Positions 1 to 64,000 of a DNA stretch of 64,000 nucleotides are shown piece by piece (position 1 is the first letter of the stretch; every line of letters starts with the position of its first letter). Made by a program: the position numbers and the translations under genes. A model generated the notes under the pieces. The model did not search any database. It saw only the letters and a list, made by a program, of their open reading frames with translations, and was not told where the DNA came from. Origin of the DNA: Symbiodinium natans (lineage: Eukaryota; Sar; Dinophyceae; Suessiales; Symbiodiniaceae); assembly GCA_905221605.1 (NCBI GenBank), contig CAJNDS010000036.1, positions 577,160 through 641,159 of the forward strand. The letters run 5' to 3'.

Positions 1-1240
1 GGTTTAGGGTTTAGGGTCTAAGGTTTAGGCGCTAAGGTTTAGGGTTTAGGGTTTAGGGTTCAGGGAGAACCCACGCACTGAGCCATCGGGCCGTCTGTCC
101 CCCAGTATACTGCAGCTGACCTGGAGCACTTGCTGCCTACTTAGGGACTTTGCGGTGTAATATTCCCAGAGACTCCAAAACCCCTTACTTAAAGAATATC
201 TCTTAAATTTTAATAGGAACCCCCTAATATGATTTTAAGGTATATTCCCTAATTAAGAGCTTTTGGAGTCTCTGGGTTCCTGCAAAGGACTCGATTCCAT
301 CTATCTACAGCTTAGAAGAAAACACCCCCAGATCGGGGCCTTAGCGCCTTGGGGCTTCCGCGTAGGTGCACGCAATGTGTTTGGGGTTTGGGGTTTGGGG
401 CTTGGGGCTTGAGGTTTGGGGTTTGGGGTTTGGGGTTTGGGGTTTGGGGTTTGGGGTTTGGGGTTTAGCTTCCCACGGCAGTCGTGCGGGCGTTCGGTCA
501 CGAATTGGCGTTGCCGCCTCCGTCCGGCGCCATTTGCCAATGGCAGCAGGATTTAAATTAGGGTCTTGGGTTTAGAGTTTAGGTTTATAAAGGGTTTAGG
601 GTTTAGGCTTTAGAGGTTTAGGTTTAGAGTTTAGGGTTTGGGGTTTAGGGTCTAGGCTTAGGGTTTACGAAACGTGCCTCCACTGCGGGTCACATGCAGA
701 ACCCCCGCCCCCTGCACGCATGCAAAAAGGCACCACCTCATCGATATGATTTATATACTTGGTAGCCCAGTAACCGCATCATAAAGGGTGCGTTGGTGAC
801 TCTTTCGAGGCAGCCTTGAATGAAAAAAACGACTAGAGTACCACTGGAATACCGAGTGCAGAGACACTGCAGCTTACACAAGGGTTGCGTTTCAGGGTTT
901 TTAGGGTTTAGGGTTTAGGGTTTAGGGTTTAGGGTTGTAGAAGGGTTGCATTTCAGGGTTAGATGGGCGGAAAACCCCATACCCGAAACCCGACTCCCCA
1001 ATTTAGAGAACTGCCCTAATAGAAAGCCTCGGGTCCTCTCTGGGGGTCTAACAAGTATCCTGAGTTAAGAATGGGGTTAGGGGCTTAGGGCTGAGGACTG
1101 AGGGAAGAGGTTTTAGGGTTTGGGGTTTGGGTTTTAGGGTTTCGGGTTCAGGGTTTTCTGGGTTTGGGTTTAGGGTTTAAGGTTTAGGGCTCAGGGTTGC
1201 GGGAATAGGGTTTAGGGTTTAGGGCTTAGGGCAAGGCCCT
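1..1240 (+). repeat. degenerate TTTAGGG arrays with exon-like islands
   Basis: Blocks at 1-65, 380-475 (TTTGGGG variant), 560-665, 890-945 and 1,085-1,235. Islands between them include splice-bounded minus-strand candidates at about 110-150 and 695-740, too short to call. Confidence 0.9.
165..276. mobile_element. MITE-like element, family A
   Basis: 112 bp with perfect 16-bp terminal inverted repeats CCCAGAGACTCCAAAA. AT-rich interior with no coding capacity. Confidence 0.65.
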
Positions 1241-1275
1241 GCAAGGCCCTGGGCCCTCAACCCCAAGAATCTCAC

Positions 1276-3359
1276 GCCCCACCGCTCGGGCCACGGGCCC
1301 TTGAGCTCGTCGAGGAGCGTTCTGGCCTCCGCGGCTTCGAGGAGAGGCTCCGAGGGAAAGGATGGTCAGAGTTGTGGGAACCCTGAGCCCTAAATGTTAA
1401 ACCCTAAACCCTAAACCCTAAACTCCCTAAACCCTAAACCCTAAACCCTAAACCCTAAACCCTAAACCCTAAACCCTAAACCCTAAACCCTAATCTTCCT
1501 AAACCCTAATCCCTAAACCCTAATCCCTAAACCCTAAACCCTATGTGGGATTTGGGCGCCTCTGGGCTAAGGGGTGCTAAGTGCACATGCCCGGTGCTGA
1601 AACACGAGTGGCAACAAAAGCTTGCGCGAGCTTACGCCAACACCACGCGCGACTGCTTGCGAGAGCTTACGCCCTTCGAGGATTGGCTTACGCGGACCGT
1701 CTTACCGCAAGCCCCTTACTTGTTTGCCTTTGAGCCAAACCCTCAACTGCCATAACAAGTAGGAATCAGAGCAAGAAGAAAGAAGCAAGAAGCAAGAAGC
1801 AAGAAGCAAGAAGCAAGAAGCAAGAAGCAAGAAGCAAGAAGCAAGAAGCAAGAAGCAAGAATCAGAGCAGGAGTAAGAATGTGAAGAATAGGAGGAATGA
1901 GGCCAGGAGTAGGATTTGGAGAAGGACAGTTGTTCGAAGAAGAATTTGAATGATTCAACAAAATACGCGGATGTGCTAACACCCCAATTGCCGAAATTTG
2001 CAGCTCAGGACCCCAACCGGTAGCCCTACATGTCGAGGCTCGCACACACTAAGCACTCTTCCCAAACCCTAAGCCCTAAACCCCAATGCGGTTCATGGTT
2101 CCCACAACACGCCTCCGCGATGCGTTGCATCGGGTTCTCGACGCCCACGCGGTGGAATGCCGCAGACTTCAGGGCCTGCGATTGCACTTCGGGCCTACAA
2201 CTAGGGCTTGGGGTTGCTAGTTGAGGGTGTCAGGGTTCAGGGTTGACCGTGTGGGGGGGGTACTTACACCTCTAAGCAAGAGGGTGTCGGGTTTCGGGCT
2301 TAGGGTCCTAGGGTTTAGATGGTTTGAGGGTGCAGGGCTTAGGGTTTCAGGGTTTCAGGGTGCAGGCGTTGAAGGTGCACTTGAAGGTTCATGCGCGCCT
2401 ATAGCTGAGGTCAGTAGCCCCTTAAACCCAAACCCTAGCCCCTAATAGCCCAAGCCCCAAACGTTAGAGGACCCGTGTTCAAAGGTGTCGAGATGCTTTG
2501 TCTTCCATGTGCTAATTGATGTGTCTGCATGTTTCGGTTTGGGGTGACACAGCTCACTCTACGGACGTCGCTACCCCAAAACTCGAAAACCACCCACCTC
2601 CCCACCCCTAAACTCTAAACTCTAAACCCTAACCCTAAACCCTGTAAACCCTAAACTTTCTAAACCTTCAATGCTTGGACGACTCCTGGGTTCTGCCCTC
2701 CATCAAGGGAGGGTTTAGGGTGGGAGAACATGTGGTTGGGCGATTCGCCAAGCCCTAAACCCTAAACCCTAAACCCTAAACCCCAAACCCTAAACCCTAA
2801 ACCCTCAACCCTAAACCCTAAACCCTGAACCCTGAACCCTAAACCCTGAACCCTAAACCCTGAAGCTACAACCTGCAGCCACAGGCCCAAAAACCTCTAA
2901 GCCCCCATGCCTGGAAGGTTGAGCGTTTAGCGTTCAACCCTAAACCCTAAACCCTACACCCCAACTAAACCCTAAACCCTGAACCCTAAACCCTAGAACC
3001 CTAGAACCCTAGAACCCTAGAACCCTAGAACCCTAAAACCCTAGAACCCTAGAACCCTAGAACCCTAAAACCCTAGAACCCTAGAACCCTAGAACCCAAA
3101 GCAATCCTCAACCCTGAGCCCGAAACCCTAAACCCTAGAACCCTAGAACCCTAGAACCCTAGAAACCTGGAAACCCTAGAACCCTAGAACCCTAGAAACC
3201 CTAGAAACCCTGGAACCCTAGAAACCCTAGAACCCTAGAACCCTAGAACCCTAGAACCCTAGAACCCCAAACAATCCTCAACCCCAAATTCCGGGCCTCG
3301 TGGTGCAGGGATGTTGCGACATCTGACCACACTTGGAGGGAGAGCTGGCGGCTGAGGGC
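1276..3359 (-). CDS. unidentified minus-strand gene, three phase-compatible exons
   Basis: I do not recognise the product. Islands 3,297-3,359 (ALSRQLSLQVWSDVATSLHH), 2,113-2,175 (ALKSAAFHRVGVENPMQR) and 1,276-1,326 (ARTLLDELKGPWPERWG) are each bounded by AG-G acceptors and GC, GC and GT donors. All are phase 0, so they join without a frameshift. The style (short exons, GC donors, TTTAGGG-type introns, minus strand) matches the identified genes. Similar islands at 4,040-4,104 and 7,245-7,318 may be upstream exons. Short open frames can arise by chance, so this stays tentative. Confidence 0.35.
1385..1542 (-). repeat. TTTAGGG array, reverse orientation
   Basis: CCCTAAA units on the plus strand, about 20 copies with minor variants. 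Confidence 0.95.
1771..1862 (+). repeat. AAGAAGC heptamer microsatellite
   Basis: About 12 perfect tandem copies of a 7-bp unit unrelated to TTTAGGG. Confidence 0.95.
2755..3290 (-). repeat. CCCTAAA array grading into CCCTAGAA 8-mer array
   Basis: CCCTAAA units to about 2,990, then CCCTAGAA octamers (3,000-3,275) with occasional CCCTAAAA. Confidence 0.93.
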
Positions 3360-3374
3360 CTCCCCAAGGCTTGG

Positions 3375-4036
3375 GGTTTCGGGTTTCGGGTTTCGGGTTC
3401 CGGGTTCCGGGTTCCGGGTTCCGGGTTTAGGGTTTAGGGTTTAGGGTTTAGGGTTTAGGGTTTAGGGTTTAGGGTTTAGGGTTTTGGGCTTGGGTTTAGG
3501 GTTTAGGGGTTCAGGGTTACTTCTCCAAAAGATGGTATTTTTTGGGGGTCCTCACTATAAGGAAGATGGTATTTTTTGGGGTCCTCACTATAATGCGGCC
3601 CCTCTTATTCAGGGCACCCAAAAAGGGACCCGGATTTTGAGAACTGACCATATGGGGATTCGGGTTTAGGGATTAGGGATTAGGGTTTAGGGTTTCGGGT
3701 TTCGGCCCGCAGAAAGTCATAAAATGTTCCGACGAACCCTAGATAGTAGGGCTTCTGGGCTCCGGGGCTTGGTGTTTACGGCTTAGTGCGCCGAGTTTGG
3801 GCTTCCCAGGGTTTAGGCGCTCCACCGGACCTGTAGGGTTTAGTGCTTGCGGTTTGGGGTCCAGGGTTTAGGTTTAGGGCTTAGGGTTTAGGGTTTGGGG
3901 TTTGGGGTTTGGGGTTTGGGGTTTGGGGTTTGGGGTTTAGGGTTTAGGGTTTAGGGTTTAGGGTTTAGGGTTTAGGGTTTAGGGTTTAGGGTTTAGGGTT
4001 TAGGGTTTAGGGTTTAGGGTTTAGGGTTTAGGGTTT
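3375..4036 (+). repeat. GGGTTTC/GGGTTCC and TTTAGGG arrays plus a 33-bp tandem duplication
   Basis: Variant array 3,375-3,500; two ~33-bp direct copies containing GATGGTATTTTTTGGGG at 3,529-3,595; TTTGGGG then TTTAGGG array 3,870-4,036. Confidence 0.9.
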
Positions 4037-4332
4037 TGCGTGGCAGCTCTGAGGCATGTGCCCTGTACATTCCATGGGGGCACTGCGCTCGAAGTAGTCT
4101 CGGGCTGGGGATTACAAAGAACAACTAAACCCGAGACCCTTCGCCCTCAACCCCAAACCCTCAACCCTAACCCTACACCCTAAACCCTAAACCCTAAACC
4201 CTAAACCCCAAACCCTAAACCCTAAACCCTAAACCCTACAAAAAAACCTTTTGAGGGATTGGGGAAGCCGAGCCTCAACGAGGCGATCCAGGCAGCAAAG
4301 ACCCGCTGCCTGTGACATCGCAGAGATGGGGT

Positions 4333-4650
4333 GTAGGGTTTAGGGTTTAGGGTTTAGGGTTTAGGGTTTGGGGTTTAGGGTTTGGGGTTTAGGGTTTGGG
4401 GTTTAGGGTTTGGGGTTTAGGGTTTGGGGTTTAGGGTTTGGAGATTAGGGTTTAGGGTTTGGGGCTTAGGGTTTTGGGGCTTAGGGTTTGGGGTTTAGGG
4501 CTTGGGGTTTAGGATTTGGGGTTTGGGGTTTAGGGTTTAGGCCTTTAGGGATTTGGGATGTGGGGTTTTGGGTTTTAGGCTTTAGGGTTTAAGGCTCGAC
4601 TTAGGGTTTAGGGCTTTGGGTTGTAGGGTTTAAGGGAAGGGGATTCGGGT
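4333..4650 (+). repeat. alternating TTTAGGG-TTTGGGG higher-order array
   Basis: From about 4,365 to 4,440 the two heptamer variants strictly alternate, giving a 14-bp higher-order unit; the rest is degenerate. Confidence 0.9.
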
Positions 4651-4662
4651 TCAGAACTTAGG

Positions 4663-4776
4663 CTACTAATTGCTTAAGAACCCCGGACAAATAAAAAAAG
4701 ACTCTTCCTTATTAAGGGTCATATGGGGATTATTATCTTGTGTTCTTGTGGGGTTCTTAAGCAAATAGTAGTAATT
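4663..4776. mobile_element. MITE-like element, family C
   Basis: Inverted termini ACTAATTGCTTAAGAACCCC and GGGGTTCTTAAGCAAATAGT; the interior shares CTTCCTTAT-AAGGG-TATGGGGAT with the other copies. Confidence 0.7.
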
Positions 4777-5097
4777 AGGTCAGAGTTTAGGGTTTGGGGT
4801 TCAGGGTTAGCCGGCTCGTACGCCGCTTTTGGCCCTCATCTCCTCTAGAAATGTGGAGCCCGAAAGTTGTGGGCTTTGCTGTGTCGCCATAGCCACGGGG
4901 AAGGGTTTAGGGTTTAGGGTTTAAGACTTATTATAGGTTTTAGGGTTTAGTGTTCAGGGTTCAGGGTAAAGCAGGCACGAGTATGAGGGGACCGTATCAA
5001 ATAAGCTACTGCACTAAGCCTGACACTCACAAACTTCAGCACGGATTGCAGCACAGACTCTAGACCTTAAACGCTCAACTTTAAAGACCCTAAACGG

Positions 5098-5850
5098 TTT
5101 AGGGTTTAGGGTTTAGGGCTTCGGGTTTAGGGTTTAGGGTTTAGGGTTTAGGGTTTAGGGGTTAGGGGTTAGGGTTTAGGGTTTAGGGTTTAGGGCAACT
5201 ACAAATATTCTAAACGGTAGTTTCCCTAACCTCCTTGAAAGGGTTCTGATGCGTGGGCTCGTAATTTGTGTAGGGTAGAAAAGGGGTACATAAGGGGCCC
5301 CCTTTTAAGGGCCCATATTAAGGGATCATGTAACTACCCGTAGAAATAGTAAGAAGATGAAGCATCTATGAAAATGCTACGAATTATACTCATAAAATGA
5401 ATAATACTAAGAGAAACCAAAGAACTAAGAACTTGAGGAGCCTGCGAACGGCTGTGAGTTTAGACAAACCCTAAACCCTAAACCCCAAGAATCTCACCAG
5501 GCATCCGGCATAGACGATGTTGATGAAGAGCTCAGCACCTCGGAGTGCGGTGCCTACGGTTTAGGGTTTAGGGTTTAGGGTTTAGGGTTTAGGGTTTAGG
5601 GTTTAGGGTTTAGGGTTTAGGGTTTAGGGTTTAGGGTTTAGGGTTTAGGGTTTAGGGTTTAGGGTTTAGGGCCTAGTCCTCATCTGAATTGCAGGCCTTT
5701 TGGGGGAATGTAGGCTATCACCAGATAGGGTTTAGGGTTTAGGGGTCAGGGTTTAGGGCTTAGGGCTTAGGGTTTTGGGTTTAGGGTTTAGGGTTGAGGG
5801 TTGAGGGTTGGGGCTTGAGGGTTGAGGGTTGAGGGTTTAGGGTTTAGGGG
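5098..5850 (+). repeat. TTTAGGG arrays (5,098-5,195; 5,557-5,670; 5,725-5,850)
   Basis: Three G-rich-strand-up arrays separated by unique islands, including the candidate exon 5,498-5,553. Confidence 0.93.
5498..5553 (-). CDS. candidate exon of unknown gene
   Basis: 56 nt between acceptor GTAG-G and donor GTGAGA, encoding TALRGAELFINIVYAGCL in one frame. The intron start GTGAGATTCTTGGGGTT is shared with the intron after 1,276, where the same 17 bases follow the exon. Confidence 0.35.
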
Positions 5851-6124
5851 TACTAGACCCAAAAAATAACCTAGGATGGAAAAAGGGCAGCCCTTGTTGG
5901 CGCTCTGAGGGGATTCTACAGGAACACCAGCCCTAAAAACAGGAAATATGGGCCTACTCCGGGTCCAAGGATACCAGGGTTGAAGACAGCCCTTGCATCC
6001 TCAGCATTATTATGTGGAGGGTCAAGTCGCGTTGCTGCTTAGGCCGGTGGGGTTGAAAACGTTGCCTTCAAGATCGCTAGAACAAGTGAGTTGTTCGACT
6101 CTAGTTTTGGCTGTCCCGGATTTC

Positions 6125-7200
6125 CCTGAACCCTAAAACCCTAAGCTCCTAGAACCTGAAACCCTGGAAACTCTAAAACCCTAAAAACCCGGGAACGCAA
6201 AAACCCTTTAAACCTTTAAACAGCAAAACCCTAAACTCTAAAACCCTAAAACCCTAAAACCCTAAAACCCTAAAACCCTAAAACCCTAAAACCTTAAAAC
6301 CTTAAAACCCTAAAACCCTAAAACCCTAAAACCCTAAAACCCTAAAACCCTAAAACCCTAAAACCCTAAAACCCTAAAACCCTAAAACCCTAAAACCCTA
6401 AAACCCTAAAACCCTAAAACCCTAAAACCCTAAAACCCTAAAACACTAAAACCCTAAAACCCTAAAACCCAAAAACCCTAAAACCCTAAAACCCTAAAAC
6501 CCTAAAACCCTAAAACCCTAAAACCCTAAAACCTTAAAACCCTAAAACCCTAAAACCCTAAAACCATAATAACCCTAAAGCCCTAAGACCCTAAGCCCCA
6601 AAAATCTTTGAAAAACAGACCAAAACAAATCTTTAAAAAAAAAAAAAACCTACAACCCTAGAACGCCTAAAACCCTAAACCCTACAACCCTACAACCCTA
6701 AAACCCTACAAACCCTAAAACCCTATAACCCCCCCCCCCAAAGGAAAAACAAACAAACGTTACCTAAACAGCCCAACCCGAAAACCCGAAAAAAACCCGA
6801 AAAAACCCTAAAAACCCTAGAACCCCCCCCCCCCCCAAAAAAAAAAAAACAAAAACTAAAAGCACTGAAAACCTAAAAACCCTAAAAACCCTAAAAACCC
6901 TAAAAACCCTAAAACCCTAAAACCTAAAAAACCCAAAACACACCCAAAAAACCCTTAAAACCCTCAAACCCTACAGCCCCAACCCCACGCCCCACCACCC
7001 CCAGGAGAAAGCAAAAACCTACAAAACCCTGACAGATCCTAAAAACCCGAACAGATCCTAAACCACCCTACCCTGCCTAAAAACCCTAAAGACACCAGAA
7101 AAAACCCTAAAGATCCTAAAAGCCCCTAAAAGCCCTTAAAACCCTCAAAACCCTAAACAACCCCAAACCCCAAACCCTAAACCCTAAACCCTAAACCCCA
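6125..7200 (-). repeat. TTTTAGGG (CCCTAAAA) octamer array, degenerating rightward
   Basis: Nearly perfect CCCTAAAA from 6,222 to 6,580, then A-rich degenerate derivatives and short poly-C and poly-A runs. TTTTAGGG is the telomere unit of Chlamydomonas; here it is interstitial. Confidence 0.95.
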
Positions 7201-7244
7201 AAAGCCCAACAGCCTCCCTAAAAACCCCAGAAAGCCCCAACTGC

Positions 7245-7318
7245 CGGGCGCCCCCGCAGAGGCCCGGCCCGTCGTTGCACATCGCCAGACCGACCGAGCC
7301 GCCCACCGTGCGAAACAC
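7245..7318 (-). CDS. candidate exon of unknown gene
   Basis: Acceptor CTACAG-G and GC donor enclose 74 nt whose phase-0 frame reads VFRTVGGSVGLAMCNDGPGL and onward. Glycine-rich, no recognised family. Confidence 0.35.
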
Positions 7319-8324
7319 CTGTAGGGGGATTTGGGTTTAGGGTTTGGGGTTTGGGGTTTGGGGTTTAGGGTTTAGGGTTTGGGGTTTGGGGTTTAGGGTT
7401 TAGGGTTTGGGGTTTGGGGTTTGGGGTTTGGGGTTTAGGGCTAGTACTTGAAGGTTCATGACTAGGTATGAGCAGGGTTATAAGTAGGGTGGGTTCAGGG
7501 TTGCTGTGCTGCACTTGGTTCCCTAGCAAAACATATGACTTTAGCTGCTTCTTAGGGAATCGCAAGTGTATGGGGATCCGAGGTACGGGCCCTGAATTTG
7601 GGTTAAGGGTTTAGGGTTTGGCGTAGGGTTTATGGGTTGTGCTACATTCCTTATACACACTAACTACAATAAGGGCCCATACTCCGGATCCCTGTAAACA
7701 AGGGAAAGGCATGGTTCCGACCTTTGACCTGCACCGAGAGCAGTTGTGAGATTTTAGGGTCTGGGGTCTGGGGTTTAGGGTTTAGGGTTTGGGGTTTAGG
7801 GTTTGGGGTTTAGGGTTTGGGGTTTGGGGTTTAAGGTTTAGGGTGGGGTTTGGGGTTTGGACATTTTTAGGGTTTTATGGCTTAGGGTTTGTGAGGATCT
7901 TGGTTCTGGGGTCTAGGGTTTCAGGGCTTAAGGTTCGGGATTTTCCGGGACCAGTCTTGACCTTTAGGGTTTGGGATCTAAGGTTTAAGGTTTGAGGGTG
8001 GCGGGCGGGTTTAGGGTTTAGGGGTTCGCGAGTAGGGTTTAGCGTTTACGGCTTCGGGTTTAGGGCTTAACGTTTAGGGTTTCGGGTGTAGGAGACCTGT
8101 GAAAATGTATAGCCCCTTTCGAAATGGATGTCTTCAGACCACAGTTCTTGTGCACTCAGGCATTCAACACCTATCTGCCACATAAACAAACGAAGATAAC
8201 CCCATGCCCTAACCCTTTAGCGATAAGTCGGCGTACCATAGGGGCCTCAATGATTAGAACAGGGTTTGGGGGGGTTCTTATCGTACAACTCTAAAGGGAC
8301 CCTAAGGGAGAACGATGAGTACCC

Positions 8325-8790
8325 TAAACCTAAACCCTAAACCCTAAACCCTAAACCCTACACCCTAAACCCTAAACCCTAAACCCTAAACCCTAAACCC
8401 CTAAACCCTAAACCCCTAAACCCTAAACCCTAAACCCCCTTTACTAGCTCTGTGCCTTCACGGGCTTCCAACAAACTCTTGAGCACGGCGCGCTTACGCT
8501 GTTTCCGTGCCCGAGCCGGGCCTCGATGAGGTTCCGGCCGCGACAAGCTGCACTTTGAAACAATCACTCAGGGTCTAGGGTTTAGGGTTTCGGGTTTAGG
8601 GTTTAGGGGTTTAAGGGTTTAGGGTTTAGGGTTTAGGGTTTAGGGTTTAGGGGTTTAGGGGTTTAGGGTTTAGGGTTTAGGGTTTAGGGTTTAGGGCTTA
8701 GGGCTTAGGGCTTAGGGCTTAGGGCTTAGGGCTTAGGGCTTAGGGCTTAGGGCTTAGAGTTTAGGGTTTAGGGTTTAGGGTTTAGTTCCT
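8325..8790. repeat. opposed arrays: CCCTAAA (8,325-8,440) and TTTAGGG/CTTAGGG (8,570-8,790)
   Basis: Two arrays in opposite orientation flank the exon-like island 8,498-8,547. A homogeneous block of GGGCTTA variants lies at 8,694-8,756. Confidence 0.93.
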
Positions 8791-8824
8791 TGCCCTGCTG
8801 CATCGAACATGCTGCAGCTCTTAC

Positions 8825-8939
8825 GTGGGTTCTCGGACTGGATGGTACTGGAAGAGCCAGAAAAAAAGCAGCGAGTCAGCCGAGACCGACTCCTCTTGAG
8901 GTGTCTTGTCCGTGAGGCTCTCGAGGTTTCCCCAGCTGT
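8825..8939 (-). CDS. candidate exon of unknown gene
   Basis: 115 nt from a CCCAG acceptor to a GTAAGA donor. One frame reads SWGNLESLTDKTPQEESVSA then a hydrophobic DSLLFFWLFQYH. A second frame is also open, so the coding assignment is provisional. The neighbouring island 8,498-8,547 has equally good splice borders (CAG acceptor, GTAAGC donor). Confidence 0.35.
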
Positions 8940-9495
8940 CTGGGAGCCAGTTTGAAAAGCAGGACAGTGCCAGACACATTTAGGGTTTAGGGTTTAGGGT
9001 TTCGGGTTTAGGGTTTAGGAACTTTCAAGACCTTCCCATATCCTTGATCCAGCAAGAAGCAGGGAATCCGTTTTGGATATTCAAGGAGCAGGCGAGAAAA
9101 AAAAAAAAAAAAAAAAAAACTAAAACCCTAAAAACCTTAAACCCTAAAACCCTAAACCCTGACATGGTGCTCCAGACCCACCTCCCAGGCTCCCTGCGGT
9201 CTGAGCAGCACCAAGACCTTGAGGGTTTAGGGTTTAGGGTTTTAGGGTTTAGGGTTTAGGGTTTAGGGTTTAGGGTTTAGGGTTTAGAGTTTAGGGTTAA
9301 GGGTTTAGGGTGCAGGGGTCAGAGGTTGGGGTTTAGGACCAGGGTGGACTTGAGAGCCCTGGAACAGCTTAAATTGCTGTGGGTTACATCGAGAAATTGT
9401 GTGTCGGGATTAGGGCCACGAGAAGAGCCAGAGAATATTCCGCGTCAACCGCAGAGTCGCTACCGGTGCTTCAGGGAGTGAAACGGTAATTATAG

Positions 9496-9579
9496 GACTT
9501 TGGATGCTTCTGAAGGGGACTCTAGGGTTTAGGGTTGAGGGTTTAGGGCTTAGGACTTTGGATACTTCTGAACGGGACC
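9496..9579 (+). repeat. 26-bp direct repeat flanking a short TTTAGGG insertion
   Basis: GGACTTTGGATGCTTCTGAA at 9,496 recurs with two changes at 9,553. Between them lie about 30 bp of TTTAGGG-type repeat. Confidence 0.85.
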
Positions 9580-10376
9580 TCATCAGCGTCCTGAAGCAGA
9601 CTCCAAGCGTCCCCAAAGCCCTAAATGCCTAAACCCTACTGCTTGCCGAAGAAACTATTCTTCCCTCTAGGCTCTAAGGGCAATAGAAGGATTGTTCTTT
9701 TCATTTTTTTGGGGGGCTCTTGAGCAAACAGAAGTAGTTGCCTTTAGGAGCTGGGGGGTTTAGGGTTTGTGGTCTTAGCGTGTAGGATTTACGGTTTGGG
9801 GGTTTAGGGTTTCAGGGTCTAGGGATTATAGGGTTGCTTTAGGGATTCAAGCCCAATCATTGGGCCTTGACTTGGGCCTTTGCCAAAAGGGTCCAACAAC
9901 CCTGTGAGTCGAATGCCTTATGTGATGGTTTCCAGGGCCAAAAAAGACCCTTGGGATTGACACTGACCTCTGGTTTTAGGGCTTAGGGTTCCGGATTCAG
10001 AATTTGAAGTTTTCCTGCCTTAGGTTTCTGAGCATAGCCTAGGGGTTATAAGGCCCAGCGTTCCTAAGCCACAAAGGCTTAGGGGGCTTTAGAGTTTAGG
10101 GTTCGGGTTTAGGTTCAGGGCAAGGTCTGTTTACCTGCAACCTGAGGTAGGGTCTTGAATACTAGTGCCTCCAAAATAAGGAACCCCATAAATACTCACC
10201 AATAGCTGGCCCTGAGCCCTCAACCCTCCCAAGCCCTAAGCCCGAAACCCCTTAAACCTGAGCCGTAAACCCTAAAACCCGCCAAACGAACCCAAGTAAC
10301 CCCATACTAACCCCAAACCCCACGCCCTGGGCCATCTTGGGTGGTTCCATCTCTGCCAAAGTCAGGGAACAACACG

Positions 10377-10652
10377 TCATCTCTCCAATGACTTGGACAA
10401 ACTCTTAGGCTTCGAGGCTTGCTGACCAGAGGCGTGGAAGGCATGCTTTCCTTCACCTTTCTTTCCAGCAGCCCTCCTTCTTTTCACCTTCCCGAGGTGA
10501 AACGCGTGTGAAGCATTCGTTTCCCACAGCGTTACTACCGTCTTGCACTTCTCGCAGTACGGCTGCCTTTCTTTATTCCATCCAAGTCCAGATGCCCTGT
10601 CTCCGGAACAGCCACTTGCACGGCTTGCACCAAAAAGGTGCCTCCTCGGCAA
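10377..10652 (-). CDS. possible terminal exon with Cys pairs and basic tail
   Basis: Open to a stop at 10,377. It contains YCEKCKTVVTLW and a lysine/arginine-rich tail (KVKRRRAAGKKGEGK). Just upstream in the next frame is FWCKPCKWLFRRQG, so a zinc-binding CxxC...CxxC module interrupted by a frameshift or unseen intron is possible. Family unknown. Confidence 0.35.
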   Translation of the reverse strand: MPRRHLFGASRASGCSGDRASGLGWNKERQPYCEKCKTVVTLWETNASHAFHLGKVKRRRAAGKKGEGKHAFHASGQQASKPKSLSKSLER

Positions 10653-10929
10653 ACCCTAAGAACCTAAACCCTACACACAACGAAAAGTCGCAGGCAGGAA
10701 ATCCCAAAGCCCTAAGCCCCAGGTGGTTTAGGAGCCCTCAAGCCACTGGTAAGGTTTGGGGTTTAGGGTTTAGGGTTTAGGGCTTAGGGCTTAGGGCTTA
10801 GGGCTTAAGGCTTAGGGCTTGGGGCTTAGGGCTTAGGGCTTAGGGCTTAGGGCTTCAAGACCCTAAACCCTAAAACCTGAACCCTAAACCCTAAACCCCC
10901 TCACCCTCAACCCGGCGGGCTCAGGCCAC

Positions 10930-10991
10930 CTGGGCTCCAAGCCGAGAGCAGTGCCGCCCGCATCTTGGACTCCGGCCCCAACTGGCCCAGC
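10930..10991 (-). CDS. candidate exon of unknown gene
   Basis: 62 nt, acceptor CTCAG-G, GT donor; frame reads LGQLGPESKMRAALLSAWSP. Lies upstream of the Cys-pair island at 10,377-10,652 and could belong to the same gene. Confidence 0.28.
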
Positions 10992-11820
10992 CTGAGGGTT
11001 TAGGGTTTTGGGTTTGGGGTTTAGGGTTTAGGGTTTGGGGTTTAGGGTTTAGGGTTTGGGTGGTTTAAGGTTTGGGGTTTGGGGTTTCCTGTTCGAGGTT
11101 TGGGGTTCGGGGGTTGGGGGTTGGGGGTTTGGGGTGTGGGGTTTGGGGTTTGGGGTTCGGGGGTTGGGGGTTTGGGGTTTGGGGCTTGGGGTTTGGGAGG
11201 TTTAGGGGTTTAGGGTTTTAGGGCTTAAGGGTCATAGAGGTTTAGGGGTGCATTGGGCTTTGGGGGATTTAATGTTTGGGGGTTTACTGTAGGGCTTTCG
11301 GGGTTCAAGGGTTTGGAGGTTCAGGGGTGTACTGGGTTTAGGGTTTGGGGTCGAGGGGTTTGGGGAGTTTAGGGTTTTAGGGGATTGGGGTTTAGGAGGT
11401 TTAGGGGGTGTTTTGGGTTTAGGGTTCGGGGGAGCGGCGGGGGAAGGCGTAGGGTTATGAGGTTTAGGGGTGTGTTGGCGAATTGGGTTTAGGGGGGGTT
11501 TTCAGGCTTTAAGGCTTCTAAGGGTTGTAAGGGTTTTAGGGATTTGGGGACATAAGCGTTGACAGGCTGGCTTAGGATCTAGGGGATACTTGATCGTGGG
11601 TAGCTTTTGGCAGGGTTAAGGGCTGCAGGGGTTTTCGGCTCAGTTGTTGTAGGGTTCAGGGATGTGGGGTTTAGGAGCTTTTAGGAGTTTTCAGGGGTTT
11701 GGGGTTTAGGAGCTTTTAGGAGTTTTCAGGGGTTTGGGGTTTAGGGTTTAGGGTTGAGGGTTGAGGGTTTAGGGTTTCGGGTTTCGGGCTTAGGGTTTAG
11801 GGTTTAGGGTTTAGGGCTGC
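10990..11820 (+). repeat. degenerate G-rich array
   Basis: Long run of TTTGGGG, TTTAGGG and irregular relatives, with a 31-bp tandem duplication at 11,660-11,725. No gene seen. Confidence 0.88.
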
Positions 11821-12264
11821 CCCTATGTTCCACCCCCTTAAATAACCTTGATTGGGAGAAACTATCCGCAAATAGCCTTAATTGTGGGGGGAATCTAAGG
11901 GGGTAGTTTAGAGGGGGTAGTAGGGGAACCCATGATAAATGCGGCAAAGGAGTTGCTGCATCCTGGCTTCTGGGAGCCTCAGGAGCACCAAGGAGTGTTT
12001 GCGAACATGGGGTTTCCCCCGAAACCCAGCCCTAGAATCTGAAGCCTAACCCTTAAACGCCCGCGAAACAGGAGAATGCCCCCCCCCTTAATTCGCCCCA
12101 AGCCAAGCCCTTAACCCTCAACCAACCCTAAACCCTAAACCCTAAACCCTAAACCCTAAACCCGAAACCCGAAACCTTGCAAAAACACAGCTTTCGGGAT
12201 CGCGGCTGCAGCGACGCGAAAATCCGCTGGGCAGCAGTAGGGTAGCGCCTCTGCTGGGGCTCCG

Positions 12265-12530
12265 AAGTTAGGGTTTAGAGTTTAGGGTTTAGGGTTTAGG
12301 GTTTAAGGTTTAGGGTTTAGGGTTTAGGGTTTAGGGTTTAGGGTTTAGGGTTTAGGGTTTAGGGTTTAGGGTTTAGGGTTGAGGGTCTAGGGTTGAGGGT
12401 CTAGGGTCTAGGGTCTAGGGTCTAGGGTCTAGGGTCTAGGGTCTAGGGTCTAGGGTCTAGGGTCTAGGGTTTAGGGTTTAGGGTTTGGGGTTTAGGGTTT
12501 AGGGTTTGGGTTTTAGTTCTAGGGTTCAGG
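12265..12530 (+). repeat. TTTAGGG array with homogeneous GGGTCTA block
   Basis: Canonical units to about 12,380, then about 12 successive GGGTCTA variants (12,385-12,470), then canonical again. Confidence 0.94.
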
Positions 12531-12656
12531 CCCTCTGCCCTCATTATCAGAGTGAAGGGCCTACAAGCTGTTAAACCCTAAACCCTAAACCCTACATCCT
12601 TTTCACTCAAAGCAACCCAGCATCTTAGACCTCCGAATGGGGTTTATGACTTCTCC

Positions 12657-12787
12657 GACTAATTGCTTAAGACCACCCCCCCCCCCCCCCCCCCCCCCCC
12701 CCACTCCCAGAAAAAAAATCTTCCTTATAAGGGTTATATAGGGATGATTATCTTGTATGTTTTGGGGTTCTTAGGCAAATAGTAGTC
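12657..12787. mobile_element. family C element interrupted by 37-nt poly-C
   Basis: Same termini and interior as 4,663-4,776. The left arm is followed by a run of 37 C (12,676-12,712). Confidence 0.7.
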
Positions 12788-13359
12788 TAGGGCTTCCGAA
12801 TGTTTGGAGTTTACGGGGTACAAGGTTTCAGGGATGAGGGAGTAGGGCTTCGGAGAAACCCTAAAACAAAATCCTGAACCCGAAATCCCTGCAAACTAAA
12901 GAACCCTAAATCCCTACGACCCCTTAACACCAAACCATAGCTCAGGCTTCCGAGCTCTTGTTTTTTGTTGCCGAGGCTGCCGCCCGACGACGACGTCTCG
13001 CTGGGGCGACGCGCGGGAGGACCTCAGGTGGTTGGTGTGGGGGGGGGGGGGGCTTCAGGGCTGTGCGGTTTAGGGTTGAGGGTGTAGGGTTAGGGTATAG
13101 AGTTTAGGGTTAGGGTCTAGGGGTTGAAGGTTTCGGGGCCTGTGGCATCGGGCCCCCAATATCATTAACGAGGCCATCCTCAGCCCCCAATTGCAAGATA
13201 GTCAGGCCCTCCTCAGCCCCAATGGCCGGGTGGGCCCTGCATGGGAGAACCGCGAGCAGTCTTTGGAGCCCTCGACCCTAGAAACGCACACGTAATACCC
13301 TAAACCCTGTAAGCACCTAAGCCCCCTCAAACCCCTAAAAGACCTCCTAAAACACCTAA

Positions 13360-14390
13360 AACGCCAACCCTACACCCTAATCCCTAAACCCTAAGCTCTA
13401 AACCCTAGACCCTAAACACTAAACGCTCAACCCTAAACCCTAATTGAACCCTAAACCCTAAACCCTAAACCCTAAACCCTAAACCCTAAACCCTAAACCC
13501 CAAACCCTAAACCCTAAACCCATCCAACCATGGAAAGCTTGGACTCCGGGCGAGGATGGAAAGCTGGCTGGCGAGCACCACTCGCGGGCCATGGACTCGG
13601 CAAGAAGCGTTCTAGGGGCTACGGGGTAGGGGTTTAGGGTTTAGGGTTTAGGGTTTAGGGTTTAGGGTTTAGGGTGTAGGGTTTAGGGTTTAGGGTTTAG
13701 GGTTTCGGGTTTAGGGTTTCGGGTTTAGGGTTTAGGGCTGTAGGGTTTGGGGCTTGGGGTTTAGCGCTTTATGGTTCGGGTTTCGGGTTTGGGGTTCAGA
13801 GTTTATAGGGTTTAGGGCTTTAGCATTTATGGTTTCGGGTTTCGAGTTTAGGGGCCTAGGGGTTCGGGTTTGGGGCTTAGGGTTTAGGGTTTCGGGTTTG
13901 GGGTTCAGGGCTTTAGGGTTTAGGGTTTAGGGTTTCAAGTTTGGGGTTGAGGGCTTTAGGGCTTTAGGGCTTTAGGGCTTTAGGGCTTTAGGGCTTTAGG
14001 GCTTCGGGTTTAGGGTTTTGGGGTTCGGGTTTGGGGCTTAGGGATTAGGGTTTCGGGTTTGGGGCTTAGGGCTTTAGGGTTTAGGGTTTGGGGTTTTGGG
14101 GTTGAGGGCTTTAGGGCTTTAGGGTTTTTGGGGTTTAGGGTTTCGGGTTTAGGGCTGTAGGGTTTAAGGCTTGAGGGTCTGGGGTTTCGGGTTTAGGGCT
14201 TTATGGTTTTGGGCTTGTGGGCCCTCTGGGCTTCGACGGCTTGCAGGGGATTCAGGGGTTTAGGGGTTCCAGGGTGTCTGGTTTAGGGCTCAAACCCTAA
14301 ACCCTAAACCCTAAACCCTAAACCCTAAACCCTAAACCCTAAACCCTAAACCCTAAACCCTAAACCCTAAACCCTAAACCCTAAACGGTG
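13360..14390. repeat. opposed arrays with exon-like island
   Basis: CCCTAAA 13,360-13,520; island 13,525-13,620; degenerate TTTAGGG 13,625-14,220 including a GGGCTTTA octamer run at 13,940-14,010; perfect CCCTAAA 14,290-14,386. Confidence 0.92.
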
Positions 14391-14434
14391 TTTTGGGGTT
14401 TTAGCCCCCTGCCCCCGAAGGGAAGACCCCTCAC

Positions 14435-14478
14435 CGGACTGCACGCTGAGGCTGCGGCAAAGTGCTGCTGGAACAGAC
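14435..14478 (-). CDS. candidate exon of unknown gene
   Basis: 44 nt with a pyrimidine-rich acceptor (CCTTTCCCCCGCAG) and GTGAGG donor; one frame reads LFQQHFAAASACSP. Supported by splice signals only. Confidence 0.3.
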
Positions 14479-15424
14479 CTGCGGGGGAAAGGGTTGAGGG
14501 GGTTTAGGGTTTAGGGTTTAGGGTTTAGGGTTTAGGGGTTTAGGGTTTAGGGTTTTAGGGTTTAAGCTTTAGGGTTTTAGGGTTTAGGGTTTCGGGTTTA
14601 GGGTTTCGGGTTGAAACTGCAGGTAACCACAGCCTGGGGTGAAGAGCGTGAGGTGTTGCGCCTTGGAGGACTCGCGTTTTTGGATGCTATTCCATGAAGT
14701 CTGTGCCTCATCCGTCCTCATGCAGGCGCCCTTGGGGGCTGGCACAGCAAGCAAGCGGTTTGGATGCGTTTCCAATACATTTTCTTGCAGGACTTCTCTA
14801 AGTCCATCCAAGCGTCCGGCAACTCATCGCCCCCCAACTTCGTGGAATCTCTTGCTGAAGCCAGAACTGTAGTCGTCAAGGACTTCCTGGACCCATCACC
14901 AGGTGGCGAAAGGACTACGACTCACAGGACGTCTGCCTATGGCCGGTGACGTCGTCGCCTCGCTCTCCGTTGACACAGGGGAGGATCTTGATCTTCATGT
15001 GAAGTGCAAGCTGCCTTTTGTGTCTGCCGGGGCCTTGGTGGCATACACGGACGTGACCTCGTCTGACTCCAGCCCGGGTCTGCCGTGCCTTGACTGCGTG
15101 TGCCCCTGAGAAGAGGAGCCGAAAGTAAAGCCAATCCCCAGCGCTGGCACAAACACCGCCTAAGCCCTGAAACCTAACAAAAAACGCAGCCTAAATGTTA
15201 AAACCGTGAAAACCTCTAGGCATAAACCCTAAACCCCTCAAGCCCCTAATGCTAACCCTCGACCCCTCGAGCCCCGCCTCCCACCCTGAATCCTTCGATA
15301 GTGCGGGCCCCCATCACCATACCTCGCAAGTAGGATGGTTATACCCTACACCCTATTCCCTAAACCCGTTTGTGAGGTTTCAGCTTGCAGGTACGCTCAA
15401 CGCCCTCTGCGCACAAGCACCCAC

Positions 15425-18400
15425 ATTTAGGGTTTAGGGCTTAGGGCTCAGAGGTTCAGTTTCGGGGTTTAGGGTTTACAGTTTAGGGCTTCGGGTTGTT
15501 CCTGGGCGTTTTTGGCCAGGACAATCTCGACTTTTCATTTGGAAAATTTGGTATTCTAGGGTTTGGAACCCCCAAGCCCCTTCAAACCCAACTGGAAACC
15601 CCATAAACCCTAAACCCTAAGCACAAAGGTTGAGGGTCAGGGTTTAGTTTTAGGGTTTAGGGTTTAGGGTTTAGGGTTTAGGGTTTAGGGCTTAGGGCTT
15701 AGGGCTTAGGGTTTAGGGTTTAGGCTTTAGGCTTTAGGGTTTAGGGTTTAGGGTTTAGGTTTAGGGTTTAGGGTTTAGGCTTTAGGCTTAGTAGGGGTTC
15801 TTAAACCCTAACACCCTACAGCCCAGAACCCAGAGGTCGGGGGGTTTCGGGGTCGCCGCCTCGCTGGCTGAGGGCCTCAATTCGTGCGTGCGCCTGGCTG
15901 TGGCTCTGCGTTGGAAGGCTCCAGGGGGCCTTTGGGGAGTAGGTCTTAGCCCTAAACCCTAACTCCTGAACAACCCTAAACCCCAAACCCTAATCCTAAC
16001 CCTAAATCCTACACCCTAAACCCTGAACCCTAAACCCTAAACCCTACCCTGAGGGTTTTGTGTAGCAGGGCTACGGGCTGCTGCGCTGGCGAGAGATCTG
16101 AGAGAATCCCTTTGACCCTCAACCTTGAAGGGTTTAGAGTTTAGGGTGTATGGTTTAGGGTTTAGGGTTTAGGGTTTAGGGTTTAGGGTTTAGGGTTTAG
16201 GGTTTAGGGTTTAGGGTTTAGGGTTTAGGGTTTAGGCCACTGACTTCCAAGCGGTTCGGGGTTTGGGGCTTCAGGGGTGCTAGGCTTCAGGGATGAAGAC
16301 CCTAAATTGTAGGAGCTGCATGAACCCCCCACACCCGTCTTTAGTATAGGTTTTCTTGAGCGTTTTGAGGGCTTCGTAGGGTTTAGGGCAGTAACATCCA
16401 CGCTCTAACAACCACCTGGGAGCCAAGAAGCGTTTAAGCTAAAGGCTACTTGGGCTTTGCAGGGTGGTTGTAGTTATAGGGCTCTTAAGGAAGGAGGGGG
16501 TTCAAGGGGGGTATGTTACCCAAGGTTCCCTCTCCCCCCTACTCCCTGCGGCTCCCGAAGCTTGCTAAGGTTTGCTACGTACCTAAACCCCCCCTAACCC
16601 TAAACCCTAAACCCTAAACCCTAAACCCTAAACCCTAAACCCTAAACCCTAAACAAAGCAGAAAGAGAACCGCTGGAAGCCCGCCTCCTCGGCGGTCTGC
16701 ACGTGCGTCGCCTGCCAAGCTCGGTCTGCAACTCGCTGCCTTTGTTGCTACTTTGGTTCTCTTACTCCGGATTTCGGGTTTAGGGTTTAGGGCTTTAGAG
16801 TGTGGGTGTTGCGGGTTTGCTACTTTCTGTGTATATCTAGTGGTCTCTCTTTTTGTTTTCTCTAGCGCATACTACTACGTTGTGCTTTGTTTATTGAGTT
16901 AGGCTTGTAAACTTCTTAAAGCAGTTGACTAATCCATGTGTTGCTTTGCTTTGTTGTTGACTCGAACTTCTCTTGCTTTCTTGAAAAAAGGGGTGTAGGA
17001 TCTAGGGTTTGGGGCTTAGGGCGCTTGGGGTTACGAGAGTAAGTCCTAGGGGCTTGGCGTGTAGGGTTTATAAGGCTTAGGGGCTTCGTGGTGTCGAGGT
17101 AGAGCCCTCAGCCATAACACCGTGAGGCTCGAAACCTAATCTCTCGGCTTTAGGGGTTTGAGGCATAGGTTCGCTGGGCCTTACTCAACCCTAAACCCTA
17201 ACACTAAACCCTAAACCCTAAACCCTAAACCCCAAACCCCTAACCCTAAACCCCAAACCCTAAAAATCCAAAAGGGTTTGCTGAGCCTTGCGGCCTCAGA
17301 AGAGCCTAGCTGCAAGCGTCCTGGCCTCGGGGAGCTTGGATGGCAGGGGTACAAGCTCCCAGCCGAGCCCGTCCTCCGGTTCTTAGGGTTCTTTTGGGGG
17401 TTTTGGGGTTTAGGGTTTTAGGGTTTAGGGTTTTGGGTTTTAGGGTTCTAGGGTTTCTAGGTTTTAGGGTTTGGGGTTTTTAGGGCTTCGGGTTTAGGGT
17501 TTAGGGCTTAGGGTTTGGGGTTTAGGGCTCAGGGCTTTCGGGCTTGGGCTTCACAGTTAGGGTTTTAGGGTTTAGGGTTTTTGTGGTTTAGGGTTTAGGG
17601 TTTAGGGTTTAGGGTTTAGGGTTTAGGGGTTTAGGGTTTAGGGGTTTAGGGTTTAGGGTTTTTGGATTTTGGGGCTTAGGGCTCGGGGACGAAGTAGGCT
17701 TTTTGGGGCCGAACGGGGGTGTTTAAGGTTTGGGGTTTAGAGTGAAGAGAACACAAGCTGGAAGCTCGCGCCTGTAATAATATTAGAGTGTGTGAACGCC
17801 GCACTTATTCTATTAGAAAGGGAGCACGAGAACGCACAGGAAAAGAGCAAACTCATAATTTAAAATCATGCGTTCCTTGTGTTTTCAAGAATAAACTGTA
17901 TGCTCTTTTAGTACGTTCACCATATTCACCCTTGCCAAGCACATGTCTGAGTGAAGATAATAATATACTGTGTATCATTATGGTGAGCTTGCGAACGGGG
18001 AAAAGTTCAGGGAATAGGGGTTGAGTGGTTTAGGGTTCACGGTTTAGGGCTCCTGTTTCGGTGGGAGCTGGGGTACCGACAATGAAAACCCTGTCCCAAA
18101 GCTAAGCACCCTCCTCCCCCTACCCAGAGAGCCCCAAATGCCCCGAAGATGCCTTAAACCTACTAAACCCCAAACCCCAATGGCAAACGCCAAAAGCTAA
18201 AACCCCTAACCCCTACACCCCACCCGTGACCCCATCTCCGAAAAACTCAGGAAAAAAGGCAAGACAAAAACTCAACCCCCTAGAAGCACAAACCCAAACA
18301 GTAAACCCCAAACACTCAACCCCCAAACCCTGACCCCAAACCCACCCACCAACAAATCCACACCACCATAGTGCTGGGATGCCCTATAGGGTTTAGGGTT

Positions 18401-18500
18401 TAGGGTTTAGGGTTTAGGGTTTAGGGTTTAGGGTTTAGGGTTTAGGGTTTAGGGTTTAGGGTTTAGGGTTTAGGGTTTAGGGTTTAGGGTCCTCAGCAAG
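15425..18500. repeat. mixed-orientation telomere-type arrays
   Basis: Arrays at 15,640-15,790, 15,955-16,045, 16,140-16,235, 16,595-16,655, 17,185-17,265, 17,400-17,680 and a perfect block 18,390-18,490. Unique DNA at 17,680-18,010 is AT-richer, and I see no gene in it. Confidence 0.9.
16649..16735 (-). CDS. possible terminal exon, unknown product
   Basis: 29 codons including the stop, starting after an AG and reading RVADRAWQATHVQTAEEAGF. Flanked on both sides by CCCTAAA or TTTAGGG repeats. No family recognised. Confidence 0.28.
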   Translation of the reverse strand, partial: RVADRAWQATHVQTAEEAGFQRFSFCFV

Positions 18501-18791
18501 GCGGCCGGTGAGTCGGAGCCTGGACTACTGGGGGAACTGCGGGGGTGATCGACATTAGGTGCCTCTTTAAGGGCCTAGGGTGTAAGGTTTGGGGTCTAGG
18601 GTCTTGGCTGTAGGGTTCGGGTTTAGATAGGGTTTGGCTCAAGGGGTCAGGGCTTAAGGTCTGGGGTTTAGGGTTTAGGCCGTAGAGTCGAGGGTTTAAT
18701 TAGGACTTGGGGCTTGAGGGCTTCATTCAGAGGGCTTACGCTACGATGGGCTATCAACTGAAGGCGACGTGAGTCCCTTGGCAGCTTAGTG

Positions 18792-19249
18792 TTAGGGTTT
18801 AGGAAATTCTGGTTTCCCCCGCCCCCGCTTGTGGGTTGTGGGTTTAGGGATGGGTATCCAAAGGGGGGATATGGGGAGTGGTTCCTTGAAATTGCTTGCC
18901 ATCTTCTGTGCCAACATGGTCTGCAATAGAAGGACAGTGAGGACGTCGTGCCGGGCGTTGAAGTCTGCGAAGTCATATCACTGTAAAAGAAAGTCTTGTC
19001 TCGGCTAGCGCGATCCTGCGACGCCATGCTAACTCTGCGAACGCACTCATCGATGGTCTGTGCGGATGAGTACTTGTCATCAGCGTCGTAGACGCCTGAA
19101 ATTCTTAGAGCTAGCATGCTTTGGACCAGGTACTTCATCAGATCAGCTGCGAAGAGCAACCGCGCTTTCCCGTTTTCGTATTTCGTCGCTGAATGGATCA
19201 AGTGCGCAATCCAGGCAAGGCTTCCACCAGCAATCCTCCAGGCAGAGCA
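18792..19249 (-). CDS. possible coding island, unknown product
   Basis: The frame from 19,249 to 18,982 reads like protein (for example KYLVQSMLALRISGVYDADD), and another frame from 18,964 to 18,792 does too (HDVLTVLLLQTMLAQKMASN). They join in phase only if a 17-nt intron is removed, far smaller than any intron in the identified genes. Frameshift or pseudogene is as likely. Confidence 0.3.
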
Positions 19250-19875
19250 TCAACGACTTTTGATGTCGGGTCCTCCAATGTGCCACATTCTGACAACCTG
19301 CTTCAAGGGTTGAGGGCTTAGAGGGTTCTTGAGCTTAAGGTTTAAGGTGTTCGTTTGAGGGTTTAGGGTGTTAAGGTTTGAGGGGCTTGAAGGGTCTGGA
19401 GTTTGAACTGAAAATGCCCCATACAAATTTAGGCAAAACAAGCAGTTCGCAGTGGGTGGAGGTGGCATGTAGCTCTGAGGACGTCCAAGGCCAAAGGTTT
19501 ATTTTAGTGTAAGAGTGTTCTGCCCCTTCCCTGAACCCTAAACCCCAAACCCTGAAACCCTAAATCCTAAACCGTGAACTCCAAGCTCTGCGGCCCGACG
19601 TACACAAAAGCCAGCTTGAAGCCTTAAGGATTTTGTGAACATTCTTATTTAGGTTCTATGGGCTTTAGGGGGCTTAGCCTTTTAGGGTTGACGGTTTTAC
19701 GGATTTGGGTTAGAGCTTCAGGGGTTTCGGGTTTAAGGGATTTGGGGTTCAAGTTTGACGGCTCAGCAAAAAAGCCCGGACCACCAAACACCCTGAACCC
19801 TAAACCTTAAACTCTGAACCCCAGTCATATACCTTTAAATGCTTTAAACCATCAACCCCTCTGAAACTCGGGCAT

Positions 19876-27284
<7,409 letters not shown>

Positions 27285-28054
27285 CTGCAGCAACAAAAGG
27301 TTCATCGGAGGCAGCTGTCAGGGTCAATCAAAAGCCAAACCCTAAACCCTAAACCCTCAAAAAACCTTACATACCCTTAACTAAGCCATTGCTGAGCCTT
27401 ATTCTGAGTGGCCACTTTTGTTCCTGCAACAAAGAAGCAAGGGCCTGGGCCGAGGCTTTTCGGCTTTAGGATTTCGGACTTAAGGCTGTGGGCTTGCAGA
27501 GCAAGCCAACACCATGTACACTACCCTGTATTTAATCAGGTCCCCATAGCCCTAAACCCGAAGCACTAGACCCTGAGCCCTGAACTCTAGCAGGCTCAAG
27601 TCACCCCTGAGTCTCTATATCAAGTAGGGCTTCTACCACGAGTGTCCCAAAAGGACACTCACCAATATTTACAAGGAACCCCATCGAATAAACGACAAAC
27701 AAATAAAGAAGGCAGCTACCAATCTGAACGTCCCGTAAAGGTGGGGAATTAATTACTCTTAGACTGGGATTTTATCCATGGTCAGGGTTCCTGAAACTAA
27801 TTCGAGGTATCTGAGGTCAAGTATGGCTTAGGCTTATTATACCGCTATCGGCGAGTGTATACGCGGCACCTTACAAATATTGCGGGGGATACTAGAAACT
27901 AGAGTCCCGTACTCCGTAACGTCTCAGGTATACTCCACCCCAACCCTCAAACCCCAAACCCTTCCTTATATAGTGTCGTGTGTAGGGTTCAGGGCTTAGG
28001 ATTCAGAATTTGGGGTTCAGGGTTTAGGGGTTCAGGGTTCGTGGGTTTCTTGGG

Positions 28055-28480
28055 GCTTCCCCGGTTACAAAGCAGGTTACCGGGCTTTCCGGGCGAGTTT
28101 TCCTGGGTAGGGACTCAGACGCTTCAAGCATGGGCACACGTATGCGCAGGGCTGGCGAGCGCAGATCCGAATGTGAGCCGGGCAGTTGCCAAAGGCTGCC
28201 GCCCCACATTCTCAGCCGGAGGTCCCCAGAGGCTTCGATCAGCTGCTCTGCTTCTTGGCCCCAAGTTGCGTCCTAGGGGGGCATCTGCACAAACAACGTC
28301 TGTTTCACAGAGGTGCGGGAAATGAGGGAGGTCCATGTAAGACCTCGCACAAACGCATGCAAGCTGCGGCTTGCCCGCTGCAAGCACTTGAGAGGTCAGA
28401 GCAAAGAGCTCCACCCAACGGAAAAGAATGCCCCGGCATCAGGCAGACCCAAAATCTGACAACACCACAGCGAAGTCCTC
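28055..28480. other. unassigned open island
   Basis: Unique GC-balanced sequence open in three frames on both strands, with a good CAG-G acceptor at 28,072 on the plus strand. It lies where the missing ABC membrane or Walker A exons are expected on the minus strand, but I could not recognise them. Confidence 0.3.
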
Positions 28481-28578
28481 CTTCCTCGTTCAGTTTCAGG
28501 GCACAGGGTCTAGGGTTGAGAGTTGAGGGTGGAGGCTTTCGGGTTGAGGCTTAGGGTGGAATGGTTATCACCGGATAA

Positions 28579-28603
28579 AGAGGGCCGCCCGTGGCGGCCC
28601 TCT
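28579..28603. other. perfect 11-bp GC-rich hairpin
   Basis: AGAGGGCCGCC and its reverse complement around a CGT loop. Possible RNA structure or cruciform; no gene attached. Confidence 0.6.
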
Positions 28604-28874
28604 AGCCCCAAGGCTGATGCAGTGACCTAAAGCACGCCGGCGGTGGGCTCTCCCCGCGCCCCGCACCGCGCTGCTAATTGGGCGTCCTCCTGCAGCCGGA
28701 TGCCAAACCGTCACGAAACCGTAAACTGTAAACCCTAAACCGTAAAACCCTAAACCCTAAACCCAGAATCCCCGGGGGGGGCTGAGAAGGGCTTAGGGTT
28801 TAGGGTCAGGGTCGGGCGTAAGGGGTGCAGAGGCCACTTGCTTCATAACAAGGACCCCTTTGCATGGTTTCAGG

Positions 28875-29112
28875 TATAGGTTTAGGGTTTAGGGTTTAGG
28901 GTTTAGGGTTTAGGGTTTAGGGTTTAGGGTTTAGGGTTTAGGGTTTAGGGTTTAGGGTTTAGGGTTTAGGGGTAGGGTTTAGGGTTTAGGGTTTAGGGTT
29001 TAGGGTTTAGGGTTTAGGGTTTAGGGTTTAGGGTTTAGGGTTTAGGGTTTAGGGTTTAGGGTTTAGGGTTTAGGGTTTAGGGTTTAGGGTTTAGGGTTTA
29101 GGGTTTAGGGTA
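28875..29112 (+). repeat. long TTTAGGG array
   Basis: About 33 heptamers with a single GGTAGGG slip near 28,970. Confidence 0.97.
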
Positions 29113-31062
29113 GGAAGAGTATGAAACTCCGTGATATGCCTACTGCTAGCGGGTCTGGGGTTGTTTAGGGTTTGGGACAGTACCCTCAACCCTGGATCGC
29201 CTAGATCGGTCAGGGTTTAAGGTCCAAGGGTTTGAGGCTTAGAGTGCTTCATGTCGTTTGGCATCCAGAAGCTGAGGAGAAACTGCCAGACGGTGACCCC
29301 CAGTGCAGCGGCCGGCAGTGGAGTCCGACCTCACGATGGCAACACTTTAGGGTTTAGTGTTTAGGGTTTAGGGTTTGGGGTTTAGGGTTTAGGGTTTATC
29401 CCGCGATGTGGCAAGTAGGGTTCGCTATAAGTAAGCTACAAGCAGGGTTGTAAGTAGGAGAACTCGAGTCATGACCTTGTTAAGGGAACTTGAAACTCTA
29501 CTTCTAACCCATGAACCTCGGAGTCGGGGTTTGGGGGGATGGCGAGGGTTGGGTCTGGGATGATCTAGGATTGACGGCTTAGGTGCTTGGGATGGCGTAG
29601 GGATACCGAGCCTTCTATTTATCTACATACATACATATGGGTTTAGGGCAGGGAGGGGTGGGACCATTGGGGGGGGGGGGGGGGGGGGGCGATCCGAGAA
29701 CCGGGAGTTTTCTGTGCTGGGGTTCAAGCTTTGATACGCGGTCTTCGCGAGCCGTGAAAAAGCAAAATTATGCATGATGAGATTGCGCTGTGGACTTGCA
29801 GAATACGCCAAAAATCAGCAAAGCCTGTGCTTGTGTGAACCCAAAACCCTAAACTTTCCAAACGCCAGGGTTTTGGGACCTAGTTTGGGGTAGGGTTGCA
29901 GGCCCGAAGCCCTTAACCTTGAAGGCGCTCGGCTCTTTTGGCAGAAAGGGGTGCCTTGCAGAAAACTGACCCCGACGGTGCCGGCTGCGCACCTTGCGCA
30001 AAAAGGCCAGGCTTCGGGGCTTCGGCATTTAGGGGCATCGTGGGTGTCCCTAAACCCCTAAACCCCTAAACCCCTAAACCCCTAAGCCTCTAAACCCCTT
30101 AAACCCCTGAACTCCTAAACCCCTAAACGCCTACACCCCTAATTAAGCCCCTAAACTACACTCACTCCCAAGGGTGGAAGCCCTAGTTGTGCGCAAACCA
30201 CCAGGTTTAGGGTTGGGCTTCAAGGGTTTGAGGGTTTATACGTTTAGCTGTTGGGGGCTTGAGGGGCTTTGGGGATGCTAGGGGCTTCGGGTTTGGGGTT
30301 TAGGGTTTAGGGTTTAGGGTTTAGGGTTTAGGGTTTAGGGTTTAGGGTTTAGGGTTTAGGGTTTAGGGTTTAGGGTTTAGGGTTTTTCCGGAGTTTTCGG
30401 CGGGGTTTGGGTGTTGGCTACTTGAAGGTTCATGGGTTGCGGGCACGTGGGGCGAGAAGTACCTTACATCCTACGTGCACATCCTAGCTTGCCCTAAGCT
30501 GGCGTTCAAGGCCGCAGTAAGCGAAGACCCTAAACCCTAAACCCTAAACCCTAAACCCTAAACCCTAAACCCTAAACCGTGAAGAGCAACTCTGGGCTCT
30601 GACTCACATCGGCGAAGGGATAGGTAGGGAACCTTAGGGACCCTGGACCCCCCCCACCCTCAAGCCGAAATCCTAGGGGTTTTAAGGGTTTAGGGCAGAC
30701 CCTGCAGTGCTCATCCCCCAAGAGCCCCCATAAACCAAAAAACCCTGAACCCTAAACCCTAAACCCTAAACCCTAAACCCTGAACCCTAAACCCTAAACC
30801 CTAAACCCTAAACCATCTGCCCCAAAACGGCCTTAGGCACTGCAGCCCACGCAAGCATACTTCGGGGCCGCATCTTTCAGGCGGCGGATGGCCTCCTGGC
30901 GAGGGGTCTTCTAGGGTTTTAGGGTTTTAGGGTTTAGGGTTTAGGGTTTAGGGTTTAGGGTTTAGGGTTTGGGGTTTGGGGTTTGGGGTTCAGGGTAAAG
31001 ATTATAGTATTTGGGGGTCTATTTAGGGGTCCCCTATTTTTGTAAACCCCCTCCTGGCGAGG

Positions 31063-31572
31063 GGCTTCAGGGTTCGAGGGTTCGAGGGTTGTAGGGCCTT
31101 TGGTTTGAGGGTTTGAGGGTTTGAGGGTTTGAGGGTTTGAGGGTTTGAGGGTTTGAGGGTTTGAGGGTTTGAGGGTTTGAGGGTTTGAGGGTTTGAGGGT
31201 TTGAGGGTTTGAGGGTTTGAGGGTTTGAGGGTTTGAGGGTTTGAGGGTTGGAGGGTTTGAGGGTTTGAGGGTTTGAGGGTTTGAGGGTTTGAGGGTTTGA
31301 GGGTTTGAGGGTTTGAGGGTTTGAGGGTTTGAGGGTTTGAGGGTTTGAGGGTTTGAGGGTTTGAGGGGTTGAGGGGTTGAGGGGTCTTGAGGGTTTGAGG
31401 GTTTGAGGGTTTGAGGGTTCGAGGGTTCGAGGGTTCGAGGGTTCGAGGGTTCGAGGGTTCGAGGGTTCGAGGGTTGGAGGGTTCGAGGGTTCGAGGGTTC
31501 GAGGGTTCGAGGGTTCGAGGGTTCGAGGGTTCGAGGGTTCGAGGGTTCGAGGGTTCGAGGGTTCGAGGGCTT
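31063..31572 (+). repeat. GGGTTTGA then GGGTTCGA octamer arrays
   Basis: About 37 GGGTTTGA units (31,103-31,418), then an abrupt switch to about 19 GGGTTCGA units (31,419-31,570). The proline-rich 200-codon minus-strand frames are repeat translations. Confidence 0.97.
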
Positions 31573-32446
31573 AGGGATTTTCGGGGCCTTAAAGTATACC
31601 ATACAGGGGTCCTTACTACAATTTGCATTTGTAGTCCACACTTGAGGGTCCATTGCTTGGACTAAGCACTAAGCCCCAAAACCCGAACCCTAAACCCTAA
31701 AACCCGAAACCCTAAAGCACGAAAACCCGAATAGCCCTGACCTCTAAACCCTCAAACCTATCATCCTAGAACGCACACAAAAGCCTGATTCCTAAAACTG
31801 TAAGACCCTTTAACAAATCAAGCTCTGCGCCTGAAACCTAGAGCACTTAAACCTAAAACCTCCAATCCTACAACGCTAAAACCCTAAAACCCCCGAACTC
31901 TAACCCTAAAACCGCAAAGCCCAAAAACAACGAACTCTAACCCCCCCTCCACCCCAAAAAATGAAAAATAAAAACTAAACTCTAAAGCCCCAAAACTCCT
32001 GCTCTTGGTCTGTGTCCGTCTTGGACGCATACCCGTCTGAGGCGCAGGTCTCGCTGCTGCTTGCGACTTCTTTCGGCTTGCCACCTGCCGCTCTGGGGAC
32101 GTAGGCTGCTTTAGGGTTTAGGGTTTAGGGTTTAGGGTTTAGGGTTTAGGGTTTAGGGTTTAGGGTTTAGGGTTTAGGGTTTAGGGTTTAGGGTTTAGGG
32201 TTTAGGGTTTAGGTACTCCAAGGAGAACCTGAATCCCGGAAAAGTCCATGTACCTGTAGAGTATATATCTGGGTCCTAAAGCTAGTATATTCGAACCCCT
32301 TTACGGCCCAAGCAGACCCTATATGGGTACATGGACGCTAAACCCTATAAACCCTATAATGTAAGCCCTATAAACCCTGAATGCACCCTGTGGGTTTAGA
32401 GAGCTGACTACGACCGCGAATCGCGGAAGCTCAGGGTACTTGGTGC

Positions 32447-32503
32447 GGCCACGCCACCATCCACCGCCTTCTTCACCTCGTCGAGGGTGTAAGGCTCAGG
32501 AAT
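32447..32503 (-). CDS. possible C-terminal tail exon of the RNR gene
   Basis: An island with an AAG acceptor and GC donor encoding IPEPYTLDEVKKAVDGGVA. Phase and position fit a continuation after FTVDVREVR, but RNR tails are poorly conserved, so family evidence is lacking. A further open island at about 31,999-32,105 could belong to the same tail. Confidence 0.35.
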
Positions 32504-32899
32504 CTTTTTAGGACGACATGGCCGAACTACCCCGAAATTCCCGAAGGTTGTAGGCCTGTTCGCTTCACATCAACCTCTGCCTTTTTGACATGGGGGGGGG
32601 GGGATTTTGAGTCCTGGCCTCGATGTGGTTTGGAAAAGTGTCTTGGGAAACCAAGGAGGTCCGAAGGTATTTAGGGTTTATAGGTTCATATGGGGTTCAT
32701 ATAGGGTTTATGGGGTTTGTAGGGTTTATAGTTATAGGGCTTATAGGGTTGATGGGGTTTTAAGGGTTTATAGGGTTTATGGGATTTTGGGTTTATAGGG
32801 TTTGTAGGGTATATTGGGATTAAGGGGTTTTCAGTTTAGGGTTTAGGTTTCGGGGTCATCTTGGGGTTTAGGGCTTAGGGTTTAGAAACTCATGTCCGC

Positions 32900-32951
32900 G
32901 CGCACCTCGCGGACATCCACGGTGAACTTGATCGCATCAGCGGCCGCCTTC
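32900..32951 (-). CDS. RNR large subunit exon: [11 protein letters not shown]
   Basis: Acceptor AAG-G. Encodes [17 protein letters not shown], the last segment clearly alignable to the family. A TAA follows in frame at 32,882; I end the exon at a GC donor before it, because the family normally has a further tail with a Cys pair. The end is uncertain. Confidence 0.85.
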
Positions 32952-35900
32952 CTTGAGGGAGCTCGCCCTAATCCTGAAAACCTGGAAGCCTCCACAAGCC
33001 TCACCGTCCTCAGCGCTCAACCTCTCTGCCCTGCTTTCATGGTTTCGGTTGCATGGGCAGAGTTCCGCGCTTAAGGTTTAGGCTCCGTTTAGGGTAGGGC
33101 TTAGGGTAGTTTCTAGAAGCCTCTTACGAACAGCACAGAGCCTAACAGTCACAAGACTCTTAGAAGTGAAGCTACCGACAGAATACAGACCCAAAAGAGT
33201 TCCTAAACTCAAAACCTCGAAGTGTAGGAGATAGGATTAGGGGGACACCCGGACATAGAGACCCTCTCAATAAGGTCCCTGTGTAAGAGAGCTACAGTAG
33301 AAGAGGGTTAAAAAGGGCTCCCGTTTAAGGGCCCCCTTTATCCTACCTAGGAGATTCCAACTAATTACCCAACAATACAAGCACAGGGTACTTAACTAAG
33401 GGCTCCTTTCCAGAACCAAAACATAGCTGCGAAACCTAGAGTGCAGTTTTGGGGCTGTACCCTACACGCTTTACAGGGGATGTACTCTATGTGTAAATTG
33501 TCGTTAAGTGCTCAGGGTCTTGTAAGGATTTTGTGGCGTGTACCCCCAGACCCTAAACCGAAAAGCACCTGCCCCCACGACTACTAGGGGTGTTGGAGCT
33601 ACCCGCAGAAACAGGGTTGGCCTTTAAACACCCTGAAAAATACTTATAATATAGGGTCCGTTATAAACCAAAATCAGGAAAATAGAAAATACCACAAAAT
33701 CCAACCTAGGAAAGCTGAGACCAGCATCGTCCGCAGGTAGTACATGCCCGTCTTCAGTCCCGACTGCCTGGGCTTGCGGTTTAGGGTTCAGCGTTCAGGA
33801 TTCAGGTTGAGGTCCAGGCTTCAGGGTTTAGGATTTGAGGTGCTAGCTCAAACAAGAACGCTCACGAGGACTTTAGTCCTCGTGAGGGCTTAGGGTTTGC
33901 GGTTGGTGGTTTAGGGCAAGCTAGGGTGGGCTTGGGAGGTTTAGGGTCAGGGCTTCGGATTTAGGGTTGAAGGTTTAGGGCTTAATTGAACTCAGCCTCA
34001 GCTCGAACATCAACATTGGCAACCCAACAACTCCCCCGGCCAGACCCCCAAAGACAGCTGCGCCGCCAGCCGTGAAAGTGCATGGACGACAGCTTGGCAG
34101 TGGTGCAGTCCTTGGCTTAGGAGTTCTTAGTAGGGAGTTTGGGACGGGGAAATTTGGAGCTCACATACCTCATCATCCACCCTATATAACCCTGTCCAAG
34201 GGAGTATACTCAGATACCTCAAGCCTATTTCCTACCAAGAACTCGGACTCTTGGCGAATCTGGCTCTCATGTCACCCTTGGCATCGGTTTAGGGTTTAGG
34301 GTTTAGGGTTTAGGGTTTAGGGTTTTGGGTTTTGGGTTCTGGGTTTTGGGTTTTGGCCAATGACCACCTCGTATAGGGGCCGGTTTGACTTAACTGGGTA
34401 TTTGGGGTGCATTTGACATTATCCGGTTTTAGGGGGGGGTGTAATTCACGAATATGGGAAGCTATCTGGGCTCCTTTGTATAAAGCCCTAAACCCCCTGG
34501 CGAGGGTTCCTGCAACACCTCCAGGGACATGGGCTGAAGCATAGGGTACGGGGCGGCTCCCTTGATCCCCCAAGGCAGCCACACCCTACACACCAAGTTC
34601 CCAGAACCCTAAAGAGGTTAAAACCCGAATCCTGAACCCTGAACCCTCCAGCCCACACACACACACCAAAAGAACAAGGTATCAAAACACGCAGAGAGAG
34701 AGACACACACACACACACACAACACAAAAAACAAACATTGCCAAACTCATATTTTAAAAGGCTGCAAGGATAGGGTGAAAAATCCTTGGTTGCACTTAGG
34801 AGGGTAGCTATCAATTGAATTTTTAGCTGCCTTATTAAGAAACCAAATAAGCCCAAAAAGGCCAAAGATGTAAAGTTACAGTAAGGCACCACAAAGAATC
34901 CAAATGAGCAAGTTTAAAGCCGGCATGGCTCCATCATGTGGATGTTCAGCGACTGCGACTGGTCGATGTAAGCGCCTGACAGGGTTCTCTCTTGGGGCGC
35001 CATCGGGCCTCTTTCAGGGGCCCTGAAGGGCCTTCGATTATTTGGGGGTTTAGGGTTTAAGGTTTTTGTAGCTGTCTTCTGAACCACCCCAAACAGTTTA
35101 ACTTTTAGCCTCCTTGTTTTAAACCCTATAGAAGCCCAAAAAGTTAAAGCTTGAAGAGCCAACCAGAAGACAGCCGAGGTTTAGGGTTTAGGGTTTAGGG
35201 TTCAGGGTTCAGGGTTCAGGGTTCAGGGTTCAGGGTTCAGGGGGGTTTAGGGTTTAGGGTTTAGGGTTTAGGGTTCAGGGTTCAGGGTTCAGGGTTCAGG
35301 GTTCAGGGTTCAGGGCTCAGGGTTTAGGGTTTAGGGTTTAGGGTTTAGGGTTTAGGGTTTAGGGTTTAGGGTTTAGGGTTTAGGGTTTAGGGTTTAGGGT
35401 TTAGGGTTTAGGGTTTAGGGTTTAGGGTTTAGGGTTTAAGCCTTCAAGGGATTGAGGTGTAGGGTTTAAGGCCTTCAGGGTTTTTTGGTTTACGGCTTCG
35501 GTTTGGGGCCTAGGTCTAGGGTTCAGGGCTCAGGGCTTGGGTTTCGGGCCTACATAGGGCTCAAGTACGGCATGGTGAATCTTTGCCTGGACCGAAGCTT
35601 GCAGCTCCATCTCCTCCCCACAAGGAGGGGTTCGACGTGTGGAAGCCACCTTACGCTTTCCAGTCCAGAAAACCCTGGTGCAGATGCCCGCGAAAAGATC
35701 GCAAAAGGTTTTCTCCCTGCCGTGCCAACCCAGCATGAGGACCTCGTTCTCCAAAAGGTAGACAGCACGGCTTTGCCCCTGACCGCACTTCTGCCAGCCA
35801 GGCTGGCAAGGATGGAGCGGCAGCTGGGCGGAGCTGCCAGGGTAGTGGATGGCGGTCTTTGGCTTCGCTACGTTCGGCCTGGCAGATGTGACCAGGTGGA

Positions 35901-38900
35901 TTAGGGTTTTTGGGTTTTGGGATTAGGGTTCAGGGTTCAGGGTTCAGGGTGTAGGGTTTAGGGTTTAGGGTTTAGGGTTTAGGGTTTAGGGTTTAGGGTT
36001 TAGGGTTTAGGGCTTAGGGTTTAGGGTTTAGGGTTTAGGGTTTAGGGGGTTCAGCGCCCTGAGCAACCACACGACGATCCCAGGGAGTGAGCGCATTGTC
36101 CACTGGCCAATTTGGGGTTTAGGGTTTAGGGTTTAGGGTTTAGGGTTTAGGGTTTAGGGTTTAGGGTTTAGGGTTTAGGGTTTAGGGTTTAGGGTTGAGG
36201 GCCTATTCCGGGCTTATGGCCTGCTACGGGTCGAAGGCTTAGGATTTGCTGCTTGGGGTTTGAGGGCAAGGGCTTGCCGGGCCTATTCAGCTAGGGCTTA
36301 GGGCTTCCGGGTCCCTAAACCCTAAACCCTAAACCCTAAACCCTAAACCCTAAACCCTAAACCCTAAACCCTAAATCCTAAACCCTAAACCCTAAACCCT
36401 AAACCCTAAACCCTAAACCCTAAACCCTAAACCCTAAACCTGAACCCGTCAATCACGCGTCCCCAGGCACCGCGGTCCGCTGCGAGGTCCAGCACGCGCT
36501 TCTGGCGGATCTCCCAGACCTTGGGGGAAACACCCTGGAGCCTTGAAACTTGATAAGCCCTACAAGCGCTGCAAGCCCTATAAGCCCTACAAAGCGCATA
36601 AACCCTACAAAGCCCTAAGCCCTAAACCCTAAACCCGAAACCCTAAACCCTAAACCCTCATCCTCTTGAGCTCCTAGGCTTTAGGGCAGAACTGGGGCGA
36701 AGATCAAGGGACTAAAGGAGGGACCCTAGGGTTTAGGGAGGCTGTAGGGTTTAGGGCTTACGGCTTAGGGTTAGCTAAGGATGTGGATATATATATATAT
36801 ATGGCTTTACTTCAGAAACCCTAATCCCAAAACCCTAAACCCTAAACCCTAAACCCTAAACCCTAAACCCTAAACCCTAGAGGCAAGGGAAACGAAAGCA
36901 GGGACCCCTCTAAGGGAGCTTCGGGGTTCTTTGGGGGTTCTTTGGGGTTCTTTAGGGGCTACTTAGGTATATATCTATATATATATACATATATATATAT
37001 AGGGGTTATTAGGGTTTAGGGTTTAGGGTTTCGGGTTTAGGGTTTAGGGGATATTTAGGGAAATAGGATTCAGGGTGTCCTTCCTTGTACCCTCTTCAAA
37101 AGAACAGGGCGGCTGTAGCCTCTTTCGTTTGGGCTCTGAGAAACCTACTTGCTTTTGTTTACGACCATGAAGCTTGAAGCTCAACCCTAAACTATAAACC
37201 CTAAACTCTAAACCTTAAACCCCAAACTTACAAATAACAAAAAACAGACCAAAACCCCCAAAACCCTAAGCCCAAGACCCTACGCCTTTAAACTCTAAGC
37301 CCTAAACCGTAAACCCTGAAATCCTAAACCCGAACCCTAAAAACCCCAAAGCCTAAAACCCTAAAACTCTAACCCCCAAGATTTTAAGCCCTAAACCCTG
37401 AAACCCAAGCGCAAAGCACAGACAGGCCACGGTCTTGTACAAGTCCTTCATGTCCTGAGGCTTAGGGTTTTAGGGGTTTGACGGTTTAGGGTTCCTGGGT
37501 TCCAGGGGGTTTGGGATTTTGGGGTTTACGGGTACAGGGTTGACCCCTAAACCCCTAAACCCTAAACCCCTAAACCCTAAACGCCGAAACCCTAAACCCC
37601 TAAACCCCTAAACCCCTAAACCAAAACCCTAAGCCCTAAACCCCTAGACCCTAACCCTAAACCCCTAAGCAGTTTGGGAGTCAATTTCCAACGCTCCGGA
37701 GGTTTCGGGATTATGGGGCTGCAGCTGCCGGGGCTCGGCAAGCTGCTTCCAGCTTCAGGGCTTTTTTAAGGGTTTAGGGTTTAGGGTATAGGGTTTAGGG
37801 TTTGGGGTTTAGGGTTTAGGGTTTGGGGTTCAGGGTTTGGGAATTGGGGTTTGGGGTCTAGGGTTTGGGGCTTAGGTTTATGGGTACTTGGAGGTAAGGC
37901 ACGCGAATTGATTCAGAAGCCTGCTGAAGGGAGATGGGGTTGCGGGGTACATGAGGGAGTCCGGACCGAAAACCTCAAGTCCTGAATGTTTCTAGGGATC
38001 AGCTTCTCCTTTCCCTCAGTCTAGTATGAAATTTTCTGAAGCCCCACCACTTTCTGGAACCGAAAGCCCTAGACCCTAAACGCTTTCTAACCCCAAATCC
38101 TAAGTCCTTCCTAACGCAAACCCTGAACCCTAAACCTAGTATAGCATACTTACACAGGGACCATAAGGGAATATTACCAGCACCCTCTACTACCTACTTA
38201 GGGCTTAGGGCTTAGGGCTTAGGGCTTAGGGCTTAGGGCTTAGGGTTTAGGGTTTAGGGTTTAGGGTTTAGGGTTTAGGGTTTAGGGTTTAGGGTTTAGG
38301 GTTTAGGGTTTAGGGTTTAGGGTTTAGGGTTTAGGGTTTAGGGTTTAGGGTTTAGGGTTTAGGGTTTAGGGTTTTTAGGGTTTAGGGTTTTTAGGGTTTA
38401 GGGGTTTAGGGTTTGGGTTAGGGTTTAGGGTTTAGGGTTTAGGGTTTAGGGTTTAGGGTTTAGGGTTTAGGGTTTAGGGTTTAGGGTTTAGGGTTTAGGG
38501 TTTAGGGTTTAGGGTTTAGGGTTTAGGGTTTAGGGTTTAGGGTTTAGGGGGTTTAGGGTTTAGGGTTTAGGGTTTAGGGTTTAGGGTTTAGGGTTTAGGG
38601 TTTAGGGTTTAGGGTTTAGGGTTTAGGGTTTAGGGTTTAGGGTTTAGGGTTTAGGGTTTAGGGTTTAGGGTTTAGGGTTTAGGGTTTAGCGCTGTAAGCC
38701 AAGCGGGGTCTTTTGGGGGCTCCTGGGGCAACTCCAGCCGCTGCACGCTGCCGTTGTGGGCGATGAGCTGCGTGCGCAGCTCCTGCTCGCTGGCCCTAAA
38801 CCCGAAACCCTAAACCCTAAACCCTAAACCCTAAGCCGGAAATCCGGGGCTTGGGGTTTAGGGTTTAGGGTTGAGGGTTCAGGGTTTAGGGTTTCGGGTT

Positions 38901-39329
38901 TCGGGTGGAAATCCGGGAGCTTAGATGAACTTCGAGGCTGCGAGGGGGCTAGGGTTGCAGGCACCAAGGAAAGCAACTCAGTTCTTCGTTCCATGCCGGC
39001 ACAAAGTCGTAGGTCAGGGTCCGGCACGTAAACACACTGAAGCACGAACACCCCTAAGCCTGAAGCTGCAGAAGCTTGAGCCCTAAAGGCCTCAAGCTAA
39101 CTCTTCTGGGCCCCAATCCCCAACATTCCTGAATTCCTGGAAGCCACGGTTGAGGGGCTGAGGGTTTGAGGGGTTGAGGGTTTGAGGGCTTGAGGGTTTT
39201 GATTTTTGAGGGTTTGAGGGTTTGAGAGTTTGAGGGCTTGAGGGTTTGAGGATTTCAGGGTTTGAGGGGATAAGGAGTATTCCGATGATCTTGAACGGTT
39301 GTAGATATTGCTGGTGTTTTGTTTTTGTT

Positions 39330-39360
<31 letters not shown>

Positions 39361-42300
39361 CTAGATGGGTTTAAGGTCAGGGTTGGCGCCTCCGTCCAGA
39401 GCCCCTTGTTAATGAGGTCGCGGAGCAAATGGCGGTTGACAGTAACCTCAGGACGTTGGAGGCTGCGGAAACCCTTCGGTCTGCAGCGGTGGTGTTTGAT
39501 GGGATATCGCCTATTGTTTGGAGTGCGCAGCTGACGGTATTACAGCGCAAGGGCTCGCAGGGACTCGCGAAGCAATTCCTCTTGCCAAGACGTGGGTGGC
39601 TGGTGCGGGTCTTGGCGCCTGTGGACGAGAGCCTGCTGGAAGGCAGATCTCCTTAAGTGATGCCTAACCTTCGACCCCGAAAGTAGAGCTCTGAACTCCA
39701 GGCACATCATGTGGGGTACCCCCCCCCCCCCCCCCCCCAGAAAGGGGGCAGTGGCTGCCCGAGCTCGGGTGTAAAACACCGCGAGCCGCTCGCTCTAGCT
39801 TAGCTCAGTGACACCCACCCTAGACCCACCCAGACTCAACTCTGTTAGGGTTTAGGGTTTCTACCCCCAACTCCCTATCAAGGGGGCTTATATAGGGTTT
39901 GAAGGCTTTGAGAGGTCTTGCCGCTGTTTTTAGGCGGAGTGTTGGGTTCGAATGTATCAGAGGTCCAAGGTGTAGCTTAGGGGAGGAAGGCTTAGGGTTC
40001 ATTTAGACCCTAAGCTCAAATCCTTGAAGCCCTAAACGCCCTTAAGATCCCTGAACGGAACCTTAAATATTAAACCCCAAGCCCTGAATCCCTGAACAAC
40101 CTTTCGAGTTTCGGGCTTCATGGTTTCAAGGCTTTAGGGCTTCAGGTTTGCAGGGTTTTAGGTTTAGGGTTTGGAGTTTCAGGGTGTGTCGGGTTTTGTC
40201 GGGTATGTGGGCTCAGGGCTTGAGGCTTTGTAAACCAAAGCTTTCCGTCCAGGCACGAACTCTCCGGACAGCGTTCGGCGCACGTACAGGTTCTGGGTGT
40301 ATGGCCTTGGTGGGTTTGCAGGGCGGAAGCCTCCAAAAAGCTAGGTGGGGATGTTCCCCCTTATGCTGACAGTCCTTAATAGGGATTAGTATAAGGGGGA
40401 ACATGTCAAGGTTTAGGGCCTAGGCCTTAGGGTGCAGGAACTTTTGAGCTTCGGCTTTGGGGGCATTCGTAAACCTCACTCTGAGTTCCGAAGCCTGAGC
40501 CCTTAACCGAGTTCTCTGGAACCCTACACCCTAAAACGCATCACTAAAGCATCCCTAAGGCATAAACTCCGAAACCCAACACACCCAAATCCCTAAGTGA
40601 CCTAAACCCTGGGACCCTAAAGCCCCATTCCCTACACCCCTTAACTCTTCGAGGCCTGAACCCTGAACCCGAAATGCCAAAGAGAGTCGTTTTGTTGGGC
40701 CTGCCCCCTCACGCAAGCCTAGTGTTCTTGATACATGCTTTGATTCGAACATGCCGAAGACCACCACCACGTCGTGTACCAAAATAACGAGCTCGATGGG
40801 TTTCCCGTTGCTGCTGGCGGTTAAGGCTCGACACACTCGTTTGCCATTTCGCGGGTCTACTCCGGAGACACCAAACTTAAGCCACCTAAAACCAGCAGCA
40901 GATAAGACAAGCCCCAAACCCAAAATGCCCTGGGCCCTAAAGCCCAAGTCGCTTGCCCTACACACAGACCTGTTGAAACTTGCTCACACCAAGATGGCCC
41001 CGAACCCCGAAGCCCTGAACCCCAAACCTGAAGCCCTAAACACACGAAACCTTACACTCCAAACCCTAACACTTAAACCTTCCACCCGACACGCGAGACT
41101 CCAAACCTTACACCCCAAACCTTACATCCTAAAACATTAACCCTTAACCCTTAACCGTAACCCTAAACCCTAAAACCCTCAACCGCAAAGCCAAAACCCT
41201 GAACCCAGTCTCTGGTCCCAAGGCGCTCAAACGACTCGTTGTTGCCTAAGATCTGCGCCGTGCTGGCCGTTGGCATCGGCGCCACTAACAGAGAGTTCCT
41301 GCCACAACATGCCCTGGCTCTAAACGCTAAACCCCTGTATCTCCTACACCCCAGTCCTCTGGGAAAGCTTTGGTCTTGAGGCGTTTCAGGCTAGGGGTCT
41401 AGGGTTGAGGAGGAACCCTAAACCCGCATAAGCCTTAACCCGAACCTCCTGAATCCCTCAAGCCGTCCTCTGATGGGGAATGGGGCTTGAGACGTCTAGG
41501 GGTTTAGGGGGTTCAGGGTTAGGGCTAGGGGTTACGGGTTTCGGGTTTCGGGTTTCGGGGTAATGGGGTGTAAGGGTTTTCGGTCTCCCAAAGTTTGTAA
41601 GGCGGCCTGAACCTTGCAAAGCTTGGAGGCCTCTGGGTCAGCATTTAGGGTTTAGGGCTTGGGGTTTGGGGTTTAGGGTTTAGGGCTTAGGGTCGAAAAG
41701 TTTAGGGTTTAAAGTTCCTGCTCAGGGTTGACGTTTCGGTGGCGTCATGAAATCCCCAACCCGAAATGCCTAAACCTTTGGCGCCCTAAACCCCTAGAGC
41801 GTTCCCCCTAAACCTTGCACCATAGGCCCCTCAACCCCAAAACAAAACACTCCCAAACCCTGAACACTAAACCCTAAACCCTAAAAAACAACCCTAGAAA
41901 ACCCTAGAAAACCCAACGAAACCTTCAAAGGGCCTTAAAAACCCTACAAAACTCTTTAACAAAACACTAGAAAACCCTAAAACACCCTAGAAAACCCTGA
42001 ACAAAAAAACACCTTAACCAAAAACAACTAAACAAAAAAAACCTTAAAAAGACCCTAGAAAACCCTTAAACACCCTAAAAAAGCCGATGCCCAATTTGCC
42101 AGGAAACCCCCCAACCCCCCAACTGTGTTCAGGGCGCCTGAGACCATGACGCCCAATTCGCTCCTGGAGAATTCTTTGGGGGTTCGGGCTTTAGGGTTTA
42201 GGGTTTAGGGCTTTTAGGGTTCATGTAGGGTTTTACGGTTTAGGGCTTGAGGGCTTTAAGGTTTTTAGGGTTTTAGGTTTTCAGGGCTTTGGGGGTATAG

Positions 42301-45300
42301 GTTTTTAGGAAGGTTTTGGGGGGTCAGGGCTTTAGGGCTTTGGGTGCAGGGATTGGGCTCTGTCTGAAATTCTCATTGCTCGTTTGGGCGGTTCGAGAGC
42401 CTCCAAACGCAACTTCTACAGGCGACGGGCTTCGGGCTTAGGGCTAACTGCACACTCGACAGCCCTAAGCCCAATACCCCAAACCCTAAACCCTAAACCC
42501 GAAACCCTAAACCCTAAACCCTAAGCCCTAAACCCTAAATTAAGGGGCTGAAGGCTTCAGGCTTGTGCTCCTTGAGCCCGTCCCAATCCCATCGGCCGCT
42601 CTTCGGCTTCCTCCCAAGAAAAAGAAATGGGTAGCTCTCTAGGGTTTAGGGTTTAGGGTTGAGGGTTTAGGGTTTAGGGTTTAGGGTTTGAGGGTTTTAG
42701 GGTTTTAGGGTTTTAGGGTTTAGGGTTTAGGGTTTAGGGTTTAGGGTTTAGGGTTTAGGGTTAGGGTTTAGGGTGTAGGGTTTAGGGTTTAGGGTTTAGA
42801 GTTTAGGGTTTAGGGTTTAGGGTTTAGGGTTTAGGGTTTAGGGTTTAGGGTTTAGGGTTAGGGTTTAGGGTGTAGGGTGTAGGGTGTAGGGTTTAGGGTT
42901 TAGGGTTTAGGGTTTAGGGTTTAGGGTTTAGGGTTTAGGGTTTAGGGTTAGGGTTTAGGGCTTAGGGTTGCCACCGACTGGCCTCTGAGACGTTAAAAGC
43001 TTACTTGGAAGTTCATGGGTAGTTATAAGGGGGCAGCTTTTTTTGACTGGTTTATAACCTAGGGTACTTCTAACCCTACTTATTAAAAGCTACCCATCAA
43101 CCTTCAAGTAGGGTTTGGGGTTTGGGGTTCGGGGTTCGGGGTTCGGGGTTCGGGGCTTGGGGCTCGGGGTTCGGGGTTCGGGGTTCCGGGTTCGGGGTCG
43201 GGGTTGGTTTGGGTTCAGGGGTTTTGGGTTTTAAGTGCGGGTGTCTACACTGGTAATACTATTAGAAGTGAGTTCTCCTTGTTCGCCAGGTTTTGCAACA
43301 CTAGGCTTCTACCACAGAAAAGAAGGTGTCCCGGTAGATGCTCAAATTGGCCTTTAGGCGGTGGTTGTACTGCTTGCTGATGAAAACAGCGTGAGCATAG
43401 GGTAGACAACCTCGAGATCCCAATTGGCAGTTACCTTCAGGATCCAGAGCAGACCGTCGTCTCCTCCAATGAGGGAGCCTTTGAGACGCACATTTGTGTA
43501 TCGCGCCCAAATCTTGATTCACGCTCGGTTGATGATGGAATCAGGCGCGTAAGTACCACCGACTCCTGATGCAACCAACTATTCCTTCTGATTCTGGCTC
43601 GTTGAGGTCCTCGGCGGCCTTCCAGTCTCTACTCGCGCTCAACCACTCCGAATGCTGTGCACTTTCGGGTTTAGGGTTAAGGGTTTAGGGTTTAGGCTTT
43701 GGGGTGTTGGGGTGTTGGGCTCAGGGCTCGGAGTGCTGGGTTTAGGGTTTGGGGTTTAAGGTTTAGGGTTCGGGTTTAGGGCTGAGGGCTGAGGGCTGAG
43801 GGCTTAGGGCTTAGGGCTTAGGGCTTAGGGCTTAGGGCTTAGGGCTTAGAGCTTAGGGCTTAGGGCTTAGGGTTTAGGGTTTAGGGTTTAGGGTTTAGGG
43901 TTTAGGGTTTAGGGTTTAGGGTTTAGGGTTTAGGGTTTAGGGTTTAGGGTTTAGGGTTTAGGGTTTAGGGTTTAGGGTTTAGGGTTTAGGGTTTAGGGTT
44001 TAGGGTTCAGGGTTTAGGGTTTAGGGTTTAGGGTTCAGGGTTCAGGGTTTGGGGTTTAGGGTCCCCCCCACACCCCACCGGGCGACCTGTTCCAGAGGTC
44101 GAACTGAAGCTTTCCTGTGGGCTGCTTGAGTGCCTATGGGAAGGTAGAATATGTACCCTAGCTGGCTGGAAATAAAGTTTTCATACTTTACAACTATCAT
44201 GAACCCTGAAGTAAGGTTTTTTTATACTTTACAACTATCATGAACTCTGAAGTAAGGAGTTCGGTTCGGGTTTACATTCACGGTTTGGGTTCAGAATTTA
44301 GAGTTCAGGGTGTACGGTCCAAGAGTTTAGGGCTTAGGGCCTGGAAACCATAAACCTTGGGAGCACAGCGGCAGGCCTCCAGCCCAACACTCTCCAGGCC
44401 GTCTGAGGGTGAACAAAACACTGAACCTCCAACTCTTGGCCTCTTGGCCACCCCCCCTGAAGCCCCTAAAGCTAAACTCACCCTAAAGCACCCTAATCCC
44501 CCTAATCCCCAGTAAGGCTAAAGGCTACCTACGCAAGACCCTCAACCCTAACCTACCCTCAGCCCTAAACCCTGAACCCCAAAAACCCAAAACCTTAAAC
44601 TCTACACCCTAAAAAGCCTAAACCCTCAACCCCAAAAAAACCTCAACCCTCAACACAAAAAAAAACTAAACCCTTTACCCCGCACAAAACCCAAAGACCT
44701 GACCCTGAACCCTAAAAACGGTCGGAAGCCGGACTCCCCCCCTTCCCCCACCTTGGCTGGCTGGTGAGCCCTGGAAGGTCTCGTAGGCTCCATCCTCGGC
44801 TTTCAGACGGGTTGAGGGCCTTGGGGGCTTGTCAGGTTTTGGGGGCTTGGATTTAGGGGCTTGGGAACCCTAAAATCCTTAAGGCTTGAGGGTTTGCGGG
44901 GGGGTGGGGGGGGGGGGGGATTCTGATGGCTCGGAAGTCCAAGCTTAGCGCCACAGGCTGCCCTTCATTTCTGCAGCGTCTCTCTTGACCCTTGAAAAAC
45001 ACTCTGTTTAGGGTCTAGGGCCTAGGGTTCAGGGTTTAGGGTTTAGGATTTAAGGTTTAGGATGCTATAGGGTTAAGAGTTTTGGATTTCAGGGTTAGGA
45101 TAATATAGGGTTGAGGTTTTGGGGTTTAGGGTTTGGGGCTCAGGGTTCGGGGTTTAGGGTACCCCCCGGCTTCGTTTCGGACGAAGGCTTCTGGTTCGGG
45201 GATGCTGAGGCTACTTCTGAAAGCGGGCCGCAGGCTTAGGCGGCTTAGGGCTTGCGACACCGACATGTCTCGACTCTCAATCAGAACGGATGTCGGGGCT

Positions 45301-48300
45301 TGGGGATCAAGGGTTTCCGAAACCCTAAACCCTGAACCCCAAACCCCAAACCCTGCAAACGGAGCCCTCCGGGATAAAAAAAAAAAGAGAAGGAACAGTT
45401 TAGTACAACTCGCGTTGCCCGGCCACCCTCTCTGCCAGCTCGCAGGATGCCTCGCAGGCCGCGAAATAGATCCTTGGCGCCCCAAACCCCTACTCTGAGG
45501 GCAGTTTAATTGGGGTTTAGTGTTAGCTTTGAGGTAACACCTGCTGAGGTCTCTAGATTATGATAGTAACCCCAAAAAGGACAATATATCAGAGAAGTGA
45601 CCACCTGTTCGTTTAGGAGGCTGACGTGCACTTCACCGAAGTGTCCACCCGCAGAGAATCCTCTAGAGTTGCCCCCCAAGGCGAGGGGGGTCGCTGAGGA
45701 GGGGACTGCGGGGCTTATTGCCAGGGGTACTGCGGGTGCAGAAGAGATCCACGCATTTCTGACTTTATCCCGTGGGCAGCCCGGCCCCTCACATCCGTAG
45801 ATCTGCATGATGTTTCAAACAGTGTCAAATCCTAAATCCAGAGCCCGGGCCCCCCATGAATCCCAAGAAGGGATCCGTCAGCTTGTGAGCTCTTTATCTC
45901 CTCAGGGCTGAAGTGTGCTGGAACAGACCTCCAAAAGAGGAATGCCCCAGAAGAGCAACACAAATCTGCATCTGGGCACTGAGGAAGATGAGGCACACAA
46001 GTAGCAGGCCAGCGAGTCTAGATTGCAGGCCTTATCTAGGATTCTTGCGATGCGTCTACTCCTTCTCACGATGTACTCGCACAAGAGCTGAAATGGTTCC
46101 TGGGTGCCTCCAGGCCGACGCAGAGATGCAAAACAGGGCTTGCGCAAGCACTCGCTCCTGAATCAAAGTGAAACACGGGCTTCCGCTTCCCACATCGAAG
46201 CTGAGATGAACCGACTGACTTTGTGAAACGTTGATTTTCGCGTCTCCTTTCTCGCAAGCCGCTGCTGACAGAGGACTGTTGGAGCGCTGGGCGTACCCCC
46301 CAAGATGCTGTAAAGCTTACCTCTACCTAGGGGTGTGTACTTCTCTGCCCTAAACCCTAAACCCTCTAAACCCTATAAACCCTATAAACCCCATCAACCC
46401 CCATAAACCCTACAAACCCTACAAACCCTAACAAACCCTTTGAACCCTAAACCCCAACGCGATCCTAAGCCTATAAACCCTAAACCCTATAAACCCTATA
46501 AGCCCTAAACCCTATAAGCCCTGTAAACCCTAAACCCCCAGAGCGATCTTCCATCAGCAGTCAATGCCTCCCTTCTCGCAAGGCATGGCGATGTGTCTAC
46601 CTTGGCCGAGGCCCAAGATCCCTCATTTTGGGGTTTGAGGTTTAGGGTTTGGAGTTGAAGGGGTTTAGGGTTTAGGGTTTTAGGGCTTAGGGCTTAGGGT
46701 TTAGGGTTTAGGGTTTAGGGTTTAGGGTTTTAGGGCTTAGAGTTTAGGGTTTAGGGCTTAGGGCTTAGGGTTTAGGGTTTAGGGCTTTGGGGTTCTGGAC
46801 ATGCCTTCTTATGCTGCCAAGGGAATCCTGCTCAAGGGCGCCCTGGCCACGACACTTAATGGGATTGGACATGCGGCTAACCTTCCGGGCATCCGCTGTC
46901 TCCGACGTTCTACAGGATTCTGTTTCTAGTTCGTTTAAGAAACTTTTTTTTGGGGGGGGGGGGGGGGGGGAGGGGGTAAATTTCACTGTGCGTACACACG
47001 CGATTTGAGAACCGGGCTTTCGCAAAGTAATCTCCAGATGCCCCAGCCGGGTTTAGGGTTTTGGGTGAAAGCTCTGAGCCGCAAAACCTGTAAACATAGA
47101 CCCGAAGGCCCTGCACCCAAGACCCTGAGCCTGAGGCCTTGAAACCTCAAAACGCAAAACCCTGACCTGGAATCCTGAACTCAGAAAGTTTTAATGCTAG
47201 GGTTTAGGGATAAGGGCCCCAAACTCAGAAACCTCAAAAACAGTAAACAGTATGATTCGGACCTCAGAACCAAACTTGAAAATCCTACAAATCCCTACAG
47301 GCCCCGCTACATCATCCCAACGTTTGGGGTTTAGGATTCAAGGCTTTCGAGTTTCGTGCTGACCTCAAAATACCTGGAAACCTCATGCCCCTCTGCAGGT
47401 CGGCGTACTCCCGGCAACTCTAGCAACAATACTACGCACTAACGATGACAAACGCTTTCCAAACAAAACTTCCACCAAAACCCCAATCCCTAAACCCTAA
47501 AGACTAGACTCTAAACCCCGAGTATTGCTTGCCCGGGCACTCGTGGTCCAGGCCCCTGCCAATGGTCACTTGGATCGGTGCCAATGTTTGCTGCTCCGGG
47601 TCCTACGCAGCCGACGGGGGAGTTTTCGGCTTCCAGAGACTTCAGGGCTCATTTGGCCTTTGCGGTTTAGGGTTTAGGGTTTGGTGGTTTCAGTCCAGGA
47701 GTCGCGACTTTGACTCAAAACCTCTTCAAAACGGGTCATACAGTATCTGCCTGATACCAGCTTGACCCTGAAACCTGTTAACCCTGAATCCCGTGAAAAC
47801 AGGCATCCCAGGCAAAGGTGTCCACCCCAGTCCTGGCTTTGCACGGCGTAGCTCATCGATCCTGCCAACGGGAAAGCTCGAGTCTGAGGTTTGCAGCATT
47901 TCTTCCCTTTTCTTGGCTTTCATGTCATCACCAAAAATATACCATAAGAGCAGGACGGAGGGAAGGATCAGCATCTACGATTTGCCAGTTTGGGATTTGT
48001 CAAAAAACAACAAAACACCCCGGAAATTGCCTTCACTGAAGACCGTACGGAGCCTTTCGGTAAACCTGTGTCCCTGCCTCGGGGCGCGGCTGCATGGCTT
48101 TGGGGCGGAGAAGTAGCAACATCAGGCCTCCGCACTTCAGGGTTTGAGGGTTGTAGGGCTTAGGGCTTAGGGGCTTGGGGCTTAGGGCTTCGGGCTGCGG
48201 GCTTCGGGCTTAGGGCTAAGGGCTTAGGGTTCATAAGGTTTAGGGCGTAGGGTGTGTAGGGCCTATCTGAGGCAGGTCTATGGGGAGGAAGAACCAAGAA

Positions 48301-51300
48301 GGCTAATGACCGTGCTCTTTTGGGGTATCCTAAAACCCTAAACCCCAAACCCTAAATCCTAAACCTTAAGACTAAACCGTGAACCCTCTCCGCAAGCCGG
48401 AGTAAACTCTTCTGAATTGTCAGACCGGACTTGCAGTCCGATGAGTCAGGCCCGGCTTTCGGGGAATGAGGGTCGCATGACTTCGAAAAGAAGAACACTA
48501 AGACTAAAACTATAAAAAAATATAACATAGCCCCTGAAGTTGTATTATGTTGTTCTAGCCACAGGAACCAAGGAAAGCGCCACATCAGAATCACAAAACC
48601 TCGAAGCCCTGAACTGGGCCCTGAAAGCCAAGGGTTGCGAAGCCCGGTGAGGCGGGACGGGATTTCTGAGGACAGAACAAATAGGGTTTAGGGTTTTGGG
48701 TTTAGGGTTTAGGATTTTGGGCTTTGGGCGTTAGGCTGTCGGCTTAGGGTTTAGGGCTTGGTTTAGCGTGATTTTCACTGCAAGTATGTCCAAGGGAGAA
48801 CTGGCAAAGCCCATTCTCCCCATGCTCATTCTTGCGGATCCACTCTGGACCAGTAGTTTCTTGGATGTCTCAACCCCAAACCCTATACACCGCCGATACA
48901 TTCCGAAGCAAACCTACGCAGCATGGTCGAGGCACTCGGCTAGGGAGACGGAAGGGCGACGCGCTTCGGAAATGGAGGGGTCCTCTCAAATCAGGGCCCC
49001 GATATAGGGCTAGGTTGCCTAGGGGCACATAGGTATTCATGAATTTTAGGCCTGTAGGGTTCTCGGGGTTTAGGGCTTAAGGTTTGTTGGGCATTTACGA
49101 AGTCGGGGTCAGGGCTGCAGGAGTTGATCCGGGTGTTTGAACTTGGTGTGGCTTTCAAACCATGCTTCCGAACATTGGCTGCGCCTGCAACAAGAAATTT
49201 GCAGATCCTTGAACGTTCACGCCTGGGGTAATGAGAAGAGAAGCAGATATGGCCCTCTGAATCACCTGCGGAACCCCGAAGAAGCACGCACAGCGACGCA
49301 GGACTCAGCCAGGTGCTAGGACCCTGGAAAGGGAGTTTCCAAAATGAGGATGGCCCTGCGATAAGGATTCTAACATACTTCGGGGGATATAGGTGGAAAG
49401 CCCGGGGTCTTGTGGCACCGAACACTCCGCTGCACTCAACCAGTCAGCACTACGGGGGTCCTCCTCACCACCTTCGCCTGCGCGTGCAGCATATACGGAA
49501 AAGCAAGGGCTCGGGTGTGGAACGGGCGGGGCTTCTGGCAGGCTTCTGTGTCATGTACGCGAAGTTTCTGATACTGGGGCGGGGCTTAGAAAGAGCTTCA
49601 TTTTGCTGAATTTGTGTAATCCTCATGTGGGCATGACATCTTCAATTCAGCCGACAATGTGGAATCCCGGTACTGTGCTACTGCCATAATATAAATAAAG
49701 CCTTAGATCCCTGAAAAAGTTAGAGTGGGCCGGATTTGTCTTGCATCCACTGCATTCCAATAAAGAATGGGCAGTCAGGACTTCCATACGGATGATCAAA
49801 TAATACAGGGAAAGTAACAGGACTGTTCTCAACCTAGCCTCTCCACCCTGATAACATTTCCCTAAACCCTAAACCCTACACCCTAAACCCAAACTCGAAG
49901 CACTAAGCACTAAGCCCTAAGCCCTGAGCCCTGAGCCCTGAGCCCTGAGCCCGACGCCCTAAACCTGAACCCTGACTGCACTCTCGCGGCCTCTGGGTGG
50001 CTCCATGCTGGATACAGACTCCAGCTCCTCTGCGCGGTTCCTCAGCGCCACTTGGAAGCTCATGGGTAGTTCTAAGTGGGGTTACAAGTAGGGTTTAGGG
50101 TTTAGGATTTAGGGTTTAGGGTTTAGGGTTTAGGGTTTAGGGTTTAGGGTTTAGGGTTTAGGGTTTAGGGTTTAGGGTTTAGGGTTTAGGGTTTAGGGTT
50201 TAGGGCTTAGTATTTAGGGTTTAGGGTTTCGGGTTTAGCTGGTTATATCATTATAAAGGGTACTTATAGCCCTACTTCTGACTACCCATGAGGTTGAGGG
50301 CTTCAAGGTTCCTGAGGCTCTCACAAAGAGTGAAAGCCACACCAACATGCAGCACGCGAGCGGCCCGGCAACCAACTCGTGACAAAAATCAATTGCGAGA
50401 AATACGAACCTGTGGTCGCTGGTGTGCGGAGGAGCAGCCCGACATCGGGGCGCACAGATTCCTTCTCCTGGATCATCCGCATTTCCTTCCGGTAATGCAT
50501 GGAAGTCTTGCAACTTACTTGAAGCCACACGATGTGCTCTCCAAGATTGGTGCGGCTCACTGTGAGTGTTTAGCATAACCGCCCATTTTTGAAATCTCTT
50601 CTTGGCGGGTCTGATACTTCAGCAACCACAACACTCCCCTTGAGGGCAATTTTTCAGCTGCCTCCAGTACTGCAGCAACAGTGCCCAGCTATGCTCTTCG
50701 TGTGCGAATCCCCAGTCCACTATTGCTGGTCCTCCCGCTCCATATGCTCCCTTTTGCGCTGCCGCAGATCCTCTGCGCTTAGTCCACGGAGTTCCGCCAG
50801 CTTTGGGTCCCAGAGCAGCGAAAGAAAACCTGCAGGGCCGATTCGATTCATTGCTTGTGGCAGAACTCCTTCCTTGACAAACGGAGACCGGCTCCCACCA
50901 TTCGCCTTCCAAACAGCTAGAACACTTTGACTTTGTTAGAGACGTGTAGCTACTTGTAGCTGCTTGCAGCACAAACAGAACACCACAAAAACCCAACAAA
51001 GAAAACCTGGACTTGAACCTATAAAAAGCACACAAACAATTCCTTATAGCTAAGCTTGTAGCTACTTGTAGCAGAACTTCTTTAAGAGTCTTGAAGAGGA
51101 CCTAGACAAATCTCCTGATAAGAAGCCTGAACAATCTCATTGGAAGAGCAACTCTTCAACAGACAGAAGACCTGACTAGCATTGGTCTTTTCACTCAACC
51201 TACGACCGTTTTCAACTCCAATTTGACCCAACCTCTTGGTCTAGCATTGGTCTGGCTTAGAATTAGCATTGGCCTTTTCACAAAGCTTGGTGGTACAACT

Positions 51301-54300
51301 CTGACCAGAATTTAACGTGGCATTGGTCTTAAGACCTTACAACCTAGAATCTGATTGGGTTTAGCATTGGTTTTGAAGCGTCTTCAAACCTTGGCATTGG
51401 TCTTCAAGAATCTAAGAATTTATGTAGAATTGGTCTCGAGTTGGAATTGGTCTTTCTGACCAGGATTGAGAACTGGTCTTTATGTTGAACTGGAAATGGT
51501 CTGTTTTTGACTTGAGTTCCCAGACATCACTTGGGCTTATTCTTGCTATTTTGTAGCAAAAGGCGCCAATTCTACGTTTCACACACATTAGGGCTGTAGT
51601 CTCTGCGAGACTACCCATTGGCCTCGCTACGCTGGACTTTGTTTTGTCTTCTTTAATGTGAAATGTTATCGTCTAGGTAATCAGAGCAAGTCCGAACTTC
51701 GTTCAGATATGCACTTGAAGCGGAACCGCAATTTAAAGTGAACTTCGTTCACTTTAACAGTTACATTGCTTGTACCACTGTCTGGCTTTGGCTTTGGTTG
51801 TTGATGCAATGCCTTGAACGCCAATGACAGTGGCTGCTACTTACAGATCCGTAAGCGACTTCCAATTGCAGCGAGCGTTAGATTGCAGACTTGCATACGC
51901 ACACACACACACACATGCAAATGCATGCAAACACATGCACATACACACATACGAATTGGTGTCGAAAAAGGAACGACAAAAGAACAGAGTAGACTTGGAG
52001 AAACTAAGCCAAAAATGGGCAAACTCCCAAAGGCGAAGTCTACTCTAAACCAAGACAACAAAAAGTCTAAAAGACAGAGGTCTGAAAGGGGTTTGAGGCC
52101 AAGGTCTGCCTTAGACCAAGGTCGAGACTGGACTTGGCCTCGACCTTTAGACCAAGGCAAGGGGGCTATATCAAATTGCACTTGGTTTTGGGTTGTGGAT
52201 TTAGGTTTAGCAGGCTTGGACCGCGGCCAGTACCAAGACCAGACCAAGAGCAGGACCAGGACCAGACCTGGACCAGGTCCAGTTCTAGGTCTAGGTCTAG
52301 ATCTAGACCAGATCAAGACCACACCAAACCCAACCAAATCCAAGATCAAGCCGAGACCTGAACGTGCTGGACCAGACTGAGCTGCCAGGCTTCAGCTGGG
52401 CTTGGTTTGGGGCTTGGTTTGGGGCTTTTGCAAGCAGAAAGCGATACATACATGCTTTTCTCCCGAACGGAAATACAGGCTTTCATAGGAAAACTACGAA
52501 CCAAATCAAACACACAAGCCCTACAACCAAAGCTGCACCTCTAGAAAAAATAGCCCCGTCATGGAATATGCTCTTCTGCTCCCAACCCCGCCCGCGCACG
52601 CCCCAAACCCTGAACGCTGACGCCCAACATCCCATATCAGAAGCCCAGAACCCAACAGCCCAATGCTCGTGAAGTTCTCAACCCGCACCCCTCCCCCTCC
52701 CAATCCACAGACGAGTTTTGCTTCTGCCCTCCTCGCCTCCCAGACTGCCGACAGCATGCCTGTACCTGGGCAGCTGGGACTGCTTGAGCAAGCTCAACCA
52801 CACAACTTTTAGGATAGTGACGTTGAAGGTACTTTATCGACGTTCTTGGCGTGCAATGCGACACGCAGATCTCATTGCACTGACCATGAGTGATAGCGGA
52901 GGCTCGGCCGAGGGAAACTGTCAATGGGTTCTCTATCCCGGTCCTGGCCCACAACAAGAACTAAAGACATGGACTCGTCTGACCTGTTGCAAGCGTTCAC
53001 ATAGCTTGAAAGCAGTCGGACTTCCCCAGAAAAACAGCAGAACCCCGAGAGCTCTTGCCTCCGAGTTGCAGCGCCAAGTACAGGAGCGCGCTGCCCAGCA
53101 AGCAGCCCAGCAGCCCCCAGGCCTCCCTCCAAGGCGTGTGGCCGCAGGGCGTCTTCGCAAAAGCGAAGGCCACGGCCACGGAGACCAGGCCCTCGGTCCA
53201 CCGGAGCACGGCCAGCCGAGGGAGGCCCCTCGAGACGTTTATCATTGGTTGGATAGTGCTAGTGCCCACATCGTTACCCATGACCAGCAATGCCCCAGGT
53301 GCGAGGTGAGCCACCAGAGTGCTCAGGGCTGCCGAAGTGCATAGCAAACAGACGTGGGCAAAGCAGGTGTCGATTGTTCCACGTTCTTCGGGAGGTACCG
53401 CACAGAAGTGCGCCGTTACCAAGCTCACAAAAAGCGCCCAGAAGACCAACAGTACCGCGACGCCGACGGGCCGGGAAGCCTCCGTGAGCACAAGCGCCAA
53501 CGCAGCGGCTCGCCAGGCCTGGTCGAGCATACCGGTAAGAACGATCAGTGTTTTCGCTGGTATGGTCGCCAGGCGAAAACAGACATCCAGAGGGACTAAC
53601 CCCCCTCCTGCAGGGATCGCGGCCCAGATTTTCATGCCTCCATAGGCCAAGGATGCGATGGAAATCGCCACGGACGCCGCTTGCGTTGGCTCTCCGTGCG
53701 TTCCGAGGGCCAAGAGCACATACGCTTGGAAGTAGAGCTGCGGGGCGCTCTCTAAGCATTTGGTGATGACTTCGCGCCAAATCCGCCCAATCGGCACTCC
53801 ATAACGCCGCTCTCCGGCGACAAGGCGTGCCACGATGTCGATGATGTAGTTGAGCTGGCAGAAAGCCAAGAGGAATAGTGTCGTCCTCATTAACATATCC
53901 GCCCAGCCACTTTTTGGCTTGGGCAACAGCTTGCTAAGATCATTGTCATGATCAGACGAGGTGGCAGCCCATGCAATGCTTTGGATGGTGTTGGATACGA
54001 TCAGTAGCGTGAGCCCGATGCCCAGCCACCAGTAGTGGGGCTGGCAGGTGCCCGGGCCGACCGCCAGGTTCTGAGCCTCGCCTAAGATTCCAACTTGTTT
54101 GGGGTTTATAAGGGTTTAGGGGTCTAGGGTTTAGATTTTAGGGTTTAGGGTTTAGGGTCTAGGGTCTAGGGTTTAGGGTTTAGGGTTTAGGGTTTAGGGT
54201 TTAGGGTTTAGGGTTTAGGGTTTAGGGTCATTTTTCAGGGTTCCAAACCAACCGACAGCCCAAGACTACCCAGCGATGCCAGAGTCACCGCAGCCCTCCG

Positions 54301-57300
54301 CCAAGCTGGTCTCCACGAAGCAGCCGTACCTTACTTCTCCAATTGCCAAAAAGCAATAAAGGTGAACTTGATTCTTCTTACGAAATGAGGAGACCCAACA
54401 GCATTTAAAGTTAAACTATTGGCTAAGGTGCTTCAAGATCACCAGCAGGTCGGAGTAGAAGTCCAGGATGTTCAGCGCCGCAGTGAGGCAGAGGTCCAGC
54501 ACGTCCGTGTAAGGACCTATCAGCTCCTGGGGGCTCCAAGCAGCCTAGGAATTTAGCCCCTTGAGGTTCTTCGTGAGCCTCGCCTAAGATTCCAACTGTT
54601 TTGGGGTTTAGGGGTTTAGGGGTTTAGGGGTTTAGGGGTTTAGGGGTTTAGGGGTTTAGGGGCTTAGGGGTTTAGGGGTTTAGGGGCTTCGGGGTTTAGG
54701 GGCTTAGGGGTTTAGGGGTCTTAGGGGTTTTTAGGCTTAGGGGTTTCGGGGTTCGGTTTAGGGGTTTTAGGGTGCTAGGGGGTTTTAGGGTTTTAGGGCT
54801 TCGGGGTTAGGGGTTTCGGGTTTAGGGTTTAGGGGTTTAGGGGGGCGATCGTGGTTAGGGTTTAGGGGTTTCGGGGTTGTAGGGGGTTAGGGCTTAGGTT
54901 TAGGGTTTAGTGGGGCTTCGGGGTTAGGGTTTAGGGGTTTAGGGGTTTAGGGGTTTCGGGGTTTTAGGGGGGGTGGTTTTAGGGGCTTAGGGGTTTTAGG
55001 GGTTTTGGTTAGGGGCTTCGGGGTTTTTAGGGTTTAGGGTCGGTGGTTTAGGGGTTTAGGGGTTTAGGGGTTTTAGGGGCTTTCGGGTTTAGGGTTTCGG
55101 GGTTTAGGGATTTAGGGGCTTTAGGGTTTATGGGTTTGGGGGCTTTCGGTGAGTTTAAAGGGGTTATGGGTTTTAGGGGTTTTAGGGGTTTCGGGTTTAG
55201 GGGTTTAGGGGTTTAGGGTCCTTATGGGGTTTAGAGGGGTTTTAGGGGCTTAGGGGTTAAGGGTTTAGGGGTTTTTGGGCTAGGGGTTTAGGGTTTTAGG
55301 GTTTAGGGGGTTTAGGGCTTAGGGGTTTTGGGGGAGGGTTTAGGGGCTTCGGGGTTTAGGGGTTTCGGGTTTAGGGGGGAGGGGTTTAGGGGGTTTAGGG
55401 GCTTCGGGTTTAGGGGGTTTTAGGGGTTTAGGGGTTTTAGGGGTTTTTAGCTTAGGGGTTTAGGGGCTTAAGGGGGTTAGGGGTTAGGGTTTTAGGGGGT
55501 TTGGGGTTTTAGGGGTTTAGGGCTGGGGTTTAGGGGTTTAGGGGCTTCGGGGTTTAGGGGTTTTAGGGGTTTAGGGGGTTTAGGGTTTAGGGGTTTTAGG
55601 GGGCTTTATCGGGGGGGGGGGGGTTTCGGGGTTTGAGGGGGGGGCTTAGGGTTTAGGGGGTTTCCTGGGGTGTTAGGGGGTTTAGGGGTTTAGGGGCTTC
55701 GGGGTTTTTTAGGGGCTTAGGGGGTTTTAGGGGTTTAGGGGTTTCGTGTTTTAGGGGTTTAGGGGTTTAGGAAAGGGGCTATAAGGGGTGTTAGGGGTTT
55801 AGGGGTTTTAGGGGGCTTAGGGGTGTTTAGGGTTTAGGGGTTTCGGGGTTTAGGGTTTAGGGGTTTAGGGGCTTGTAGGGTTTAGGGGGGGGCTTCGGGG
55901 TTTAGGGGCTTAGGGGTTAGAGGGCCTTAGGGGTTTCGGGGTTTAGGGGTTGGGGTTTAGGGGTTTAGGGGTTTAGGGGCGGGTTTAGGGGTTTCGGGGT
56001 TAAGGGGTTTTGGGGGGGTTTAGGGGCGGGGTTTCGGGGTTTAGGGGTTTCGGGGTTTAGGGGTTTAGGGGACTTAGGGGTTTAGGGGTTTAGGGGTTTA
56101 GGGCTTCGGGGTTTAGGGGGCTTAGGGGTTAGGGGTTTAGGGGCTTTAGGGGGTTTCGGCGGTTTAGGGGTTTAGGGGTTTTAGGGGTTTTAGAGGGGTC
56201 TTAGGGGCTTAGGGGTTTAGGGTTTAGGGCTTCGGGGTTTAGGGGTTTCGGTTTTTTAGGTGTTTTAGGGGTTTACAGGGGGGGCTTTTTTAGGGGTTTC
56301 GGGGTTTAGGGTGTTTAGGGGTTTTAGGGGTTTAGGGGCTTAGGGGTTTGGGTGTTAGGGGTTTAGGTTTAGAGGGTTTAGGGGCTTAGGGGGTTTTTTT
56401 AGGGGTTTAGGGGTTTTCGGGTTTAGGGGCTAGGGGTTTCGGGGCTTAGGGGTTTAGGGGTTTTTAGGGGTTTTAGGGGTTTAGGGGGGGCCTTGGGTTT
56501 TAGGGGTTTTAGGTCTTCGGGGTTTAGGGGTTTAGGGTTTCGGGGTTTAGCTTTTAGGGGTTTAGGGGTTCGGGGTTTAGGGTTTAGGGGTTTAGGGGTT
56601 TAGGGGTTTTCGGGGTTAGGGGCTTTAGGGGTTAGGGGCTTTTAGGGGTTTAGGGGCTTCGGGGTTTTTCAGGGGGGGTTTAGGGGTTTTAGGGGCTTAG
56701 CCGGTTTCGGGGTTAGGGGTTTAGGGGGTTTAGGGGTTTAGGGTTTAGGGGCTTAGGGTTTTTGTAGGGGTTTAGGGGCTTCGGGGGTTCGTAGGGGTTT
56801 TAGGGGGGTTTCGGGGTTTAGGGGTGGGGTTTAGGGGCTTAGGGGCTTAGGGGTGGGGCTTAGGGGTTTAGGGTTTAGGGTTTCGGGGCTTCGGGGTTTC
56901 GGGGCTTAGGGGGTTTTAGGTTTTTAAGGGTTTAGGGGTTTAGGGGTTTAGGGGCTTAGGGGTTGTAGGGGTTTAGGGGCTTCGGTGGAGGGGTTTCGGG
57001 GTAGGGTTTAGGGTTTAGGCGGTTTAGGGCTTCGGGGTTTAGGGTTTCGGGGTTTCGGGGTTTAGGGGCTTAGGGGTTAGGCGGTTTAGGGGCTTCGGGG
57101 GTTTAGGGGCTTAGGGGTTTAGGGTTAGGGGTTCGGGGTTAGGGGTGTAGGGGTTAAGGGCTTAGGGGTTTAGGGGTTTAGGGGCTTTCGGGTTTATGGG
57201 CTTAGGGGTTTAGGGGATCTAGGGTTCGGGGTTGTAGGGGTTCGGGTTTAGGGTAGGGGTTTAGGGGGTTCGGGGCGCTTCGGGGTTTCGGGGTTTCGGG

Positions 57301-58131
57301 GGTTAGGGGTTAGGGGTTTAGGGGTTTTTTCGGGCTTAGGGGTTTGGGGTTCGGGGTTTAGGGGTTTAGGGTTCGGGGTTTAGGGGTTTGGTGTAGGGGC
57401 TTCGGGGTTAGGGGTTAGGGTTTAGGGTTTAGGTTTCGGGGTTAGGGGTTGTTGGGTTTCGGGGCTTGAGGGGTTTACGGGGTTTAGGGGTCGGGGGTTT
57501 AGGGGGCTTAGAGGGTTTAGGGGTTTAGGGGTTTCGGGGTTTAGGGGTTTAGGGGTTTAGGGGCTTAGGGGTTTAGGGGTTTAGGGGCTTCGGGGTTTTG
57601 GGGCTTAGGGGTTTAGGGGTTTAGGGGTTTCGGGGTTTAGGGGCTTCGGGGTTTAGGGGTTTAGGGGTTTAGGGGTTTAGGGGTTTAGGGGTTTAGGGGT
57701 TTAGGGGTTTAGGGGTTTAGGGTCATTTCTCAGGTTCCAAACAACCCGACGGCCCAAAACTACCCAGTATGTTTAAGTCACCGCAGCTCTGAGCCAAGCT
57801 GGTCTCCACGAAGCAGCCGTACCTTACTTCTCCAAGAACCAAGGAACAAATGGGTTGAACTTTACTCTTGCTACAAAAAAACAAGGAGACCAAAAAAATG
57901 ACCAAGGAATAAACCGGTTGAATTTTGCTCCTTCCTCCAGAATTAAGGAGACCCCAAAGAAGGTGCTTAAAGTTCGACTATTGGCTAAGGCTAAGGTGCT
58001 TCAGGATCACCAGGAGGTCCGAGTAGAAGTCCAAGATGTTCAGCGCCGCGGTGAGGCAGAGGTCCAGCACGTCCGTGTAAGGACCTACCAGCTCCTGGTC
58101 TCCAAGCAGACTATAAATGCCCTGAAGCTGC

Positions 58132-58170
<39 letters not shown>

Positions 58171-61100
58171 CTTTAGCTACATCTCATAGATCATCAGCTT
58201 CGCCCCCAAGGATCCTGAAACCCTATGATCAGTCATCAAGCCATCAACCCTACTTCCCTATCTCTAGACCCGAAGCAACGACATATGATTTTCATATCTA
58301 CAGAGCCTTCACCCTTCTTATTCCTCAACCAGCGTGCATGCATATAGTATCACTAAACAGATCGCCTCACGCAGATACGCCAATACGCCGGTCCGCCTCC
58401 CGCTCAGGCTGAGATTCGCCGATGCGAAACGGTCATATGCCGATACGCCGATCGGGTCCCCCAAATGCGTTCCAAAAAAGCGAATTTGGTGCAACCCCCC
58501 CACGCTGAGCTGGCCGAAGGGCTCCTGGTCCCTGGGGATGCTGCGGCAAGGGGCCTGAAAGGACACCGAGGACGCGAAGACCAGGAGACGGATGTTTTCC
58601 GACATGCCGAAACGGCGGGCGGTTTTCTGAGGTCAGGCAAGCACCAGGCGCAGTTTCCCAACACTGGCTCAGTTAGCTAACTCGACACAGGGTGGTTACA
58701 CCATTTCAGAGCCATCCTTTGCCGCGAGTGCCTCGGGAAAAGGGCGAGCCTGAACGAAAAAGCACGCTGCGAAACGCCTGCATTAATCCTACTGGTTCTC
58801 GGTAGGGAATGCGGGAATTAGGCACCTTATCCCCCCCAAATAGTCCCTTTCAGAAACTGCTACAATGTGGTACCCCATTACCTCATTCCCTACTAGGAAC
58901 CGGTAAGTAGTGGGGAGTGCCTTGGACAGCTGGGCCAACCTTGGACTACTGGGGCCAGCGAGCCTGAATAAAAGCAACTCTCTCAAACCCTTGGACTCAA
59001 ACGCGTTTCGGTGTACCAGTGGGTCGGCGCTGGGGCCCGGAGCCGTGTATTGGGGCGCGCGCGTGCCGATCGGTCCCGGAACGATGTATGTATCGGTGTA
59101 GCGGTACGAGCGCGTTTTGCCGATACGGTTTGCGGTCACTCTGCATCGCTGACCATCCTAAATCTTTGGGTCTCTGAACCTCAAGCCCGCCTGAATTCTT
59201 GACTTACTGGTCTTACTGGTTCTTAATACGGGAATTAGGCAACTCACGGATTCCCTTAAAGGGACTTTCTAGGGTGATATAACGTACCGAATTCCCTCCT
59301 TCCCTACTCAAAACCAAGAACTTAAACCCTAAGCCGCAAAACCTACACGTTCAGGGTTCTTAAGGCTTCCTTCCCATGGTCCCCAAGGCCCCCCCCTTTT
59401 GAATCCCTGCGCCCGGTCCTTGGCGCGATCGATGAGGCGAGTGATGCAGCGTGGGAGTCCCACCATGAGCTCCCAAAAGGAAAGCTTTAGGGCGCGGCTG
59501 AGGGGGGAAGAAAGGGCCCAATCCCTGAAAATGGTCTTCCTACTGGTTGTGAATATAGTACCTTCTACCCCCGTATATAAGCCCGCATATAAGCCCTTTA
59601 AAGGATTCTAGAAGGTGCCTAATCCCTGGTTTTGGACACACTTGATCCGGGATGCTATACGCCTTCGTCCCTAGACTCCGAAACCAACACCGCATATACC
59701 TCTGCCTTGATGATACCTCCCTAAACCCAACGAAGGACCAGCTCACCGAAAAAACTTCACTGCGTGAAGCAAAGAACGAGAAGCCCGGAAAGTCGAGCTG
59801 AATGCGGCCTCCCTGCAAACATGTTGTGTAGTCATAACTAGGGTCATGTTCCTTGGGGTAGCATACTGTCAGAGTACTCATAACCCAACTTACAAGTACC
59901 CATGAACCTTCAAGTAGCCCCCCAAACCCTGAACCTTAAACCCGAAACCCTGAAGCTTAAACCAAAACCCCAAACCTGAAGCCCTAACTCCTAAACCCCA
60001 AAGCCTAAACCCTAAACCCTAAGGCCCTAAACCCTAAACCCCAATATCGTCACGGCGGCGTCTCGAAGATGTCTTCATTCAGCTGGCGGGCTTCGTCGCT
60101 CTCCTTGGCAGCGTTAGGGGCATCAGCGTGCCAATGGGGCTTAGGGCGCTGTTGCAATTTATAGCCCCAAACCCAACCTTTAGGTTTTAGAGCTTAGGGT
60201 AATAAAGTTTGGGCTTTAGGCTTAAGAAATCAGAGTTTGGAGTTTCGGGGGTTTTGGGGCTCAGCAGTTAAGGAGATTGAGAGTTCAGAGGAGCCTCATA
60301 AAGAGCGAGGTTTAAAGCCCGAAGCCCCCTAAGGCCTTAAGAGTTACCCGCAACCCTGAACCCTAAACCCTAAACCCTAAACCCTAAACCCTGAACCCTA
60401 AACCCTAAACCCTGAACCCTAAACCCTAAACCCTGAACCGAAATGGTTGTTTTGAACAAAATCAACCCCCAAAGCCCTGAAATCTGAAACCTCAGGCTCG
60501 AGATGCTGGCGGTGTCATGGAGCCCTAGAATTTAGGGTTTAGGGTTTAGGGTTTAGGGCAACTTTCGGCCCAAAACGGCTCGCGCCAAGCTGCGAACGGC
60601 ATCCGGAGGATCAGGAAGGCATCTGCCAGGCCCTGGCTACACGTCTTCAAGTGTGTTTATGAACGTTTGGGGTTTCGGGTTTAGGGTTTAGGGTTTAGGG
60701 TTTAGGGTTTAGGGTTTGGGGTTTAGGGTTTAGGGTTTAGGCTTCAGGGTTTACGGTTTAGGGTTTAGGATGTTCCCCCTTATACTAACAGTCCTTAACA
60801 GGGACTGTAATAAGGAGTACTAGATTCCCTTTCAAGGGGCTGTTAGTACAAGGGAGAACATCCCAAGCGTTCATGATTAGGGTTGCCTGAAAAACCTAGC
60901 CCTACAAACTTCGTAGCCCTATAACCTCTTTTTCCGCAGGATGCTTCCAAACCCCAAGACCCGAAAACCTGGCTTGCAGTAGCACTCGTTGCAAGGCGGT
61001 GTCAGTTGCTCAGACCTGCTTGGACCTCGAACTCCGAAACCGTTGCGCGGTTTGAAGTTTAGGGCTTCGGGCTTTTTAAACCCTAGACCCCATAAGCCCC

Positions 61101-61399
61101 GTAAACCCCATAAACCCCATAAACCCCAAAAACCCTACAAACCCGATACGCCCTAAAAACCCTATAAACCCCAAGTTACCCGCCCGTGGCAGGCTTATCA
61201 AGCTGCCGCTGAGTACAGGCTTGCTCTTGCTACCAACCGCTATAGGGTTTAGTAGTTTAGGGTTTAGGATTTACGTGTTTCTTGTTGCCCATCTCACCCA
61301 CGGAGCCCTGTGTTTTTCTTGCATATATGGCTGAATAAAGTGGATATAAGAGGGTACTAACCCCAAACAACAAGCCCTAACCCTAAACCCTATCTCTCG

Positions 61400-61450
<51 letters not shown>

Positions 61451-63919
61451 TCGGCTCGATGGAGAGGGGCTGTGCGGAAAGCGACATCAAGGCTTTAGAC
61501 GAGACGCTCCTGTCCAGACCCTCCTGACTACGCACAACCTGGATTTCGAGTTTAGAGCCCCTAAACCCTTTGAACCCCCAAGTCACTGACTGGGACACCC
61601 AAAGGCGGCTTGACTAAGTCTTTTTTGCCCATTTTGTCAAGGGGTCATAGTGAGGTTGGGTGGGGGGGGGGGGGGGACGGCACTATTGCTAAACCATAAG
61701 GTTGTAGACGCTGCTTCCACACACAAGCTTTAGAAAGAGGCGAAGACCTTCAGATTGAAATACAGACCGACCACCGGCCTGCACACCCAAACCGATGGGT
61801 CGGTGGCGCATGTTGGACCTGTATCGCCAAGGGGAGGAGAATTCGCCATTAGGCGTTTAAAGTTTAGGGTGGCAGGAGAATTCGGCTTAAGGTTTCGGCC
61901 GCAGGGAAGTAGGCTAACCTAAGCCCTAGACAGTGCCAGGTTAAATTCCGTGAACGCTCAAGCAGCCCACAACCAAAGGCAAGGTTCAGTCCGATCTCCG
62001 GTGGCCGGGTTTGGGGTATAGGGCTTAGAGCCTAGGGTTTCGGGCTTTTGGGGGTTCAGGGTTTAGTGGTTTGGTCCGGAGAGTGGGAGGGGAGGGCGTA
62101 GGGGGCTCAGGGTCTTCAACCCCAAACCTGAGGGCCAACGTACCCTACTGAGGGGGCGTGGAGTCTACAAAGATTCTTTTTGGGGTTTTATTACCAGGCG
62201 GCCTTTAATAATGAGGATACCATAACATCTATAAGATGCACTCAAACCCCAGCTTACAAGGGGCTAACCATCAAGCCGCCGAGGACTCTAGACCCAAAGC
62301 TCTAAACCGTCAACCCGAAGAGGGCCAAATCCCCCAATTCCCCACCCAAAACTAACAAGCAAAGAAATCCCGAAACCCGAAACCCTAAATCCTAAACCCT
62401 ACACCCTTACCCATGAACCCTGAGCCCTGCTTCCCTGAACTCTGAACCCGAACAGGGGCCTGCGAGCTTCCGGGATGGGATAATGATTGCCTTGGCTGCA
62501 AAGGGCTTAGCATTGTAGGGCTGTACGTTTTTAGCGGCTGCCAAGAACTTGTAGGAATTGTAAAAACTCTCGGTGGCGAAAGGAGAGGGTGTCCGGGGCG
62601 TAGAGCAAGACTGGTAGGATAGAGGATGTAAAAAACTGACCTTCTAAAGCTGAGCTTGCTTCATGCTGCGGTTTGGCATAAGCTATGTGCGCCTTTTGTT
62701 TGCGATCCTCCTGGCTAGCTTGACCGGTGTTTCTACTTTAGGGCTTCAGGCTTCAGGGTTTTTGTGCTTTAGGGCTTAGCGTGCACCCAGGCAGATCAAT
62801 CCATCACGACTGTGTCCTTCTCGTCAGGCTTCCAAATCAACACTGACAAACTTTCGATAATTCGATAACTCAACATACCCGCAGCTTAGTCGCGATGGCC
62901 CTTTGTACACTTGGGAGGTATATGCCCCGAAGTTTTTGTCGGGAAGCGCAAGCAAAACCCCAAACTCTAAACCCCAAGCCCTAAACTCCAAACCCTAAAC
63001 CCCAAACCCCAAAACCCTGACCCAGTCGGTTCCCTTCGGCTCAGGGTACGGTCGATGACCAAGTTCAGATTCCGCGTGGCGACCTGCCAGAGGCGCGGGC
63101 TGAGGGTTTAGGTATGGGTAGGGGAAGGGGCTCAAGGTAGGTGCAGACTTTAGGGTTTAGGGTCTAAGGTTTAGGGCTTCGACGTTGTTGGGCTTCAGGG
63201 CTTTGGCGGCTTGGAGGGGCCTCAGGGCCTTTTAGGGTCGGTAGGGCTTTAGGGGTTTAGGGACAAGTCTTGGGCTTCAGGGCAACAGGGTTTTCGGCCC
63301 TGAGCCCTTCCTCGGACCCTAGACTTCTAATACCTCGGGGCTGCGAAGTGCAGCACACCTAAGCCCTGAACCCCGAAATATCGGAATAACCCCAATTTCA
63401 AAAAACCCAAAGCCCCTGAACCCCTAAGTCCCTCATCCACTTGCACAGCAGGCAATATCTCTAAACCCCAAACCCCAAACCCTAAACTGCGGGCCTTCGT
63501 CACTCTGTACAGGCCTTGGAAGTCGAAGTCCTGACCTTCCTTGGCAAAGGCCGACAGGGCCACGGAGGCCAGGTTGCAGACCTCAGGGGTTTGGGGTTTA
63601 GGGTTTAGGGTTTAGGGTTTAGGGTTTAGGGTTGAGGGTTCAGGGTTCAGGGTTTGGGGTCTAGGTTGCAGACCTCGGCGTGTGGGCTCGGGATGGGGCT
63701 TCTTGTGTAGCGTTTCAAGACTTAGGGCTTCGGGTTTAGGGTTTAGGGTTTAGGGTTTAGGGTTTAGGGTTTAGGGATTTCAGGATTCGCTGTGCAGGGC
63801 GTGGGCTGGAGGGGACCTTATAAACTCTAAAACCCATGGACCCTAAACACCGTGGTGTCGAGAGGCGGCCACTTCGTCCTTCGAGGTGTACTCGATGATC
63901 TCAGTGCAGAGGTTTGAGC
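32900..63919 (-). CDS. ribonucleoside-diphosphate reductase large subunit, 5'-truncated, 20 exons
   Basis: Class I ribonucleotide reductase alpha subunit (RRM1/NrdA family), which reduces ribonucleoside diphosphates to deoxy forms for DNA synthesis. Twenty short exons read right to left on the minus strand give about 326 residues, the second half of the family's roughly 790. Visible residues include N-x-C-x-E of the active site (SNLCTEI, 63.9 kb), the second redox cysteine (VCNLAS, 63.5 kb), the [15 protein letters not shown] block, [39 protein letters not shown], and the radical-transfer tyrosine pair (GMYYLR, 33.7 kb). Frames join in phase at nearly every junction. Donors are GC, GT or GA, acceptors mostly AG-G. 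Introns run from 285 bp to 14.6 kb and are filled with TTTAGGG-type arrays. The N-terminus lies beyond position 64,000; the C-terminal tail after FTVD is uncertain. RRM1-type is the only sensible reading of the ordered motifs. Confidence 0.93.
33100..33720. other. unique intron DNA without recognised gene
   Basis: Part of RNR intron 32,952-33,728. AT-richer, few telomere units, a short palindromic GGGCTCCCGTTTAAGGGCCC-like element near 33,320. Nothing coding seen. Confidence 0.5.
33729..33767 (-). CDS. RNR large subunit exon: LKTGMYYLR
   Basis: Acceptor CAG-G, GA donor. Encodes [12 protein letters not shown]. The adjacent tyrosines are the proton-coupled electron transfer pair that receives the radical from the small subunit. 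Confidence 0.95.
34064..34110 (-). CDS. RNR large subunit exon: [12 protein letters not shown]
   Basis: Acceptor AAG-G, GC donor. Encodes [15 protein letters not shown], matching the family's KLTSMHFYxW. Confidence 0.92.
34932..34975 (-). CDS. RNR large subunit exon: [13 protein letters not shown]
   Basis: Acceptor CAG-G. Encodes [14 protein letters not shown], the conserved D/C-QSQSLN motif. I place the left end at a GA donor; it could extend a few codons (EPC) to about 34,923. Confidence 0.92.
35180..36440. repeat. telomere-type arrays in RNR intron 34,976-36,470
   Basis: TTTAGGG alternating with GGGTTCA blocks 35,180-35,440; TTTAGGG 35,940-36,050 and 36,118-36,195; reversed CCCTAAA 36,312-36,440 next to the exon. 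An open plus-strand island lies at 35,550-35,900 (see rejected list). Confidence 0.94.
36471..36534 (-). CDS. RNR large subunit exon: [16 protein letters not shown]
   Basis: Acceptor CAG-G, GT donor. Encodes GVSPK then [16 protein letters not shown]; the following Gly codon is split and completed at 34,975. Confidence 0.95.
38194..38692 (+). repeat. 500-bp TTTAGGG array
   Basis: The longest near-canonical TTTAGGG array, about 70 units with six leading GGGCTTA variants. It ends about 30 bp from the RNR exon 38,723-38,785. Confidence 0.97.
38723..38785 (-). CDS. RNR large subunit exon: LIAHNGSVQ
   Basis: Encodes [21 protein letters not shown]. Acceptor GAG-C and GA donor, both in phase 0. NGSV/I is typical of the family. 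Confidence 0.92.
39390..39446 (-). CDS. RNR large subunit exon: [14 protein letters not shown]
   Basis: Acceptor GAG-G, GC donor. Encodes [20 protein letters not shown] long open frame on the opposite strand here (39,376-39,656) is a shadow. Confidence 0.94.
40257..40305 (-). CDS. RNR large subunit exon: [16 protein letters not shown]
   Basis: Acceptor AAG-G, GT donor. Encodes [16 protein letters not shown], joining in phase after NNESFE. Confidence 0.94.
40350..40405. mobile_element. MITE-like element, family D (short)
   Basis: 56 bp, inverted termini GATGTTCCCCCTTAT and ATAAGGGGGAACAT, interior CAGTCCTTAATAGGG. In an RNR intron, 45 bp from the exon. Confidence 0.6.
41227..41298 (-). CDS. 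RNR large subunit exon: [18 protein letters not shown]
   Basis: Acceptor CAG-G, GC donor. Encodes NSLLV followed by [18 protein letters not shown], one of the most conserved RNR alpha segments (substrate phosphate-binding region). Confidence 0.95.
42563..42610 (-). CDS. RNR large subunit exon: RWDWDGLKE
   Basis: Acceptor GAG-G, GC donor. Encodes [15 protein letters not shown], matching the family's S-x-R-W-D-W-x-x-L-K block. Confidence 0.92.
42635..42975 (+). repeat. TTTAGGG array
   Basis: Array with GGGTGTA variants, 25 bp from RNR exon 42,563-42,610. Confidence 0.95.
43001..43111. mobile_element. MITE-like element, family B (most complete copy)
   Basis: 111 bp. Termini TACTTGGAAGTTCATGGGTA and its inverted counterpart (consensus CTACTTGAAGGTTCATGGGT), with GTTATAAG/CTTATTAA inside. 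Non-coding. Other copies are listed separately. Confidence 0.7.
43670..44063 (+). repeat. CTTAGGG then TTTAGGG array
   Basis: A homogeneous CTTAGGG block 43,798-43,870 precedes about 22 TTTAGGG units; 25 bp from RNR exon 44,087-44,114. Confidence 0.95.
44087..44114 (-). CDS. RNR large subunit exon: KLQFDLWN (28 nt)
   Basis: The smallest exon recognised: acceptor ACAG-G, GT donor. Encodes KLQFDLWN with split codons at both ends that join in phase to the neighbours (SQG before, R after). Confidence 0.88.
44181..44257 (+). repeat. two tandem ~40-bp copies
   Basis: TACTTTACAACTATCATGAA and flanking bases repeated with one change, period 41, within an RNR intron. Confidence 0.92.
44752..44794 (-). 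CDS. RNR large subunit exon: [13 protein letters not shown]
   Basis: Acceptor GAG-G, GT donor. Encodes [14 protein letters not shown], the conserved G-x-Y-x-x-F/Y-x-G-S-P segment. Confidence 0.93.
45427..45472 (-). CDS. RNR large subunit exon: [15 protein letters not shown]
   Basis: First exon after the 14.6 kb intron. Acceptor AAG-G, GT donor. Encodes [15 protein letters not shown], directly continuing IFET of the previous exon. Confidence 0.92.
47726..47974 (-). CDS. possible coding island, signal-anchor-like
   Basis: ATG directly after TAG; hydrophobic start [14 protein letters not shown] followed by a charged stretch [14 protein letters not shown]. Runs into GGGTTTCAGGG-type repeat at its 3' end. 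Also in the RNR giant intron. The opposite strand is open too. Confidence 0.3.
   Translation of the reverse strand: MLILPSVLLLWYIFGDDMKAKKREEMLQTSDSSFPVGRIDELRRAKPGLGWTPLPGMPVFTGFRVNRFQGQAGIRQILYDPF
50049..50309. mobile_element. family B MITE-like element containing a TTTAGGG array
   Basis: Both family B termini are present (CTTGGAAGCTCATGGGTAGT left; CTACCCATGAG...CTTCAAG right), but about 146 bp of TTTAGGG array (50,092-50,238) lies between them. Confidence 0.6.
50561..50688 (-). CDS. candidate exon inside the RNR giant intron
   Basis: 128 nt between a CATAG acceptor and GTGAGC donor. The frame reads [18 protein letters not shown] and continues with charged residues. Lies downstream of the XKR stop, so it may belong to another nested unit. 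A second frame is also open. Confidence 0.3.
51180..52345. repeat. degenerate TGGTCT-rich then AGACCA-rich stretch
   Basis: From 51,180 to 51,510 the motif AGCATTGGTCTT recurs about ten times. From 52,065 to 52,335 the complementary GACCA/AGACCAAG motif recurs densely. An AC microsatellite lies between (51,899-51,950). The 188-codon plus-strand frame over the second half is low-complexity, probably not a gene. Confidence 0.7.
51733..51757. other. perfect 11-bp hairpin
   Basis: TTAAAGTGAAC and its reverse complement separated by TTC. A similar GAACTTCGTTC core occurs 40 bp earlier. Role unknown. Confidence 0.6.
52997..54081 (-). CDS. XKR-like protein, main 3' exon
   Basis: About 361 codons open from acceptor TTAG-G at 54,082 to a stop at 52,997. 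It begins [20 protein letters not shown], continues with a helix [16 protein letters not shown] and then successive membrane segments. The last ~30 residues before the stop are less hydrophobic, so a further GC-donor intron near 53,085 cannot be excluded. The 208-codon open frame on the plus strand (52,718-53,344) is antisense to this exon and is not a gene. Confidence 0.75.
52997..58094 (-). CDS. XK-related (XKR) family multi-pass membrane protein, 5' end unclear
   Basis: At least two exon types. The large 3' exon (52,997-54,081) carries eight or nine hydrophobic segments, including [16 protein letters not shown] and a following [13 protein letters not shown]. These match the XKR-family block in which an E-x-x-P-Q motif precedes a membrane helix. 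The upstream exon supplies helix 1 ([20 protein letters not shown]) with the family's acidic D-x-x-S/T-D motif and is present in two copies. Splicing with GC donor and AG-G acceptor gives KHL-SEAQ in frame. Animal XKR proteins include caspase-activated phospholipid scramblases; the role in protists is unknown. No convincing start codon is seen. The gene lies on the same strand inside an intron of the ribonucleotide reductase gene. Confidence 0.75.
54230..54595. repeat. segmental duplicate, proximal copy (partner 57,721-58,131)
   Basis: About 370 bp of unique sequence homologous to 57,721-58,131, including the helix-1 exon and about 190 bp of intron with near-identical stretches (for example the block around 54,313-54,343). 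The right end also repeats the acceptor region of the main exon (54,074-54,100 against 54,573-54,600). Confidence 0.85.
54424..54526 (-). CDS. XKR helix-1 exon, copy proximal to main exon
   Basis: 103 nt: 34 codons starting ELIGPY plus one base; acceptor CAG-G, GC donor at 54,423. Splices in phase to 54,081 through a 342-bp intron holding a TTTAGGG array. It differs from the distal copy at 6 sites: five synonymous, one Ile/Val. Directly upstream the homologous frame is broken by TAG, so this copy may be used only from the internal acceptor. Confidence 0.6.
54596..57720 (+). repeat. 3.1 kb degenerate TTTAGGGG array between the two XKR exon copies
   Basis: Continuous 8-mer TTTAGGGG units interspersed with TTCGGGG, CTTAGGGG and variable-length G runs. 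Cleanest at both ends (54,600-54,700 and 57,600-57,720) and scrambled in the middle. Flanked on both sides by homologous unique sequence (the duplicated XKR exon and its intron). Confidence 0.95.
57721..58131. repeat. segmental duplicate, distal copy
   Basis: Partner of 54,230-54,595. It carries an extra ~60 bp with two tandem GACCAAGGAA-like units (57,835-57,945) absent from the other copy. Confidence 0.85.
57992..58094 (-). CDS. XKR helix-1 exon, distal copy
   Basis: 103 nt, starting ELVGPY. Upstream the frame stays open through [13 protein letters not shown] to an ATC repeat. The GC donor at 57,991 is followed by a duplicated CCTTAG. It can splice in phase to the main exon while skipping the proximal copy, so the two look like mutually exclusive exons. 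Confidence 0.6.
58137..58171 (+). repeat. GAT trinucleotide repeat
   Basis: About 11 GAT units directly upstream (in gene sense) of the distal XKR helix-1 exon. Confidence 0.95.
58790..58909. mobile_element. MITE-like element, family E
   Basis: About 28-bp imperfect inverted termini, left TACTGGTTCTCGGTAGGGAA, right CATTCCCTACTAGGAACCGG; interior GGGAATTAGGCACC. Confidence 0.65.
59205..59321. mobile_element. MITE-like element, family E
   Basis: Left ACTGGTTCTTAATACGGGAA with TTAGGCAAC, right TTCCCTACTCAAAACCAAGA. A third, more decayed relative lies at about 59,515-59,632. Three copies within 850 bp. Confidence 0.55.
59403..59484 (-). CDS. candidate exon inside the RNR giant intron
   Basis: After an AG at 59,485 one frame reads [20 protein letters not shown]. 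It lies upstream of the XKR helix-1 exons on the same strand and could be a 5' exon of that gene; not demonstrated. Confidence 0.3.
59826..59917. mobile_element. family B MITE-like element, one end decayed
   Basis: Right terminus GTACCCATGAACCTTCAAGT intact; left terminus decayed (GTAGTCATAACTAGGG). Further partial copies at 7,441-7,492, 29,410-29,521 and 30,417-30,440. Confidence 0.5.
60060..60103 (-). CDS. RNR large subunit exon: [13 protein letters not shown]
   Basis: Acceptor AAG-G and GC donor. Encodes [14 protein letters not shown] plus AC. The Thr codon is completed 14.6 kb further on at 45,472, giving [17 protein letters not shown]. This is the exon before the giant intron that holds the XK-related gene. 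Confidence 0.9.
60594..60636 (-). CDS. RNR large subunit exon: [14 protein letters not shown]
   Basis: Acceptor TAG-C and GC donor. Encodes [14 protein letters not shown], a highly conserved RNR alpha motif. Confidence 0.93.
60769..60862. mobile_element. MITE-like element, family D
   Basis: 94 bp with termini GATGTTCCCCCTTATACTAA and the inverted TTAGTACAAGGGAGAACATC; internal inverted CAGTCC/GGACTG. Confidence 0.65.
61402..61448 (+). repeat. CT dinucleotide microsatellite
   Basis: About 23 CT units in an RNR intron (60,637-61,782). Confidence 0.95.
61783..61818 (-). CDS. RNR large subunit exon: [11 protein letters not shown]
   Basis: Acceptor CAG-G and GC donor. Encodes [11 protein letters not shown] plus GT; the Val codon is completed by the first base of the next exon, giving the family signature GxGVQGLAD. 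Confidence 0.93.
62460..62490 (-). CDS. RNR large subunit exon: NHYPIPEAR
   Basis: A 31-nt micro-exon with acceptor AAG-G and GC donor. Encodes NHYPIPEAR, matching the family's YPxPEARRSN stretch, with split Arg codons at both ends that join in phase. Confidence 0.9.
63050..63083 (-). CDS. RNR large subunit exon: RNLNLVID
   Basis: Acceptor CAG-G and GT donor. Encodes [11 protein letters not shown] plus one base; the split Arg codon is completed by the next exon. Confidence 0.92.
63495..63581 (-). CDS. RNR large subunit exon: VCNLASVAL
   Basis: Acceptor GAG-G, GC donor. The exon starts [16 protein letters not shown] and ends LYRVTK; the cysteine of VCNLAS is the second redox-active Cys of the active site. 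Its first 14 nt are repeated in the upstream intron at 63,665-63,676. Confidence 0.93.
63867..63919 (-). CDS. RNR large subunit exon: SNLCTEI active site
   Basis: Acceptor CAG-G at the right edge, GC donor at the left. Encodes [17 protein letters not shown]. The N, C and E of N-L-C-T-E are the substrate-binding Asn, thiyl-radical Cys and catalytic Glu of class I enzymes. Joins in phase 0 to VCNLASVAL. Confidence 0.93.
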
Positions 63920-64000
63920 CTGGAGCGGCCGGAGTAGGTGTGGGGGTTTCGGGTTTACGCTTCAGGGTGTTTGGAGGCGGGGTTGGGGTTTAGGGTGTTT

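Follow-up and report, generated by a model that had tools for sequence, protein, structure and literature searches.

How the spliceosome finds exons of 22–90 nt amid kilobases of repeat is an open puzzle, and a 64,000-nt stretch of the Symbiodinium natans genome (hereafter the window; contig C36:577,160–641,159, in an assembly of 759 Mb and 2543 contigs) poses it in a single gene. An initial annotation, made from the letters alone, had described a ribonucleotide reductase (RNR) alpha gene broken into micro-exons among introns that hold arrays of TTTAGGG. The second puzzle touched by the locus is the tolerance of dinoflagellates for large numbers of introns whose donors are GC or GA. Here, we show that the minus strand of the window holds only the 3′ half of an intact-looking class I RNR large-subunit (RRM1-type) gene, that the genome contains further copies, and that the orientation of the arrays is linked to splice sites, all three of which the initial annotation had not seen. 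The source genome is, by its own content, that of a dinoflagellate: exact matches to the DinoSL sequence number 104 + 101 in the assembly, against 0 for a reversed-pattern control.

Results

Motif scans placed the RNR motifs on the minus strand of the window. The template for spliced protein-to-DNA alignment was an intron-poor RNR copy from the same genome (C1876), on which the aligner had been tried beforehand with a template taken from a viral RNR frame. From residue ~384 on, the template was aligned against window positions 26,001–64,000, minus strand, with GT, GC or GA favoured as donors and AG as acceptors. The result is 24 exons of 24–87 nt that join in frame, as the initial annotation had read them, into 380 residues that show no gap, stop or frameshift; 289/380 residues are identical to the template, and none of template residues 431–810 is skipped. 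The alignment score is 1146 for the true template, compared with 125.6 for a reversed template, 105.8 for a shuffled template and 113.2 for the opposite strand, all on the same DNA. The product spliced from the window exons alone matches PF02867 (E 2.9e-119, profile positions 209–523 of 523), and its top solved-structure matches are the RNR large subunits 3hnc (2.8e-146) and 1zyz (1e-142), which we take to be the human and yeast proteins. Splicing the exons in silico and aligning them, the first check that the initial annotation had proposed, returns an RRM1-type protein, and its claim of RNR alpha motifs in protein order over 31 kb is borne out. The product contains NLCTE, VCNLAS, GMYYLR and YACVGC (the C-terminal CxxC); presumably the catalytic and redox residues are the cysteines of NLCTE and CNLAS, the YY pair and the C-terminal CxxC.

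Read along the minus strand, the window gene starts with the NLCTE exon 1 (63,867–63,919; the 5′ boundary is 63,919 in the whole-gene model and 63,917 in the window-only model) and the CNLAS exon 2 (63,495–63,581). Exon 2 has a sense CCCTAAA-type array a few nucleotides ahead of its acceptor (63,588–63,640) and a sense TTTAGGG/TTTGGGG array a few nucleotides past its donor (63,458–63,488), both read from the sequence and with approximate ends. The alignment then gives exons 3 (63,050–63,083), 4 (62,460–62,490), 5 (61,783–61,818), 6 (60,594–60,636) and 7 (60,060–60,103), followed by the longest intron, of 14,587 nt (45,473–60,059). Beyond it lie exons 8 (45,427–45,472), 9 (44,752–44,794), 10 (44,087–44,114), 11 (42,571–42,610), 12 (42,138–42,163, 26 nt), 13 (41,227–41,298, found by both motif scan and alignment), 14 (40,257–40,305), 15 (39,390–39,446), 16 (38,723–38,782), 17 (37,431–37,454, 24 nt) and 18 (36,471–36,519). 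A sense TTTAGGG tandem repeat of 18.3 copies (36,313–36,440; CCCTAAA on the plus strand) lies in the intron that follows exon 18, 30 nt from its 5′ splice site. Exons 19 (34,932–34,975), 20 (34,067–34,110), 21 (33,729–33,767, with GMYYLR) and 22 (32,906–32,951) complete the range 32,900–63,919 to which the initial annotation had confined the gene. Outside that range are exon 23 (32,005–32,076) and exon 24 (30,836–30,910), whose C-terminal CxxC tail, YACVGCSA, is followed directly by the stop codon TAA (30,833–30,835), similar to the CVNCSA ends of the intron-poor C1876 and C1992 copies. The earlier count of 20 exons was thus slightly low, since 22 lie within its range and two more precede the stop; of its exon sizes, 28–87 nt, the upper limit holds and the lower does not, the shortest exons being 24 and 26 nt.

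The N-terminal half of the gene was aligned upstream, at C36:641,026–666,739, from template residue 2, and an in-frame ATG (MAAQ), read from the sequence, stands directly ahead of the first aligned exon. The whole gene extends over ~58.7 kb and has at least 45 exons with a median of 45 nt; the introns that do not cross N (n = 42) have a median of 814 nt and range from 256 to 14,587 nt. One intron, between 658,285 and 660,448, contains a 272-nt inverted repeat that is 97% identical. Template residues ~204–233 and 363–422, both outside the window, have no match in the gene. Because both stretches fall in intervals that hold N runs (C36 649,668–654,667 and 642,068–642,167), the true exon number exceeds 45 by the content of the gaps, and exon ends beside the two N gaps are unreliable in the model. 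The SSCFLL cysteine of the N-terminal half, which we take to be a functional residue of class I RNR, has its position in the interval that contains the N run 649,668–654,667; it is present in a second micro-exon copy, on contig C648.

A decayed or scattered pseudogene could also leave coding fragments spread over tens of kilobases, and the two protein stretches without a match would fit it. However, both stretches lie in N-run intervals, all residues expected in the window are present, and the divergence between the C36 and C648 copies is dominated by third codon positions (18.5, 14.1 and 47.1% at positions 1, 2 and 3; NG86 dN 0.178 and dS 1.34, with dS near saturation). The gapless alignment and the third-position divergence refute a pseudogene for the window, which holds none of the scattered fragments with alignment gaps that the initial annotation had named as the finding that would overturn it; for the locus as a whole we regard it as extremely improbable. 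Judged from these substitutions, the C36 gene is under purifying selection.

A PF02867 profile search of the assembly found at least 16 matching places. Two are further micro-exon copies. The C648 model has 39 exons from ATG to stop, although a 2-nt ‘exon’ among them is artefactual and the junction preceding exon 10 uncertain, and the C2245 model has 39 exons as far as an N run; exon medians are 45 nt in C36 and 57 and 54 nt in the other two. At least five copies are intron-poor (two each on C1876 and C1992 and one on C2387), with one open frame that spans the domain from ~50–67 to 516–523 of 523. The two that were modelled in full have two introns each, at identical positions, and the C2387 frame diverges from the others near the C-terminus. 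These intron-poor copies are likely to be retrocopies. Over the part of the template that can be read in every one of the three micro-exon genes, exact shared intron positions number 5, 8 and 8 per gene pair, against 0.5–0.6 expected if positions were uniform; the distinct positions total 76, of which two are common to all. A few introns are therefore old or at preferred sites and most differ, which implies heavy intron gain and/or loss, and the three copies beside the intron-poor ones offer an internal comparison for it.

All 118 introns of the three genes read G[CTA]..AG, which the aligner favoured, and in 94% the next base is G, to which the aligner was neutral. The first exon base after the acceptor is G in 40/44 introns of C36, 36/38 of C648 and 37/38 of C2245; because this G follows AG although only AG was rewarded, we take the exon boundaries as real. 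Donors in C36 are GC in 24, GT in 11 and GA in 9 of 44 introns. Over the 118 introns the extended donor preference is G[C/A/T]NCCYYGG, not GTAAG, with G[CTA]NCCT at 22/118 donors compared with 2.6% of interior G[CTA], and AGC is enriched in the final 10 nt ahead of acceptors.

The telomere-type repeats are abundant and internal to the chromosome sequence. The window contains 661 occurrences of (TTTAGGG)2, where 0.03 would be expected, and itself lies at 577–641 kb of a 1,126-kb contig; TTTAGGG is reported as the dinoflagellate terminal repeat in PMC11453091. Exact arrays (≥14 nt) are present in 103/118 introns of the three genes and in none of the exons of the gene models, whereas 15/118 introns have no exact array and 6 have none at up to 2 mismatches in 14. 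Among the 103 array-bearing introns, 42% have an array no more than 50 nt from the 5′ end and 48% have one equally close to the 3′ end, compared with 19–20% when intron contents were rotated, which substantiates the earlier remark that several arrays end close to exons. Both orientations occur within one intron in 24/42 introns of C36 and in 16/38 of each of the other two genes. Arrays cover 9–14% of the micro-exon regions versus 0–3.2% of the 10-kb stretches round intron-poor copies; in random 1-kb genome samples they were found in 6 of 17 readable ones and cover 3.7% of bases. Upstream of the gene, at C36 667–701 kb, GC falls to 42% and exact arrays cover 4.4%. Another repeat in the window is a 132-bp tandem repeat of 2.8 copies (22,377–22,755).

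For the counts of orientation, at most 2 mismatches were allowed per 14 nt of array (482 arrays in 118 introns), and an array was called proximal if its centre lay within 150 nt of a splice site. Among the proximal arrays on the 5′ side, sense TTTAGGG outnumbers CCCTAAA by 71 to 25, and among those on the 3′ side the ratio is inverted, at 27 to 82 (Fisher p 1.2e-12). At 150–300 nt the TTTAGGG/CCCTAAA counts are 33/21 on the 5′ side and 26/30 on the 3′ side, and arrays more than 300 nt from both intron ends are unoriented (66/84). The direction is equal in all three genes, although their intron positions mostly differ: on the 5′ side and then the 3′ side, C36 has 31/9 and 9/37, C648 20/10 and 9/21, and C2245 20/6 and 9/24. 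On a coverage basis (100 introns of at least 300 nt), TTTAGGG reaches 0.36–0.41 and CCCTAAA 0.11–0.13 at 40–90 nt from the 5′ splice site, and CCCTAAA reaches 0.39–0.45 and TTTAGGG 0.08–0.10 at 30–90 nt from the 3′ splice site. Array-masked DNA 12–60 nt from splice sites is weakly skewed in the same direction (+0.15 at 5′, −0.15 at 3′), consistent with a general preference that the arrays exaggerate. Since 25/96 and 27/109 of the proximal arrays are in the ‘wrong’ orientation, and some introns have no exact array at all, the arrays cannot be obligatory.

Such a polarity could be built in at insertion, in either orientation, if the arrays were terminal or subterminal inverted repeats (TTTAGGG...CCCTAAA) of introner transposons. 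Introns derived from introners, with both inverted and direct repeats at their ends, are described for dinoflagellates in PMC7789003, PMC10666404 and PMC9860276. In the RNR genes, direct repeats of at least 5 nt at intron ends occur in 13/38 introns of C648 against 9% of mismatched pairs, in 21% against 8% for C2245 and in 12% against 8% for C36, and the mostly different intron positions of the copies also count for introners. Intron 2 of C648 (C648:44,146–44,292, 147 nt) carries a 31-nt inverted repeat near its ends together with AGGCTT direct repeats and is apparently a young MITE-type introner. Given this intron, and direct repeats above controls in two of the three genes, a share of the introns probably derives from introners. 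Orientation at one end of an intron, however, is independent of that at the other. The first and last arrays are TTTAGGG/CCCTAAA in 43 introns, CCCTAAA/CCCTAAA in 15, TTTAGGG/TTTAGGG in 11 and CCCTAAA/TTTAGGG in 4 (OR 1.04, p 1.0); a model of independent ends fits (p 0.95), and a mixture of inverted pairs plus random ends fits worse (p 0.03). Once telomere repeats were masked, inverted repeats between the two ends were no better than those of mismatched pairs (mean 10.0 versus 10.1; the top 1% included 2/118 introns). The 118 masked introns did not group into families either: matches between different introns were short, at up to 92 nt, with 32 matches listed in all. Own-pair versus swapped-pair end alignments and the orientation association thus disfavour telomeric inverted repeats of introners as the main cause, and we consider that origin of the polarity unlikely.

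The arrays could instead pair as RNA, UUUAGGG with CCCUAAA, either across the intron, bringing the splice sites together, or across the exon, placing it in a loop. They are complementary, and many introns bear both orientations, as given above. Between the ends of an intron there is no preference for complementarity, as the odds ratio near 1 indicates, and introns with CCCTAAA first and TTTAGGG last, equally able to pair, are rare (4 versus 43), so a stem across the intron is disfavoured. Across exons, the nearest arrays are CCCTAAA then TTTAGGG in 45 cases, the reverse in 8, both CCCTAAA in 10 and both TTTAGGG in 10, and flanking pairs lean towards complementarity (OR 3.6, p 0.055 for a 150-nt limit; 3.1, p 0.12 for 100 nt; 2.6, p 0.13 for 200 nt). 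We give pairing, in either form, a small probability.

Pairs of arrays were also counted genome-wide, as exact pairs of doubled heptamers. CCCTAAAx2-N(80–110)-TTTAGGGx2 occurs 83,227 times and TTTAGGGx2-N(80–110)-CCCTAAAx2 35,412 times, where the pattern is strand-symmetric and overlapping matches in long arrays are counted for both types; at gaps of 400–430 nt the two counts are 136,865 and 138,014. The CCCTAAA-to-TTTAGGG excess is clearest at gaps of 110–200 nt, with ratios of 2.5 and 2.3 in the RNR genes and 2.0 and 1.9 around them, and is mixed at 300–800 nt in and around these genes. In the DNA around the RNR genes, gaps below 110 nt run opposite to the genome-wide count at 80–110 nt, with 117 TTTAGGG-to-CCCTAAA pairs versus 24 of CCCTAAA-to-TTTAGGG. 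The effect is therefore short-range and not confined to RNR genes, and local regions vary.

The reversed excess around the RNR genes bears on a further possibility, that the introns mark former DNA breaks whose two sides were healed by telomerase before being re-joined, leaving TTTAGGG(n)-CCCTAAA(n). Such a head-to-head fusion predicts the orientation seen at intron ends, the 117 to 24 excess at gaps up to 110 nt agrees with it, and insertion of telomeric sequence where breaks were repaired has been described for mammals (PMC7215372). However, healed breaks would predict the orientation at any distance, whereas outermost arrays more than 150 nt from a splice site are unoriented (13/12 on the 5′ side, 9/6 on the 3′ side), the two orientations are equal genome-wide at 400–430 nt, and the genome-wide excess at 80–110 nt runs the opposite way. 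Nor is there an enrichment of close head-to-head pairs within the RNR genes (gaps of 0–60 nt: 1 TTTAGGG-to-CCCTAAA and 4 of the reverse). Healed breaks are accordingly an improbable source of the polarity in our estimate.

That exons lie in the gaps between arrays is established for the RNR genes; elsewhere, coding sequence was recognised by eye in 2 of 28 CCCTAAA-to-TTTAGGG gaps (40–260 nt, read in window positions 1–30,000). An ABCD-family ABC transporter exon, co-oriented with the RNR gene, lies at 24,643–24,759 on the minus strand, and a possible second one, read by eye, at 20,542–20,658 on the same strand. A query of the two peptides joined matches ‘ABC transporter D family member 1’ (1.9e-11), in an alignment of essentially the first peptide only, and both peptides sit in CCCTAAA-to-TTTAGGG gaps, which were the places inspected. 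For kinesin, 98 matches included 42 with an open frame of up to 120 aa (counted by hand), and 40 exons were used. An array lies within 200 nt at 13/40 of these exons, with 5 CCCTAAA and 1 TTTAGGG to the left and 9 TTTAGGG and 6 CCCTAAA to the right, which is the RNR-like direction and not significant (p 0.15). Among five of seven tRNA-synthetase matches, two have arrays; the nearest on the left is CCCTAAA in both, and on the right CCCTAAA or TTTAGGG.

Discussion

Transposons, break healing and RNA pairing all either couple one intron end to the other or operate regardless of distance, and they are therefore disfavoured by the independence of the ends and by the loss of orientation with distance. 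The independence favours a local effect at each splice site, and such an effect is the most likely reading given that pairwise inverted repeats and intron families are missing among the 118 introns and that distant arrays are unoriented. We put it at about an even chance that a local splice-site effect, in which the arrays bracket micro-exons for splicing, is the main cause of the polarity.

Under a local splice-site effect, interstitial telomeric arrays would arise throughout introns, and close to a splice site they would be retained mainly in the orientation that suits splicing, with each intron end acting separately. G-runs and UAGGG near donors are hnRNP sites in animals, and on the 5′ side UUUAGGG repeats past the donor could, by analogy, serve as a G-run or UAGGG-type intron mark for an hnRNP-like protein. 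On the 3′ side, G-free CCCUAAA ahead of the acceptor may provide a tract without AG/G decoys and with a CUAAA that resembles a branch point. Together the two marks would bracket each micro-exon and allow the spliceosome to find exons of 22–93 nt in tens of kilobases.

The decoy component of this proposal can be compared with the sequence ahead of acceptors. The acceptor is AG/G; each sense TTTAGGG contains such a decoy and CCCTAAA has no G. The AGG-free stretch ahead of real acceptors has a median of 84.5 nt versus 34 nt at random interior positions (p 1.3e-10), and the final 10 nt of introns seldom contain AGG (0.03 per intron versus ~0.25 further off). However, AGT-free stretches are longer too (134 versus 71.5, p 1.7e-7), and in the 16 introns with no array within 150 nt the AGG-free excess is not significant (69.5 versus 46, p 0.17), so the avoidance of decoys may simply follow from the arrays. 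As the whole cause of the polarity it is partly supported, yet confounded by the arrays and not specific to AGG. The lean towards complementary arrays across exons (OR 2.6–3.6) is likewise not predicted by a purely local model.

Extended to the genome, the same idea would make telomere repeats a general splicing punctuation, a polar code with CCCTAAA before and TTTAGGG after tiny exons that enables genes of dozens of micro-exons; the pair counts hint at this wider role, to which we assign a somewhat less than even chance. In either form, the polar, exon-scale association of telomere repeats with splice sites is a concrete candidate signal for exon finding. If the arrays act in splicing, telomeric sequence has a new role; if they do not, the orientation bias still needs an explanation.

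What is new here is the polar, splice-site-oriented placement of telomeric arrays, whereas introners with inverted repeats and GC and GA donors were already known. Splice-site-linked polarity of telomeric arrays was not found in mostly open-access literature on telomeric repeats, introners, Symbiodiniaceae, microexons and splicing, as represented by titles and the starts of abstracts among the matches listed and by passages of PMC10666404, PMC11453091, PMC9860276, PMC7789003 and PMC12730881.

The encoded protein is that of eukaryotic RRM1/RNR1, with which it shares the structure matches 3hnc and 1zyz, PF02867, NLCTE, CNLAS, GMYYLR and the C-terminal CxxC; unlike in those genes, the coding sequence of the C36 gene is split into at least 45 micro-exons over 58.7 kb. 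The GC, GT and GA donors and AG/G acceptors are those of intron-rich dinoflagellate genes, including Symbiodiniaceae. Published S. natans splice sites are GT 23.6, GC 58, GA 18.4 and AGG 97.1% (PMC10666404), a mix that the donors of the RNR introns resemble, and the same source gives mean exon lengths of 98.7–120.4 bp in the Symbiodiniaceae that it tabulates, compared with the medians of 45, 57 and 54 nt here. With the introners of Amoebophrya, P. cordatum and Symbiodinium, the RNR introns share inverted repeats near both intron ends and, in some, border direct repeats, but the inverted sequence here is the generic telomeric heptamer, the ends are not matched pairwise and the 118 introns form no families. 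Interstitial telomeric sequences of plants and animals likewise consist of internal TTTAGGG arrays; in contrast to these, the arrays of the RNR genes are oriented according to the splice sites, a pattern that is echoed genome-wide.
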